Assembly (NCBI RefSeq): GCF_030161095.1
Contig: NZ_BSPP01000019.1
Coordinates: 1 to 64,000 of the forward strand
Length of the DNA stretch: 64,000 nucleotides
Direction: 5' to 3'
Source: Cypionkella aquatica
Lineage (GTDB): Bacteria; Pseudomonadota; Alphaproteobacteria; Rhodobacterales; Rhodobacteraceae
A model generated the notes under the pieces. The model was not told the origin of the DNA. It did no database searches and saw only the letters and a program-made list of their open reading frames with translations. Positions within the stretch are counted from its first letter, which is position 1. Every line of letters begins with the position of its first letter. The position numbers were made by a program, and so were the translations under genes. Shown here piece after piece: positions 1 through 64,000 of this stretch.

Positions 1-365
1 CCGCCGCGCGGATCATCTCGGCCCTGAAGGCGAAGCACCCCGGCCTGCCGGTGATCGCCTTTCCGCGCGAGGCGGGCCCAGGATACATCGGGTTTGCGCA
101 GGCGACCGGGGCGGATTGCGTGGCGATTGACAACTCGGTCAGCCCGGAATGGGCGGCAGAGCATGTGCAACCGGGCGGCTGCGTGCAGGGCAATCTGTCG
201 CCGACGCATATGGTGACAGGCGGGCAGGAATTGGTGGACGCCACCCGCCGCGTGGTCGATGCTTTCAAGGGTGGCCCGCATATCTTCAACCTCGGCCACG
301 GCATCACGCCGGATGCCAGCCCGGACAACGTGGCGCTGATGGTTGAGACGGTCAGGGCGGGATGA
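1..365 (+). CDS. hemE: Uroporphyrinogen decarboxylase, 3' part (cut by window start)
   Basis: C-terminal third of HemE, which decarboxylates the four acetate side chains of uroporphyrinogen III to give coproporphyrinogen III in the cytoplasm. The reading frame is open from base 3 and ends at the TGA at 363-365. The family's C-terminal signature ([18 protein letters not shown]) is clear, as is a QGNLSP segment. The stop overlaps the start of bciA by four bases (ATGA), so the two are translationally coupled. The missing N-terminal part matches the partial hemE at the right end of the window (63416-64000). I infer these are one gene split by the arbitrary opening of a circular plasmid. The alternative is two separate hemE copies on a longer molecule. 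Confidence 0.93.
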
Positions 366-1333
366 GCGCGCCGCCCCCTGCCCTGCGGGTGTTGGTGCTG
401 GGGGCGACCGGCACGATTGGCCGCGCGACAGTGGCGGCGCTGCTGTCGCGCGGGCATCAGGTGGTGTGTTTTGTGCGGCCCGGTGCCGCCCCCCTGCCCC
501 AAGCGGCGCTGGTGCGGTTTGGGGATGTGACAGACCCTGCCCAACTGACCCGCGACGGCTTTCGTGGCGAAGCGTTTGATGCCGTGCTGTCTTGTCTCGC
601 CTCGCGCAGCGGTGCCCCGGCAGAGGCTTGGGCGATTGATCACAAAGCTCATGTCGATGCGCTGGCTGCAGCGCAGGCGGCAGGGGTGCGCCAGTTTGTG
701 CTGCTGTCGGCGATCTGCGTGCAAAAGCCGAAACTGGCATTTCAGCATGCCAAACTGGCGTTTGAGCGGGCCTTGATCGACTCGGGCCTGATCTATTCCA
801 TCGTGCGGCCAACGGCCTATTTCAAATCCTTGTCCGGGCAATTGAACCGACTGAAAGCAGGCAAGTCGTTTTTGCTGTTTGCTGATGGGGCTTTGACCGC
901 GTGCAAGCCGATCAGCGATGCCGACCTTGCCCGCTATCTGGCCGATTGCCTCAGCGATCCTCAGTTGCACAACCGCATCCTGCCGATTGGCGGCCCCGGC
1001 CCCGCGATCACGCCGCGCGCGCAGGGCGAGGCATTGTTTCGGCTGCTGGATCTGCCGCCGAAATTCCGGCATGTGCCAGTGGGCCTTCTGGATACGATCA
1101 TCGCCGGGTTGAGCGCGGCGGGGCGGATTGCGCCGCCGCTGCGCGCCAAGGCCGAACTGGCGCGGATCGGGCGCTATTATGCCACCGAATCCATGTTGGT
1201 GCTGAACCCCGCCACCGGGTGCTATGACGCCGATGCCACGCCCAGCACAGGATCAGACACGCTGTTTGACCATTACGCCCGCCTTTTGCGCGGCGAAGCG
1301 CTGGATGATCGCGGCGCGCATGCGGTCTTCTAG
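362..1333 (+). CDS. bciA: Divinyl (proto)chlorophyllide a 8-vinyl reductase, BciA type
   Basis: 323-residue NAD(P)-binding protein of the atypical short-chain dehydrogenase/NmrA type. It starts with a Rossmann glycine motif ([18 protein letters not shown], residues about 10-28). Features typical of BciA/DVR proteins are the SAICVQKP segment, an [14 protein letters not shown] block, [12 protein letters not shown], and ATESMLV near the C terminus. BciA reduces the C8 vinyl group of chlorophyll precursors with NADPH. The ATG overlaps the hemE stop (ATGA), so it should be expressed with hemE. In Rhodobacter the gene usually lies outside the photosynthesis cluster, so its place here, behind hemE and its PpsR operator, is notable. 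No bchJ-like gene was seen. It ends 6 bp before the convergent aerR-like gene. Confidence 0.85.
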
Positions 1334-1339
1334 ACGCGG

Positions 1340-2164
1340 CTAGATCATCAGCCTGTTGGTGGGCAGGTTCAGCAACCGATCCATATGCGCCAAAGCACTG
1401 TCGAAATCCGCCGCCGCCGCATCCGCGCCCGTCACCCCCACCAAAGTCAGATTGCTGGCGGCGATCTGGCCACAAACCAATATCCGCGCGCCGGGATTAT
1501 GGATGCGCAAGGCCACGATCAGCCGCGTCAGCGCGGGCAGCGACCGCTTGCCGCTGGCGGATAACCCGATCAACACGGGCTGGCGATGCTCCAGCTTTTC
1601 CACCAAAGCATCATGGCTTAACCCGACCATCAGCTCGATATCCCAGCCGCGCTCTCGGGCAAGGTCGCTGGCGATGGTGATGCCAAGCGTATGATTCTCA
1701 CCCGGAACCGAGGCAAAGGTGGCCGCGCGCAGCAAGTTTGGCGCGGCAGTCGGGCGTTCACGCCGCAGGATGCGCAGAATGGCATAGATCCGGCCCGCAG
1801 CGATCGTCACCCGGTAAAAACTGACCTCATCCGTCTCCCACCACTCGCCCAACCGCCGCGCGGCCACGCTGAGATACAGCAGACACAGCGTTTCATAGCT
1901 GGACCCTTTCAGCTGCGCGCTTTCGATGAAACTGGCGGCTTCATGAGGGTCATCCGACAGTAAGGCATTGCACAGCATGTCTATTTCATCGGGGCATGGC
2001 TGCAGATCGGGCAACACGTCAAGGCGCAGATTGTTGGCAACGCGGCTGACAACCTCAGCCGCGAGCGTGGTCAGCGTGGCTTGCGGCAATGACTTTTGCA
2101 CGACCTCAACTTCAGAGAACGCCGCTTCAAGCATGTGCCTGTCAAATGTAGCAGAGCGTGACAT
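1340..2164 (-). CDS. Second AerR/PpaA-like cobalamin-binding regulator
   Basis: 274-residue protein resembling AerR/PpaA, the B12-binding antirepressor that works with PpsR. The N-terminal half (about 1-130) is helical and contains RRLGEWWETDEVSFYRVT, matching the segment RRMGQSWLDDELSWIDVT of the AerR at 22323-23114. The C-terminal half is a B12-binding Rossmann domain with PGENHTLGITIA, which retains the histidine equivalent to the cobalamin ligand in AerR (EQHTLG). I chose the ATG at 2164 because it has a strong ribosome site (GGAGG, 8 bases upstream); an upstream in-frame start is less likely. A predicted EcfG-type promoter on the same strand lies about 330 bp upstream. The gene is a diverged paralogue rather than a recent duplicate. 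Its targets are unknown. Confidence 0.75.
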   Translation of the reverse strand: MSRSATFDRHMLEAAFSEVEVVQKSLPQATLTTLAAEVVSRVANNLRLDVLPDLQPCPDEIDMLCNALLSDDPHEAASFIESAQLKGSSYETLCLLYLSVAARRLGEWWETDEVSFYRVTIAAGRIYAILRILRRERPTAAPNLLRAATFASVPGENHTLGITIASDLARERGWDIELMVGLSHDALVEKLEHRQPVLIGLSASGKRSLPALTRLIVALRIHNPGARILVCGQIAASNLTLVGVTGADAAAADFDSALAHMDRLLNLPTNRLMI

Positions 2165-2489
2165 GTTGACCCCCTCCAAAGCCATCAGTGCCAATGGCCC
2201 GCCGAGAGATCAACCGATCTCCGTATGCCTTTGAAGGTCTGACTATATGGCCTTTCTAAATTGGAGCAAGTCTGCTTTGCCGGAAAATAATCACCGCAAA
2301 AATTGCTGCACTGCGCCTGTTAAAATGCTGCGGTGCAGCTTTGGGAAGATCGTTCCCAAGCTGTTTTGATACGCCGCCCATGATAGCCCGCTGCAATATG
2401 ATTTGCGCGCGGATGGTCAGGAAAATAAGGCCGGTATGGCAGATTGCATGGCCCAATCCAGTGCTGCTTTGCACTGAAAAACCGGCGGC

Positions 2490-2514
2490 AACGCCCAAAG
2501 GCCGTGTTGGTTCC
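2490..2514 (-). promoter_or_regulatory. EcfG-like promoter, minus strand (GGAAC-N16-CGTT)
   Basis: Read on the minus strand, GGAAC (2514-2510) is followed after exactly 16 bases by CGTT (2493-2490). This is the consensus of the alphaproteobacterial general stress sigma factor EcfG. It points at the AerR-like gene, leaving a leader of about 310 bases. It mirrors the plus-strand copy at 2538-2562; the two -35 boxes lie in the inverted repeat TGGTTCCAA (2508-2516) and TTGGAACCA (2536-2544). Confidence 0.55.
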
Positions 2515-2537
2515 AATTGAATTTGTTGATTAATTTT

Positions 2538-2562
2538 GGAACCACCCTGCGGCGATGACGTT
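2538..2562 (+). promoter_or_regulatory. EcfG-like promoter, plus strand (GGAAC-N16-CGTT)
   Basis: GGAAC at 2538-2542 and CGTT at 2559-2562 with a 16-base spacer, matching the EcfG consensus. Transcription would start near 2570, about 43 bases before the ATG of the PRC-barrel gene. PRC-barrel proteins are plausible members of a general stress regulon. The window encodes no EcfG, NepR or PhyR, so the sigma factor would have to be chromosomal. Confidence 0.6.
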
Positions 2563-2612
2563 TTCCAGACAGCGCTGAATGCGTGAAACCAATGCATCCA
2601 CAGGAGACTACG

Positions 2613-3452
2613 ATGAAAAAGTTTTTGCTTTCTACCGCCATGGTTGCGGGCCTTTCCGGTGCCGCTTTTGCTCAAGATTCCGCCAGCGCTTTCCGTGCTG
2701 CAGCCGATCCGCTGAATGTGCGGGCGTCTGATTTCATCGGCATGCGGATCTATGCATCCGAAGCCGCGATTGATGCCACCGAATATAACGGCACTCAGGA
2801 TGGTTGGGATGATATCGGCGAAGTCAACGACGTGATCCTGTCGCGTGATGGCAAGGTCGATGCGGTTCTGGTCGATATCGGTGGTTTCCTTGGCATGGGC
2901 GAGCGTCAGGTCGCCGTTGGCATGGAGGCGATCAAATTCGTCAGCGACAGCGCCACTGCCGATGCGCCGGATGACTTCTTCCTTGTGATGTCGGCCAAGC
3001 GCGCCGATTTTGAAGCGGCCCCGGCCTACACCATGGGCGACGCCACGACGGCACCGGCCGCAACTGCAGAAGCACCTGCTGCCGATGCGATGGCCGCCGA
3101 CACCACCATGGCGGACACCACGACGGCGGACACCACCCGCGCGCCGCTGGTGCGTGAAGGCTATGTCGCAGCCGATGCCACCGTGCTGACCTCGGAAAAG
3201 CTGACCGGTGCCAAGGTCTATGACGCCACCGATGCGTCGATTGGTGAAGTGTCAAATCTGGTGCTGTCGGCCGATGGCAAGATCGAACAGGTCATCGTTG
3301 ATGTTGGCGGTTTCCTTGGCATGGGTGAAAAGCCCGTCGCTCTGCCGCTGGCCGAAGTGGACATTCTGAAAGCCGCCGATGGCGACGAACTGCGCGTCTA
3401 TTTGGGTCAAACCAAAGAGCAGCTGGAAGCTTTGCCGAAGTATGAAGGCTGA
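2613..3452 (+). CDS. Exported protein with two PRC-barrel domains
   Basis: 279-residue protein. It starts with a clear Sec signal peptide (MKKFLLSTAMVAGLSGAAFA, cleavage after residue 20). Two PRC-barrel domains follow, at about 30-120 and 185-275. They share the pattern IGEV..V.LS.DGK......VD.GGFLGMGE, pointing to an internal duplication. A linker rich in Ala and Thr, with repeats of the type ADTT(M/T), separates them. ATG 2613 is chosen over an upstream ATG because of the AGGAGA ribosome site and the signal peptide. Related periplasmic PRC-barrel proteins in Rhodobacterales have no firm biochemical role. The EcfG-like promoter upstream suggests stress induction. The cytoplasmic PRC-barrel of PuhA is only distantly related. 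Confidence 0.82.
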   Translation: MKKFLLSTAMVAGLSGAAFAQDSASAFRAAADPLNVRASDFIGMRIYASEAAIDATEYNGTQDGWDDIGEVNDVILSRDGKVDAVLVDIGGFLGMGERQVAVGMEAIKFVSDSATADAPDDFFLVMSAKRADFEAAPAYTMGDATTAPAATAEAPAADAMAADTTMADTTTADTTRAPLVREGYVAADATVLTSEKLTGAKVYDATDASIGEVSNLVLSADGKIEQVIVDVGGFLGMGEKPVALPLAEVDILKAADGDELRVYLGQTKEQLEALPKYEG

Positions 3453-3511
3453 TCTGCCAGTCTGACCGAAAAACTGGTCTGATCAAAAATGTGGTCTGAT
3501 CAAACAAATAA

Positions 3512-3537
3512 GGCCCGCCCTTCCCGGCGGGCCTTTT
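3512..3537 (+). terminator. Rho-independent terminator after the PRC-barrel gene
   Basis: Perfect 8-bp stem GGCCCGCC (3512-3519) and GGCGGGCC (3526-3533) with a 6-base loop, followed by TTTT. It lies 60 bp after the PRC-barrel stop codon. Just before it, the sequence GGTCTGATCAAA occurs twice in tandem. Confidence 0.85.
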
Positions 3538-3540
3538 CAC

Positions 3541-3922
3541 ACCATTTTCCTACCGCGCAATCGGTTTGCGGCATCCCCAAACGCCGCTGTTTAATGCGCA
3601 GGGCAACCGGGCTTGAGGTGACGAACGCAGCCCCGCTTCAAAGCCAAAAGATGCAGGCGAATGGGCAGTCTTTCGGGCCATATTCCACATACTTTCAATA
3701 CCTTACCCCAAAACATCAACGGCAGCCCGCATTTGGCGATACGCTGGATTCCCCAGAACTCGGATATTTTACGACGTATCGGGCTGGTGATGAAGGCTGT
3801 GGAGCGCCCCGCGACCTTGGCCTCGACGCTGCTGCCATTAAAGCGCAGCGCCATTGACGCAGGGCTTGGCGTCGCAACCATCGCCCTTGGCGGATTGCGT
3901 CATGCCAGCCTCGACCCGACAA
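3541..3922. other. Gap without a supported gene
   Basis: About 380 bp between the PRC-barrel terminator and the downstream end of repC. Open frames on both strands are short, start poorly and have no recognisable domain. Base composition is a little more even than in the neighbouring genes. It may be the remains of an inactivated gene or mobile element at the replicon boundary, but I recognise nothing specific. Confidence 0.4.
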
Positions 3923-3966
3923 AGTTGACAGCTGACAACTCCGCCCCACAGTTGACAGCTGTCAAC
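3923..3966. repeat. Tandem palindromes next to the repC stop
   Basis: A perfect 16-bp palindrome GTTGACAGCTGTCAAC (3951-3966) and a near-copy AGTTGACAGCTGACAACT (3923-3940), 10 bp apart, begin 1 bp beyond the repC stop codon. No T run follows, so this is not a typical terminator. The core TTGACAGC also occurs at 5219, in the repB-repC gap. It could be a protein-binding site of the replicon. Confidence 0.5.
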
Positions 3967-3967
3967 C

Positions 3968-5173
3968 TCACGCCGCCCTCGCCGTTTCGCTGTTCAGCAG
4001 CGCCATGATCATCGGCCCCGCCGAGAATCCGCCCGCCGCAGCCTTGCCCGAAAGTGCCCGCAGATAGCCGCCCGGATTGGAAATGCTGCCAATCCGCTGC
4101 ATCATTGCCACCACCGCAATCGCCGCCGTCTCTGGCCCCATGAACCGCTGCGCTTCCGCCCAAGCCGAGGCGCTAATCCCCATCATCCCGCGCAATTCCG
4201 ACGCCAGCACCACCAGATCGCGCCATTGCGTCAGGTTTGATCGGGCATAGGGCTGAATATCGGGGCAAGCTTTCAGCACCAACACCAGCGGAACACTTGG
4301 CATCTGCACCCCCACCCCCTGATCAGGTTCAGACGCGACCGCGCCGCCGCCCCTGCCTGTTTCTAGGCAAGGTTCAAATTCATAAGAGTCTTGCTTTGAA
4401 TTCGTATAGTGACGCTCAGAATGGGCGGCAGTGCCGTGCATTTTTTCTGATTTAACATCAATCATAACGCGCAAAGCCTGCAGGATATCCCCAGCCTCGC
4501 CCAGAAGCCGCGCGACAACATCGGCGTCCATCTTGCGCCGCAACGCCGCCCGCAGCGGCAGCAAGCGCGCCTCCAGCCCCGCCCAGTCGCCCGGCAGGCA
4601 AGCCTCGATGCCATAGGCCAGCAGCTTGGCCGCATCGCGCATCCGCAACACCAGCGCTTCACGCGCGCGGTGCAGATGATCTGCGGCCTGCGTCACCTCT
4701 GCCGCCGCCGCCACGATATCGCCCGCGCGCAGCAGCAGCGGGCGCAGATCCAGCCCGAACGCCTGCACCAACGCACCTGCGCGATCCCGCGCCGCATAGC
4801 GCTTGCCGTTGGGGCTATCCTGCCGCCACAGCAGCCCCGCCTTGACCAACACCGCCAGATGCCGCCGCAACGTGCTTTCCGCCATGCCATGCGCGCGGTC
4901 TGACAGCGCGGCGTTCGACGGAAACACCACCAGATCGGCCGTGTCCTCCAGCGCCTTGGCGGGCAGGAAGGATAGCAGCGCATACAGCACCGACAGATCG
5001 CGGTCGCTTAGGCCAAACCGCACCCGTGCTGTGCGCAAGTCGTTGAAAAGCGACCATTTATCAATGCGGGGCAAACCAGATTGGGGCAGGGCGGACTCGT
5101 CCAGGGCACGCGCTGCCAACAGGCCAGCCGTCACCGCTTGCCGCCCAAAGGGCGTCACTGAGATGTGTTTCAT
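3968..5173 (-). CDS. repC: Plasmid replication initiator RepC
   Basis: 401-residue initiator of repABC plasmids, which acts at an origin usually inside its own gene. The N-terminal half has the family's opening (HISVTPFGRQ), a winged-helix-like region with LSDRDLSVLYALLSFLP and a second HTH with ALSDRAHGMAESTLRRHLAVL. A variable middle segment (about 255-305) is followed by a conserved C-terminal helical domain. The ATG at 5173 fits the family start; the GTG at 5233 would add 20 residues of unlikely sequence. It is the last gene of repA-repB-repC on the minus strand. A gap of 167 bp separates it from repB and holds a probable antisense RNA that would limit RepC synthesis. Confidence 0.93.
   Translation of the reverse strand: MKHISVTPFGRQAVTAGLLAARALDESALPQSGLPRIDKWSLFNDLRTARVRFGLSDRDLSVLYALLSFLPAKALEDTADLVVFPSNAALSDRAHGMAESTLRRHLAVLVKAGLLWRQDSPNGKRYAARDRAGALVQAFGLDLRPLLLRAGDIVAAAAEVTQAADHLHRAREALVLRMRDAAKLLAYGIEACLPGDWAGLEARLLPLRAALRRKMDADVVARLLGEAGDILQALRVMIDVKSEKMHGTAAHSERHYTNSKQDSYEFEPCLETGRGGGAVASEPDQGVGVQMPSVPLVLVLKACPDIQPYARSNLTQWRDLVVLASELRGMMGISASAWAEAQRFMGPETAAIAVVAMMQRIGSISNPGGYLRALSGKAAAGGFSAGPMIMALLNSETARAA
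4363..4470. other. Possible origin of replication (AT-rich stretch inside repC)
   Basis: Within the GC-rich repC gene, this stretch is clearly richer in A and T and encodes the variable middle of the protein. In studied repABC plasmids the origin lies inside repC in such a low-GC segment. The assignment rests on position and composition only; no iterons were recognised. Confidence 0.4.
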
Positions 5174-5218
5174 TGGGGTATCACGCGGCAAAACTGCTCC
5201 GGCCGCTGAAAACAGCGG

Positions 5219-5248
5219 TTGACAGCCGAACACAAGAGCGCCTATTTC
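5219..5248 (+). promoter_or_regulatory. Promoter of the counter-transcribed RNA
   Basis: Perfect -35 box TTGACA at 5219-5224 and a weak -10 (TATTTC, 5243-5248) 18 bases further on, pointing into the repB-repC gap opposite to repABC. A start near 5255 would give a transcript of about 50 bases ending at the hairpin at 5272-5305. Confidence 0.55.
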
Positions 5249-5254
5249 TTGAAG

Positions 5255-5305
5255 TGCAAAGACAAGAATGGGCCTCTCGGAATGTCATGTTCCGGGGGGC
5301 TTTTT
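5255..5305 (+). ncRNA. Counter-transcribed RNA between repB and repC (incompatibility RNA)
   Basis: repABC plasmids encode a small antisense RNA in the repB-repC gap that pairs with the repC leader and sets copy number. Here the gap holds a plus-strand promoter and an 11-bp stem: GCCTCTCGGAA (5272-5282) pairs with TTCCGGGGGGC (5290-5300) around a 7-base loop, with two G-U pairs, followed by TTTTT. That is a good Rho-independent terminator at the expected place. The predicted length of about 50 bases agrees with known examples. The exact 5' end is estimated. Confidence 0.7.
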
Positions 5306-5340
5306 GTTATGCCGGACCGTGCCTCCTTTCTGGTTCAGGG

Positions 5341-6279
5341 TTACGCATTGGGCTTGCCACTCTGCCAATCGCGCAGCAGGGCGGGAAGATTGTCGAGAAG
5401 CCAGTCCTCAAACCCGGCGGTTTGCGTCAGACGCAGCTTCAATGTCAGGGTTGTGGCGCCCAAAGACGCCTCGGCCAAGGGCGCACCGCCGATCGCCAGC
5501 ACCACACGCGGGGCAGGGCGGGGCAGGGGGGTCGCCCCCATGGCAGGCTGGCGTGTGGTGGCTTGCGTGGTCAGATGATCCCACACCGCCTGAAACCGCG
5601 CGTCCGAGCTTTCGCCCACCGCCGCCGCGACACCGTCGCCGCCCGCCTCGACCAGATCAGCCAGCGCCAGCCAACGGTCGCGGCCCACCGACGGCGCGGC
5701 CCCAATCGCCTCGATCAGCGCCGCCGGCAAACGCCCCGCCACCGACAGCATCCGCGACGCCAGAGTCTTATCCACCGACAGCGCATCGCAGATCACCTTG
5801 CGGTCATAGCCCGCATCCTGCAATTGCCGCGCAAAATTCACCTTCTCGATGAACGACAGATCGCGCCGCGCGGTGTTTTCCTGCCCCTGCGCCAGCACCA
5901 GCGCCCGGTCATCCAGATCACGCACCAGCGCCTTGACGGGCTGCCCCAGCGCGCGCATCGCCAGCACCCGGCGACGGCCATAGACGATCTGAAAGCGCCC
6001 CTCGACCTCAGGATGCGGGCGCACCAGCACAGGCACCTGCTGGCCATACTCACCGATAGACCGCGCCAAAGCGCTGTCATCCACCGCATCGCTTTCCAGC
6101 CGGTCCTGCAAACCGCCCGCCTCGATCAGATCGGGGTCAAGCTCGATCACCGAGCGGGCTTTCAGATCGGCAATCGAGCGTGAAACCGCCCCAATCGCGC
6201 CCTTTTGCGCCCGGGGCGGTGCCGCAGCCGAGGGCGCAGGGGTCGCCAGCAATCCGATCAACACATCCTTGCGTGCCAT
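5341..6279 (-). CDS. repB: Plasmid partition protein RepB (ParB family)
   Basis: 312-residue centromere-binding protein of the repABC system; it binds parS palindromes and works with RepA to segregate the plasmid. The N-terminal ParB/Srx-like domain (about 50-150) shows GQQVPVLVRPHP and IVYGRRRVLAMRALG, the ParB nucleotide-binding signature, and the ENTARRDLSFIEKVNFARQL segment. An HTH follows (GYDRKVICDALSVDKTLASRM, about 165-185). ATG 6279 directly abuts the repA stop codon, so the two genes are translationally linked. The obvious parS candidate of this operon is the palindrome at 7609-7624, upstream of repA. The C-terminal third is more variable and carries RepB-type dimer sequences. Confidence 0.93.
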   Translation of the reverse strand: MARKDVLIGLLATPAPSAAAPPRAQKGAIGAVSRSIADLKARSVIELDPDLIEAGGLQDRLESDAVDDSALARSIGEYGQQVPVLVRPHPEVEGRFQIVYGRRRVLAMRALGQPVKALVRDLDDRALVLAQGQENTARRDLSFIEKVNFARQLQDAGYDRKVICDALSVDKTLASRMLSVAGRLPAALIEAIGAAPSVGRDRWLALADLVEAGGDGVAAAVGESSDARFQAVWDHLTTQATTRQPAMGATPLPRPAPRVVLAIGGAPLAEASLGATTLTLKLRLTQTAGFEDWLLDNLPALLRDWQSGKPNA

Positions 6280-7455
6280 CTACCGCCCCCATGCCGCTTG
6301 AATAAGACCCTCAATCTCGCCATTCACCGCGTTCAGACTTTCCATCGCGCGCTCATAGGTCGCCCGGGTGAAATCGGCCTTTTCCACCTCGTACAAGGTC
6401 TGCTTGGTCAGGCCCGCATCCGAAATAGCCGTCGATTTCAACACGGTATGGTTCAGCACATGGTCGCCGAACAGGCTGCGCATGAAACTGACCATCTGGT
6501 TTTGCGGCCCATCGCCGGGTTCATACCGCGTCACCAGATAGCGCAGCCAGTCGTAACTCATGTTGCCGCCCGCATCCGCCACCACGCCCAGCAGGTTCGA
6601 GGTCATCAGCAGAAACTGGCACATGCTCATCACATCCAGCATCTGCGGATGCACCGTCACCAGAACCGAAGTGGCCGCAGACAGTGCCGACATGGTCAGA
6701 AACCCCAGTTGCGGCGGACAGTCGATCACAACCAGATCGTACTCGGCTTCCACCTGCGCCAAGGCATCGGAAATTCTGGTAAAGAACAGGTTAGCGCTGC
6801 GTTCGGCCAGCACACGCGGCGTGTCATGTTCAAACTCCATCAACTCCAGATTGCCGGGAATCAGATGCAGATTGGTGAAATACGTCGGGCGGATGATGTC
6901 ACGCAGCGGCACCGGATCATCATAGCGAATCGCGTCATACAAAGTGCCGCCATCGGCCAGATCAAACTCGGGCTGATAGCCGTGCAGCGCCGAAAGGCTG
7001 GCCTGCGGGTCAAGGTCAATCGCCAGCACCCGGTAGCCATCCAGCGCCGCCTTTTGCGCCAGATGCGCCGCCGTCGTGGTCTTGCCAGAGCCACCTTTGA
7101 AGTTGATCACCGTGACCACCTGCAGATGATCCCCGGCCCGCCGCCCCGGAATGTAGGTGCCCGGCGCTTTCGCACCCACTTCAAGCATCTGCCGTAACGC
7201 CATGATATCTTGCGAAGAATACATCCGCCGCCCGCCAGCCCCCGTCTGCGGTTGCGGCCCGCGCCCTTCCAGCGACAGCTTGCGCAGATAGGCGTCTTTC
7301 ACGCCCAGCAGCCCCGCCACCTCGCCCGAGCTGAACGAGCGCAGTTGCTTTTGCGCATTGGGTGGGAAAAGCTGCGTGCGATGCGCCATCAGACGCTCTG
7401 ACAGCTTGGCAGCATGTTCGCCGACCAAACGGTCGATCCGGTTTTTTTCTTGCAT
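6280..7455 (-). CDS. repA: Plasmid partition ATPase RepA (ParA family)
   Basis: 391-residue ParA-type ATPase of the repABC system and likely autorepressor of the operon. An N-terminal MerR-like HTH region (FSSGEVAGLLGVKDAYLRKL, about 45-64) is followed by the deviant Walker A motif FKGGSGKTTTAAHLA (about 120-135), the DPQASLSALHG segment and the Walker B-like VVIDCPPQLGFLT. I chose ATG 7455; a GTG at 7482 would add 9 residues. An inverted repeat at 7489-7525 just upstream is a plausible operator. It is the first gene of repABC, and the divergent parB-like gene starts 284 bp away. Confidence 0.93.
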   Translation of the reverse strand: MQEKNRIDRLVGEHAAKLSERLMAHRTQLFPPNAQKQLRSFSSGEVAGLLGVKDAYLRKLSLEGRGPQPQTGAGGRRMYSSQDIMALRQMLEVGAKAPGTYIPGRRAGDHLQVVTVINFKGGSGKTTTAAHLAQKAALDGYRVLAIDLDPQASLSALHGYQPEFDLADGGTLYDAIRYDDPVPLRDIIRPTYFTNLHLIPGNLELMEFEHDTPRVLAERSANLFFTRISDALAQVEAEYDLVVIDCPPQLGFLTMSALSAATSVLVTVHPQMLDVMSMCQFLLMTSNLLGVVADAGGNMSYDWLRYLVTRYEPGDGPQNQMVSFMRSLFGDHVLNHTVLKSTAISDAGLTKQTLYEVEKADFTRATYERAMESLNAVNGEIEGLIQAAWGR

Positions 7456-7488
7456 GTCCTGCCCAGACTTAGTGTCTAACACCGTTTG

Positions 7489-7525
7489 TTACGGCATTTA
7501 TCGGTTATTTCCGTTTATACCGTAA
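7489..7525. promoter_or_regulatory. Inverted repeat upstream of repA, probable repA operator
   Basis: Outer arms TTACGG (7489-7494) and CCGTAA (7520-7525) flank inner arms TATCGG and CCGTTTA in an AT-rich stretch directly before repA. Placement fits the operator-promoter region where RepA represses repABC. No clean -35/-10 pair was identified. Confidence 0.5.
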
Positions 7526-7608
7526 TTGAATGGCGCAGGAATCCGAGTCGCGCAAGACATTTCTGTATCTTGTGGCGCCCTATCCCAAAACCACAATCAC
7601 CAGAGATT

Positions 7609-7624
7609 TGTCCCAGCTGGGACA
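7609..7624. repeat. parS-like palindrome, copy 1
   Basis: Perfect 16-bp palindrome TGTCCCAGCTGGGACA between repA and the divergent parB-like gene. Palindromes of this size near the operon are the parS sites of repABC plasmids. The same core occurs at 8517, 20802, 39689 and 54363. This copy and the one at 39689 share an identical core and flanks (an AAAACCACA block upstream and GAATC downstream). Confidence 0.75.
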
Positions 7625-7738
7625 GAATCGCTGTCGCTCAGCGCCCGCAAAGGCCCCCAGCGCACGGCGGCGGAAAGCTTCTGAAACCGATTTGCGGCCA
7701 AGTTATCCACATCCCACGCTTGTTTTACAGGAAACCCG

Positions 7739-8719
7739 ATGTCGATCACACGCCCCTTCACAGCCCTGCCGATCCCCCCCGTCACAGCCGAACAGCCCCC
7801 CGCACACACACCGGACGCACCACGACCGCAGGGCCAGGAAATTCTGTTCATCCCGCTGGATGCGATCACCACAACCAAGCTGAAACGCGATCGCGCCTGC
7901 CACATCGACCCCGAAATCGACGATCTCAAGGCCTCGATTCTCGCCACTGGCCTGTCAAACCCGATTCGCATCGACACCTCGCGCCCCGGTCAGTTTGAAC
8001 TGGTGCAGGGCTGGCGCAGATTGTCGGCCTTTCGCGCGCTTTACGCTGAAACCGGGCTGGCCTGCTTTGCCGAAATCGCGGCCATTCCGGTCGCAGACTT
8101 CACCCCCGTTGATCAGCTCTATCGCCGTATGGTCGATGAAAATCTGGTGCGCAAAAACCTGTCCTGGGCCGAGATGGGGCGGATTGCCACCATCTACTGC
8201 TATGATCGCGCCACCGCCTGCACCACGCTGGACGAAGCGATTGACGAGCTGTTCGCCTCGACCAGTCGGCAAAGGCGCAATTACGTCCGGCATTTTGCCG
8301 AATTGATGGTCCGGCTGGAAAAGGTGCTGGAATTTCCCGAGGCGATCCCGCGCGCGTTGGGCGTCAGCCTCAATCAGGCGCTCAAGCACGATTCCAGCCG
8401 CAGCGCCGCCCTGCACAAAGCCCTGCGCGCCTGTCCCGACCGCGACGCCGCAGCCGAGCTTGAAATCCTGCGCCTGTTCGCCGCCGAGATTGAAACCCCG
8501 CAGATCGCAGCGCAACTGTCCCCGCGGGGACAAGCCCGCAGCCCCCACACCGCCGCCAAACCGCGCGGCGAGATGCTCCGGCTGACCCTGCTGGGCGGGG
8601 CCGTCACCTGCACCATCGCGCCGGGCGAAATTGCCTTGCAGCTGGATCGCGATTTCACCCAAACCCCGCGCAACCGGCTGGAAACCGCCATCGCCGCGTT
8701 CTGCGCCGCCTTGGGATAG
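7739..8719 (+). CDS. Additional ParB/RepB-like protein, divergent from repABC
   Basis: 326-residue protein with a ParB-type N-terminal domain: DLKASILATGLSNPIRI and FELVQGWRRLSAFRALY (about 60-105), then DENLVRKNLSWAEMGRIA (about 138-155), matching the ParB partition box. The middle is helical and could hold the DNA-binding region (STSRQRRNYVRHFAELM, about 178-195). The start is supported by AGGAAA 8 bases upstream. It differs from the RepB of this plasmid and has no ParA partner of its own. It carries a parS-like palindrome within its coding sequence (8517-8532). It could be a second centromere-binding factor, a regulator of repABC, or a relic of another replicon. Confidence 0.8.
   Translation: MSITRPFTALPIPPVTAEQPPAHTPDAPRPQGQEILFIPLDAITTTKLKRDRACHIDPEIDDLKASILATGLSNPIRIDTSRPGQFELVQGWRRLSAFRALYAETGLACFAEIAAIPVADFTPVDQLYRRMVDENLVRKNLSWAEMGRIATIYCYDRATACTTLDEAIDELFASTSRQRRNYVRHFAELMVRLEKVLEFPEAIPRALGVSLNQALKHDSSRSAALHKALRACPDRDAAAELEILRLFAAEIETPQIAAQLSPRGQARSPHTAAKPRGEMLRLTLLGGAVTCTIAPGEIALQLDRDFTQTPRNRLETAIAAFCAALG
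8517..8532. repeat. parS-like palindrome, copy 2 (inside the parB-like gene)
   Basis: Perfect 16-bp palindrome TGTCCCCGCGGGGACA, identical in its core to the copy at 54363. It is the only copy inside a gene, where it encodes a Leu-Ser-Pro-Arg-Gly-Gln stretch of the ParB-like protein. ParB proteins often have parS sites in or near their own gene. Confidence 0.6.
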
Positions 8720-8736
8720 CAAACCGCCAGCCAAAT

Positions 8737-8777
8737 AGGGCAGGGGGGGTGCGGGGGGGGGAATATCCCCCTCCCGC
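8737..8777. other. G-run tract with a GC-rich hairpin
   Basis: Runs of 3, 7 and 9 G (8738-8761) are followed by CCCCCTCCCGC, forming a stem around GAATAT. It lies in the 175-bp gap after the parB-like gene. The G runs could form a quadruplex, or the hairpin could end transcription, although no T run follows. Length of the G runs may be affected by sequencing error. Confidence 0.4.
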
Positions 8778-8894
8778 GGTTTGCCAAAAATCCCGCAGAA
8801 ACCATTTGCACCGCGCGGCAGGCTGGCCGATCTTGGGCAGCACAGCCCCCCGCGCTGCCCGCCCCGGCCCGCGCCCCAACCGCAAAGCCCCGAT

Positions 8895-10373
8895 GTGATC
8901 CGATTTCGCCCCTTTGTCGGCATCATGGCGCTCCTGCTTTGCTTTGCTGCGCTGTTTCAACTGGAACGCGCGCGCGCAGGGTTGCAGATTTCCGACCTGC
9001 GCATCGGCACCACCCCCGTCACCCTCTATCAACGCGCGCCCTCTGGCCCTGTGATCGTGGTGGCGCATGGCTTTGCCGGCTCGCGTCAGATCATGCAATC
9101 CTATTCCCTCGCCCTGGCCCAAGCAGGCTACCGGGTGCTGGCGTTCGATTTTGAAGGCCATGGCCGCAACCCCAAACCAATGTCGGGCGATGTCACCGCA
9201 ATCGACGGCACCACAGCACTTTTGGTGGCCGAGACGCGCCGCATAATCGCCTATGCCCGCAGCCTGCCCGGTGACAATCGCGTGGGCCTGCTGGGTCATT
9301 CGATGGCCACCGACATCATCATCCGCGCCAGCATTGCCGAGGTCGAAAGCAACCAGCCCGTGCAGGCCGTGGTCGCGATTTCGATGTTCTCACAGGCCGT
9401 CACCGCCGATTCGCCCCAGCAATTGCTGGTGATTTCGGGGCAATGGGAAAGCTTTCTGCGCAAGGCCGGGCTGGACGCCGCCCGTCAGGTGAACCCCGCC
9501 GCTGCCGAGGGTGCGGTGGTAGGGTCCGGCCCCACCCGCCGCGCCACCATGGTCGCCCCCGGTGTCGAGCATGTCGGCGTGCTGTTCAGCACATCTGCCG
9601 TGCAGGCCGCGCAAGACTGGTTCGACACCAGCTTTAAGCACACCAGCGCAACCAAGCCCACCCCGCGCGGCTGGTGGATCCTCGCGCTGCTGGACGGCAT
9701 CGTTCTGGGCCTTTACCCCCTCGCCGCGAACCTACCCGCTGGCCCCACAGCACCCGCCATCCCGACCCGGCGGTTTCTGCTGGCCATCCTGATCCCTTTG
9801 GCGCTGACCCCGCTGCTGATCACACCTGTATATCGCAACTTTTTGCCGGTGCTGGTGGCCGACTATCTGATGCTGCATCTGGCCGTTTTTGGCGCGCTGC
9901 AACTGGCGCTGCTGCGGATCTGGCCGCGCAGGCCCAGCACAGCCGCAGCGCTGTCGGCACTGGTCCTCGCTTTGTGGGGCATCGCGGTATTCGGCTTGGC
10001 ACTTGACCGTTACGCCGCAAACTTCCTGCCCACACCGCAGCGCCTGCCGATCATCGCCGCGCTGTGCTTGGGCACCATCCCCTGCATGCTGGCCGACAGC
10101 CACCTGACCCAAGCCGGACGCGCCCCAATATGGCGGCGCGTGGCCGCACGGCTGGCGCTGTTCGCCTCGCTGATCATGGCGGCCTTGCTGCGGCCCGATG
10201 ATCTGACCTTCGTTTTGATCGTGTTGCCAGTGTTCGCGCTGTTCTTTCTGGTGCATGGGCTGATGGGGCGCTGGGTCGGGCAACGCGCGGGCGCTTGGGC
10301 GGCGGGCGTTGGCTTGGGCCTTTGCCTCGCATGGGCGCTTGGCGTCAGCTTTCCGCTGTTTGCCCCAGCTTAA
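8895..10373 (+). CDS. Alpha/beta hydrolase fused to a multi-span membrane domain
   Basis: About 492 residues. An N-terminal membrane anchor (IMALLLCFAALFQL) precedes an alpha/beta hydrolase domain with VIVVAHGFAGSRQ, the conserved AFDFEGHGRNPKP and the nucleophile elbow GLLGHSMATD (Ser). A probable catalytic His is in PGVEHVGVLF. The C-terminal half holds about six hydrophobic segments. The start is uncertain: GTG 8895 gives a basic residue before the anchor, ATG 8925 is an alternative, and the longer frame from 8781 begins with low-complexity Pro-rich sequence. Substrate unknown; an esterase or lipase-like role at the inner membrane is possible. It is followed by an MFS carrier and a DNA-repair pair on the same strand. 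Confidence 0.7.
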   Translation: MIRFRPFVGIMALLLCFAALFQLERARAGLQISDLRIGTTPVTLYQRAPSGPVIVVAHGFAGSRQIMQSYSLALAQAGYRVLAFDFEGHGRNPKPMSGDVTAIDGTTALLVAETRRIIAYARSLPGDNRVGLLGHSMATDIIIRASIAEVESNQPVQAVVAISMFSQAVTADSPQQLLVISGQWESFLRKAGLDAARQVNPAAAEGAVVGSGPTRRATMVAPGVEHVGVLFSTSAVQAAQDWFDTSFKHTSATKPTPRGWWILALLDGIVLGLYPLAANLPAGPTAPAIPTRRFLLAILIPLALTPLLITPVYRNFLPVLVADYLMLHLAVFGALQLALLRIWPRRPSTAAALSALVLALWGIAVFGLALDRYAANFLPTPQRLPIIAALCLGTIPCMLADSHLTQAGRAPIWRRVAARLALFASLIMAALLRPDDLTFVLIVLPVFALFFLVHGLMGRWVGQRAGAWAAGVGLGLCLAWALGVSFPLFAPA

Positions 10374-10446
10374 ACCAACGCCCTGACTGGCCTCGCGGCA
10401 AAACCGGCCCATATCAAGGCCAACCCGTTGCAAAGGCCGCCATCCC

Positions 10447-11703
10447 ATGCCGACCACCCGAGCCCCCAGTGGCAGCAGCCATTACCCCCGCGTCAGCCTG
10501 TATGCGCTGCTGCTGGCGGCCACCGGCATCCCGCTGTATATCCACCTGCCGCAGTTTGCCGCGATCAATCTGGGCCTCAGTCTGGGCACCATCGGCACCA
10601 TCCTGCTGCTGATCCGGGTGATTGACCTTGCCCAAGATCCGCTGATCGGCTGGGCGATTGACCGCTGGCCCCGCCTGCAAACCGCCTTCGCGATGGCCGC
10701 CGTGGCGGGGCTGGCCGTGGGCTTTCCGCTGCTGTTTTCGCTCTCCCCCGGCCCGCATGTCACCGCACAACTGGTGGCCGCCCTGATCCTGCTGTTTTCC
10801 ACCTACAGCCTTGGCACCATCCTGCTGTACGGTCGCAGCGCCACGCTGGCCGAGCGACCCGAACCGCAAGCCCTGCTGACCCTCGCCGCCTGGCGCGAGG
10901 GCGGCATGCTCGCCGGTGTGATCCTTGCGGCATTGGCCCCGGCGGTGCTGGTGGTGTTGGGGGCAGGGGGGCAGGGCTATCCTGCGTTCGGCCTACTGCT
11001 GGGCGGGCTTGCGGTGCTGACAGCCGCGATCAGCTTTCCCATCTGGCAACGCCCGGTGATCCTGGGCGAGTCGTTTTCCCTCGCAGGTCTGGCCAACGCA
11101 GGCGCGCTGCGGATTCTGGTGCTGGCCTTGGTCAACAGCCTGCCCGTCGCCATCACCTCAACGCTGTTTTTGTTCTTTGTCGAAGATCGCTTGCAACTGC
11201 CGGGCAGGGCAGGGGGGTTGCTGGCGCTGTTCTTCCTCAGCGCAGGGCTGAGCGTGCCGGTCTGGACCAAGATCAGCCAGCGCATCGGGGCCAAGACCAC
11301 ATTGATGATCTCGATGCCATTGGCGATAGCGGGCTTTGCGGGCGCGGCCTTCCTTGCCCCCGGCGATTACTTGGGCTTTGCGATCATCTGCATCGCCGCA
11401 GGGGCAGCGCTGGGGTCAGACACCATCCTTTTGCCCGCGATGTTTTCGGTGGCGCTGACGCGGGCAGGGCTGAAAGCCTCGCTCGCCTTTGGCATCTGGG
11501 CGTTTGCGGGCAAACTCGGGCTGGCGCTGGCAGCTTTTATCGTGATGCCGCTGTTGCAATGGAACGGTTTCGTGCCCGGCGCCGTTAACAGCCCACAAGC
11601 CCTAAGCACCCTGAACATCGCCTATGCCGTGATCCCCTGCGTGCTGAAACTGGCAGCACTCGCCTTGGTGATCGCCCTGCCGTCCGAGGATCCCGAAACC
11701 TGA
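10447..11703 (+). CDS. MFS transporter of the GPH/MelB-like family
   Basis: 418-residue integral membrane protein with about 12 hydrophobic segments. The N-terminal half contains RVIDLAQDPLIGWAIDRW, the signature of the glycoside-pentoside-hexuronide cation symporter family (MFS_2), at about residues 57-74. Substrate cannot be told from sequence. Unlike the PucC-type carriers further along it shows no link to pigments. Its TGA overlaps the start codon of the exonuclease gene by one base (TGATG), so the two are cotranscribed. Upstream, a 73-bp gap separates it from the hydrolase gene. Confidence 0.75.
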   Translation: MPTTRAPSGSSHYPRVSLYALLLAATGIPLYIHLPQFAAINLGLSLGTIGTILLLIRVIDLAQDPLIGWAIDRWPRLQTAFAMAAVAGLAVGFPLLFSLSPGPHVTAQLVAALILLFSTYSLGTILLYGRSATLAERPEPQALLTLAAWREGGMLAGVILAALAPAVLVVLGAGGQGYPAFGLLLGGLAVLTAAISFPIWQRPVILGESFSLAGLANAGALRILVLALVNSLPVAITSTLFLFFVEDRLQLPGRAGGLLALFFLSAGLSVPVWTKISQRIGAKTTLMISMPLAIAGFAGAAFLAPGDYLGFAIICIAAGAALGSDTILLPAMFSVALTRAGLKASLAFGIWAFAGKLGLALAAFIVMPLLQWNGFVPGAVNSPQALSTLNIAYAVIPCVLKLAALALVIALPSEDPET

Positions 11704-12692
11704 TGCGCGCCGAAGACATCCTTTATCCCACCGAAATGGGTCTGTACTGCGCCCCGGGTGATTTCTACATCGACCCTTTGCGCCCGGTGCCGCGCGCTTT
11801 GGTCACCCACGGCCACGCCGATCACGCCCGCCCCGGCAATGCCGCCGTGATGGCCACCCGGCAAACGCTGGAGATCATGGCGATCCGCTATGGCGAGGAT
11901 TTCACCGCGTCCCGCCAGATCGCCGAAGGCACCACCCGCCTCGGCGGTGTCACCGTCAGCTTTCACCCCGCAGGGCATGTGCTGGGCTCGGCACAAATCC
12001 TGATCACGCCGGATAATGGCCCGCGCATCCTTGTGTCGGGCGATTATTGCCGCGCGCCGAACCCGGTCTGCCTGCCGTTTGAACCGGTGGCCTGCGATAT
12101 CTTCATCACCGAAGCCACCTTTGGCCTGCCGGTGTTCCGCCACCCCGACCCGATTGCCGAGGCCGCGCGCCTGCTGGCCAGCATGGCCGAATTTCCCGAC
12201 CGCCCGCATCTGGTCGGTGCCTATGCGCTTGGCAAAGCCCAACGGGTGATCGCCCTTGCCCGCGCGGCAGGCCATCACGCCCCTATCGCCATCCACGGCG
12301 CGCTGAAACGGCTGTGTGATTACCATGTCGAACAGGGCATCGACCTTGGCCCGCTGGTATCCGCCACCGATCCCGGCGACGCGCAACTGATCCTTGCCCC
12401 GCCTTCCGCCTTCGCCAGCCCTTGGGTGCAGCGCTTCCGCGATCCCGTCATCGCCTATGCCTCGGGTTGGATGACCGTGCGCGCCCGCGCCCGCCAGCGC
12501 GGGGTAGAGCTGCCCTTGGTGATCAGCGACCACGTCGATTGGCCGCAACTGACCGCCACCATCACCGAGCTTGCCCCGCAAGAGGTCTGGATCACCCACG
12601 GCACCGAAGACGGCTTGCTGCGCTGGTGCGAAATCCAAGGCATCGCCGCCCGCCCGCTGCGGCTGGTGGGGTATGAGGACGAGCCAGAATGA
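11703..12692 (+). CDS. Ligase-associated DNA exonuclease (metallo-beta-lactamase fold)
   Basis: 329-residue protein of the MBL-fold nuclease family that includes SNM1/Pso2-like and CPSF-like enzymes. The metal-binding HxHxDH motif is visible in VTHGHADHARPG (about residues 36-47). Further conserved segments are SFHPAGHVLGSAQI and ILVSGDYC. A C-terminal segment (VISDHVDWPQL, ITHGTEDGLLRW) is typical of the ligase-associated form. It is coupled to the following DNA ligase gene by an ATGA overlap. This pair is commonly found together in alphaproteobacteria and annotated as a DNA damage response cassette; the usual helicase partner is not in this window. Confidence 0.85.
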   Translation: MRAEDILYPTEMGLYCAPGDFYIDPLRPVPRALVTHGHADHARPGNAAVMATRQTLEIMAIRYGEDFTASRQIAEGTTRLGGVTVSFHPAGHVLGSAQILITPDNGPRILVSGDYCRAPNPVCLPFEPVACDIFITEATFGLPVFRHPDPIAEAARLLASMAEFPDRPHLVGAYALGKAQRVIALARAAGHHAPIAIHGALKRLCDYHVEQGIDLGPLVSATDPGDAQLILAPPSAFASPWVQRFRDPVIAYASGWMTVRARARQRGVELPLVISDHVDWPQLTATITELAPQEVWITHGTEDGLLRWCEIQGIAARPLRLVGYEDEPE

Positions 12693-14257
12693 AAGCCTTC
12701 GCGCGCCTTCTCGAACGGCTGGCCTTCACCGCAGGCCGCAATGCCAAGCTGACCATCCTTGCGCATTACTTCGCAGCCACCCCCGACCCCGATCGCGGCT
12801 GGGCCTTGGCGGCGCTGACCGGCGGCTTGGATTTGCGGCAAGTCTCGCCATCTCTGCTGCGCCGTCTGGCAGGCGAGCGGATGGATGCGCAGCTTTTTGC
12901 GTTGTCTTATGATTTCGTTGGCGATCTGGCGGAAACCATATCGCTGATCTGGCCCGAAGCCACCACCTCTGGCCCCGAAGTCACCCTTTCGGATGCCGTC
13001 GCCTTGTTGCGTGACACTGGCAAACTGGCGCTGCCCGCAGCCATCGCCCAAGTGCTGGATCGGATGACCCCGCCCGAACGGCTGGCTTTCCTGAAACTGG
13101 CGACCGGGAACATGCGGGTCGGTCTATCTGCCCGGTTGGCACGGGTTGCCCTGGCACAAGGCTCGGCGGCGCAAGACTCGGCGCGCAGCGTTGAAGAGAT
13201 CGAGGAAATCTGGCACGGTCTGACGCCGCCCTACACAGCCCTGTTCGATTGGCTGGCGGGCGGCGCGCGCCCCGAAGCCGCGGCGGCTGCCCCGTTCCGC
13301 CCGGTGATGCTGTCGACCCCGATTACCCCCAGCGAATTGGCCGCGCTCGACCCTGCTGACTACATCGCCGAATGGAAATGGGACGGCATCCGCGTGCAGG
13401 CGGTGTCCGAAGGCGGCATGCGCCGGCTGTATTCCCGCACCGGCGAGGACATTGGCGCAGCCTTCCCCGATCTGCTGGATGCGCTGAATTTTGAAGGCGC
13501 TGTTGATGGCGAGTTGCTGATCCGGCGTGACGGCGATGTTGCCCCCTTTGCCGATCTGCAAAAGCGGCTCGGGCGCAAGCTGGTCAGCAAGGCCATGCTG
13601 CAAAGCCATCCCGCCAGCCTGCGGCTTTATGATATTCTGACTTGGCAGGGCGAGGATCTGCGCGCCCTGCCGCTGCAAGACCGCCGCGCCCGGCTACAGG
13701 CTGCGGATTTTGACAGCGACCGCATCGACCTTTCCCCGTTGTTGCCCTTCACCACATGGCAGGATCTGACCACCCTGCGCGCCGCGCCCCCGGCGCAGGT
13801 GATCGAAGGCGTGATGATCAAACGCCGCACCGCGCCCTATGTGGCAGGCCGCCCGCGCGGGCCGTGGTTCAAGTGGAAACGCGACCCGATGGTGATTGAT
13901 GCGGTGCTGCTTTACGCGCAAAGCGGCCATGGCAAACGATCAGGCTTCTACAGCGATTTCACCTTTGGCGTCTGGGACGGCCCCGATCTGGTGCCCGTTG
14001 GCAAAGCCTATTTCGGCTTTACGGATGAAGAGCTGAAAGAGCTTGACCGCTTCGTGCGCAAGAACACCACTCAGCGCTACGGCCCGGTGCGGCAACTGGC
14101 ACCCTTGCTGGTGGTCGAGGTGGCGTTTGAAGGCTTGAACCTGTCCACCCGCCACAAAGCGGGCCTTGCCATGCGCTTCCCGCGCATCTCGCGCATCCGC
14201 TGGGACAAGCCCGCAGCCGAGGCAGACCATCTGGACACCCTGCGCACGATGTTGTGA
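12689..14257 (+). CDS. ATP-dependent DNA ligase (ligase-exonuclease cassette)
   Basis: 522-residue ATP-dependent ligase. The N-terminal helical DNA-binding domain (about 1-200) includes LAFLKLATGNMRVGLSARL. The adenylation site KWDG occurs in EWKWDGIRVQAV (about 228-239), with Lys as the AMP acceptor. Nucleotidyltransferase motifs GAVDGELL and EGVMIKRR follow, then an OB-fold domain ending with a RIRWDKP segment. No LigD-type polymerase or nuclease domain is present. Together with the preceding exonuclease it forms the cassette linked to repair of cross-links and similar damage. It is an accessory function on this plasmid, not part of photosynthesis. Confidence 0.9.
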   Translation: MKAFARLLERLAFTAGRNAKLTILAHYFAATPDPDRGWALAALTGGLDLRQVSPSLLRRLAGERMDAQLFALSYDFVGDLAETISLIWPEATTSGPEVTLSDAVALLRDTGKLALPAAIAQVLDRMTPPERLAFLKLATGNMRVGLSARLARVALAQGSAAQDSARSVEEIEEIWHGLTPPYTALFDWLAGGARPEAAAAAPFRPVMLSTPITPSELAALDPADYIAEWKWDGIRVQAVSEGGMRRLYSRTGEDIGAAFPDLLDALNFEGAVDGELLIRRDGDVAPFADLQKRLGRKLVSKAMLQSHPASLRLYDILTWQGEDLRALPLQDRRARLQAADFDSDRIDLSPLLPFTTWQDLTTLRAAPPAQVIEGVMIKRRTAPYVAGRPRGPWFKWKRDPMVIDAVLLYAQSGHGKRSGFYSDFTFGVWDGPDLVPVGKAYFGFTDEELKELDRFVRKNTTQRYGPVRQLAPLLVVEVAFEGLNLSTRHKAGLAMRFPRISRIRWDKPAAEADHLDTLRTML

Positions 14258-14409
14258 AAGCCCCGGCCGACCCGCCTTATCCGCCAAATCCTTGCCATTT
14301 CAGACCAAGCTGCCGCCGAAATGCCGCCAATTCCGCCCCAGCCGCCGCAAACCCGCCAGAGTCGACAGAAGATTCCGTGCAACATGTAGCAGGCAAGCCG
14401 CAGTGACAG

Positions 14410-14434
14410 GGAACCATGCATTTGATGGCCCGTT
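14410..14434 (+). promoter_or_regulatory. EcfG-like promoter before the response regulator
   Basis: GGAAC (14410-14414), a 16-base spacer and CGTT (14431-14434). This is the same EcfG consensus and spacing as the pair at 2.5 kb. Transcription would begin about 50 bases before the ATG at 14491. The gene behind it, and the nearby HWE kinase, are of types often tied to the general stress response. Confidence 0.6.
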
Positions 14435-14490
14435 AGACTAGGCCTCGTGTGATTTTCGAGGCAGAATATGTGAAACGAATAGGTGTTATC

Positions 14491-14916
14491 ATGGCTGGAC
14501 GCATTTTGATTGTCGAGGACGAGATCATCGTCGCGATGGATCTGGAAGCGACCCTCGAAGATTTTGGGTTTGAAACGGTCGGGATAGCGGCTGACACCTC
14601 AAGCGCGTTGCAGCTTGGGGCAGCCAATCCTGATGTGGCGCTGGTGGATGTGAACCTGCGCGATGGCCCGACTGGGCCGGAAATCGGCGCGCGTCTGGCG
14701 CGGGATTTTGGGGTGAACGTGGTGTTCATCACCGCCAACCCGCGCATGCTGGGTGATGGCGTGCCGGGGGCGATTGGCGTGCTGCCCAAACCGACCGATC
14801 CGCATACGATCCGGCAGACGGTGGAATATGTGCTCAGCTTGAAGCGCATGGAAGGCCAAGTGATGCCGCCGCCCTCGGCGCTGACGGTGTTCCAATCGCA
14901 ACAGCGCAGCGCCTAA
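14491..14916 (+). CDS. Single-domain response regulator
   Basis: 141-residue CheY-like receiver with no output domain. The acidic pair is in ILIVEDEIIVAMDLE, the phosphoacceptor Asp in VALVDVNLRDG (about residue 54) and the conserved Lys in GVLPKPTD. ATG 14491 is chosen over a GTG at 14449 because it begins the receiver domain and has AGGTG 8 bases upstream. It faces the histidine kinase at 15025-16212 across a shared bidirectional terminator, so the two probably form a pair although they are not in one operon. Single-domain receivers partnered with HWE kinases act in stress signalling in alphaproteobacteria. Confidence 0.85.
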   Translation: MAGRILIVEDEIIVAMDLEATLEDFGFETVGIAADTSSALQLGAANPDVALVDVNLRDGPTGPEIGARLARDFGVNVVFITANPRMLGDGVPGAIGVLPKPTDPHTIRQTVEYVLSLKRMEGQVMPPPSALTVFQSQQRSA

Positions 14917-14952
14917 GGCCGCAACCGGCGGCGACACGCGCCCTTGGTCAGA

Positions 14953-14982
14953 AAAAATCCGCCTGCGTTCAGGCGGATTTTT
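14953..14982. terminator. Bidirectional terminator between response regulator and kinase
   Basis: Perfect 13-bp stem AAAAATCCGCCTG (14953-14965) and CAGGCGGATTTTT (14970-14982) with a CGTT loop. The A and T runs make it work for both converging genes. Right after it, CCTAACCCTGCAAG is repeated in tandem. Confidence 0.85.
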
Positions 14983-15024
14983 CATTGCCTAACCCTGCAA
15001 GGCCTAACCCTGCAAGATACAGCC

Positions 15025-16212
15025 CTAAGCGCCAGAGGCTTCCGCCCGACAGGCCGCGCGCAACAGGCTGCTGCGGGGGCAGGTGACGGTCACGACCAGC
15101 CCTTCGCCCTGCCAAGCCCAGGCGATCTTGCCGTTCAGATGTGATTGAGAACTGGCCAACATCAGCTTGGTGCCGAACCCCGTCGCCTCTGGTGCCCCCA
15201 CGACCTGTGGCCCGCCACGCTCGGTCCAGATCAGCTGACATTCATCGCCCTCGCAAGACGAGGTGATATCGACGCTGCCCGTCTCGGTGGACAGCGCGCC
15301 GTATTTCTTGGCGTTTGTGGCCAATTCATGCAGGAGCAGCGCGAACGGCGTGGCGGCGGCATCATCGACCGCAACATCCTCGCCGCTGATGCTGATGCGG
15401 CCATCATCCATCGCAATGTAAGGTTTCAGAATTTCGCGGGCAAGGCTGTGCAGCGTCACGCCGCCATGATGCGGCCGCGACTGATCGCTGTGCGGCCGTG
15501 CCAGATCATGCGCCCGCCCCAAAGCCCCAATCCGTGCCTGCAAATCGCGCGCAAACGCCGCCGATTCAGGCGCGCGGCGTCCAGACAAGCCAACAAGGCT
15601 TTGCACGATGGCGAAAATATTCTTGATGCGGTGGCTCAGTTCCTGACTGAGAAGCTCCACATATTCCGCGGCTTTCTTGGTGTCATGGATGTCGGTGCAG
15701 GTGCCAAACCAGCGCACGATCTGGCCATGCTCATCGCGCACCGCCCGCGCACGGCCCAAAACCCAGCGATATTCGCCGGAATGGTGCCGCAAGCGATACT
15801 CGATCTCATAAGGCGTGCCGGTTGCCAGCGATTCTGACCAACGCTGCCAAGCCCGCGCCTGATCATCGGGGTGAAACATGCCGTTCCAGCCTTCGCCATC
15901 GGTGCTGCCAGCAGGCACGCCGGTGAAATCATACCACCCGGCATTGTAATAATCGTGAAACCCATTAGGCCGCGTCGACCAGACCATTTGCGGCATCACA
16001 TCTGCGATTGCGGCAAAATCAGGCATCGCAGCATGCGTGCTGTGCGCCGGGCTGGCAGCGGCGCGATTACCAGATTTTTCACCAGATGTGTCTATACCCA
16101 CGTCTTTGTCGATACCCACATCTGACGCAACCGCGCCATTTTTCAGAGTTTCAGACACGTCGGCCCCAGTGCCCGTTGGCGTGGGCGATCCGACGTCGTA
16201 AGATGAAGTCAT
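15025..16212 (-). CDS. PAS-containing HWE-family sensor histidine kinase
   Basis: About 395 residues. An N-terminal variable region of about 60 residues leads to a PAS domain (VMPQMVWSTRPNGFHDYYNAGW to WFGTCTDIH, about 75-195) and then an H box ELSHRIKNIFAIVQSL. The N box is LLHELATNAKKYGALS, and a W-x-E motif (IWTERGGP) marks the HWE family. No membrane segment is seen, so it is cytosolic. The PAS domain has no Cys-containing LOV signature. ATG 16212 is used; a TTG at 16242 would add ten residues. It converges on the response regulator at 14491-14916, its likely partner. Confidence 0.87.
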   Translation of the reverse strand: MTSSYDVGSPTPTGTGADVSETLKNGAVASDVGIDKDVGIDTSGEKSGNRAAASPAHSTHAAMPDFAAIADVMPQMVWSTRPNGFHDYYNAGWYDFTGVPAGSTDGEGWNGMFHPDDQARAWQRWSESLATGTPYEIEYRLRHHSGEYRWVLGRARAVRDEHGQIVRWFGTCTDIHDTKKAAEYVELLSQELSHRIKNIFAIVQSLVGLSGRRAPESAAFARDLQARIGALGRAHDLARPHSDQSRPHHGGVTLHSLAREILKPYIAMDDGRISISGEDVAVDDAAATPFALLLHELATNAKKYGALSTETGSVDITSSCEGDECQLIWTERGGPQVVGAPEATGFGTKLMLASSQSHLNGKIAWAWQGEGLVVTVTCPRSSLLRAACRAEASGA

Positions 16213-16750
16213 GCTGTGGTTCCGAACGTGGTAGATGGACAAGTATAATGCACAGCTTTGGTTTTGGCTCCCAAAGGCGCAGGTTTAATATTTCTGACGG
16301 TGCGGGCGCTGACCAGTAACGCTTGCAAAATCCTGTCCGGGCGCTGGCGTCAATACACTTTGTATCACACTGTTGTAACGTCACCAAAGCGTGTCTGATG
16401 AACTGCGGAATGGCTTGCGATCCGGCATAAGCACGAGCGATTGGGATGATGGCTGCCTAGCAATCGCTGCCACCTTGGCATTGGCAAAGCGCGGTCATGG
16501 CAGCTTCCACCGCGGCTAAGGCTTGAAACGGGTTCAAATGAGCGATGCGCGGCAAGAAGTCCCGCGATTATATGACATAACAATCATTATCTGATAATCT
16601 CGCGGAAGCTCAAAGCCTCACAAGCCCGCCCCAGCTCCAGCCCATTAATTTGCTTGGGGCTGCCATGCAGTCAGTGTCTTGCACGAAACCGATTGCCACA
16701 TGCGCGGCTTGTGGTGGTCGGGGTGCAAGATCAGTCTGATGGTGCTGGGA
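16213..16750. other. Gap without a supported gene
   Basis: About 540 bp between the kinase start and the end of idi. It contains the kinase promoter region and the 3' trailer of the bchG-idi operon. Short frames on both strands have no recognisable domain. An AT-rich imperfect inverted repeat (GATTAT ... GATAATC) near 16565-16604 is the only structure noted. Confidence 0.4.
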
Positions 16751-17269
16751 CTAACCGGCGCTTAGTGCTGCCACCCCGGCATCAAGGTAGATCTTCAGCC
16801 AAGGCGTGAACTGTGCCGGATTGGCGTTGACTTGCGCGGCCAATTGCCCGCGCGGCAGCCATTTGGTTTGCATCACTTCTGCCGGATCAGGCGCCAGCGG
16901 CAGGCCCTGCGTGGCGTGGGCTATGAAAATATCGACCACCTCATGCTCGGTCAGACCATTGCCGACATCGGCGCGGTATTCGATATGGCCTGCGGGTTGC
17001 AGCGCAAGCCCGGTGATGCCCAGTTCTTCACGCAGGCGGCGGGTGGCACAGTCCTGCGGGTCTTCGCCCCAGCGCGGATGCGTGCAGCAGGTGTTGGTCC
17101 ACAGCCCCGGCGTGTGATATTTGCCCAAAGCCCGGCGTTGCAGCAGCGTCTTGTCGCCGTCCATCACGAACACCGACACCGCCAGATGCCGCAGCCCGCG
17201 CTGATGCACCTCCAGCTTGTCAACCGGGGTCAGCGTGCCGTTTACCCAAGCGGGGATCATCTGGTTCAT
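16751..17269 (-). CDS. idi: Isopentenyl-diphosphate delta-isomerase (type 1)
   Basis: 172-residue Nudix-fold enzyme interconverting IPP and DMAPP, which supplies the C5 units for carotenoids and the bacteriochlorophyll tail. Seen are the active-site Cys region (NTCCTHPRWGE, about 57-67), the Nudix-like ATRRLREELG helix (about 73-82) and the catalytic Glu region (TEHEVVDIF). The start codon overlaps the bchP stop (ATGA). It is the last gene of the minus-strand operon bchG-pucC-like-bchP-idi, the same order as in Rhodobacter. Expression should follow the PpsR operator before bchG. Confidence 0.93.
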   Translation of the reverse strand: MNQMIPAWVNGTLTPVDKLEVHQRGLRHLAVSVFVMDGDKTLLQRRALGKYHTPGLWTNTCCTHPRWGEDPQDCATRRLREELGITGLALQPAGHIEYRADVGNGLTEHEVVDIFIAHATQGLPLAPDPAEVMQTKWLPRGQLAAQVNANPAQFTPWLKIYLDAGVAALSAG

Positions 17270-18447
17270 ACATATTCCGGGGGAACAAAGCCCATCAGGT
17301 GCCGCACATTCTTGAAGCCGATCTTGATATGCGCCAAGGGCCGCGCGGATACCAGCTTCTTGTTCATATAGGCCTCAAACGTCAGCTTTTGCACGTCGAC
17401 ATCGTGGCACAGGCTGACAAACCTCTCTCGGCGTTCATCCGATTTATAATAGGCGTCCTGCATCGACCGCAGCACTTTGAACACCGTGCCATGTTCCTTC
17501 ATGAACAACTTGCGCGCCAGTTTCAGCTTGGATGCCCGCCCGGTGGCCAGCGTGGCCTGCGCCGCCGTGGCGGCCACCCGGCCCCCGACCATGGCATAGT
17601 AAATCCCCTCACCCGACGACGGCGCCACCACCCCCGCCGCATCGCCCGCCAGCACCACATCGCGGCCATTGTCCCAACGGTCCATCGGCCGCAGCGGGAT
17701 CGGCGCGCCCTCACGCCGGATCGTCTCGCATCCCGTCAAACCAGCCGAGGCCCGCAGATCAGCGGTCGCCTGCTTCAGATCAATGCCATCAATCCCCGTG
17801 CCCATGCCGACCGAGCAATGCTCACCATGCGGGAACACCCAGCCATAAAAATCGGGGCTGATCTTGCCGTCATAAATCACATCGCAGCGCCCCGGATCAT
17901 AGGAGTTACTGGCTGCCGGAGCCTTGATAATCTCATGATAGGCAATGACATAGGGGATCTTGTCGCCCCCCGGCACTTCGGTTTTGGCGACAACAGACCG
18001 TGCACCATCTGCGCCAATCACCAACCGCGTGGCCAGCCGCATCTCGGCCCCCGTCGCCTTGTCACGGTAGATCACATGCGTGCCATCCGCGTCCCGCTCC
18101 AGCCGCAGATAGGTGCCTATCAACCGCACAGCGCCATTCTCCACCGCCCGCACCCGCAGAAACTCGTCGAAATGCTCACGGTCCACCATGCCGACAAAGC
18201 CATTCTCGATCGGAATATCCACCGCGCGCTGCGTGGGTGAGATCATCCGTGCCGTCTGGATATGCGCCACCAACTGCCCCGCGGGGATCGAGAAATCCTC
18301 GATCAACCGCGGCGGAATGGCCCCGCCGCACGGCTTGATCCGCCCCGCCCTGTCAAGGAAAGCCACATCGCAGCCCGCCCGCGCCAGATCATTTGCCGCC
18401 GTCGCCCCGCAAGGCCCGCCGCCGATCACGACCACATCATAGCTCAT
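17266..18447 (-). CDS. bchP: Geranylgeranyl reductase of bacteriochlorophyll synthesis
   Basis: 393-residue FAD-dependent reductase that converts the geranylgeranyl tail of bacteriochlorophyll a to phytyl in three steps. The FAD-binding motif VVVIGGGPCGATAANDLARAG begins at residue 4, with LVIGADGARS at about 145 and VVLAGDAAGVVAPSSGEGI at about 265, typical of the ChlP/BchP family. ATG 18447 has a GGAG ribosome site; a longer frame to 18498 is not needed. It follows the PucC-like gene by 1 bp and overlaps idi, so it is cotranscribed. Acts at the membrane. Confidence 0.95.
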   Translation of the reverse strand: MSYDVVVIGGGPCGATAANDLARAGCDVAFLDRAGRIKPCGGAIPPRLIEDFSIPAGQLVAHIQTARMISPTQRAVDIPIENGFVGMVDREHFDEFLRVRAVENGAVRLIGTYLRLERDADGTHVIYRDKATGAEMRLATRLVIGADGARSVVAKTEVPGGDKIPYVIAYHEIIKAPAASNSYDPGRCDVIYDGKISPDFYGWVFPHGEHCSVGMGTGIDGIDLKQATADLRASAGLTGCETIRREGAPIPLRPMDRWDNGRDVVLAGDAAGVVAPSSGEGIYYAMVGGRVAATAAQATLATGRASKLKLARKLFMKEHGTVFKVLRSMQDAYYKSDERRERFVSLCHDVDVQKLTFEAYMNKKLVSARPLAHIKIGFKNVRHLMGFVPPEYV

Positions 18448-18448
18448 G

Positions 18449-19744
18449 TCATTCTCCTGCAACCATATGGCCGAAACCGGGCTGACGCTGGGTGTCAATG
18501 ATCATCGCGGCCATCCAACACGCCGCCGCAAACAGCCCAGCCTCCAGCACGAACACCGCGCCAAAAGCACTGGCCGTATCGGTGAACTGCCGTGCCAGAT
18601 CGACAGCGCCCGCCCCGATCAGCCCGCCAAACCCCGCCGCAATCGCCTGCGATGCACCCCAAAGCCCCATCCGCGTGCCTTCCCGCGCCCCGCGCCCCTC
18701 GCCCGCCAGCGCCATCATCGAGCCAATCGCCGCCACCGCGAACATGCCGTTGAACAGCCCCAGCGCCACCGTCGCCGGCAACACCAGCCCCGCCCCCGCC
18801 GCCATCTGCCCAGCCAAAGCCAGCACCACCAGCGTCGCCGCCGATCCCGCGCAACCCAGCATCACCCAAGCCCGCAGCGAGCCGATCCGCAGCCCCGTCG
18901 CCGCAATCCCCACCGTCAGCATCCCGATGAAAACCCCACCATTCTGCGCGCCCGAAAGCTGCGTCGACTGGCCCGGAGTGAACCCAAACGCCAACCCGGC
19001 ATAAGGCTCAAGGATCAATTCCTGCATGAAATAGGCGGTCATCGACAGAAAGATAAACAGCGTGAAATGCCGCGCGCGCGGCTCGGCCCAGATCTCGGCA
19101 ATGCCGTCCCGAAACGGTTGCTTGATATCGGGCACCGCCACAAAACCATGCCGCGCCTCAATCCCCCAGATGGCCACACCCGTCAGCGCCACCGCGATCA
19201 CGCCCACAGCTCCGACCAATTCCAACAGCCGCGCGGGCGTGTAGGGGTCCAGCAGCTTGCCCACCACCGTCGCCGTCACCGCAATCCCGAAAATCATCAT
19301 CAGCCAAGTGATCGTCCCCGCCGCCGCCCTGCGCCGTGGATGCGTCGCCTGCGCCAGCAGCGCCAGAAGCGAGGTGCCAGAGGCCCCCACCCCCACGCCA
19401 ATCAGCGCATACGCAACCACCGAAATCGCCAGCCCCGGCCAATAGGCCCCCACCATCACCACAAAGCCAAAAGCCGCCAGAAACCCACCCAAGGCCAGCG
19501 CCAGCATGCCCAGCACGATAAACCGCGTGCGATTGCCGCCGCTATCCGACCGGAACCCCCAGTTTGGCCGCGTGATCTGCACCCCATAATGCAGCGCCAC
19601 CAACAGCCCCGGCAGCAGCGCGGGCAGCGCCGCCTCGACCACCATCAACCGATTAAGCGTCGAGGTCGTCAGCACCACAATCGCGCCCAGACACAATTGC
19701 ACCAACCCCAGCCGCACAATGGAAAACCACGACAGATGCGTCAT
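18449..19744 (-). CDS. PucC-family membrane protein (BCH2-like, between bchG and bchP)
   Basis: 431-residue MFS-like protein with about 12 hydrophobic segments. It belongs to the PucC/LhaA/BCH2 family (SFSIVRLGLVQLC at the start, TTSTLNRLMVVE, ILEPYAGLAFGF, LWGASQAIAAGFGGL), whose members help assemble light-harvesting complexes or deliver pigments. This one occupies the position of orf428 in Rhodobacter, between bchG and bchP. Its start overlaps the bchG stop (ATGA). The window has a second family member, LhaA, at 32105-33547. No puc genes are present, so a specific LH2 role is unlikely here. Confidence 0.88.
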   Translation of the reverse strand: MTHLSWFSIVRLGLVQLCLGAIVVLTTSTLNRLMVVEAALPALLPGLLVALHYGVQITRPNWGFRSDSGGNRTRFIVLGMLALALGGFLAAFGFVVMVGAYWPGLAISVVAYALIGVGVGASGTSLLALLAQATHPRRRAAAGTITWLMMIFGIAVTATVVGKLLDPYTPARLLELVGAVGVIAVALTGVAIWGIEARHGFVAVPDIKQPFRDGIAEIWAEPRARHFTLFIFLSMTAYFMQELILEPYAGLAFGFTPGQSTQLSGAQNGGVFIGMLTVGIAATGLRIGSLRAWVMLGCAGSAATLVVLALAGQMAAGAGLVLPATVALGLFNGMFAVAAIGSMMALAGEGRGAREGTRMGLWGASQAIAAGFGGLIGAGAVDLARQFTDTASAFGAVFVLEAGLFAAACWMAAMIIDTQRQPGFGHMVAGE

Positions 19745-20649
19745 TGTGCAACCTCCAACGTGCGGATGGCAAAAGCGGTGATCATCATGCCGCTGACATA
19801 CATCGCAATCCCGGTGGCGTTGTACCAAGGCGCTTTGCCCTTGGGGTCAGCCAGCAGGGTTTTCATCGCCCAAATCTGCGCGCACAGCAGCGCCAGCACC
19901 GCCAGCGCGTGCCACGGCCTGCCCCAGACGAACAGCAGCGCCACCACCAACGCCTGCGCCACACCCATCACCGTGCAAGCCACCCGCGCGGCCACCTCTG
20001 GCCCCAACGTCACCGGCAAAGACCGCACTCCATGCAGGCGGTCCCCCTCCAGTGCCTTGAAATCATTCAATGTCATGATGCCATGCGCGCCAAACGCATA
20101 CAGCAGCGCCATCGTCACCACCGGGAAAGACGGCATCGCCTGCGCCAGCACAGCCGCCCCCGTGAACCACGGCAGCCCCTCATAACACAGGCCCACCAGC
20201 CCCGGCCCCCACCAGCCCGACCGCTTCAGCCGCACCGGTTCCGCCGAATAGGCCCAGGCCGCCAGCACGCCAACCACCGTCGCGGCAAACCCCCACGGCC
20301 CCAGCAGCCAGCCCAAAGCCAGCGACAGCACCGACATTGCCAGCGCAATCCACAGCCCCCAACGCCCCGGTATCCGCCCCGACGGGATCGGGCGATGCGG
20401 CTCGTTCACCGCATCGACATGGCGGTCGCACCAATCATTCGCCGCCTGTGACATGCCGCAGACCACCGGCCCCGCCAGCACCACGCCCAAAATCACCAAG
20501 GGCCACGACGACCACGGCGACACGCCAGCCGAGATGATGCCGCACAGATACGCCCACATCGGCGGAAACCATGTAATCGGTTTGATCAGCTCCAAAACGG
20601 CTTTGGGCTGCGGGCGGGTGGCCATGTGTAAGTTTGTTGATACGCTCAT
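19741..20649 (-). CDS. bchG: Bacteriochlorophyll a synthase (prenyltransferase)
   Basis: 302-residue UbiA-family membrane enzyme that esterifies bacteriochlorophyllide a with geranylgeranyl diphosphate. The Asp-rich substrate motif is in NDWCDRHVDAVNEPHRPIPS (about 88-107), and a second Asp motif is in LNDFKALEGDRLHG. About eight hydrophobic segments. The N terminus (ELIKPITWFPPMWAYLCG) is highly typical. A PpsR motif ends one base from the assumed start codon at 20649, which leaves little room for a ribosome site. An ATG 8 codons later is a possible alternative start. It is the first gene of bchG-pucC-like-bchP-idi. Confidence 0.94.
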   Translation of the reverse strand: MSVSTNLHMATRPQPKAVLELIKPITWFPPMWAYLCGIISAGVSPWSSWPLVILGVVLAGPVVCGMSQAANDWCDRHVDAVNEPHRPIPSGRIPGRWGLWIALAMSVLSLALGWLLGPWGFAATVVGVLAAWAYSAEPVRLKRSGWWGPGLVGLCYEGLPWFTGAAVLAQAMPSFPVVTMALLYAFGAHGIMTLNDFKALEGDRLHGVRSLPVTLGPEVAARVACTVMGVAQALVVALLFVWGRPWHALAVLALLCAQIWAMKTLLADPKGKAPWYNATGIAMYVSGMMITAFAIRTLEVAQ

Positions 20650-20650
20650 G

Positions 20651-20668
20651 TGTCAACTAAACATGACA
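20651..20668. promoter_or_regulatory. PpsR/CrtJ operator motif before bchG
   Basis: TGT-N12-ACA (TGTCAACTAAACATGACA), perfectly spaced, directly upstream of the bchG start codon. It predicts repression of the bchG-idi operon by PpsR under aerobic light conditions. Its closeness to the ATG means it overlaps the translation start region. Confidence 0.8.
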
Positions 20669-20801
20669 ACCCCGAGTCGATCAAGCGCAAATTCTGCGCG
20701 ACCCCCAGCACCCCGGCGCAGTCACCCGCACATGCCGAAAACCGACAAATTCCACAAGATATGGTAGAAAAACGCCTAGAAAATCCCGCAAGATACAAGT
20801 C

Positions 20802-20817
20802 TGTCCCCGCTGGGACA
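20802..20817. repeat. parS-like palindrome, copy 3
   Basis: TGTCCCCGCTGGGACA, with one mismatched pair, in the gap between the ends of ppsR and the bchG promoter. Its left flank (ACAAGTC) is shared with the reversed copy at 54363. Confidence 0.65.
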
Positions 20818-20855
20818 GATATTTTGCCGATTTTCCCGGTGAAGGCGCTCTGCCG

Positions 20856-22238
20856 CTATTCGTCGTCTTTGCTCAGCAATCCAAACTTGCGCAGCTTGAC
20901 ATACAAAGACTGCCGCGACAGCCCCAGCATCTCGGCGGCCGCCACGCGGTTGTTGCGGGTCAGGTCCACCGCGGTCTGAATACACATCTTCTCAACCACA
21001 TCGGTGGTCTCAGTGACGATGTCTTTCAGCGTCGAAGACCCCACCAACTCCATCACAGAGCGCATACCATCTTCGCCTGCGGTAAAGCCGGGCTTGCGCA
21101 GCATCTCGGCACGGCTGGCATCGCGGATGATCAAACCAAAGCCGGGATTGGGCCGGTCGCTCAGGAAAGTGGCGGAAATCTCAACCGCAACTTCGCCCTT
21201 GAACTCGTTCAGGATCCGCGTCGCATACATCCGCAACTGCCGCGCCCGCCGGGCATTGTCCAACAGCACGCGCAGATCAACGCCGCCCCGCGCCAGAAAA
21301 TCACCCATCGAGCGCCCGCGCACGCTGGTCACATGCGTGCTGTCGGTCATCTTCAGAAACGCATCATTGGCCGAGGTAATCACGCCGTCCTGATCCAGAA
21401 ACACCATGCCATCCACGCCCTCGTGGAAAAGCCGTTCCAGATTTTCATTGGTTTCGGTGTTGGGGGTGTTGGCCTGATCGGGTGCCTCAATCCGGCACAG
21501 CATCAGCCGCTCACCCGCCGCACGGAACAGCTTGGGGATCACCCGCACCCGCCGCTGCGACCGCCGCGCCACCAATTCCACCGGGTTGACCGCATCGGCC
21601 GAGGCGATGTTGGACAAGGTTTCCAGAAACTCGCCGCGCCGCCGCCCCTCAAACTCTTGCGCAATCGCAGCCCCGACCAGATCTTGCCGCGATCCCCCCA
21701 GCATCAAAGCCGCCGCCGCGTTCAGATCAGAAATCCGGCCCGAGTTCATAGCAACCAGCACCACCGCATCGCGCGTGGCTTCCATCAGCACCCGGTAGCG
21801 CGTGTCCATTTCGCGCTGGGTTTCATAATCACGCTCCAGCGCAAACTGCGCCATCACCAGTTGCTGCTGCATCTCTGCCACCGGGCGCATATCGCGGCCC
21901 ATCATCAGGATGGTCCGGTCCTTGCCGATGTTGTGCATCGAATAGCGCACCGGAAATTCCCACAGCGCCTGATCAATATGATTGACCTCAACCGCCAAGG
22001 CCCGCGAGCCCTGCTTGCCAATCACCGCCAGCCGCTTGACCAGCTTTTCATAACTTTCATCGGTGATGATATCGGCCACCGGCTTGCCAACCCAACTGTC
22101 CAGCCGCCCAAACGCCGGATGCCCGGGATTGACCATCACAGCCGCAACCCGCGCATCCCCGGAAATCAGCAAAGAAATGTCCGCAGCCGTCGACACGATC
22201 TCAGAGAGCAACTCTGGATCAATCAGCGGCATCGTCAT
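20856..22238 (-). CDS. ppsR: Photosystem repressor PpsR/CrtJ
   Basis: 460-residue redox- and light-linked repressor of bch, crt and some hem genes. It has an N-terminal domain, two PAS domains (about 165-270 and 285-400), a linker helix (FALERDYETQREMDTRYR) and a C-terminal Fis-type HTH (NNRVAAAEMLGLSRQSLYVKLRKFG). Both Cys positions implicated in redox sensing are kept: one in RLMLCRIEA between the PAS domains and one in VEKMCIQTA before the HTH. The start is uncertain. ATG 22238 matches the R. sphaeroides length; GTG codons at 22271 and 22316 are alternatives. It follows aerR closely and probably shares its transcript. Ten perfect operator motifs are in the window. Confidence 0.95.
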   Translation of the reverse strand: MTMPLIDPELLSEIVSTAADISLLISGDARVAAVMVNPGHPAFGRLDSWVGKPVADIITDESYEKLVKRLAVIGKQGSRALAVEVNHIDQALWEFPVRYSMHNIGKDRTILMMGRDMRPVAEMQQQLVMAQFALERDYETQREMDTRYRVLMEATRDAVVLVAMNSGRISDLNAAAALMLGGSRQDLVGAAIAQEFEGRRRGEFLETLSNIASADAVNPVELVARRSQRRVRVIPKLFRAAGERLMLCRIEAPDQANTPNTETNENLERLFHEGVDGMVFLDQDGVITSANDAFLKMTDSTHVTSVRGRSMGDFLARGGVDLRVLLDNARRARQLRMYATRILNEFKGEVAVEISATFLSDRPNPGFGLIIRDASRAEMLRKPGFTAGEDGMRSVMELVGSSTLKDIVTETTDVVEKMCIQTAVDLTRNNRVAAAEMLGLSRQSLYVKLRKFGLLSKDDE

Positions 22239-22322
22239 GCCCGTCAAAAAGTGTTTCGTGTCAGTGTTCACAGCAGTTTCGCCATTTTTGCCGCCCACCC
22301 GTCTCACCGGGACCACGGTATG

Positions 22323-23114
22323 TTAAGCGCGCTTCAGCACGCAAAAGGCGTCGAACTTAAGGCCCATAACCTCCAGCGCAGCGCCAATGTCATTGGATGA
22401 AAAATCAGCCCCTGTGCATGAAGCCGGATCCTCCACTTTTGACATCACGGCCCCCCCGACGACGATCGGGGTTGGACTGCTCATGATGGTCTTTAAAAAT
22501 TGTATCGTCTTTGCGGCGGATTCGAGTTTTTCCTTGGTGGCAACCGAGATCATCACCCCATCGAAATGCCGCGCTGCCATCAAACTGCGCAATTCGTTGA
22601 AACTTGGCGCAATTCTCAGGCAAACCGAAACCCCGTAGCGGCGCAACTGCCCGGTGGCCACCATCGGCCCCAAGGTGTGCTGCTCGCGCTCTGGCACGAT
22701 CAACATCACCGTGCCGTGCCCCGTGTCGCCCGCCTGATCCGCCACCCATGCCGTGCCAATCTCGCGCAAAAGGCTTTGGAGCCGCCCCACGCCGATGGTC
22801 ACGTCGATCCAGGACAACTCGTCGTCCAGCCACGACTGCCCCATCCGGCGCGCGGCAATCGGGATATACACATCCGACAGCGCCGCCAGACTGATCCGCG
22901 CCCGCTTCACCTCGGTCAGCAGGCCCGAAAACGCAGCTTTGGTGCCCGACAAAGAGGCCGTGATCAGCCCCGCGATCAGCTGCTCGTGCGGCTCGACCAC
23001 CGATTTCACGCTGCGATCGGCCAGCAGCGACACCACCTGAGAGGCAAAGAAACTGACGCCAGAATTGTCCGCAGACAAGCTGCGCGCCTGATGAAGAGGC
23101 TGAAACTCTGGCAT
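22323..23114 (-). CDS. aerR: Cobalamin-binding antirepressor AerR/PpaA
   Basis: 263-residue light-sensing partner of PpsR that binds B12. The N-terminal helical half has RRMGQSWLDDELSWIDVTIG (about 100-119). The C-terminal B12-binding domain shows EREQHTLGPMVATGQL with the cobalamin-ligand His, then GVMISVATK and PIVVGGAVMS. ATG 23114 has GGAGC at suitable distance. It lies directly before ppsR, as in Rhodobacter, with bchF divergent. The PpsR motif at 23216-23233 is about 100 bp upstream of its start, so it may be part of its own regulatory loop. A second, diverged AerR-like gene lies at 1340-2164. Confidence 0.94.
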   Translation of the reverse strand: MPEFQPLHQARSLSADNSGVSFFASQVVSLLADRSVKSVVEPHEQLIAGLITASLSGTKAAFSGLLTEVKRARISLAALSDVYIPIAARRMGQSWLDDELSWIDVTIGVGRLQSLLREIGTAWVADQAGDTGHGTVMLIVPEREQHTLGPMVATGQLRRYGVSVCLRIAPSFNELRSLMAARHFDGVMISVATKEKLESAAKTIQFLKTIMSSPTPIVVGGAVMSKVEDPASCTGADFSSNDIGAALEVMGLKFDAFCVLKRA

Positions 23115-23215
23115 TGCCCCGGCTCCTCAAACGGGCGCCCGCAAAATCGCAGCCTGAATATGCCAGCACGATCGGGGTCATCCTTGCCCTCAACTCTCCA
23201 ATAGGACCAACATTT

Positions 23216-23233
23216 TGTCAAAGAAAATTGACA
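23216..23233. promoter_or_regulatory. PpsR operator motif in the aerR-bchF gap (aerR side)
   Basis: TGTCAAAGAAAATTGACA, perfect TGT-N12-ACA. It is about 100 bp from the aerR start and 200 bp from bchF. With the second motif at 23360 it could allow looping between the divergent promoters. Confidence 0.8.
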
Positions 23234-23359
23234 CCTTACAGGGTAGTCACGCGGGCGCATTATTTCAAGTATCTGTTTCTACATAATAATCACATGCTTT
23301 TTTTGCAGCAAAGATGGTGATTTTCGGTGAAATCCTGCAGGGTATGTCAACCTCAATAG

Positions 23360-23377
23360 TGTAAGTTTCAGTTGACA
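23360..23377. promoter_or_regulatory. PpsR operator motif before bchF
   Basis: TGTAAGTTTCAGTTGACA, perfect TGT-N12-ACA. Its right half contains the TTGACA -35 box of the predicted bchF promoter (23372-23377). An overlapping half-site (TGT at 23345) precedes it. Confidence 0.82.
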
Positions 23378-23401
23378 CATTCGGAATCGGGGGGCTAGGG
23401 T
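23372..23401 (+). promoter_or_regulatory. Sigma-70 type promoter of bchF
   Basis: TTGACA (23372-23377), an 18-base spacer and TAGGGT (23396-23401). The -35 box lies inside the PpsR operator, so PpsR binding would block RNA polymerase. The start is estimated near 23408, and the bchF ATG is at 23435. Confidence 0.55.
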
Positions 23402-23434
23402 TGGCATCAGGATAAGTCGTTTGAAAGCCAATCC

Positions 23435-25212
<1,778 letters not shown>

Positions 25213-25245
25213 CCCCAACTTTCACATTGGCTCAAATACTCTCTG

Positions 25246-25275
25246 GGGGTCCGGGGGGCGAAGCGCCCCCGGCTG
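25246..25275. repeat. GC-rich hairpin between bchN and bchB
   Basis: CCGGGGGGC (25251-25259) faces GCGCCCCCGG (25263-25272) in the bchN-bchB gap. It could stabilise or process the long transcript. It resembles a palindromic intergenic repeat I associate with Rhodobacterales genomes, but I cannot confirm the family here. Confidence 0.45.
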
Positions 25276-25285
25276 TGGTGGCCGC

Positions 25286-26882
25286 ATGAAACTCACCCTC
25301 TGGACATATGAAGGCCCGCCGCATGTTGGCGCGATGCGTGTCGCCACCGGCATGAAGGGTCTGCACTACGTCCTGCACGCGCCGCAGGGCGATACCTATG
25401 CCGATCTTCTGTTCACCATGATCGAACGCCGCGACCATCGCCCGCCTGTCACCTACACCACCTTTCAGGCCCGCGATCTGGGCGGCGACACTGCCACCCT
25501 GTTCAAAACCGCCTGTCAGGATGCGGTCGCGCGCTTTCAGCCAGAGGCGCTGATTGTCGGCGCGTCCTGCACCGCTGAATTGATCCAGGACGACCCCGCC
25601 GGGCTGGCCGAAAGCATGGATCTGGGCATCCCGGTGATCCCGCTCGATCTGCCCAGCTATCAGCGCAAAGAAGGCTTCGGCACCGATGAGACATTCTTGC
25701 AGATCGTCCGCCATCTCGCCAAACCCACCCCCCGCACAGCGCATATCACCGCCAATCTGATCGGCCCGACCGCACTCGGTTTCCGGCATCGTGATGACAT
25801 TGTAGAAATCACCCGCCTGCTGGCCGACATGGGCATCGCGGTGAACGTCTGCGCCCCGATGGGCGCACGCCCGTCAGACATCGCCCGCATGGGGGCCGCG
25901 CATTTCAACGTGCTGATGTATCCCGAACATGCCGAATCCGCCGCCCGCTGGCTTGAGACGACCTTCAAACAGCCCTACACCAAATGCGTGCCGATTGGCG
26001 TGGGGGCCACCCATGATTTCCTCGCCGAAGTCGCCAGCATCACCGGCCTGCCGCTGAAATCCGACACCGCGCGCCTGCGCCTGCCGTGGTGGACCCGCAG
26101 CGTTGATAGCACCTACCTGACCGGCAAGCGCGTGTTCATCTTTGGCGACGGCACCCATGTCGCCGCCGCCGCCCGCATCGCCCGCGACGAAATGGGGTTT
26201 GAGGTCGCTGGCCTTGGCTGCTTCAACCGCGAAATGGCCCGCCCCATCCGCGCCTTGGCCAAGGATTACGGCGTCGAGGCCCTGATCACCGACGATTACC
26301 TCGAGGTAGAGTCCGCCATCGCCGCCCTGCACCCCGAGATGATCCTCGGCACCCAGATGGAGCGTCACATCGGCAAACGTCTGGGCATCCCCTGCGCCGT
26401 GATCTCGGCCCCGGTGCATGTGCAGGATTTCCCCGCGCGCTACTCGCCGCAGATGGGCTGGGAAGGCGCGAATGTGATCTTTGACACTTGGGTGCATCCC
26501 TTGGTGATGGGTCTGGAAGAACACCTGCTGCATATGTTCCGCGATGATTTCGAATTCCACGACGAGGCCGGCGCATCCCACCATGGCGGCCAGCACATCG
26601 CCCGCCCTCTCGGCGCTGAAGCCGCCCCTGCGGCTGCGATTGACGCGGGCTCGATGCCCGCGGCGATCGCCCCCCCGCCGCAAAACAGCCCACCGCAAAA
26701 TACCCAGCCGCAAGATGCACCGACAGACTCCAACGTGATCTGGCTGTCGGATGCCGAGAACGAGCTGCGCAAGATCCCGTTCTTCGTGCGCGGCAAGGCC
26801 CGCCGCAACACCGAGAAATTCGCCGCGGGCAAAGGTCTCACCAGCATCAGCGTTGAAACCCTGTATGAGGCCAAAGCCCATT

Positions 26883-26893
<11 letters not shown>
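25286..26893 (+). CDS. bchB: Dark protochlorophyllide reductase, B subunit
   Basis: 535-residue partner of BchN. The N terminus [20 protein letters not shown], with the Asp/Cys cluster region and [14 protein letters not shown], is diagnostic. An Ala/Pro/Gln-rich linker (about 435-480, with repeats of PPQN and PQ) separates the catalytic part from a conserved C-terminal domain ([22 protein letters not shown]). The linker is the main variable part. ATG 25286 gives the family N terminus. It overlaps bchH by 11 bases. Confidence 0.95.
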
Positions 26894-31442
<4,549 letters not shown>

Positions 31443-31443
<1 letters not shown>

Positions 31444-32108
31444 TGGCCAATTACGACGCAACCCTGACTCGTGTGGAAGACTACTTTGATCGCTCGGCGA
31501 CCAAGGTGTGGGAGCGTCTGACCTCCGACGCCCCCGTGTCCCGCATCCGCCAGACCGTGCGCGAAGGCCGCGACAAGATGCGCGCGCTGATGCTGGCACA
31601 ACTGCCCACCGATTTGCGCGGCGCGCGGGTTCTGGATGCTGGTTGCGGCGCGGGGCAGATGACCGCCGAATTGGCCGCGCGCGGCGCCGATGTGATGGCC
31701 GTCGATATCTCGCCCGCATTGGTTGACATCGCCCTTGCCCGCCTGCCCGCCGAACATGCGTCCCGCGTCAGCTTTGCCTCTGGCGACATGACCGCCGACC
31801 ATGGCCGCTTTGATTACGTCATCGCGATGGACAGCCTGATTTACTACGGCACCACCGATATCACCGCCGCGTTGGATCGCCTGGGCAGCCGCACCGAACG
31901 CGCCGTGGTGTTCACCGTCGCCCCAAAAACCGCGTTCCTTATGACGTTCTGGAGCATGGGAAAACTTTTCCCCCGCGCCGATCGCAGCCCGATCATGGTG
32001 CCGCACGCCTTTGCCACCCTGAACCGCGCCACCAAGGGCCGGGTCAGCAAAATCGACCGCGTCTCACGCGGGTTCTATATTTCGGAATGTCTGGAGTATC
32101 GGCCGTGA
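31443..32108 (+). CDS. bchM: Mg-protoporphyrin IX O-methyltransferase
   Basis: 221-residue SAM-dependent methyltransferase that methylates the C13 propionate of Mg-protoporphyrin IX, the step before cyclisation by AcsF. Motif I is VLDAGCGAGQMTAELA (about 61-76), with DVMAVDISPALV after it. Start TGATG overlaps the bchL stop. The following lhaA probably starts at a GTG overlapping its stop. Confidence 0.95.
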
Positions 32109-33547
32109 TTTTCTTCAAATCAAAGCATGTACAACAACTTGGCGCGCGGTGGATGCCGTTTGCCGATGCCGCATCCGAGGGGCTCACCCTGCCGCAACTG
32201 CTGCGCTTGGGGCTGTTTCAGGTCTCGGTCGGCATGGCGGCGGTGCTGCTTTTGGGCACGCTGAACCGCGTGATGATTGTGGAACTTGGCGTGCCTGCCT
32301 CGATTGTCGCATTGATGATCGCGCTGCCCGTCGTCTCTGCCCCGTTCCGCGCCCTGCTGGGCCACAAGTCTGACACCCACAAAAGCTGGATCGGCTGGAA
32401 GCGCGTGCCTTACCTTTGGTTCGGCAGCCTGTGGCAGATGGGCGGCCTTGCGATCATGCCATTTGCGCTGATCGTGCTGTCGGGCGATCAGGTGCATGGG
32501 CCGGAATGGGCGGGCAAGGCCTTGGCGGGCGTTGCCTTTCTGATGACAGGTGTGGGCATGCACATGACCCAAACCGCCGGTCTGGCGCTGGCATCCGACC
32601 GCGCGACCCCTGAAACCCGGCCCCGCGTCGTCGCCCTTTTGTATGTGATGTTCCTGCTGGGCATGGCGGTTTCTGCCGTGGTGCTGGGCCTGCTTTTGCG
32701 TAATTTCGACGAAATCCGCCTGATCCGTGTCGTGCAAGGCTGCGGCGTGGCGACCATGGTGCTGAACCTGACCGCCCTGTGGAAACAGGAAAAGGTTCGC
32801 CCGATGAACGCCGAGGAAATGGCCCGCACCACGCCGATCTTTCACGAAGGCTGGCGCGATCTGATGGCGGGCGGCCATGCGGGCCGGTTGCTGTTGGTGG
32901 TGATGCTGGGCACGATGGCGTTTCAGATGCAGGACGTGCTGCTGGAACCCTACGGCGCTGAAATCCTTGGGCTTTCGGTGGGGTCCACAACTTGGCTGAC
33001 CGCCTGCAACGCGATGGGCGCGCTGGTGGGCTTTGTGCTTGCGGGCCGCTGGATGTCAAACGGGCAGGATATGTTCCGCATGTCGGCGCGCGGGCTTCTG
33101 GTCGGCGTCGTGGCCTTTCTGATGGTGATCTTTGCCGCCCCGCTGCACTCAACCGTGCTGTTCTACATCGGCGCGTGGAGCATTGGCTTAGGCGCGGGCC
33201 TGTTTGCCGTGGCCACCCTGACCGCCGCGATGTCGCTGCCTGAACAGGGCGTGGCCGGGCGCGGGCTGGTGCTGGGCGCGTGGGGGGCTGCACAAGCCAC
33301 CGCCGCAGGCCTGTCCATCGCCCTCGGCGGCGGCTTGCGCGACAGCGTTGGCGCTTACGCCCTGCAAGGCGGCTTTGGCCCGGTGTTTGCGGCCCCCGCC
33401 TTTGGCTACTCTGTTGTTTACATGATCGAAATCGTCGTTCTGTTTGTCACCCTGATCGCCCTTGCCCCGCTTGTGCGCGTCAGCCTTTTCAATGCGCAAT
33501 CCAAAGCCGACACCGCCCGTCTGGGCCTTGTCGATTTCCCCAACTAA
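32105..33547 (+). CDS. lhaA: LH1 assembly protein LhaA (PucC family)
   Basis: 480-residue membrane protein with about 12 hydrophobic segments that promotes assembly of the LH1 antenna, perhaps by handing over bacteriochlorophyll. Typical parts are [37 protein letters not shown] and [16 protein letters not shown] prefer GTG 32105, which has GGAG 8 bases upstream and forms a GTGA overlap with the bchM stop; an ATG at 32087 is possible. It stands directly before puhA, as in Rhodobacter, where the puhA promoter lies inside this gene. Confidence 0.93.
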
Positions 33548-33563
33548 CCCCGGAGGACACCCC

Positions 33564-34337
33564 ATGCTGGGCACAACTTTCTTTGGCAACTTCGACCTTG
33601 CTTCGCTGGCCATCTGGCTGTTCTGGGTCTTTTTCGCGCTGCTGGTCTATTACCTGCAAACCGAAAACATGCGCGAAGGCTACCCGTTAGAGCTGGAAAA
33701 CGGCGCAGCTGCGCCCAACCAAGGCCCGTTCCCAGTGCCCAAGCCCAAGACCTTTATCCTGCCGCATGGCCGGGGCGAAGTCACCGTGCCCAATGGCGCG
33801 CGTGAGGCCCGCGACGTCGCCTTGGGCCGCACCGCAGTGTCAGAAGGCTTTCCGCATGCGCCTTTGGGCAATCCGATGACCGATGGCGTCGGCCCCGCAT
33901 CCTGGGCCCCGCGCCGCGATGTGCCGGAACTCGACGGCCACGGCCACAACAAGATCGTGCCGATGGCGCAGGCCCCGGCTTTCATGGTTTCAGCCGGGCG
34001 TGATCCGCGCGGCTTGCCAGTGCAGGCGGGCGATAACGAGGTGGTGGGCCGCATCGCCGATATGTGGGTCGATGCCCCCGAACAACTGGTGCGCTATCTG
34101 GAAATCAACCTGAACTCGGGCCACCGCTGCCTTGTGCCGATGCCGATGGTCAAGGTCTGGAAAGACCGGGTGCGGATCAATTCGCTGTCGTCTGATCTGT
34201 TTGATGGCGTTCCCGGCACCAAATCGCTGACCGAAGTGACCCTGCTGGAAGAAGAAAAGATCAGCGCCTATTATGCTGGCGGCACGCTGTATGCAGCCGA
34301 CAAGCGCAAGGGCGGCTCTTTGGCGTGGAAGCCATGA
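33564..34337 (+). CDS. puhA: Reaction centre H subunit
   Basis: 257-residue H subunit of the photosynthetic reaction centre. One N-terminal membrane helix ([21 protein letters not shown], roughly residues 12-32) is followed by YPLE and a cytoplasmic PRC-barrel domain. Acidic residues of the domain (for example in [21 protein letters not shown]) are in the expected places for the proton path to QB. GGAGGA gives a strong ribosome site. Its stop overlaps puhB (ATGA). Confidence 0.97.
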
Positions 34338-34969
34338 GCATGGGCCACGACGACTTCGCCACCGAACCCGTGCGCGGCCTGCCAGAGCGCCCGCCACTGG
34401 GTGAAGAATTGCTGTGGCAAGGCCGCCCCGACGCTTTGGCGTTGGCCCGCGATGCGTTCAAGGTCACTTGGGTGGCTGGCTATTTCGTGGTGCTGGCGAT
34501 CTGGCGGGCATCTGCGGTGTCAGATGGCAGCCCAGCCTCGGTGATCGCGGTGATGCTGCCCTATCTCGTCATCGGTCTGGTGGCCTGCGGCATCCTTTAC
34601 CTGATGGCTTGGGTGCAGGCCCGCGCCACGGTTTACACCATCACCACCGCTCGCGTCGCCTTGCGGATCGGGGCGGCGCTGACCGTCACGCTGAACGTAC
34701 CATTCAAGCAGGTGGGGGCAGCCACTCTGGCAACCAAGCGCAATGGCACAGGCTCGATCGCCTTGGAAACCCTTGGCGCAACCCGGATTTCCTATCTGGT
34801 GTGCTGGCCGCATGTCCGCCCGTGGCGCTTTGCCAAAACCCAACCCACCCTGCGCTGCATCCCCGATGCCGCCCGCGTGGCAAAGGTTCTGGCCGACGCC
34901 GCCGAGACCCGCATCAGTGAACCCACAGTCGCCCGCGTGATGCCCGCAATGGCAATGGCGGCGGAATAG
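34334..34969 (+). CDS. puhB: Reaction centre assembly protein PuhB
   Basis: 211-residue membrane protein with three hydrophobic segments (about 40-57, 65-95, and one weaker) and a PH-like fold typical of the family ([18 protein letters not shown] at the start, [18 protein letters not shown] in the middle). It assists reaction centre assembly. Translation is coupled to puhA. AGGAGG at the end of the gene serves puhC. Confidence 0.93.
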
Positions 34970-34978
34970 GAGGAGATC

Positions 34979-35443
34979 ATGGCCAGCCCAACGCAAACCC
35001 ACGCCCGCCCCTCTGACAGCAAAGACATGATCCCCAAGCCGGTGTTGCTGGCCATGCTGGCGCTGGTGCTGGCCAGCCTTGCCGTCGTCAGCTTTTCGGT
35101 GCTGAGCGGCCGCGATCACGTCGGCGTGCCGAAATCCGCCGCCATCGTGGCCGAACGCAGCATCATCCTGAAAGGTGGCGGCGCCCAGGCCGTCACCGTT
35201 CTGGCAACCGACGGCACCGAACTGATGGCCCTGCCGCACGGCGGCTTTATCACCGTCATTCAGAACGGCATGGAACGCGCGCGCCTCACCGCGGGCGTAG
35301 ATAAACTGAAACCTTTGCGTATTGTGGAATACGCGAATGGCCGCCTGACGGCACAAGATGACTACACCGGATGGAGCGCAGAATTGGGCGCATTCGGATA
35401 TGACAACAGGGCTGCGTTTGAACGGCTCATGTCACAACTGTGA
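34979..35443 (+). CDS. puhC: Photosynthetic complex assembly protein PuhC
   Basis: 154-residue protein with one N-terminal membrane segment (KPVLLAMLALVLASLAVVSFS, about 19-39) and a periplasmic domain including LATDGTELMALPHGGFI and a C-terminal RLTAQDDYTGWSAELGAFGYDN. Needed for RC-LH1 organisation in Rhodobacter. The ribosome site AGGAG is 5 bases before the ATG. It is followed by a small conserved-position gene and acsF. Confidence 0.92.
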   Translation: MASPTQTHARPSDSKDMIPKPVLLAMLALVLASLAVVSFSVLSGRDHVGVPKSAAIVAERSIILKGGGAQAVTVLATDGTELMALPHGGFITVIQNGMERARLTAGVDKLKPLRIVEYANGRLTAQDDYTGWSAELGAFGYDNRAAFERLMSQL

Positions 35444-35462
35444 TCATAATAATGGGAACCAA

Positions 35463-35762
35463 ATGATGGCAATTTTTCGTAAAACCGCAGAAGACGTGCC
35501 CTGCACCGTCGAGGTCAGCCACCGCTTTGAAAGCCTGCACGCCCATGTCCGTTTCAACAATGGTGCCGTGGTCTATCCCGGCGATGAGGTGCTGGTGCAT
35601 GGCGCGCCGATCATGGCCGCTTACGGCGAGCTGATCATCGAAGACCGCCAAGCCACCATCACCCGCGCCTCTTGGCTGGAACGTCTGTGGACCCGCGCGA
35701 CCGGCGATTTTGGCTTTATGGAACTGTGCGAGTTTTCGTTCTCGGATGAGGTGACGCTATGA
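35463..35762 (+). CDS. Small conserved PGC protein of unknown function between puhC and acsF
   Basis: 99-residue soluble protein without signal peptide or membrane segment. It has FESLHAHVRFNNGAVVYPGDEVLVHG in the first half (about 23-48) and ASWLERLWTRATGDFGFMELCEFSFSDE near the end (stretch about 69-96). The strand-rich middle (GDEVLVHGAPI) resembles a small beta-barrel. The start lies at two adjacent ATG codons (35463, 35466). Its stop overlaps acsF (ATGA), so it is made with the cyclase. A small gene at this place is common in Rhodobacteraceae clusters. A role in cyclase function or assembly is a guess from position. Confidence 0.82.
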   Translation: MMAIFRKTAEDVPCTVEVSHRFESLHAHVRFNNGAVVYPGDEVLVHGAPIMAAYGELIIEDRQATITRASWLERLWTRATGDFGFMELCEFSFSDEVTL

Positions 35763-36865
35763 ACGCCACCCCAAAGGGCCTTGATGCCGATTACGCCGAA
35801 CTTGCCGCCGCCCAGCCGCAAGACACGCAGGCCATGGCGACCGAAACCACCCTGCTCAACCCGCGCTTTTACACCACCGACTTTGACGAGATGGACCGCG
35901 TTGATGTCACCCCCGTGCGCAAAGAATGGGATGCGCTGCTGGCTGAGATGAAATCCGACCCGAACAAGGGCCATTTCAAGAAAACCGTCGATTGGACGGA
36001 ATGGGATGCTAACTGGGACGGCATGGAACCAAAGCTGAAGCGCGAGTTTATCGACTTTCTGGTCTCCTCTTGCACCGCCGAATTTTCCGGCTGCGTGCTG
36101 TATAAAGAAATGAAGCGCCGCGGCTCTAACCCCGACATCTGCGAGCTGTTCAGCTATATGTCGCGCGACGAGGCCCGCCATGCTGGCTTTATCAATGACG
36201 CGCTGCGCGAAGCAGGTGTTGCGGTGAACCTTGGCTTTTTGACCAAGGCCAAGAAATACACCTATTTCCGCCCGAAATTCATCTACTACGCCACCTATCT
36301 GTCTGAAAAGATTGGCTATGCGCGCTACATCACCATCTATCGCCATCTGGAAGCCAACCCCGACCAGCGCTTTCACCCGATTTTCAAATGGTTCCGCGAA
36401 TGGTGCAATGACGAGTTTCGCCACGGCGAAGCCTTTGCCCTCTTGATGCGCACAGATCCGAAACTGACCAACAGCTTCGCCAACAAACTCTGGATCCGCT
36501 TCTTCCTGACCGCTGTGTATTCGACCATGTTCGTGCGCGACCATCAGCGCCCGGAATTTCACAAGGCCCTCGGCGTCGATATCGAATGGTATGACCAAGA
36601 GGTGTATCGCAAAACCTCGGCCATCGCGCGGCAGGTGTTCCCGCTGGAAATCGACATCGACCACAAACGCTGGCTGCCAAACCTGCGCCGGATGCGCGAT
36701 GCCTTCGGGCAGATGGATGCGGGCAAGCGCAAGGGCGGTGTCGGCGGCTGGTTCAGCCACAAGCTGGGCGTGATCAAAGCGGGCGCGGCATTCGTGGCGC
36801 TGTACACCATCCCGGTGATCAAGTCAGAGCCACCCAAAGATGTGCGGTTGGAGCCGGTCTATTGA
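35759..36865 (+). CDS. acsF: Aerobic Mg-protoporphyrin IX monomethyl ester cyclase
   Basis: 368-residue diiron oxidative cyclase that forms the fifth ring of bacteriochlorophyll using O2. Iron-binding motifs are visible: EFSGCVLYKEMKRR, DEARHAGF and NDEFRHGEAF. The N terminus (ETTLLNPRFYTTDFDEMD) is typical. No anaerobic cyclase gene (bchE) was found in the window, so this strain may be able to make bacteriochlorophyll only with oxygen, unless bchE is elsewhere. It is coupled to the small gene before it and followed by puhE after 85 bp. Confidence 0.97.
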   Translation: MNATPKGLDADYAELAAAQPQDTQAMATETTLLNPRFYTTDFDEMDRVDVTPVRKEWDALLAEMKSDPNKGHFKKTVDWTEWDANWDGMEPKLKREFIDFLVSSCTAEFSGCVLYKEMKRRGSNPDICELFSYMSRDEARHAGFINDALREAGVAVNLGFLTKAKKYTYFRPKFIYYATYLSEKIGYARYITIYRHLEANPDQRFHPIFKWFREWCNDEFRHGEAFALLMRTDPKLTNSFANKLWIRFFLTAVYSTMFVRDHQRPEFHKALGVDIEWYDQEVYRKTSAIARQVFPLEIDIDHKRWLPNLRRMRDAFGQMDAGKRKGGVGGWFSHKLGVIKAGAAFVALYTIPVIKSEPPKDVRLEPVY

Positions 36866-36950
36866 CCCCTTTCCCGCATAAGGTCGGCGGTTTGGGGCGG
36901 GCGCGTCCCGGCCCCCGCCCGACGACAGCATTGCCAAGCTGGGCAACGCC

Positions 36951-37775
36951 ATGAGCGACAACCCGTGGCTTGCCGCAGCAACGACGCTGTTCATGTGGTG
37001 GTTCTCCACCGGCGTCATTCTGTGGCGGGTGCGGGTGGCCGACAATGGCACGGCACAAGATCATCTGAATTCGGTGATCATCGGCCTGCCGCTGCTGGCA
37101 ATCGGCTTTGCGGCGGCGTGGGCATCCTTGCCCGATCTGTCAGCCAATGGCATCTATCTGGCCTTTCTGGCCGCCCTCGCCCTCTGGGCCTGGATCGAAC
37201 TCGCCTTCCTGTCCGGCGTCATCACCGGGCCAAACCGCACTGCCTGCCCCGCCTTCATAACCCCCGCTGACCGGTTCTGGCGGGCGGTTGGCACCATCGC
37301 CTGGCACGAACTGACGCTGATCGCCACGCTGACGGCCCTCGGGCTCGCCTCGCTGCACGCCGCCAACCCCTTCGCCTTTGGCACCTTCGCGCTGCTGTTC
37401 ATCGCCCGCGTGTTCGCCAAGCTGAACCTGTTCCTCGGCGTGCCCCGCATCAACACACACTTCCTGCCCCGGCCCCTTGCACACCTCGCCACCTATTTCC
37501 GCATCGGCCGCATCACCGCCTTTTTCCCGCTCTCGGTCTCCGCCCTCACCGTAGGTTCTGCCCTGCTGCTAGAGCGTGCGATCAACGTCACCCACCCCGG
37601 CATGTCGGTGGGCTATGCGCTGCTGACCTGCCTGTGCCTGCTGGCCCTGCTGGAGCATTGGTTCATGGTGCTTCCCCTGCCAGACGAAAAACTGTGGCGC
37701 TGGATGCTTCCGGCCCGCAAATCCCTCTCGCTGACCCCGCAAAAAGACCATCTCGAGGACGCCAATGGACTTTGA
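36951..37775 (+). CDS. puhE: Photosynthetic complex assembly protein PuhE
   Basis: 274-residue membrane protein with about seven hydrophobic segments, DUF3623 type. It begins [22 protein letters not shown] and includes [23 protein letters not shown], in positions expected for the family (about 162-185). It is thought to modulate RC-LH1 assembly and bacteriochlorophyll production. An 85-bp gap separates it from acsF; its end overlaps the hemA start by 11 bases. It stands between acsF and hemA, as in related clusters. Confidence 0.9.
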
Positions 37776-38976
37776 TCAGATTTTCCACAGCCAGCTTGAT
37801 GCCCTGAAAGCCGAAGGCAACTACCGCTCCTTTGCCGAGTTAGAGCGCAAACGCGGCGCCTTCCCGCGCGCGGAAAACCACAAGGATGGCACGGTTTCCG
37901 AAATCACCGTCTGGTGTTCCAATGATTATCTTGGCATGGGCCAACACGCCGCCGTGGTGCAGGCGATGATTGATTGCGTGCAAACCAGCGGCACCGGCTC
38001 GGGCGGTACCCGCAATATCTCGGGCAATAACCACAAGCACCTGCTGCTCGAGGCTGAACTGGCCGATCTGCACGGCAAGGCGGCAGCGCTGCTGTTCACC
38101 TCGGGCTATGTGTCAAACTGGGCGGCGCTTTCCACCCTCGGCAGCCGCATCCCCAACGCGGTCATCCTGTCCGATGCCGGCAACCACGCCAGCATGATCG
38201 AAGGCATCCGCCATTCCCGCGCCGACAAGGTGATCTGGAAGCACAACGACTGGCGCGACCTTGATCGCAAACTGGCCGCCGTGGGCGACCGCCCAAAGAT
38301 CGTGGCGTTTGAATCCGTCTATTCGATGGATGGCGACATCGCGCCCATCAAGGAAATCGTGCAAGTCGCCAAAGCCCATGGCGCGCTGACTTATATTGAC
38401 GAGGTGCACGCGGTCGGCATGTATGGCCCGCGCGGCGGTGGCGTGTCGGAACGCGAAGGGCTGGCCGATCAGATCGACCTGATCGAGGGCACCTTGGGCA
38501 AGGCGTTTGGCGTGGTCGGCGGCTATATCACCGGCTCGGCGGCTTTGTGCGATTTCATCCGCAGCTTTGCCTCGGGCTTCATCTTCACCACCGCTTTGCC
38601 GCCTGCCGTGGCCGCAGCCGCCACCGCCTCGATCCAGCATCTGAAAACCAGCAATGTCGAACGCCTGCGCCAGCAAGAACAGGTCGCCAAACTGCGCGCC
38701 CGGCTGGATCGTCTGGGCATCCCGCATTTGGCCAACGAAAGCCACATCATCCCAGTGATGATCGGCGACCCGATCAAGTGCCGGATGATCAGCGACATCC
38801 TGATGCGCGACTGGGGCATCTATGTGCAGCCGATCAATTACCCCACCGTCGCCAAAGGCACCGAGCGTCTGCGCATCACGCCCTCGCCCTGCCACAGCGA
38901 CGCCGATATCGACCATCTGGCCAACGCGCTTTCGGCCCTATGGCACCGCTGCGCGATCTCGCACGCCGTGGCCTAA
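37765..38976 (+). CDS. hemA: 5-aminolevulinate synthase
   Basis: 403-residue PLP enzyme that condenses glycine and succinyl-CoA to 5-aminolevulinate, the first step of tetrapyrrole synthesis. The PLP Lys is in [15 protein letters not shown] (about 248), with the Asp of FIDEV-type ([13 protein letters not shown]) before it. The N terminus ([20 protein letters not shown]) is typical. GAGGAC acts as ribosome site within the end of puhE. A chromosomal second copy is likely but not visible. The operon continues or ends before cycA, 82 bp further on. Confidence 0.96.
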
Positions 38977-39058
38977 ATCACGCTGATTTGATGCGGCTGG
39001 AGTGATCCATATTGTCGCATCAAACGTAATCCTATCATCGAAAACAGGGAGGATCCTG

Positions 39059-39559
39059 ATGAAATCGAAACTCGTCCTATTCGCGGTCTTGGCAACCGCC
39101 GCGGCACCCGCCTTTGCGGCGGGTGATGCGACCAAAGGTGAAGCCGTGTTCAAACAATGTCAGACCTGCCACTCGGCTGTCGATGACGCTGGCAACATCG
39201 TCGCGGGCAAAGGTGCGAAAACCGGCCCGAACCTGTATGGCGTGTTTGGCCGTCAGGTTGGCAGCTATCCGGGTTTCAAATACGGCGAGTCGATTGTCGC
39301 CGCAGGCAAAACCGGATTGGTCTGGGATGAAGCCAGCTTTGTCGATTATGTGCAAGACCCGTCGAACCACTGGAAAACCGTCTTGGGCGACAAAGGTGCC
39401 AAGTCCAAGATGATGTTCAAGGTGAAGAACGCCGCAGTTGCGGAAGACGTTTACGCCTATCTGGTGCAGTTCAGCCCCAACGCTGGTGCTGCAGCCGCCC
39501 CGGCTGATCCGGCCGCCGCAGCCCCTGCCGATCCGGCAGCACCTGCAACCACGCCGTAA
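39059..39559 (+). CDS. cycA: Cytochrome c2
   Basis: 166-residue soluble c-type cytochrome, the periplasmic electron donor to the oxidised reaction centre. A Sec signal peptide (LVLFAVLATAAAPAFA, cleaved at about 20) is followed by CQTCH heme attachment (about 36-40) and the axial Met in KSKMMFKVKN. The protein ends with an Ala/Pro/Asp tail with repeats of APADPAA (about 143-166), longer than in R. sphaeroides cytochrome c2. GGGAGGAT is the ribosome site. A strong terminator follows. Since pufC is absent, this is the likely sole encoded donor in the window. Confidence 0.93.
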   Translation: MKSKLVLFAVLATAAAPAFAAGDATKGEAVFKQCQTCHSAVDDAGNIVAGKGAKTGPNLYGVFGRQVGSYPGFKYGESIVAAGKTGLVWDEASFVDYVQDPSNHWKTVLGDKGAKSKMMFKVKNAAVAEDVYAYLVQFSPNAGAAAAPADPAAAAPADPAAPATTP

Positions 39560-39582
39560 ATCTCTGGCTTTCGCCAAATGCA

Positions 39583-39610
39583 AAGGCCCCCGAAATCGCG
39601 GGGGCCTTTT
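39583..39610 (+). terminator. Rho-independent terminator after cycA
   Basis: Perfect 10-bp stem AAGGCCCCCG (39583-39592) and CGGGGGCCTT (39599-39608), 6-base loop, then T run. It closes the plus-strand bchF-cycA block. dxs converges from the other side. Confidence 0.9.
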
Positions 39611-39688
39611 GCTTTAGATTACACGCTCAGGCGGGTGGCGCACTAGATATAGTATGCGAAAATACGAAAACCACACCCTACAGAAATT

Positions 39689-39704
39689 TGTCCCAGCTGG
39701 GACA
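39689..39704. repeat. parS-like palindrome, copy 4
   Basis: Perfect 16-bp palindrome TGTCCCAGCTGGGACA in the gap between the converging cycA and dxs genes. With its flanks (AAAACCACA, then CAG and ATTTG before the core, GAATC after) it matches the copy at 7609 over more than 35 bp, except for a short variable part. Confidence 0.72.
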
Positions 39705-39718
39705 GAATCCACACCTGT

Positions 39719-41626
39719 TCAGGCCCGCTTGGCCACCCCGTGTTGCGGCAAAACCTTGTGCACGGCATCGGCAATATCCGCCACCGTCAGCCCCGCATCG
39801 GCATACATCGCAGCCGGGCTGGCCTGTTCGATAAACCGATCCGGCAGGGTCAGGGTGCGCAGCCGCAAGCCGTGATCCAGCCCGCCCGAATTGGCCAGAT
39901 ACTGCAACACCTGCGCCCCAAAACCGCCACCCGCGCCCTGCTCGACCGTGATCACCGCCGCATGATGGCGGGCAAGCTGCCCGATCAGCGCAGTATCCAG
40001 CGGCTTGGCAAAGCGCGCATCCGCCACCGTCACCGACACCCCCTGCGCGGCCAGAGTTTCCGCCGCCAGCAGACATTCCGGCAGATGCGCGCCAAAACAC
40101 AACAGCGCCACATCGCTGCCCTCGCGCAGCACCCGGCCCCGGCCAATCTCCAGCACCTCGCCACGTTCCGGCATTTGCACGCCTGATCCTTCCCCGCGGG
40201 GATAGCGGAACGAGATCGGCCCGCCATCATAGGCCGCCGCGGTGGCGACCATATGCACCAGCTCTGCCTCATCCCCCGCAGCCATCACCACGAACCCCGG
40301 CAGATTGGCCAGGTATCCCACGTCAAACGCCCCGGCATGGGTGGCACCATCCGCCCCGACCAACCCGGCCCGATCAATCGCAAACCGCACCGGCAGGCCC
40401 TGCAAGGCCACATCATGCACGATCTGGTCATAACCGCGCTGCAAGAACGTCGAATAAATCGCGACAAACGGCTTCAACCCCGAGGCCGCCATGCCCGCAG
40501 CAAAGGTCACACCATGCTGTTCGGCAATGCCCACATCAAACACCCGCGCCGGAAACCGCGCCGCCATCATGTCCAGCCCGGTGCCCGAAGGCATCGCCGC
40601 CGTCACCGCCACGATCCGGCCATCGCGCGCGGCCTCATCCGTCAACGCGCACCCGAACACCGAGGTATAGGCAGGCGCGTTGGATTTCGACTTCGCCTGC
40701 GTGCCGGAAATCACATCAAACTTCGCCACCCCGTGATATTTGTCGGCCGCACTTTCGGCGGGGCCGTAGCCCTTGCCCTTCACCGTCACCGCATGGATCA
40801 GCACCGGCCCCGTCGCCCGCGTTTTCGCCGCCCTGAGCGTCGCCAGCAATTCCGGCATGTTGTGGCCATCAATCGGCCCGATATAAGTGAAGCCCAATTC
40901 CTCGAACAACGTGCCACCACCCGGCGTGCCCGTCACCAGTGCCCGCGCACGGCGCGCACCATCGCGCAAGGGCCCCGGCAAAGCCGCCTCAAACCCTTCG
41001 GCCATCCCACGCAACGCCGCAAACGGCGCATGGGCCGACAAACCGTTGAGGTATTTGTTCAACGCGCCCACCGGGGGTGCGATGCTCATGTCATTGTCGT
41101 TCAGGATCACAAACAACCGCTTGCCCAGATCCCCCGCCGCGTTCATCGCCTCATAGGCCATGCCCGCCGTGATCGCGCCATCGCCAATCACCGCAATCGC
41201 ATCGCCCGTGGGCATCCCCATATCGCGGCCAATGGTGAAACCCAAAGCCGCCGAGATCGAAGTGCTGGAATGGGCCGCGCCAAACGGATCAAACTCGGAT
41301 TCCGACCGCTTGGTGAATCCCGAAAGCCCACCGCCCTGCCGCAAACTGCGCATCCGCGCCCGCCGCGCCGTCAGGATCTTGTGCGGATAACACTGATGCC
41401 CGACATCCCAGATCAGCTTATCGACCGGCGTATTGAACACCGCGTGAATCGCCACCGACAATTCCACCACACCCAGCGACGACCCCAGATGCCCGCCGGT
41501 TTCCGACACCACCGAAATCACCTCGGCGCGCAACTCGTCCGCCAATCGCGCAAGTTCGCCGTCGCTCATCCCCCGCAAATCTGCCGGAGAGTTGACCGTA
41601 TCCAAAAGCGGAGTTTCCAGTGGCAT
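39719..41626 (-). CDS. dxs: 1-deoxy-D-xylulose-5-phosphate synthase
   Basis: 635-residue thiamine-diphosphate enzyme, first step of the MEP isoprenoid pathway, feeding carotenoid and phytyl synthesis. The TPP/Mg motif is [21 protein letters not shown] (split at about 152-172) with [13 protein letters not shown] after it. The N-terminal part shows [20 protein letters not shown] and the transketolase middle domain [19 protein letters not shown] 41626 gives the family N terminus. It lies after pufX on the same strand, as in R. capsulatus. Confidence 0.96.
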
Positions 41627-41762
41627 GGCTGTGGCCTTTGCTATGAAAAAAAGGTGCCGGGTGTCAAACACACGGCACCAGGTTCCTGTTGCCATTCAGG
41701 AGGGAACCGGGCTGTGGAGGTGCCCAGAGTTTGAGCCGGCATTTGGCCCCAACCTCGTTGCA

Positions 41763-41789
41763 GGTCTGGCAACGCAACGCTGCCAGACC
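41763..41789 (-). other. Stem-loop in the pufX-dxs gap
   Basis: GGTCTGGCA (41763-41771) and TGCCAGACC (41781-41789) form a perfect 9-bp stem with a 9-base loop just after the pufX stop codon. No T run follows on the minus strand, so it more likely protects the puf mRNA 3' end than stops transcription outright. Confidence 0.6.
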
Positions 41790-41798
41790 CGGTTTTCA

Positions 41799-42029
41799 TC
41801 ACACGATCTGCACTGCAGGCTGGCTGATTTCCAGCGCGCCATAGGGCGACGGCGCTTGCTTGCTTGCCTCGGGCAGCAGCAGGCTGATACCCCAGATTGC
41901 GAGCAAGATCGCACCGACCACCGCAACCCCAAGGCCCGCCATAAACGCGCCCCAGACCATCTGCCCCAAGGCCCAGACCCGCATGCGGACCACCGGGCTT
42001 TGACCCTCGTATAAATGCTCGTCAGACAT
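41799..42029 (-). CDS. pufX: Intrinsic RC-LH1 core protein PufX
   Basis: 76-residue single-span membrane protein. A soluble N terminus (MSDEHLYEGQSPVVRMRVWA) is followed by a Gly-rich helix containing GAFMAGLGVAVVGAILLAIWG (about 28-48) and a polar C terminus. PufX keeps the LH1 ring open for quinone exchange. It is limited to Rhodobacter and relatives, where it takes the place of pufC, and so points to that part of the Rhodobacteraceae. It comes right after pufM. Sequence is short and variable in the family, but position, size and Gly pattern make the call firm. Confidence 0.92.
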   Translation of the reverse strand: MSDEHLYEGQSPVVRMRVWALGQMVWGAFMAGLGVAVVGAILLAIWGISLLLPEASKQAPSPYGALEISQPAVQIV

Positions 42030-42057
42030 GATCTATCCTTTCCAACGATCTGTTTGC

Positions 42058-42981
42058 TTAATTCAACGGCGCATAGCCGTGGTCTTGCGCCCAGACAAAC
42101 CAGTTATCCACCACCGTTCCGGTCAGCAGAATCCCGATGCCTCCGGTGATCGGCACCAACACCGCAAACCACCAGGCCCAACGGTGAATCCCCTCCATCG
42201 TGGCATTGAAACCCATGGTCCAGCGCCAGAACAAAGCCGCCCGTTCCGAGGCCGTGCCACGATCCACAATCTGCTCCAACTCGCGGTCGCCACCCAGTCG
42301 GGTGACCGAAAGAATGGTCGCCCCGTGCATGGCGAACAGCAGGGCCGAGCCATACAGGAACGCAATCGAAAGCGCGTGGAACGGGTTATAGAACAGGTTG
42401 CCATAGGTCAGGCTGAACAGGTTGGTCCAATCCAGATGCGGGAAAATCCCGTAAGGCACCGCTTCCGACCAACTGCCCATTAACACCGGGCGGATAAGCC
42501 CAAGCACCAGCACCAGCCAGATCGCCGCAGCAAAGGCCCAGGACACATGCTTGCCCATCCCCAAAGCCTCGGCCCGCAGATAAGTGCGCACCCACCAGCA
42601 CGACAGCGAGATCAGAAAGAAGAACCCCGCCACCAGAAACAAACCGCCCTGCATCATCGGCGGAAACCGCAGACCCCACTCGGGCGCAGGCGGTTCCAGC
42701 GCCATCCAGAACAGATCACGCACGAACACCGCCGGGTTGAACCCCGCCAGATGCCAGAACCAAAAGCCGATGATCATGAACCAGATCAGCCCGCAGGCCA
42801 TGCTGATCACCCCAAAGGTGCCCAGATACACCGGGCCCAACTGGGCATTGCCGAACCAGCCCATCAGCGTCGAAAAGCCTGCGGTCTTGGTGCGGTTTGA
42901 CAGATCGACGTTCTCGACCATCCCCATTTCAGGCGCTGCGCGCACCTGCACTTGGGTGAAAATGTTCTGATACTCAGCCAT
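42058..42981 (-). CDS. pufM: Reaction centre M subunit
   Basis: 307-residue five-helix subunit of the reaction centre. N terminus [15 protein letters not shown] is typical. The His ligands of the special pair and the non-haem iron are in the helix D-E part ([25 protein letters not shown] at about 195-220, split, and [12 protein letters not shown] near 265). AGGAGG precedes the ATG, which overlaps the end of pufL by 8 bases. Followed by pufX. Confidence 0.97.
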
Positions 42982-43822
42982 TGACGCCTCCTGGAATGTT
43001 TGCCCAGAACGGGAGTTGCAGCCACCAATTCCACCAATCAACCCATTGATCGAACCAGATCGTGCCCGAGATCAGGATGCAGATCGCACTCCAGAACCCT
43101 GCATTCAGCGCCAGCAGCAGGCCCAGACGGTGAATCCCCAAGGTGCCCACCGAATAGCCGATCAGATCGCGGAAGAAGGTGTCTTCATGGTCCGGCGTTT
43201 TCATCACCTGACCCTTGCCAGGATTTGCCGCCGACAGGATCAACCCGCCATGCAAAGCCAGCGCGAAGCAGTTGGTGAAGAAAAAGCTGACCGCGATCAT
43301 ATGGACCGGGTTGTAGTGAAAATTGCCATAGGTGTAGCCGGTGTTGCTGACCCAATCGAGATGGCTGAAAATGCCATAGGGAAAGGCATAACCCCAAGAC
43401 CCCATCAGAATGGGCCGGATCACCACCAGCGTCAGATAGGCAAAGATCGCCACGCCAAAGGCAATCGGCACATGCAGCCCGATGCCCAGCTTGCGGCAAA
43501 TCTCAACTTCGCGCAGCGCCCAGCTGATAAAGGCACCCGCCGCACAAACCGTAATGATCTGCCACAACCCGCCTTGCATCAACGGTGCAAAGCCCAGGCC
43601 GTTCTCGATCGGCGGCGGCGTGATAGAGATCAGCCACGGGTTCCACGTTGGCCCCATCGCTGCGCCGTAAAAGATCAGCATGGTGCCAAGGGCCGCGAAG
43701 AAGAAGGTCGTGACCCCAAAGAAGCCGACGTAGAACGGTCCAACCCAAAAGTCGAACAGGTTCCCGCCGATCAGCGTGCCACCCGGCACGCGGTATTTTC
43801 GTTCGAAGCTGAGCAGTGCCAT
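42974..43822 (-). CDS. pufL: Reaction centre L subunit
   Basis: 282-residue five-helix subunit. Begins [15 protein letters not shown]; the Bchl and iron ligands are in [23 protein letters not shown] (about 166-190, split) and [15 protein letters not shown] (about 229-243). A 127-bp gap with a stable hairpin lies between pufA and pufL, as in other puf operons, where it raises the relative amount of antenna mRNA. GGAGAGGGAAGC serves as ribosome site. Confidence 0.97.
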
Positions 43823-43904
43823 GCTTCCCTCTCCGCGGTTGGACGGATCAGCCACCTTGCACCCGCAAAGCCCCGCGACCGTCTATTGTTCTTGTCTGTA
43901 AAAT

Positions 43905-43936
43905 TTGGTGCGGCCGATTGAAGCCGCCCGCACCAA
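43905..43936 (-). other. Intercistronic hairpin between pufA and pufL
   Basis: TTGGTGCGG (43905-43913) and CCGCACCAA (43928-43936) form a perfect 9-bp stem in the pufA-pufL gap, followed on the minus strand by ATTTT. In Rhodobacter hairpins at this place slow 3'-to-5' decay of the pufBA segment and give excess LH1 over RC. Confidence 0.75.
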
Positions 43937-43949
43937 GTGCAGGCCCCAA

Positions 43950-44138
43950 TCAAGGAGCCGGGGCAACAACCACAGGTGCGTAGTTATATTTTGCTGCCGC
44001 GATATCGAACCAGTTGTAAGCCGGGTTCGACAGCAGGACGAGATGGATCATCACGGCCAGCAGAAACAGGAAAACGCCCTGTGCCACAAACACGCGACGC
44101 GGATCAAAAATCAGCCAGATCTTGTAGAACTTGCTCAT
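43950..44138 (-). CDS. pufA: LH1 antenna alpha polypeptide
   Basis: 62-residue antenna protein. [20 protein letters not shown] leads into one membrane helix with the bacteriochlorophyll-ligating His32 in [10 protein letters not shown], then a C-terminal segment with [12 protein letters not shown]. The C terminus is Pro/Val/Ala rich. It follows pufB after a short gap and precedes the intercistronic hairpin. Confidence 0.96.
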
Positions 44139-44152
44139 GTCTAGATCCCCCC

Positions 44153-44302
44153 TTAAAACCACGGACGCCAGATGAACACGGCTATATGCGCGATAACGGC
44201 GATGGTCGTGAACAACCAAAGCCCGCTCATGTAGACCGAGTGCAGCTCTTGCGCCTGCTGGTCAGTTAGACCTGTAAAAGACAGGTCGGTTCTATCAGCC
44301 AT
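44153..44302 (-). CDS. pufB: LH1 antenna beta polypeptide
   Basis: 49-residue antenna protein. Conserved [18 protein letters not shown] includes His21, and the axial ligand His39 is in [13 protein letters not shown]. Length and the C-terminal RPW motif are typical of LH1 beta. A 120-bp gap after pufQ holds the pufB leader. GGAGGGTA gives the ribosome site. Confidence 0.96.
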
Positions 44303-44422
44303 AGTACCCTCCGGATATTCGGACTGACGCCGCATTCCCTGCGGCCGGGCCACGGTGGGCGGAATGCCCCTCCGATGTTTCGCCACCCCGTTGCCGGAAG
44401 GGCGAATTCTGTGTGCGGATGG

Positions 44423-44644
44423 TTATCCGCGGAAAATCATAGGCGTGACGGCCTGCGCATCTTTCAGCGCGCGCGCCACAGGCCCCAGCCGGGGCAACTT
44501 GGCATGACGCAGCGTTTGCAGCAGCCAGCCCACCACATGCGGCAGCACGGCCAAGCTGAAAATCAGCGCGAAATAGATGAAGAACTCGGTCTTGTTCAAA
44601 CGCTTGACCTGATGCAGGTCGCCGTTTGCGGTGTAATCACTCAT
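44423..44644 (-). CDS. pufQ: PufQ, bacteriochlorophyll synthesis/puf expression factor
   Basis: 73-residue protein with one membrane helix ([22 protein letters not shown], split at about 19-40) and a basic C terminus ([19 protein letters not shown]). PufQ stimulates bacteriochlorophyll formation in Rhodobacter. Its ATG overlaps the bchZ stop (ATGA), so puf expression partly continues from the bchCXYZ operon (superoperon). Short length limits certainty, but position is diagnostic. Confidence 0.9.
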
Positions 44645-46119
44645 GTTCTCTCTCCCAAAGCAGAGGAAAGGGCCACGCCGGGCAGCCCCTCCACGGTTTC
44701 GCGCACCACACGTTCAGCACCTGCATCCAGCGCAGCCTTTTCGGCCGCATCGCGCAACGTCCGCGCGGCGCTGATCCGGGTCAGGATCGGGTGAGTGTTC
44801 ACAATGCGGTCCAAGGCCGCCTGCGCATCGACATCCCAAGGGAAATCGCGGCGCAATGTCGTGGGGGTTGCGGCAGCCGAATCCATCTCGGTGCCCAGCG
44901 GCAGAATGTGGAACAGCGCGTCAAACAGGCTGTTGCACACTTCTTGCAAGATCCAGACCGCCCCGGCATAGCCCATCATCGGCGTGCCGGTCGCACGGCG
45001 GATCGCAGCACCGGGAAACGAAGCCGCGATGAAACTGGGGGCCGGCCCAAAGCCGCCTTTCAGTTCCGCCAGATACATTTTCTCGTTGATAGACCCCATC
45101 ACCACCAAGGGCCGATGCTGTTTCAACAGTCCCCGGATCGCCTCGTTGTTGGTCTTTTGCCCCGGCGTCCGCGCCACGGCAAAAGCACAGGGCAGGCCAA
45201 GATCAGCCTCAAGATAATTGCGGATGCCCCGCGCATAAGTCTCGGTCGCCACAATCGCAAAAGACGCGGTTGCGAAGAAATCCTGCGTGACAGAGCGCCA
45301 CAGATCCCACACCGGCTTGAGCGTCGAGTGCTTTTCCCGCTCGATGAACGGCTCGGGGTCCAGCCCCAGCATCTCGCCCAGCTTGCGCAGGAATTTCGTC
45401 GTGCTGTCGACGCCAATCGGCGCTTGCAGATAGGGCTTGCCCAATACCTCGGCCAAACCCCGGCCAAATTCACGATACATCACCACATTGGCGTCAGCGT
45501 TGACCAGATTGCGCATCTCGGCCACATGCGCACCCAAAGGCATCACCATGTTGATCTCGGCCCCGATGCCTTCGACCAGACGGCGCAATTCGTGCAAGTC
45601 CGAGGCCATGTTGAACACGCCATACATCGGCCCTAGCAGGTTCACCCGTGGCTTGGCACCCTCGGCACGTTTCGCCTCGGGAGGCATCCGGCCCTTGGTC
45701 ATCGCAAATTCGGTGAAAATCCACGTCATCGCCCGGTCGGCGGTCTGCCACTGATCCTCGTCAATCGTGCGCGGCAAAAAGCGTTGGATGTTGGTGCCCA
45801 TCGGCGTCACACCACCACCGATCATCTCGGCGATAGAGCCCGTCACCACCACCGCAGGCAACGCCGGGTCGAGCGTTTTCCACGCCCGCTTCATCGCCCC
45901 TTCGGTGCCATCGCGGCCCAGTTCTTCTTCGCCCAAGCCCGTCACCACAATCGGCAACTCATGCGGCGGCAGCGCGTCGGTATAGTGCAAAACGGAGGTG
46001 ACAGGCAGGTTTTCGCAGCCCACCGGCCCGTCAATCACCACTTGCAGCCCTTTGACGGCGCAAAACGCATAAACCGCGCCCCAGTAGCCCCCTGCCCGGT
46101 CATGATCCTGCACCAACAT
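44641..46119 (-). CDS. bchZ: Chlorophyllide a reductase, Z subunit
   Basis: 492-residue catalytic subunit of chlorophyllide a oxidoreductase (BchXYZ), which reduces the C7=C8 bond. N-terminal [26 protein letters not shown] contains the cluster Cys region (split about 1-26) and [17 protein letters not shown] has another Cys. [17 protein letters not shown] is typical. It overlaps the bchY stop by one base and pufQ by four. Confidence 0.95.
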
Positions 46120-47690
46120 CAGATCATCTCCTCGGCCTTGGCGGCACGGGCGATCTTGTCGAGTTTCTTCTGATGCACAGCGCGGAAATCGGGGCGCAGA
46201 TTTGGCGCACCTTCCCAGATGCCAGCGGTATCGCCGGTGCCAACGCCCTCAAAAAACTCTTTCATCACCTCCATCCGGCCCCGGCCTGCGATGGCGGCAT
46301 TGACAACCTGCCCCAAAGACCCGGCCCCGGCTGGCCCCATCAAGGGCCGCGCAGAAATCAGGTTGGTGAAGTAAAGGCTTGGGATCGCCAGTTCCTTCGC
46401 CTTCTGCACCAGCGGAGTCGTCCCCACCGCCAGATCGGGCCGGATCGCCATCATGGCGCTTAGATCATCCTCAAGCGAGGCGCGGAATTTCACCTTTACG
46501 CCCTTGGCCTCCAACCATTCCAGATCGGGCGCGCTCCAAGGCGTTTTCGGGCAAGCGGTGCCGACATAAGGCACATGCGCGCCGGATTCGATCAGCAGGC
46601 GCGCGACCAGCAATTCAGAGCCTTCATAGCCCGACAGCGTGATGGTGCCCTTGATCGGGTTGGCCGCCAAAGCGCCTTTGATCGCGGGCAAAAAGGCGTT
46701 CTGCGCCGCCGCAATCCGCGCCGGATCAATGCCATAAGCCTCACCAATCGCCGCCAGCCAAGCCGCCGTGCCATCATGGCCAACCGGGGCAGAGCCGACA
46801 ATCTTGCGGCCAGCTGCCTGAAACTCACGCACCGCAGCGGTGTAGAACGGATGGATCGCAGCCACGACATCGCAATCAAGGGCCGCATAGAGTTCCCGCC
46901 ACTCGCGGCACGGCACCACTGGCCCCGCCGCCAAGCCCATCGGCGCCAGCATCGCGCCCAGCATCATCGGGTCGGCTGGAAACATCTCGCCCAACAAGGC
47001 CACTTGCGGGCGATCCGAACGACCAGCCGCAGGCGCTGCCACCGGCCCCGCCTCAATCTCGGCCCGGGCATATTTCAGCATCGCCCCGGCCAGAACATCC
47101 TTGGCCTCGGCATGGGTCGGGATGCCAAAGCCTGGCACATCAATGCCGACAATCCGCACGCCGTTGATTTCGCTGGGCAACAGCCGCAGCGGCACACCGC
47201 TGGCTGTCGGCACACACAGGTTGGTCACCACCACCGCGTCATAACGCTCGGGGTCAGCCAGTTCATGCACCGCGTCGCGGATGTCCTCAAACAGCTTGCC
47301 GGTCACAAGGGATTCCGAGTTGAACGGCACATAACCAACCGACCGACGCGCGCCGTAGAAATGCGACACAAAGGTCAGCCCATAAACGCAGCAGGCCGAG
47401 CCCGACAGAATAGTAGCCACCCGCCGCATCCGCAGCCCGACGCGCAAAGAGCCAAACGCCGGGCACATGCTTTGCGGTTTGTCATGCGGGCCTTGCGGAT
47501 AATCCGCCGCGTATTGGTCCAACAGTTCCGAATTGCCAGCCGCGCGCGCCGCAGCCTCCATCGTCGCCGCCCCGGCATGACAGCCCATGCCATCAACGGG
47601 CGCGCTGACCTGCGATTGCGGTTCGGCCTCTGCCGCCGCAATCTGGGTCAGCGGCGCGTCATGGGCGCTGTCATAGCCGATTTCGGTCAT
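46119..47690 (-). CDS. bchY: Chlorophyllide a reductase, Y subunit
   Basis: 523-residue partner of BchZ in chlorophyllide a reductase. Cys residues expected to bind the shared cluster lie in [34 protein letters not shown] and [15 protein letters not shown] (spread over about 75-160). C-terminal [19 protein letters not shown] is typical. It starts 54 bp after bchX. The N-terminal 60 residues are variable. Confidence 0.95.
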
Positions 47691-47744
47691 TTCGCACCCA
47701 CAAGGCGGCGCAAAGCGGCTTCCATTTCGGCAAGGCGATCAAGG

Positions 47745-48749
47745 TCAAACATGGTCATACACCACTTCCAGCGATTTCTTCAGAACGGCATTCTTGCCGC
47801 GCATGTCCGCATCGGTTGCCGGGGTCAGCACGAAATTGGCGCCTGTGGTTTCAGCATCGAACAAGGCCAGCAATCCGTCTTGGTTGACGGGCTTCGGGCG
47901 GACCGGAGGTGCGATTTCCACGGCCTCGGCAAGGGCCGCAAACATCGGGCCCCATTGCGACTGATAGCTGCCAACAATCTGATAGTTCGCGCTTTTCTTG
48001 CGCAGATCATCGTCCTGCGGAATCGCCGCCAGCACTGGAATCCCGACCACATCAGCAAAAGCCGCAGCCTCGCCCGTGCCGTCATCCTTGTTGATCACCA
48101 GCCCCGCAATGCCGACATTTCCGCCCATCTTGCGGAAATATTCCACCGCCGAGCAGACGTTGTTGGCGACATACAGCGATTGCAGATCGTTCGACGCGAC
48201 CAAGATGACCTTCTGCGCCATGTCGCGCGCAATCGGCAAACCAAAGCCACCGCAGACCACATCGCCCAGAAAATCGAGCAGCACATAGTCGAAATCCCAA
48301 TCGTGGAACCCCAGCTTTTCCAGCAGTTCAAACCCGTGGATAATCCCGCGCCCGCCGCAACCCCGGCCCACTTCCGGCCCGCCAAGTTCCATCGCGAACA
48401 CACCGCCACGCTTGAAGCAGACGTCGCCGATCTTGACCTCTTCCCCCGCCAGCTTTTTCTTCGACGAGGTTTCAATGATCGTCGGGCACGCCTTGCCGCC
48501 AAACAACAGGCTGGTGGTGTCAGATTTCGGATCGCAGCCGATCAGCAACACGCGCTTGCCCATCTCGGCCATCATGTGGCTCAGGTTCGCAAGGGTGAAA
48601 GACTTGCCAATGCCGCCCTTGCCATAGATCGCGATGATCTGGGTTTTCTTGGTCGGTACGCCCTGGGGAATTTCCAACGAAGGTTCCTGATGCGCCTCTT
48701 CGCGCAGCCGATTGTCGAAATCGACAAGGTTCGGAATATCAAGCGTCAT
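47745..48749 (-). CDS. bchX: Chlorophyllide a reductase, ATPase X subunit
   Basis: 334-residue NifH-like iron-sulphur ATPase for BchYZ. Walker A is [13 protein letters not shown] (about 42-54). Cluster Cys are in VGRGCGGRG and [10 protein letters not shown]. Longer N terminus than BchL, as usual for BchX. ATGA overlap with the bchC stop. Paralogue of BchL at 30544. Confidence 0.96.
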
Positions 48750-49702
48750 GCGTGGCCCTTCCAGTCGAGTATCATTTTAAGGCAGTTCGGATCGGTGAAT
48801 GCCGTCTCATAGGCGGCGGCGGCTTGGCTGGCGGCGCCGGTGTGGGTGATCAACCCCGCCAGCGAAAGCGCATCGGATTCAACAAGTTGGCGCGTCGCCA
48901 CCATGTCATCAGCAGCCCATTCGGCGGCAATGCGAAACCGCGCTTCCTTCATGAAGGCGGGCGGAAAGGCGAAGGAAATCGGTTGGGTGTAAAAGCCCGC
49001 CAAAACAATCTCGCCACCCTTTTTGATCCGCCCGATCAGGCGGTTCAAAAGGTCAGGCGCACCTGAGGCATCGTAGATCGCGGCGTAATCGCGGCGCGGA
49101 TCGTCTTCCGGCAGCATCACCTGATAACCTTCCGCGCCCGCATGCCGGGCCAGATCGGTCTCCCACACCACCGGCGGCGGTGCGCCAGCGGCGACAGTCA
49201 GCCGCGCAAGCAAGCGCCCCAAAACCCCATGCCCCACAATCAGATCCGGCAAAGCTCGGTCAAATCCGGCCAGCGCATGCCGCGCCGTCGCGGCCAAAGC
49301 CAGCAAAGCGCCTTCGGCCCGCAGGGCCCGGTCAATCCGCGTGACCCGAGCACCGGGCGTCACCAGCAACTGCGACGCCGCCCCAAACAGCCCACGCACG
49401 GGACCAGCCTCGGTCGCCTCAAAGCAATTCGCGCCGGGGACGAACACATACTCGCCGACACGCAAACCCGATTCGGGCCCAGCCTCAACCACTTCGCCCG
49501 CGGCCTCATAGCCCGGCACCAGCGGATAACCCATGCCCGGAAACGGCGGCATTGTGCCCGACCAGAACAGCTTTTCCGTGCCCGTCGAAATACCCGAATA
49601 GGCGATCTGCACCACAACATCCGCCACGCCGGGCGGCGTCAGTGACAGTTGCCCCAGTGACAGCTGCTTTGGTGCAGAAAGTATGACGGCATTGGTTTTC
49701 AC
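48746..49702 (-). CDS. bchC: Bacteriochlorophyllide a dehydrogenase (3-hydroxyethyl)
   Basis: 318-residue zinc-type medium-chain dehydrogenase that oxidises the C3 hydroxyethyl to acetyl. Typical segments: [37 protein letters not shown] and [14 protein letters not shown] (nucleotide binding). I chose GTG 49702, which has GGGGAG 6 bases upstream and matches the family N terminus (TNAVILSAP). An upstream frame to 49738 would run through the leader. First gene of bchCXYZ-puf with two PpsR operators in its promoter. Confidence 0.95.
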
Positions 49703-49769
49703 GATCACTCCCCGGATGGCTGAGGCCCTGAGTCTCAATACAAGACCAAACCCTGCGCTATCCTCTTGG

Positions 49770-49787
49770 TGTCATTCTAGGCTTACA
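49770..49787. promoter_or_regulatory. PpsR operator motif, bchC promoter, downstream site
   Basis: TGTCATTCTAGGCTTACA, perfect TGT-N12-ACA. It covers the -10 box TAGAAT of the bchC promoter. It lies 8 bp from the second motif, the same tandem layout known for bchC of R. capsulatus. Confidence 0.88.
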
Positions 49788-49801
49788 TATATAACTGTCA
49801 A
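49774..49801 (-). promoter_or_regulatory. bchC: Sigma-70 promoter of bchC
   Basis: Read on the minus strand: TTGACA (49801-49796), 16-base spacer, TAGAAT (49779-49774). Start expected near 49767, about 65 bases before the GTG. Both boxes lie inside PpsR operators. Confidence 0.75.
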
Positions 49802-49813
49802 ACAAAATAGACA
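49796..49813. promoter_or_regulatory. PpsR operator motif, bchC promoter, upstream site
   Basis: TGTCAAACAAAATAGACA, perfect TGT-N12-ACA, covering the -35 box of bchC. The crtF stop codon is 24 bp away. Confidence 0.88.
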
Positions 49814-49836
49814 CTTTTGAAAACTTCTCTGTGAAC

Positions 49837-50955
49837 TCACCCGCGCCGGGCCGTGATGACCGATGTGATGAAAGGCCGAAATCCTGTATGAACACAGATA
49901 CTTGTGAACCCCGCCGCTGACAAAATCGCCTCAATCTCTGCGGCAGACCGTGTGCGCCCGGTTTGCATCGCCATAGTGTAAATTGCAAAGTACACATCGG
50001 TTGCGCGGTCAGGCACAGCCCCACCTGACATCGGCTCGGATATGATCAGCCGCCCGCCCACGGGCAGGGCCGTATGCACCGCCTGCAAAAGCCGCAGCAC
50101 CGTCGAATCATCGTGATCATAGAGCACCCGCACCAGGCTGATCGCATCAGCCCCCACCGGCAACGGATCATCCCGAAAACTGCCCGGATGCAGCGCCAGC
50201 CGCCCGGCAAAGCCCGAAGCCGCCAGCCGTGTCCGCGCGCCTTCCAGCACCACGGGCAGATCGAACAGATCAAGCTGCATCTGCGGATAGGCGCGACCCA
50301 CCGCTGCCAGAAACGCCCCCGTGCCGCCGCCCACATCCATCAGCCGCTGCACCCCGGTCAGCGGGGCCATCCGCAACGTATCCTCGGCCACCAGCACCTG
50401 ACTTTCGGCCATCAGCTCGGAATAGGTCGCCGTGACCTGCGGATCGACCGCGCCCGCCGCGCCAAAAACATAGGGCCAGAACCGCGCAAGCTGGGTGTCG
50501 CGGCCATCCCGCAGAAACGCCACCGGGTCGGCCAGATCGGCATAAAGGGCGCGGTGGTGCAGGATCATCGCCTGCAAACCCGGAACGGCCAAAAGCGATG
50601 CACCCCGCAGGGCCAGACCAAAGCGGCCATCGCGGTGCCGCTTCAGCAAGCCCAGCCCTGCACCCGCTTGCAGCAAAACCTGCATCCGTTCGGGCGGCAC
50701 CGCGCACAGGCCCGCCATCTGCGGCACCGCCATCGGGCCATCTTGCAGCAGATGCAGCACGCGCAATTCCACCAGCGCCATCAGAACCTGCGCGTTTACA
50801 AACCCTGCGACCACGTCGAACAACGCCGCACCCTCGGCCCGCGCAATCCGCCGCACAAAAGGAATACGTGCCGCCCAAACCTGAAACCTGCGCGAGGCCG
50901 CCAGCCGCAACAGCCAGCCACGCCGAAAAGAGCTTAGGCTGGGCAAAACCGTCAT
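49837..50955 (-). CDS. crtF: Hydroxyneurosporene O-methyltransferase
   Basis: 372-residue SAM methyltransferase that methylates the C1 hydroxyl of carotenoids in the spheroidene pathway. An N-terminal dimerisation region (winged-helix type: [22 protein letters not shown]) precedes the SAM motif [20 protein letters not shown] (about 205-224). Later [11 protein letters not shown] matches the catalytic part of the family. It starts 1 bp after crtE ends, so the two are cotranscribed. Confidence 0.94.
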
Positions 50956-50956
50956 A

Positions 50957-51838
50957 TCAGCGCCGCACGTCGGCCCGCTGCAAAACCGGGGCCACCGGAG
51001 TCATCCGTTCGGCATAGCGCCGCACCATTTCGGCCAGCATCGCCTCGCCGGGGCAAGACGGAATCGAGGCAATCGCCCCACCCAAGATATCTTTCAGCCG
51101 CCGGATCGCGCCCTGCACCCCCAGCGATGTCACCGCATTGGGCCGCCCATGCGCCGCATCTTGGCCTGCAGGTTTGCCAAGAGTTTCGGCATCATACAGC
51201 GCATCGCGCAGATCATCGGCCACCTGAAACGCCTCACCAATCCGCGCGCCCAATTCTTCCCAAGGCTCGGCATCCTGCCCCGCAGCCAGCGCACCCATCT
51301 GCGTCGCGGCAATGAACAGCGCCCCGGTTTTGGCGCCGTGATAGGCGGACAGGTTGACCTGAGACTCACTCTCCCACCCCTGCCCCGCGCAAATCCCATC
51401 CGGCATTCCGGTGCGGCGCGACAGAACCCGGATCATCTGCAAGGCACGGTCAGCATCTTTGCCCGCCGCAGCCGCCAGCACATCAAACGCCAACACGATC
51501 AGGCTATCCCCGGTCAGCACCGCCAGCGGTTCAGAAAACGCGCGATGCACGGTTGCCTTGCCGCGGCGTTGGTCGGCATCGTCAAAACAGGGCAGATCAT
51601 CATGCACAAGGCTGGCGCAATGGATCAACTCCAGCGCCACCGCCGCCGCATCGGAAAGGCGGGGGCGATCATCGCCGCAGGCCAAAGCCACGCTGAGCAG
51701 AATCGTCGGCCTGATCCGCGCCCCACCCGGCGTCACCGCATAGTGCAGCGCCTGCGCCAGTTGCGCCGGGGCATCGCCGCCCATAGCCCCACGCAAAACC
51801 TGCGCTGTCGCCGCATCAAGCCGTTCGTCGATCTTCAT
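50957..51838 (-). CDS. crtE: Geranylgeranyl diphosphate synthase
   Basis: 293-residue trans-prenyltransferase making GGPP for carotenoids and the bacteriochlorophyll tail. First Asp-rich motif in [18 protein letters not shown] (about 80-97), second in [10 protein letters not shown] (about 217-226). ATG 51838 has GGAGC 6 bases upstream; a longer frame to 51877 is unlikely. First gene of crtEF, divergent from crtD, with two PpsR motifs between. Confidence 0.94.
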
Positions 51839-51884
51839 AAGAAAGCTCCTCAACGGCCGGGCGCCCGGCTGATCCATCGGGAAG

Positions 51885-51902
51885 TGTCACTATAAAATGA
51901 CA
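51885..51902. promoter_or_regulatory. PpsR operator motif between crtE and crtD (crtE side)
   Basis: TGTCACTATAAAATGACA, perfect TGT-N12-ACA, 46 bp from the crtE start. With the second motif 6 bp away it should control both divergent carotenoid operons. Confidence 0.87.
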
Positions 51903-51908
51903 CATATA

Positions 51909-51926
51909 TGTAAATCATACTGGACA
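51909..51926. promoter_or_regulatory. PpsR operator motif between crtE and crtD (crtD side)
   Basis: TGTAAATCATACTGGACA, perfect TGT-N12-ACA, 28 bp from the crtD start codon. Confidence 0.87.
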
Positions 51927-51954
51927 GTTTCCATGTCCAAGTCAACAATCAGAC

Positions 51955-53514
51955 ATGGCAACCGCAGGGCAAAAAATCATCGTCATCGGCGCGGGCATGG
52001 GGGGGCTATGCTCTGCCATCCGCTTGGCCGCCGCTGGCATGCAGGTGACTTTGGTCGAATCGCAGGCCTACCCCGGCGGCAAGATGCGCTGTTTGGCGTC
52101 GATGGCGGGGCCGATTGATGCGGGGCCGACGGTTTTGACGTTGCGGGCGGTGTTTGATGAATTGTTCGCGGTGGCGGGGGAGACTCTGGACGATCACCTG
52201 ACGCTGGTGCCGCAGCCGTTGCTGGCGCGGCATTGGTGGCTGGATGGCGGGCGGTTGGATTTGTTTGCCGATCCGGCGCAAAGTGGCGCTGCGATTGCCG
52301 AGTTTGCGGGGGCCAAGGCAGAGGCGGAGTTTCAGGCCTTCAACCGTCAATCCGCCCAGCTTTACAAGGCGTTTGAGCGGCCGATGCTGCAGGCGATGCG
52401 GCCTGATCTGGCTGGCATTGGGCTGAACGCTTTGCGCGCGCCTGCGGTTTGGCCTGCGCTTTTGCCGCAGCGAAGCTTGGCGGCGCACCTTTGCAACAGC
52501 TTTACCGACCCGCGCTTGCGGCAGTTGTTTGGGCGATACGCCACCTATGTTGGCGGTGCGCCGGATATGTCGCCTGCGGTGCTGGCGCTGATCTGGCAGG
52601 CCGAGGCGCAGGGGGTTTGGGCGGTTAAGGGGGGGATGCATCATCTGGCCCGCGCTTTGGCAGAGCTTGCGACCCGGCTGGGGGTGACGATTCGCTATGG
52701 CACCTCGGCGCTGCGCATCCTGCGGCAGGGGGGGCGGGTGACAGAGGTGGTGCTGTCAGACGGGCGGGCGATGAAATGCGATGCGGTGGTGTTCAATGGC
52801 GATCCGGCGGCGCTTTTGGCGGGGCTTTTGGGCAATGGACCGCAGCAGGCGTTGAAACCGATTGCGGCGCATCCGCGCAGTTTGTCGGCTTGGGTCTGGT
52901 CGTTTGCCGCCACCCCTGCCTCGTTCGATCTGGCGCATCATAATGTGTTTTTCAACAGCGACACCGCGCTTGAATTCGGGCCGATCCGCCAAGGCCGGAT
53001 GCCGGATGAGGCGACGCTGTATGTCTGCGCGCAGGATCGTTCGGTGCCAGATTTCCCTAATTCCGGGCCAGAGCGGTTTGAGATCATCATGAACGCCCCC
53101 GCCAAGACGACCCTTTCCCCGCATGAGGTTTCCGAATGTCGCGCCAAGACTTTTCCGCAACTGGCCAAGTTCGGCCTGACGTTTTCGCCCCCACCCCCCG
53201 ACCAAGCCCTGATGACGCCACAGGGGTTCGCGGGGCTGTTTCCGGGGTCGCAGGGGGCGCTGTATGGGCGCAGTCCGCAGGGGCTGATGGCGAGTTTTCA
53301 GCGACCCGGCGCGCGGACAGCGGTGCAGGGGCTGTATCTGGCGGGGGGCGGCGCGCATCCGGGGGCGGGGGTGCCGATGGCGGCCTTATCCGGCAAGCAC
53401 GCGGCCGAGGCGATACGGAACGACCTGACTTCGGATGCGTCGTGGCCCCGGACGGTTATGCGTGGTGGTATGTCGATGGTGTCTCGGCTGACGGGACGCG
53501 CGCGGTCTCTGTGA
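51955..53514 (+). CDS. crtD: Hydroxyneurosporene desaturase (methoxyneurosporene dehydrogenase)
   Basis: 519-residue FAD-dependent desaturase introducing the C3,4 double bond in the spheroidene pathway. FAD motif IIVIGAGMGGLCSAIRLAAAG is at about 7-27 and the C-terminal FAD region GLYLAGGGAHPGAGVPMAALSG at about 460-480 (split). Family CrtI/CrtD. The last 73 bases overlap the proposed start of crtC in another frame. Start ATG 51955 sits 28 bp after a PpsR motif, so the mRNA leader must be short. Base composition differs somewhat from minus-strand neighbours because codon choice is richer in G. Confidence 0.93.
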   Translation: MATAGQKIIVIGAGMGGLCSAIRLAAAGMQVTLVESQAYPGGKMRCLASMAGPIDAGPTVLTLRAVFDELFAVAGETLDDHLTLVPQPLLARHWWLDGGRLDLFADPAQSGAAIAEFAGAKAEAEFQAFNRQSAQLYKAFERPMLQAMRPDLAGIGLNALRAPAVWPALLPQRSLAAHLCNSFTDPRLRQLFGRYATYVGGAPDMSPAVLALIWQAEAQGVWAVKGGMHHLARALAELATRLGVTIRYGTSALRILRQGGRVTEVVLSDGRAMKCDAVVFNGDPAALLAGLLGNGPQQALKPIAAHPRSLSAWVWSFAATPASFDLAHHNVFFNSDTALEFGPIRQGRMPDEATLYVCAQDRSVPDFPNSGPERFEIIMNAPAKTTLSPHEVSECRAKTFPQLAKFGLTFSPPPPDQALMTPQGFAGLFPGSQGALYGRSPQGLMASFQRPGARTAVQGLYLAGGGAHPGAGVPMAALSGKHAAEAIRNDLTSDASWPRTVMRGGMSMVSRLTGRARSL

Positions 53515-54347
53515 TCGGCTTTATCGGCTCGGTGTTCTCGCCCTGGTATGCGTGGTCGGGGCGGCGCGATCCGGCGAACCATTGTTGCATCAATGTGGTG
53601 ACCTATGGGCCGGGTGGGCGCTTTACCATGACCGACCGGGGGCGGGGGGCGTTGCTGCAAAGCCGGGATGCGTTGCAGATCGGGCCCAGCCGGATGGCGT
53701 GGCAGAACGGCACTTTGGTGATTGATGTGAATGAGGTCTCGGGCCTGCCGATCATTGCGCGGGTGCAGGGGCAGATCCGGCTGACGCCCTCGGCTGTGAC
53801 GGAGGTGGAGGCGATGCTGACCCCGGATGCGCGGCATATCTGGCGACCGTTTGCGCCCTCGGCCCGGATCGAGGTGGATCTGTCGCAGGGGCACGCTTGG
53901 ACGGGGCACGGCTATTTCGATGCCAACTTTGGGCAGGCGGCGTTGGAGGCGGATTTTCAGCGTTGGACATGGGGGCGCTATCCGCGCGCCCATGGCGGGA
54001 CGACGTGTTTTTATGATGGCATCCGGGCCGATGGATCGACGCTGGCGCTGGGGCTGGATGTGGCGGCGGATGGGTCTGCGGTGCAGATTGCGCCGCCACC
54101 GCTGGCGCCACTGGCGCGCACCGGATGGCGGATCAAGCGCGATACCCGCTGTGATGCGGGGGCTGCGCCGCGCCAGACCAAGGCGCTGCTGGACGCGCCG
54201 TTTTACAGCCGATCACTGGTGCAAACCCGGATCGACGGCGAGGTGGTGACGGGGGTGCATGAGGCGTTGGACCTTGGGCGGTTCCGATCCCCGGTGGTGA
54301 AAGCGATGCTGGCGTTTCGGGTGCCGCGGCGGGAAAAGTGGCCGTAA
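53442..54347 (+). CDS. crtC: Hydroxyneurosporene synthase (carotenoid 1,2-hydratase)
   Basis: About 301 residues; adds water to the psi end of neurosporene/lycopene. Lipocalin-like fold with VFSPWYAWSGRRDPANHCCINV, RFTMTDRGRGALLQS and WTWGRYPRAHGGTTCFYDG. The start is uncertain. GTG 53442 includes the strand GYAWWYVDGVSADG that long CrtC proteins have, and overlaps crtD by 73 bases. GTG 53511, overlapping the crtD stop by four bases, would correspond to the short R. capsulatus form (VIGFIGSVFSPWY). Followed by a parS-like palindrome. Confidence 0.9.
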   Translation: MAPDGYAWWYVDGVSADGTRAVSVIGFIGSVFSPWYAWSGRRDPANHCCINVVTYGPGGRFTMTDRGRGALLQSRDALQIGPSRMAWQNGTLVIDVNEVSGLPIIARVQGQIRLTPSAVTEVEAMLTPDARHIWRPFAPSARIEVDLSQGHAWTGHGYFDANFGQAALEADFQRWTWGRYPRAHGGTTCFYDGIRADGSTLALGLDVAADGSAVQIAPPPLAPLARTGWRIKRDTRCDAGAAPRQTKALLDAPFYSRSLVQTRIDGEVVTGVHEALDLGRFRSPVVKAMLAFRVPRREKWP

Positions 54348-54362
54348 AGGCGCGGAAAAATC

Positions 54363-54378
54363 TGTCCCCGCGGGGACA
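54363..54378. repeat. parS-like palindrome, copy 5
   Basis: Perfect 16-bp palindrome TGTCCCCGCGGGGACA, 15 bp after the crtC stop codon; extended TCTG...CAGA arms make it 20 bp. On the reverse strand its flank (AAAACCACAAGTC) shares elements with the copies at 7609, 39689 (AAAACCACA) and 20802 (ACAAGTC). Confidence 0.72.
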
Positions 54379-54463
54379 GACTTGTGGTTTTCCCTGGATT
54401 TCGGACGATTTTATACAATATGTAGTGTATGTGGTCGATTTATGATGCGCGGCTGTGGGTTTT

Positions 54464-54714
54464 GCCCGATTTGGCCGCAGACAAATCGGGCCGCGCCTGC
54501 CACCCGGCCCGGCCACGGGCCGGGCGTTCTTCGCTGAAATCTTCCACTGGAAGATTTCTAATCGCTCATCACCCCTCGGCAGGCGCGGTTTCCGCGCCAG
54601 CCCAGTCAGGCGCGCCCCGATTTACAGACGTTGGTTTGCGGCATGACGCCCCTTGCTCAACGCCTTTCAGGCTTATGAGCAACTCACCGGAAAACGCTCC
54701 AATGGAGCGTTTTC
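54464..54714. repeat. Cluster of four long palindromes (REP-like)
   Basis: Four perfect hairpins in 250 bp downstream of crtC. They are GCCCGATTTG/CAAATCGGGC (54464-54491), CCCGGCCCG/CGGGCCGGG (54503-54524), GAAATCTTCCA/TGGAAGATTTC (54536-54558) and AAAACGCTCCA/TGGAGCGTTTT (54691-54713). The last two share the design NN-CCA-N-TGG-NN. Some may terminate crtDC transcription. A frame running through them (54429-54905) is not a believable gene. Confidence 0.6.
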
Positions 54715-54870
54715 TTTCGGTTCGGGAAGAGGGTCAGCATGCAATCGCTGAAAGGTGCAGTGCTTTGGCTTGGGCGGGACGGGCGCTGGCCGGGGACTTT
54801 GGCCCCCGACCGGAACACCAACCGCTGCGCTTGGCCAAGGCGATGGCCTTGGCCATTGCGGAACTTCGCT

Positions 54871-55404
54871 TTATCCTGCGTTGGGGTTCAGCCGCATCAC
54901 GCTGAAATTCAGCGCGCCTGCAATCGTGACCCAGACGAGATAGGGCAGGAACGCGGCGCCCGCCCAGAAATCGACGCCAAAGAAGCTCCACGTCGTCGCG
55001 GCGACGGAAAGCCACAGGAACACCATCACCACCATCGCGGCGCGGATGCGGTGCAGGCCGAAGAACACCGGGGTCCACAGCGTGTTGAACGCGATTTGCA
55101 GCGCCCAGAACGCCAAGGCTTGCACCACATTGCCTGCCAAGACGGCCGAGCCGGGCAAGGGCGTGGTGCCCGCAACGGCCGCGCCGCCCGTTACATCAGC
55201 CGACAAGGCAACGCCTGCCACCCGCATCGCGGCATAGGCGATCAGCAGATAGAGCGTGGTCCAGACCACCGGGAACACCCAGTTGCGCGGGGTCCATGTT
55301 GGCTTTTGCAGGCTGTCATACCACGCGCCGGGGTTGAACATCGCGCCCGTTGCGGCGGCGGCACCGCAGGCGGCCAGAAAGGTGAAAAACAGGGGCCAGT
55401 CCAT
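54871..55404 (-). CDS. tspO: TspO/CrtK tryptophan-rich sensory protein
   Basis: 177-residue membrane protein with five hydrophobic segments, related to the mitochondrial translocator protein. Trp-rich segments SLQKPTWTPRNWVFPVVWTTLYLLIAYA (about 31-58, split) and FNTLWTPVFFGLHR are typical. In R. sphaeroides it modulates pigment gene expression in response to oxygen, perhaps through tetrapyrrole efflux. It lies between crtC and crtB, as in Rhodobacter. A slightly long loop (ALSADVTGGAAVAGTTPLPG) is present after helix 2. Confidence 0.92.
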   Translation of the reverse strand: MDWPLFFTFLAACGAAAATGAMFNPGAWYDSLQKPTWTPRNWVFPVVWTTLYLLIAYAAMRVAGVALSADVTGGAAVAGTTPLPGSAVLAGNVVQALAFWALQIAFNTLWTPVFFGLHRIRAAMVVMVFLWLSVAATTWSFFGVDFWAGAAFLPYLVWVTIAGALNFSVMRLNPNAG

Positions 55405-55440
55405 CGGCGTCGCTCCAAACTAGGGTGGTTTGAAGCTAGG

Positions 55441-56466
55441 TCAGATTCCGGCGCGATCCAAGGGGCGGCGGGCGCGATCTTTGGATTCAAGTTGTGCAAG
55501 GGCGGCGAACAAGGCTTCGGATCGGCTGAAGCGGGCGGATTTGCGCGCGGCGGCATCGACGAGGAAGGCGGTTTCCGGGCGGGCGGGGGCGTGCAATGTG
55601 GCCGATCCGGGCAGCAGGGCTGACGCGGCGCTGCGGGTCAGCGACAGCGCCAGCCAGCCGAGTTTTTGCGCGCCACTGGTGCGGGCGCGGGCGGTGATGC
55701 TGTCATATCCATTGCGCGCGACTGCGCCACCGATGCCGGCGTAGACATGGCGGGCGGCATAGATGCCGGGGCGGCAGGTCAGCGGCAGCGCGGAAATCCC
55801 AACCTCGGCTTCGTGGTAAAGGCGGGCGGCTTCGGTCAGCAGGCGTTGGATCAGCGCCCGCAGGGCGGGGGTGGCTTGCGGGTTTTGCAGGAAGGCGGCG
55901 GGAGTCAGCTTGGCGTCGGCCAGCCAATCGAGCGGCAGGTACAACCGCCCTGCCCGCGCATCTTCACCAATATCGCGGGCGATATTGGTCAGCTGCATCG
56001 CCAGCCCCAGATCGCAGGCCCGGGCCAAGGCATCAGCGTCGCGCACCCGCATCAGAACGCACATCATCGCGCCAACGGCAGAGGCGACACGGGCGCAGTA
56101 GGACAGAAGGTCGGGCAAGGTTTGATATTGGCGGCCAAAGGCATCCCAAGCGAGACCTTCGAGCAGGGCATCCGGCAAGGCGCGGGGCATGTCGAAATCT
56201 TCGACCACGGCAGCGAAGGCCCGGTCAGCGGCGGCGTTGCGCGGGCGGCCGGCGTAGACGAGATCGAGGCGGTCGCGCAGGGCCAGCACGGCGGGGGCCT
56301 TGTCGTCGCTGTCATCGACGGCATCGTCGGCTAGGCGGCAGAAGGCATAAAGCGCCAGCGCGGGGTCGCGGACATTTGCGGGCAGCAGGCGCGATGCAGC
56401 GTGGAAGGAAAGCGAGCCGGTGCGGATCGCCTCGCGGCAATGGGCCATGTCGGCGGGGGCGATCAT
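55441..56466 (-). CDS. crtB: Phytoene synthase
   Basis: 341-residue squalene/phytoene synthase-type enzyme condensing two GGPP to phytoene. The Asp-rich motifs are RLADDAVDDSDD (about 45-56) and NIARDIGEDARAGRLYLP (about 160-177). Start ATG 56466 overlaps the crtI stop (ATGA), so crtIB is one unit, driven from the promoter before crtI. GTTR-like tail PETAFLVDAAARK is usual. Confidence 0.95.
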   Translation of the reverse strand: MIAPADMAHCREAIRTGSLSFHAASRLLPANVRDPALALYAFCRLADDAVDDSDDKAPAVLALRDRLDLVYAGRPRNAAADRAFAAVVEDFDMPRALPDALLEGLAWDAFGRQYQTLPDLLSYCARVASAVGAMMCVLMRVRDADALARACDLGLAMQLTNIARDIGEDARAGRLYLPLDWLADAKLTPAAFLQNPQATPALRALIQRLLTEAARLYHEAEVGISALPLTCRPGIYAARHVYAGIGGAVARNGYDSITARARTSGAQKLGWLALSLTRSAASALLPGSATLHAPARPETAFLVDAAARKSARFSRSEALFAALAQLESKDRARRPLDRAGI

Positions 56467-58025
56467 TCGGCTGCCATTCTTTGGGCGCGCGTGCGGGGGG
56501 CGTTGGGGACGAGGGTGCCGAGGACTTCGGCGCTGGCGATCACCCCCGGCAGACCCGCGCCGGGATGGGTGCCTGCGCCGACCAAGTAGAGGCCTTTCGC
56601 CTCCTCCGAGACGTTATGCGGGCGGAAATAGGCGGATTGCAGGATGCGCGGCTCGATAGAAAAACCACTGCCATAGGGCGACAGGTAGCGGGTTTGAAAG
56701 CTGTTGGGGGTGAAGATCAACTGCTCGGTCAGATGATCGGACAGGCCCGGCAGCAGGCGGTCTTCCAGCATCTTTTGCATTTTCTGGCGGTAGGGTTCGG
56801 CCTCGGTTTGCCAATCGGTGTCACCTATCCCGAGATGCGGGACGGGGGAGAGAGCATAGAAGGTGTCATCGCCCACGGGGGCCACCGACGGATCGGTGAC
56901 AGAGGGGCGGTGGACATACAGGCTCATGTCGTCGGCCAGCCTGCCCCGGATGAAAATATCGCGGATGTGGTCTTTGTAGCGCGGGCCGACGAGGATGGTG
57001 TGATGGCCAACCTCGGGCCATTTCAGGCGGGTGCCTTTGGTGCCGAAATACCAGACGAACAGGCCCATCGACCAGCGTTTGCGGGCGAGTTTCGGGGGCG
57101 TCCAGCGTTTGCGGCGGTGGTTGCGCAGCAGCCGGTCATAGGTGTGGCCCGCGTCGGCGTTTGACACCACGATATCGGCGGCGATCACCGCGCCATCGGT
57201 CAGCCGCACGCCAGTCGCGCGGCCATTTTGCAGCAAGATTTCATCGACTTCGGCGTTCAGGCGCAGGGTGCCGCCTTGGCTTTGGATCACCCCCGCCATC
57301 GCCAAAGCAATCGCCGCCACCCCGCCCATCGCGTAATGGACGCCAAATTCCTTCTCGAGATGGCTGACAAGGATATACATCGAGGTGACGTGAAACGGAT
57401 CACCGCCGATGAACAGCGGATGGAAGGACAGCGCGAACCGCAGGCGTTCATCTTTCACGCGAGAGGCCGCATGGGCGTAGACCGATTTGTCAGCCCGCAG
57501 CGCAACAAAGGTCGGCAGCACTTTCAGAAGATCAGCAAAGCGGTGCATCGAGCGGCGGCCAAGGTTTTCAAAGCCGAACCAATAGCGTTTCTCGCTGTCT
57601 TTCAGGAATTTGTCATAGCCGGGAAGGTCGCCGGGCGACAGCCGCGCCACCTCGGCCCGCATCGCGTCGGTGGATTGGCGGGCGGTAAAGGTGGAGCCGT
57701 CTTGCCATTGAATCTGATAGAACGCCTCAAGTGCGCGCAGATCAACGTCTTGGTCAAAATCACGCCCGCAGGCGGCCCACAGATCGCGCAGGCCCTGCGG
57801 CACGGTCACGATTGTCGGGCCAAGATCAAAGCGGTGGCCGCCTTGGGTGATCGAACTGCCACGCCCGCCGGGCATGTCCAGCCTGTCAATCACCGTCACG
57901 CGGTAGCCTTTGGCCCCCAGCCGCATCGCCGCCGCCAAGCCCCCCAAGCCCGCGCCGATCACGATGGCATCAGCCCCAGAGGTGCGGGGCAAGGCGGTGG
58001 AGGGGGTTGAAGAATCTGTCAGCAT
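56463..58025 (-). CDS. crtI: Phytoene desaturase
   Basis: 520-residue FAD-dependent desaturase making neurosporene (three steps, Rhodobacter type) or lycopene from phytoene. FAD motif AIVIGAGLGGLAAAMRLGAKG (about 20-40), then RFDLGPTIVTVPQ and, at the C terminus, GLYLVGAGTHPGAGLPGVIAS. The number of steps cannot be read from sequence. The ATG at 58025 is 16 bp from a PpsR motif. Divergent from crtA. Confidence 0.95.
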   Translation of the reverse strand: MLTDSSTPSTALPRTSGADAIVIGAGLGGLAAAMRLGAKGYRVTVIDRLDMPGGRGSSITQGGHRFDLGPTIVTVPQGLRDLWAACGRDFDQDVDLRALEAFYQIQWQDGSTFTARQSTDAMRAEVARLSPGDLPGYDKFLKDSEKRYWFGFENLGRRSMHRFADLLKVLPTFVALRADKSVYAHAASRVKDERLRFALSFHPLFIGGDPFHVTSMYILVSHLEKEFGVHYAMGGVAAIALAMAGVIQSQGGTLRLNAEVDEILLQNGRATGVRLTDGAVIAADIVVSNADAGHTYDRLLRNHRRKRWTPPKLARKRWSMGLFVWYFGTKGTRLKWPEVGHHTILVGPRYKDHIRDIFIRGRLADDMSLYVHRPSVTDPSVAPVGDDTFYALSPVPHLGIGDTDWQTEAEPYRQKMQKMLEDRLLPGLSDHLTEQLIFTPNSFQTRYLSPYGSGFSIEPRILQSAYFRPHNVSEEAKGLYLVGAGTHPGAGLPGVIASAEVLGTLVPNAPRTRAQRMAAE

Positions 58026-58040
58026 AAAGTCACGATATAC

Positions 58041-58058
58041 TGTCTAGTGTAATTTACA
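58041..58058. promoter_or_regulatory. PpsR operator motif between crtI and crtA (crtI side)
   Basis: TGTCTAGTGTAATTTACA, perfect TGT-N12-ACA, 16 bp from the crtI start. Confidence 0.87.
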
Positions 58059-58114
58059 ATACGCACATTTTCATTGTGGAATCCGCCATTTTACTTTGCA
58101 GATGCCGCAAAAAC

Positions 58115-58132
58115 TGTAAGACTATTCTGACA
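58115..58132. promoter_or_regulatory. PpsR operator motif between crtI and crtA (crtA side)
   Basis: TGTAAGACTATTCTGACA, perfect TGT-N12-ACA, 40 bp before the proposed crtA start. The two motifs are 56 bp apart, unlike the tight tandem at bchC, so cooperative binding would need looping. Confidence 0.87.
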
Positions 58133-58171
58133 CATACCGCTGCTTATAGCCCGAGGTCTGCCATCAACACC

Positions 58172-58867
58172 GTGAGTCTTTCTCTGTTTCGCTTTGCCTC
58201 ACTGCCCGCCCGGATCTGGGTTTTCGGGCAAATGGGGGCGGCGCGGCTGTCGTTCATGCGGATGCCCGAGGTCGGGTTCTGGAAGCTGTGCGGATCAGGC
58301 ACCGGCGAAGGTTTCACGCCAAAACCCAATACCGCAGTTTGGGCCATTCTTGCGACCTGGCCCGATGCGGCGACAGCGCGGCGGGTGATCGCGGAGGCCC
58401 CGGTGTTCAAGCGCTGGCGCAAGCATAGTGCTGAAAACTGGACGATTTTGCTGGAGCCGACCTCGGCCCGGGGGCAATGGTCGGGGCGCGCGCCGTTCAC
58501 CGCGACGGATGCCCCCAATACTGGCCCCATCGTGGCGCTGACGCGGGCGACGATGCGGGCCTCGACGTTTTTGCGGTTCTGGCGGCGGGTGCCGGATATC
58601 TCGGCTGCAATCGGGCAAGACCCGAATGTGATCTTCAAAATCGGCATCGGCGAGGTGCCGCTGCTGCATCAGATCACGTTTTCGATCTGGCCCGATGCCG
58701 CCAGCATGGCGCATTTCGCGCGCGGCGACGGGCCGCATGGCCGCGCCATTCAGGCGGTGCGGGCCGAGGGGTGGTTTTCCGAAGAACTTTACGCCCGGTT
58801 TCGGATTCTGGATGATTGGGGCACTTGGGGCGGCATCCGCCCGCTTGCCGTAAAGGATGCCGCATGA
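58172..58867 (+). CDS. crtA: Spheroidene monooxygenase
   Basis: About 231 residues; oxygenates spheroidene to spheroidenone in air, which marks the spheroidene (Rhodobacter-type) pathway. Conserved LSLFRFASLPARIWVFGQMGAAR at the start (split), GSGTGEGFTPKPNTAVWAIL, RFWRRVPDISAAIG and KIGIGEVPLLHQITFSIWPDAA (about 165-186, split). GTG 58172 matches the family start (VSLSLFRF); the frame is open further upstream. Its stop overlaps the bchI start (ATGA), so bchIDO is cotranscribed. Confidence 0.93.
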   Translation: MSLSLFRFASLPARIWVFGQMGAARLSFMRMPEVGFWKLCGSGTGEGFTPKPNTAVWAILATWPDAATARRVIAEAPVFKRWRKHSAENWTILLEPTSARGQWSGRAPFTATDAPNTGPIVALTRATMRASTFLRFWRRVPDISAAIGQDPNVIFKIGIGEVPLLHQITFSIWPDAASMAHFARGDGPHGRAIQAVRAEGWFSEELYARFRILDDWGTWGGIRPLAVKDAA

Positions 58868-59868
58868 GCCAACCGTTCCCCTTCTCGGCCATCGTTGGCC
58901 AAGCCGCGATGAAACAGGCGATGGTGCTGACCGCGATTGATCCGGGGATCGGCGGTGTGCTGGTGTTTGGCGACCGTGGCACCGGCAAATCGACGGCGGT
59001 GCGGGCGCTGGCGGCGCTGTTGCCAGAGATTTCGGCGGTGGAGGGCTGCCCGGTGAACTCGGCCCGTGTGCAGGATGTGCCGGAGTGGGCGGGGGTGACA
59101 TCGGGCAAAATGATCAAGCGCCCGACCCCGGTGATTGACCTGCCGCTGGGGGCGACGGAAGACCGTGTGGTGGGCGCGCTGGATATTGAACGCGCGCTGA
59201 CGCGGGGTGAAAAGGCGTTCGAGCCGGGGCTGCTGGCGCGGGCAAACCGGGGGTATCTGTATATCGACGAGGTGAACCTGCTGGAGGATCATATCGTCGA
59301 TCTGCTGCTGGATGTGGCGCAATCGGGTGAGAATGTGGTGGAGCGTGAGGGGCTGTCGATCCGTCACGCGGCGCGGTTCGTGCTGGTGGGCTCGGGCAAC
59401 CCCGAGGAAGGCGAGTTGCGGCCGCAGCTGCTGGATCGGTTTGGGCTGTCGGTCGAGGTGGCAAGCCCGCGCGATATTGAAACGCGGGTCGAGGTGATGC
59501 GCAGGCGCGACGCCTATGAGAATGACAACGCCGTGTTCATGAAGAAATGGCGGGCGAAGGATAGCGGTTTGCGCAAGGCGATTCTGGCGGCGCGGGCGGC
59601 GCTGCCGGGGCTGAAAACGCCGGGTGTGGTGCTGCATGATTGCGCGGCCTTGTGCATCGCCTTGGGCTCGGACGGGTTGCGGGGCGAGCTGACGCTGCTG
59701 CGGGCCGCACGGGCGCAGGCGGCGTTTGAGGGGGCCGGAGTGGTCAGCCGCGTGCATCTGCGCACGGTGGCGGCAAGTGCCTTGGGGCATCGGTTGCGGC
59801 GCGATCCGCTGGACGAGGCCGGATCGGGCGCGCGGATGGCCCGCACCATCGCTGAAATCTTGCCGTGA
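58864..59868 (+). CDS. bchI: Magnesium chelatase, ATPase I subunit
   Basis: 334-residue AAA+ subunit of Mg-chelatase. Walker A is GDRGTGKSTAVRALA (about 37-51), Walker B YLYIDEVNLLEDHIVD, sensor 1 LVGSGNPEEGELRPQLLDRFGL. Hexamer drives Mg insertion with BchD and BchH. Coupled to crtA before and bchD (GTGA overlap) after. Confidence 0.97.
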   Translation: MSQPFPFSAIVGQAAMKQAMVLTAIDPGIGGVLVFGDRGTGKSTAVRALAALLPEISAVEGCPVNSARVQDVPEWAGVTSGKMIKRPTPVIDLPLGATEDRVVGALDIERALTRGEKAFEPGLLARANRGYLYIDEVNLLEDHIVDLLLDVAQSGENVVEREGLSIRHAARFVLVGSGNPEEGELRPQLLDRFGLSVEVASPRDIETRVEVMRRRDAYENDNAVFMKKWRAKDSGLRKAILAARAALPGLKTPGVVLHDCAALCIALGSDGLRGELTLLRAARAQAAFEGAGVVSRVHLRTVAASALGHRLRRDPLDEAGSGARMARTIAEILP

Positions 59869-61526
59869 GTGATCCGCTGTCGCCATGGGGCCGGGTAGAG
59901 GCTGCGCTGGCGGTGCTGTCGGTTGATCCGGCGGGGGTCAAGGGGCTGTGGTTAAGGGCGCGCTCTGGCCCGGTGCGGGATGCGGTGGTGCAGGCGCTGC
60001 CTTTGGGGCGGCGGATTCATCCCGGGATTGACGATGTGGCGTTGTTTGGTGGCGTGGATCTGGCGGCGACGTTAAGCGCGGGTCAGTTGCGGCGCAGTGC
60101 AGGGATTTTGTCGGGGGCGGAGCCTGTGGTGCTGACGATGGCGGAACGCTGCCCCCCTGCCCTTAGCGCGCGGCTTTCGCTGTGGCTGGACGGCGCGGGG
60201 CCGTGTCTGGTGGCGCTGGATGAAGGGGCCGAGGCGGAGGAGGTTTTGGCTTCTGGTCTGGCGGATCGGTTGGGGTTGTTCCTTGATCTGGGCGATATTG
60301 GCTATTCGGAAAGCGGCGCAATCTTGCTGCCCGCTGATCAGATCGCGGCGGCGCGGGGCCGTTTGGCCGGGGTGGTTTTGCCCAAAGGCGCGCTGGAAAG
60401 CCTGACCACGGTGGCGCTTGCCATGGGCATCGCCAGTCTGCGCGCGCCGCTGTTGGCGATTGCGGTGGCGCGGGCGCTGGCGGCTTGGCGGGGGGAAGCG
60501 GTGGCGTCGGAAGATACGTTGCGCCACGCCGCCGAATTGACGTTGGCGCATCGCGGCGATTTGCCAGACGCGGGCGCGCCAGAGCAGGACAGCACTCCGC
60601 CGCCGCCCGATCCGGGTGAGGCTGAGGCCGAACAGCCGCAACACCAAGACGACCGCATCCCGGATGACATTCTGCTGGAAGCCGTGCGCGCCGCCCTGCC
60701 CGCTGACCTTTTGGCGCGGCTGGCGGCGGGCAAAGCCGCGCGGGCGGCGAAGGGCAGCGGCGGCACGGGGGCTGCGCGCAAGGGCAATCATCGCGGGCGG
60801 CCGTTGCCGCCGCGCCCCGGCGTGCCGGGGTCGGGCAAGCGGATTGATCTGGTGGCAACCCTGCGCGCCGCAGCCCCGTGGCAACCTTTGCGCAGGCGCA
60901 GCCCGGATGCGACACGGCTGGAGATCCGGGCATCGGATCTGCGGTTGAAGCGGTATCAGGAAACCTCGGACCGGGTGTTGATCTTTGCGGTGGATGCGTC
61001 GGGATCATCAGCTTTGTCGCGGCTGGCCGAGGCGAAAGGCGCGATTGAGTTGCTGTTGGCGCAGGCCTATGCGCGGCGCGATCATGTGGCGCTGATCGCG
61101 TTTCGCGGGCTGGCGGCAGAGGTGTTGTTACCGCCGACGCGATCCTTGGTGCAGACCAAACGGCGGCTGTCGGGCTTGCCGGGGGGGGGTGGCACGCCTT
61201 TGGCGGCGGGGCTGAAGATGGCGTTTGATCTGAGCCTGCAGACCCGCGCGCGCGGGATGACGCCGACGATTGCGCTGCTGACCGATGGGCGGGGGAATAT
61301 CGCCTTGGACGGCAGCGCCAACCGCATCGAGGCCGAGGCCGATGCGCAGCGCCTATCTCGGCTGATCTGTGCGGCGGCGATTCCGGCGCTGGTGCTGGAC
61401 ATCGCCAGCCGCCCGCAAGCGGCCCTGCAACGGATGGCGGCCAGCCTTGGGGCGGCCTATGTGCCGCTGCCACGCGCCGATGCGCAGCGGTTGTCGGGCG
61501 TGCTGCAAGCGGCATTGGGGGCATAG
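59865..61526 (+). CDS. bchD: Magnesium chelatase, D subunit
   Basis: 553-residue subunit with a degenerate AAA+ N-terminal domain (no Walker A Gly-Lys-Ser), an acidic Pro-rich linker (PPPPDPGEAEAEQPQHQDD, about 245-263) and a C-terminal von Willebrand A domain with MIDAS motif FAVDASGSSALSR (about 370-382). It starts at GTG 59865, overlapping the bchI stop. Followed directly by bchO. Confidence 0.95.
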   Translation: MSDPLSPWGRVEAALAVLSVDPAGVKGLWLRARSGPVRDAVVQALPLGRRIHPGIDDVALFGGVDLAATLSAGQLRRSAGILSGAEPVVLTMAERCPPALSARLSLWLDGAGPCLVALDEGAEAEEVLASGLADRLGLFLDLGDIGYSESGAILLPADQIAAARGRLAGVVLPKGALESLTTVALAMGIASLRAPLLAIAVARALAAWRGEAVASEDTLRHAAELTLAHRGDLPDAGAPEQDSTPPPPDPGEAEAEQPQHQDDRIPDDILLEAVRAALPADLLARLAAGKAARAAKGSGGTGAARKGNHRGRPLPPRPGVPGSGKRIDLVATLRAAAPWQPLRRRSPDATRLEIRASDLRLKRYQETSDRVLIFAVDASGSSALSRLAEAKGAIELLLAQAYARRDHVALIAFRGLAAEVLLPPTRSLVQTKRRLSGLPGGGGTPLAAGLKMAFDLSLQTRARGMTPTIALLTDGRGNIALDGSANRIEAEADAQRLSRLICAAAIPALVLDIASRPQAALQRMAASLGAAYVPLPRADAQRLSGVLQAALGA

Positions 61527-62405
61527 ATGCAGACCCCGGTGATCCCCGCTGACTGGCCCTATCGCAGCGCGTCACAGCATATACGCTGCAAGGGCCATCT
61601 GTGGCATGTGCAGGACGTGGGCAGCGGCCCGGTGGTCCTGCTGCTGCATGGCGCGGGCGGGGCGACGCACAGCTTTCGCCATCTGATCCCGTTGCTCAGC
61701 CCGGATTACCGCGTGATCGCGCTGGATTTGCCGGGGCAAGGCTTTACCGTCTTGGGCAACCGCGCGCGTTGCAATCTGGATGCGATGGCTGAAGATGTGG
61801 CAGGGCTTCTCCGCCAGCAAGATTGGCAACCACTTGCGATCATTGGTCATTCTGCCGGGGCCGCCGTTGCGCTGCGGCTGGCCGAGATCAGCCCCCCGCA
61901 GGCCGTGATTGGCATCAACGCCGCCTTGGGCGGGTTTGAGGGCGTGGCGGGCTGGCTGTTTCCGGCGCTGGCGAATGTGCTGGCGCGTCTGCCCCTTGTG
62001 CCGCAACTGTTCAGCAAACTGGCTGGGACGCCGCGTCAGGTGCATCAGCTTTTGGCCTCGACCGAATCGCAGATCGACGCAGGCGGAGAGGCGCAGTATC
62101 TGCACCTTTTGCGCCAACCCGGCCATGTCGCCGCCACCTTGGCGATGATGGCGCAGTGGCAGTTGGACGGTTTGCTGAACCGCCTGCCGCAGCAAAAGGT
62201 GCCATGCCTGCTGATCACCGGAGCCGCCGACCGCGCGGTGCCGCCTGCAGTATCACAGCGCGCCGCCGCCGCGATGCCGCATGCCGAATGGACCCCCCTG
62301 CCCCGCTTTGGCCATCTGGTGCATGAAGAAGCGCCCGAGCAGGTCGCAGCCCTGATCCGCGATTTCCTTGCCCCCTATGCCAAGGCGGACATGCGATGCG
62401 CCTAG
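61527..62405 (+). CDS. bchO: BchO, alpha/beta hydrolase of the Mg-chelatase operon
   Basis: 292-residue alpha/beta hydrolase. Oxyanion region VLLLHGAGGATHSFRHL (about 34-50), nucleophile elbow IIGHSAGAAVALRLAE (Ser about 114), Asp in TGAADRAVPP and catalytic His in FGHLVHEE. Its substrate is not known, but it always accompanies bchID. It starts 1 codon after bchD. The stop codon TAG shares the self-complementary CTAG with the hemC stop on the other strand, so the two genes overlap tail to tail by four bases. Confidence 0.92.
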   Translation: MQTPVIPADWPYRSASQHIRCKGHLWHVQDVGSGPVVLLLHGAGGATHSFRHLIPLLSPDYRVIALDLPGQGFTVLGNRARCNLDAMAEDVAGLLRQQDWQPLAIIGHSAGAAVALRLAEISPPQAVIGINAALGGFEGVAGWLFPALANVLARLPLVPQLFSKLAGTPRQVHQLLASTESQIDAGGEAQYLHLLRQPGHVAATLAMMAQWQLDGLLNRLPQQKVPCLLITGAADRAVPPAVSQRAAAAMPHAEWTPLPRFGHLVHEEAPEQVAALIRDFLAPYAKADMRCA

Positions 62406-63337
62406 GCGAAAAACCCCGTCCCGGCGCGGCCCAGAAGATCATCGGCCAGCGTCTGGCCCAAGACGGTTGCGTCAGCGATGCCGCCGCGAATGTCGCCCGT
62501 GATCACCTGACTGCCATCGGGGCGCAAAATCTCGCCACGCAGCCACAGCTGATCGCCTTGCAGCACCGCAAGCCCCGCGATCGGGGTTTCACACGATCCA
62601 TCCAGCCGCGCCAGAAACCCACGCTCAGCGGCAAGTTGCTGGCCGGTGGGGGTGTGGTGAATGGCGTCCAGCATCGCCTGCGCGCGCGGGTCGTTCTGCC
62701 GGCGTTCGACGCCAATCGCACCTTGGGCGACGGCGGGCAGCATCTCGGTCACTTCCACCGGGCGGGCGACCTCGGCCATGCCAAGGCGGTTCAAGCCCGC
62801 CATCGCAAGGAAGGTTGCCGCCGCCACGCCATCATGCAGCTTTTTCATCCGGGTCTGCACATTGCCGCGAAACTCGACCAGTTGCAGGTCGGGGCGACGA
62901 TGCGCCAGCTGCGCCCGACGCCGCAGGCTGGACGACCCGACCACCGCGCCCTGCGGCAAATCCATCAACCCGCCGCCGTTCAGCGTCACAAAGCCATCGC
63001 GCACGTCCTGACGCGGCAGATAGCAATCCAGCCACAGCCCATCGGGTTGCAGCGTGGGCATGTCTTTCATCGAATGGACGGCGATATCAATGCCGCCTGC
63101 CAGCAGCGCATCTTCAATCTCGCGGGTGAACAGGCCCTTGCCGCCGATATCCTTCAGCGCGCGATCCTGAATCTGGTCGCCGGTGACCTTGATCACCACC
63201 ACCTCAAACGCCTCAACGGGCAGGCTGTAGGCCTCCATCAGGCAGCGCCGCACCTCATGCGCCTGCCACAGGGCAAGCGGAGAGCCTCGGGTGCCGATCT
63301 TGAAGGGGTGCGCGGGGGTGGGGAGAGGATGTGTCAT
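62402..63337 (-). CDS. hemC: Hydroxymethylbilane synthase (porphobilinogen deaminase)
   Basis: 311-residue enzyme joining four porphobilinogen units. The dipyrromethane-cofactor Cys is in LDGSCETPIAGLAV (about 245-258). N-terminal IGTRGSPLALWQAHEVR and VHSMKDMPTLQPDGL are diagnostic, as is VGSSSLRRRAQL. ATG 63337 is the family start. Divergent from hemE, with a PpsR operator between; in R. sphaeroides hemC and hemE are also in the PpsR regulon. Confidence 0.96.
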   Translation of the reverse strand: MTHPLPTPAHPFKIGTRGSPLALWQAHEVRRCLMEAYSLPVEAFEVVVIKVTGDQIQDRALKDIGGKGLFTREIEDALLAGGIDIAVHSMKDMPTLQPDGLWLDCYLPRQDVRDGFVTLNGGGLMDLPQGAVVGSSSLRRRAQLAHRRPDLQLVEFRGNVQTRMKKLHDGVAAATFLAMAGLNRLGMAEVARPVEVTEMLPAVAQGAIGVERRQNDPRAQAMLDAIHHTPTGQQLAAERGFLARLDGSCETPIAGLAVLQGDQLWLRGEILRPDGSQVITGDIRGGIADATVLGQTLADDLLGRAGTGFFA

Positions 63338-63354
63338 GTTTGAAGGAATAGCGG

Positions 63355-63372
63355 TGTCACTTTGCGCTGACA
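63355..63372. promoter_or_regulatory. PpsR operator motif between hemC and hemE
   Basis: TGTCACTTTGCGCTGACA, perfect TGT-N12-ACA in the 78-bp gap, 18 bp from the hemC start and 44 bp from hemE. Places both haem genes, and through hemE the bciA gene in the circular reading, under PpsR. Confidence 0.82.
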
Positions 63373-63415
63373 ACACCCGCGAGCGATCTTGCAGCTTTCT
63401 GTATCTGGAGTGCCT

Positions 63416-64000
63416 ATGTCGAAACTGATCCTGCGCGCCCTTGCGGGCGAAACTTTAGCAACGCCACCGATCTGGATGATGCGGCAGGCGGGGCGATACC
63501 TGCCCGAATACCGCGCGACGCGGGCGCAGGCGGGGGATTTCCTGTCGCTGTGCTATAACCCGGAATTGGCCGCAGAGGTGACACTGCAACCGATCCGCCG
63601 CTATGGCTTTGATGCGGCAATTCTTTTCGCCGATATCCTGCTGTTGCCGCAGGCCTTGGGGGCGGATCTGTGGTTCGAGGTCGGCGAGGGGCCGCGGCTG
63701 TCCACCGTCACCACCATGGCGGGGGTGCAGGCGTTGAAACCGCGCGAGGCGATCCATGAGACCCTCGCGCCGATCTATGAAACCGTGCGGATTCTGGCGC
63801 GGGAATTGCCGGCAGAGACAACGCTGATCGGCTTTGCGGGGGCACCCTGGACGGTGGCGACCTATATGATTGCGGGTCGGGGCAGCAAGGATCAGGGCGC
63901 GGCGCATGCGTTGAAAGATGCAGATCGGGCGACATTCTCGGCGCTGATTGATGTGATCACCGAGGCCACGATTGATTATCTGTCAGCACAAGTGCAGGCC
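63416..64000 (+). CDS. hemE: Uroporphyrinogen decarboxylase, 5' part (cut by window end)
   Basis: First 195 codons of HemE. Substrate-binding residues are in [19 protein letters not shown] (about 17-35) and [16 protein letters not shown] (Asp about 75), with [19 protein letters not shown] further on. The window ends in the middle of the protein at YLSAQVQA. The C-terminal 120 residues are found at 1-365 of the same window. Against the E. coli enzyme, about 27 residues are missing between the two parts. Upstream is a PpsR motif at 63355. Confidence 0.95.

Follow-up and report, generated by a model that had tools for sequence, protein, structure and literature searches.

A ParB that has become a chromosome-wide protein is well known from the Noc/NBS system of Bacillus and Staphylococcus: a ParB-family protein encoded outside parAB, with 16-bp palindromes scattered over the chromosome (features as given in PMC7383237, PMC8429893 and PMC5540599). 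According to PMC7383237, residue 173, arginine in ParB and glutamine in Noc, sets an outer base of the palindrome, and Noc is confined to Firmicutes in that work. DnaA-like plasmid ParABS systems, such as that of pRLO149_94, carry a small number of bare sites, within parAB and near it. In one study, a DnaA-like parAB module is reportedly present on five of six photosynthesis plasmids. The parS of plasmid P1, a plasmid centromere working with a ParA, has A and B boxes, two phased motif types around one ParB. KorB of plasmid RK2 is a ParB-family clamp that silences genes of its plasmid.

The window, i.e. the whole stretch of 64,000 nucleotides analysed here, comes from a plasmid of Cypionkella aquatica and carries repABC, a second ParB-family gene, which we call the orphan, and five dispersed 16-bp palindromes:

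3924..3966, no strand: RepABC parS pair, GTTGACAGCTGACAAC (3924-3939) and GTTGACAGCTGTCAAC (3951-3966), just downstream of repC
3968-5173, minus strand: repC (Pfam)
5341-6279, minus strand: repB (Pfam)
6280-7455, minus strand: repA (Pfam)
7609..7624, no strand: site 1, TGTCCCAGCTGGGACA, in the gap between the divergent repA and orphan parB
7739..8719, plus strand: the orphan, a ParB-family gene of 326 aa and putative reader of the palindromes
8517..8532, no strand: site 2, TGTCCCCGCGGGGACA, within the orphan parB gene, without a second module
20802..20817, no strand: site 3, TGTCCCCGCTGGGACA, 38 bp 3' of the ppsR stop codon
39689..39704, no strand: site 4, TGTCCCAGCTGGGACA, in a convergent gap, 14 bp 3' of the DXP synthase stop codon
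54363..54378, no strand: site 5, TGTCCCCGCGGGGACA, in the gap ahead of a convergent TspO-family gene

The five exact matches reported in an earlier note on this DNA are all present at these positions. As it had said, four are perfect palindromes, the exception being 20802 with the core CGCT, and four are intergenic (7609, 20802, 39689, 54363), with 8517 inside the orphan gene. Its spacing is also right, with gaps of 908, 12285, 18887 and 14674 bp, plus 17379 bp if the 64,133-bp contig is a circle. None of 60 sequences of 64 kb drawn from a first-order Markov model held an exact match to the motif; with up to three mismatches allowed, the window has 15 matches, whereas shuffles average 4.93 and reach 11 at most. 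The ppsR assignment was made via NCBIfam. Genes were called with a home-made caller, which probably missed a gene at 53514-54871; the ORF at 53511-54347 is without a Pfam match.

The pair at 3924 and 3951 is, judged by its sequence, the plasmid's own centromere, carrying the sites of RepB. The sequence at 3951 has been published as a parS (PMC9040568), and GTTNNNNGCNNNNAAC pairs stand at the equivalent place in two other genomes of the genus, G153 and G160. The sequence GTTNNCNGCNGNNAAC near repABC is matched by 3924 and 3951 and by none of the five palindromes. Both kinds of site are 16 bp long with a GC centre and lie on the same plasmid, but their sequences differ and the parS are clustered downstream of repC. 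The five palindromes are not, as had been proposed, scattered centromere sites of this plasmid, and RepB, one of the two readers suggested for them, is rejected because its parS is elsewhere and different. A literature search with six of the sequences returned a single paper, which has the RepABC parS alone, and among the titles and abstracts covered, a scope outside which most subscription journals lie, none was found to describe this system.

The other suggested reader, the orphan ParB, is likely the right one, given its family homology and the match between a recognition residue and a base of the palindrome. Its ParB_N match (E 1.8e-4) is under the Pfam gathering score, and the alignment shows SI..G..NPI, GxRR and ENxxR, candidates for the Box I to III CTP motifs of the ParB CTPase fold. 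An AlphaFold model computed from three sequences had a pLDDT of 44.5, too low for use. Noc chains match the orphan weakly (E 0.025 and 0.079); the nearest relatives found are plasmid-type ParBs, which places it outside the Noc sequence family, and it is 38-45% identical to ParBs whose genes lie where the same palindrome is clustered. No DnaA-like ParA was found in the genome, and the only parA adjoining the orphan is the repA of RepABC. All 26 other ParBs in the alignment (two of them identical, two with called starts inside the N-terminal motif) have an N-terminal region that is absent from 4 of 4 orphans, also when the upstream open frame, only 18 codons before the start of the orphan, is included. 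Many of the 26 have a visible ParA neighbour, the gene caller having mis-called neighbours at some of the other loci. We infer that the missing region is the ParA contact; the orphan would then share with Noc the trait of a ParB-family protein lacking both a ParA partner and the region that contacts it. Unlike Noc, it is plasmid-encoded and related to Rhodobacteraceae plasmid ParBs. Its N-terminus has prolines at positions 6 and 11 and a hydrophobic moment equalled by 7-29% of shuffles; no clear amphipathic membrane helix is seen in it, so that membrane binding of the Noc type is unsupported.

The claim that the palindromes are of parS type is supported by their occurrence elsewhere, since homologues of the orphan are encoded at loci with the same palindrome. 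In other genera, the gene calls at 10 of the 13 palindrome loci fetched include a ParB homologue of the orphan with an adjoining ParA-like gene, and pRLO149_94 of R. litoralis has three exact copies within 6.5 kb at parAB. The DnaA-like plasmid ParABS thus has a homologous ParB and, at many of its loci, the same palindrome, whereas the orphan is without a cognate parA directly upstream and has lost the N-terminal region. ParB relatives were found in 76 of 149 genomes, with ParA neighbours checked in part. Some genomes with a parAB pair also have a few scattered sites: 10 on several contigs in G001, 5 on four contigs in G087 and 3 on contig C1 in G081. Orphans with dispersed sites and a composite element occur in G000 (the window genome), G153 and G160, the three genomes of the genus in which an orphan was found. 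A second orphan lineage, in G063, has 79 sites, of which at least 13 lie on its contig C1 and three less than 2 kb from parB on C17.

The orphan ParB of G160, 64-68% identical, adjoins TTCCCCGCGGGGAA. In a follow-up search of the genus sample (15 genomes, six of them less than 90% complete), sites of this type numbered 28 in G160, the first one included, 0 in G000 and G153, and no more than 2 in any of the 12 remaining genomes. The G160 protein has proline instead of arginine at residue 177, and its sites read TTCCC as against TGTCCC. Among 58 loci given, with 37 distinct recognition helices, 32 ParBs had a palindrome at no more than one mismatch; in this set, which includes related proteins and was scanned with base 2 restricted to G or T, arginine 177 went with G in 19 of 19 cases, proline with T in 5 of 5 and tyrosine with T in 8 of 8. 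For 5 further Y177 ParBs no site was detected in the scan. Residue 177 of the orphan looks equivalent to residue 173 of ParB and Noc. In both Noc and the orphan, the residue that differs from the parental ParB comes after a conserved serine and reads, putatively in the case of the orphan, an outer base of the palindrome. In the tree, the orphan clade stands beside ParBs of the TTTCCCC type (94/84, long branch), and the shared TGTCCC core may therefore be a convergence.

Across the 4.04-Mb draft assembly of G000 (29 contigs) there are 86 copies of TGTCCCNNNNGGGACA, with 0 for the reversed control. Judged by coordinates, contigs C6, C12 and C14 duplicate portions of C1, C11 and C7, and the stretches compared are identical; removing redundant contigs leaves 79 sites, and the redundant loci L096, L119, L120, L142, L144 and L145 were dropped before the junction, placement, second-module and polarity counts. 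Site counts in a scan of 394 genomes were highest in G000 (85), G063 (79) and G153 (62), all three with an orphan, and the next highest was 15. The earlier note would have taken enrichment on this plasmid only as support and an equal frequency across the chromosome as refutation; the scan came out on the refuting side, with the motif across the whole genome, and hence neither condensation of this plasmid alone nor marks at the joints of recombined modules explains it. In having palindromes dispersed over the chromosome, the system resembles Noc at the level of sequence.

The sites fetched were all 86 of G000, all 28 exact ones of G160, 29 of 63 of G153 and 16 of 79 plus one CGAG variant of G063; in the first three genomes they stand mostly at gene 3' ends. 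In G000, 76 of 79 are intergenic and over half lie between convergent genes; inside genes are 3/79 in G000, 2/29 in G153 and 0/28 in G160. Convergent gaps hold 29/53, 16/22 and 17/28 clusters in G000, G153 and G160, compared with a background of 9-20%. The DnaA-like ParABS has its few sites in or around parAB, whereas the orphan has about 80, dispersed and nearly all intergenic. Transcription roadblocks or bidirectional terminators, in which a ParB complex or a hairpin halts read-through between converging genes, would fit this placement, as would the median of 60 bp from the upstream stop to the site in tandem gaps of G000 and the ability of the palindrome to form a 6-bp hairpin. We nevertheless consider this explanation unlikely, as no consistent T-run was seen by eye 3' of the palindrome, 16 of 55 G000 clusters have two or more copies, most have a phased second module for which a terminator has no need, and the core varies with the ParB residue. 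Operators of an ordinary transcription factor regulon, with ParB as a bystander, appear less probable still: site 7609 does lie in the divergent repA/parB gap and the composite site resembles a multi-protein operator, but divergent (promoter) gaps hold only 2/53, 1/22 and 4/28 clusters, and the motif tracks the ParB family across genera together with its recognition residue.

Roughly every second position compared recurs at a matching gene junction in another species. By BLAST with a cut-off of 45% identity (no chance level computed), the genes on both sides had their counterparts at a G000 site for 15 of the 28 clusters in G160 and for 13 of the 23 clusters sampled in G153, and at shared junctions the site core and the ParB residue change together between species. 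On the plasmid, site 1 has equivalents in G153 (L153:4848) and G160 (L152:8678, core TTCCCC), site 2 is also present in G153 (L153:3932), and sites 4 and 5 each have both neighbour genes in common with a G153 site and a G160 site.

Most sites are accompanied by a second module, TTGTGG...CCACAAYATRTTGTGG, at a helically phased spacing. By a definition drawn up after the pattern was seen, it is present at 48/79 sites in G000, 21/29 in G153 and 23/28 in G160, against shuffle means of 2.7, 0.9 and 0.8. In the window it is found as follows:

7565..7608, minus strand: second module of site 1, type B, with a 12-bp arm; CCACAA at 7591-7596, TTGTGG at 7570-7575
20757..20801, minus strand: second module of site 3, weaker, GACTTGTAT ... 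CTACCATATCT
39647..39688, minus strand: imperfect type B second module, belonging to site 4
54379..54428, plus strand: type A second module, belonging to site 5, with GAC TTGTGG, 25 bp, ATACAATATGTAGTGT

The module is missing at plasmid ParABS sites, the hexamer standing near 2 of 51, and the sampled G063 sites are bare. A mostly present, phased second module also sets the orphan sites apart from those of Noc. Two phased motif types are a likeness to P1 parS, which is a partition centromere with ParA, unlike the orphan system. ParB alone leaves the second module unexplained; it may be a second contact of the same ParB or the site of another partner protein. RepB was set aside as reader of the second palindrome, its parS lying elsewhere and differing in sequence, and an RNA stem of TTGTGG and CCACAA was dropped by eye because the partners often mismatch.

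REP elements are located at gene 3' ends. The two palindromic parts, dispersed and at 3' ends, could accordingly be selfish repeats of REP or MITE type with a chance resemblance to parS, which we regard as very improbable: the spacers between the two parts vary in sequence while the motif spacing is nearly fixed, positions are common to several species, and the core at shared junctions differs together with the ParB residue. Polarity of the element with replication was also considered. It agreed with 8-kb GC skew at 32/42 oriented elements in G000 (P 0.0009), 13/17 in G153 (P 0.049) and 12/19 in G160 (P 0.36), and with 20-kb skew tiles in G000, read by eye, at about 8/9 on C4, 4/9 on C7 and 3/5 on C10; as agreement with large-scale skew is inconsistent, no claim of polarity is made.

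The plasmid is denser in sites than the remaining genome (5 vs 1.2 expected, Poisson P 0.008), as is that of G160 (3 vs 0.33), and it encodes the ParB. The protein might thus bridge plasmid and chromosome sites, the plasmid hitchhiking on the nucleoid. Such a tether has as little probability, in our estimate, as selfish repeats, since the plasmid already has repABC with parS and in G063 the sites lie for the most part far from parB, 13 or more of them on C1, although bridging is still compatible with this.

The palindromes are instead probably loading sites of the orphan ParB (7739-8719), recruited to a genome-wide duty in a design like that of Noc. The orphan with its dispersed sites is no plasmid partition system. 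Its origin may be a parAB module carried by a DnaA-like plasmid: as replication and partition passed to RepABC, ParA would have been lost and ParB then recruited genome-wide. ParB dimers would bind the palindrome via a helix-turn-helix, residue 177 reading base 2, close as CTP clamps and slide onto flanking DNA, where they could mark or structure the nucleoid and perhaps link it to division or replication in the manner of Noc in Firmicutes. KorB is likewise a ParB-family clamp with a non-partition role, but the orphan sites lie genome-wide at gene ends.

The wider reading seems to us evenly poised between right and wrong: that in Rhodobacteraceae a plasmid partition ParB became a chromosome-wide clamp on two or more occasions, working in the lineage of the window from a new loading element that has two helically phased parts and stands at gene 3' ends, and that a photosynthesis plasmid thus encodes a protein organising the whole host genome or coupling it to the cell cycle, an independent counterpart of Noc outside Firmicutes. 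The orphan is a candidate for a separate case in Alphaproteobacteria, and a chromosome with sites for a protein of the photosynthesis plasmid would be a possible reason for plasmid retention. The role of the orphan ParB and the co-evolution of a site set with its reader become testable in a living series, which runs from plasmid ParABs with few sites through the G063 orphan with bare scattered sites to the orphans of G000, G153 and G160 with the composite element, and in which dozens of sites track a single amino acid from species to species.

The five parS-like palindromes that the earlier note had placed at 7609, 8517, 20802, 39689 and 54363 of the window are present exactly where described, on a plasmid contig of 64,133 bp that holds both the photosynthesis gene cluster and a RepABC replicon. 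They are not the centromere of RepB, whose parS pair has a different sequence and lies just downstream of repC:

Window 3924-3966: RepABC parS pair (centromere of RepB), directly downstream of repC; GTTGACAGCTGTCAAC at 3951, one-base variant at 3924

GTTGACAGCTGTCAAC is a parS used experimentally in Paracoccus pAMI4, and the same report describes parS positions in Rhodobacterales between repB and repC and also downstream of repC (PMC9040568). Since RepB has this separate centromere, the five palindromes must be something else.

Nor is the motif limited to the plasmid: TGTCCCNNNNGGGACA occurs 86 times in the C. aquatica genome (reversed control 0), with the cores CGCG (35), AGCT (20), CGCT/AGCG (30) and ACCG (1). 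Contigs C6, C12 and C14 are apparently redundant, matching parts of C1, C11 and C7 without a difference in the stretches compared; after their removal, 79 sites in 55 clusters remained, with at least two copies in 16 clusters, spaced mostly 24–59 bp apart. Convergent-gene gaps hold 29 of the 53 intergenic clusters, against a background share of 15% when gaps are counted and 20% when they are weighted by length (P 2e-11 and 3e-8, respectively). Only 3 of the 79 sites lie within genes, though coding sequence makes up 87% of the DNA sampled, and divergent gaps hold 2 clusters. This placement is unlike that of promoter operators.

The proposed reader of the palindromes is the second ParB-like protein of the window (326 aa, 7739-8719, forward strand), here called the orphan ParB. 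An ortholog beside repA was found in three of 15 genus genomes: C. aquatica, G153 (88%) and G160 (67%), the latter two with a similar RepABC parS pair. Sites of the TGTCCCNNNNGGGACA type number 63 in G153; among the other thirteen genus genomes, two have one and the remainder none. The palindrome adjoining the G160 orphan is TTCCCCGCGGGGAA, whose core occurs at 28 dispersed sites in G160, this one included, at none in C. aquatica and G153, and 0–2 times per genome in the other twelve. At a threshold of at least 45% identity, both flanking genes match those of a C. aquatica site for 15 of 28 clusters in G160 and 13 of 23 sampled clusters in G153 (raw counts). As C. aquatica and G160 have site positions in common, it is the palindrome core itself that differs at shared junctions. 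The sites are thus genome-wide, conserved in position in part, and differ between species in step with the orphan ParB.

Position 177 of the orphan, in the sequence S-R-Q, is R in C. aquatica and G153 and P in G160. Across 37 distinct recognition helices out of 58 loci, whose proteins are mutually related, the second base of the commonest palindrome was G with R (19/19), T with P (5/5) and T with Y (8/8), in a scan admitting only G or T at this base; the scan gave no palindrome for five Y proteins, and one Y locus (L093) also has a single G-type palindrome. In ParB and Noc, the residue next to S172 (R173 or Q173, respectively) determines the preference at an outer base (PMC7383237), and in our reading residue 177 may be the equivalent of 173.

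A second module usually accompanies one site per cluster, on one side. Type A reads GAC-TTGTGG-25 (or 15) bp-CCACAAYATRT; type B has a 12-bp arm, TTGTGG, 15 bp and CCACAATATCT. Hexamers lie at about +3, +12, +24, +34 and +44 from the palindrome, a period of roughly ten bases. With criteria drawn up after the pattern had been seen, composite sites number 48 of 79 in C. aquatica (shuffled flanks: mean 2.7, maximum 10), 21 of 29 in G153 (0.9, 5) and 23 of 28 in G160 (0.8, 3). The full second palindrome, CCACAAYATNTTGTGG, occurs at 8, 11 and 13 places in the three orphan-carrying genomes and at none in the other twelve genus genomes. In G160, eight copies lack an exact first palindrome, and each of them has a degenerate version (10–11 of 12 letters) 40 or 50 bp away; among ten G153 copies outside the earlier stretches, an exact first palindrome accompanies seven, a degenerate version one and neither the remaining two (raw counts). 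Plasmid-type sites lack the second module, 2 of 51 having a hexamer no more than 50 bp away. On C. aquatica contig C4, the orientation of the elements reverses near 200 kb, at roughly the point where GC skew does so too; C7 and C10 do not show this.

We infer that the orphan ParB binds the palindromes, forms a clamp on DNA and acts across the chromosome in the manner of Noc, the Firmicutes protein with scattered sites. Unlike Noc, it has no clear membrane helix and falls outside the Noc family by sequence, both of which count against this likeness.

Family-wide, the motif is present in 35 of 394 Rhodobacteraceae genomes, most often in C. aquatica (85 in this count), G063 from another genus (79) and G153 (62), followed by 15, 14, 12, 11 and 10. 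Some genomes blur this boundary: 10 sites are spread over several contigs in G001, which has a parAB pair, and a few occur at a distance from parAB in G081 and G087. Among the G063 sites fetched (16 of the 79 plus one variant), 13 of 17 lie within genes and one has a hexamer within 50 bp. The G063 ParB, a second case of an orphan and with a shortened N-terminus, adjoins bchO and bchD, and an upstream gene without Pfam match replaces ParA. The tree sets it apart from the window's clade, with a single orphan origin in 2% of bootstrap trees, a separation to be read with caution given the long branches.

In other genera, the palindrome is clustered in and around parAB genes, and 10 of 13 fetched loci have a called ParB 38–45% identical to the orphan. 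Loci with annotation at hand are DnaA-like replicons (DnaA N-terminal-domain protein, ParA, ParB). The Roseobacter litoralis photosynthesis plasmid pRLO149_94 has such a parAB pair, with parB abutting bchO and three palindromes within 6.5 kb. One study reported photosynthesis plasmids from six genomes; a DnaA-like I module was present in five, in a conserved central place within the photosynthesis gene cluster (PMC6052148). The window runs from bchI-bchD-bchO through porphobilinogen deaminase and URO-D genes, repABC and the orphan parB to DNA-repair genes and an idi-bchP-pucC-like-bchG-ppsR block. Set against photosynthesis plasmids with DnaA-like parAB, this gene order suggests that one replicon was exchanged for another and that parB stayed in place.

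The three orphan-carrying genus genomes yielded no cognate ParA, the best match of a DnaA-like ParA there being RepA of RepABC (46–48% over part). An 80% relative adjoins the ParB of G155; in G063 the relative (60%) lies on a different contig from the orphan and next to a different ParB. An N-terminal stretch (F-D/E-I motif, RRGPM segment) is kept in 26 of 26 other aligned ParBs and absent in all four orphans, open frame upstream of the starts included. For other families, an N-terminal ParB motif is established as contacting ParA (PMC12462528), and by analogy the lost stretch may have been the ParA contact here. A recent survey reports that numerous orphan ParB-like proteins are encoded apart from parAB operons, in many cases on mobile elements (PMC12704722).

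Beyond parB in G088 (L074, 1029-1393), seven tandem palindromes, two with one mismatch and spaced mostly ~55 bp apart, form a centromere-like array. At L034, L036 and L213, parS-like palindromes lie within the coding sequence of bchD- or bchO-like genes beside DnaA-like parAB. In the window, genes for a ligase-associated exonuclease and an ATP-dependent DNA ligase (11703-14257) stand between replicon and photosynthesis genes. The plasmid also encodes two B12-binding-domain proteins (1340-2134 and 22323-23114), one with a weak match to the AppA haem-sensor domain.
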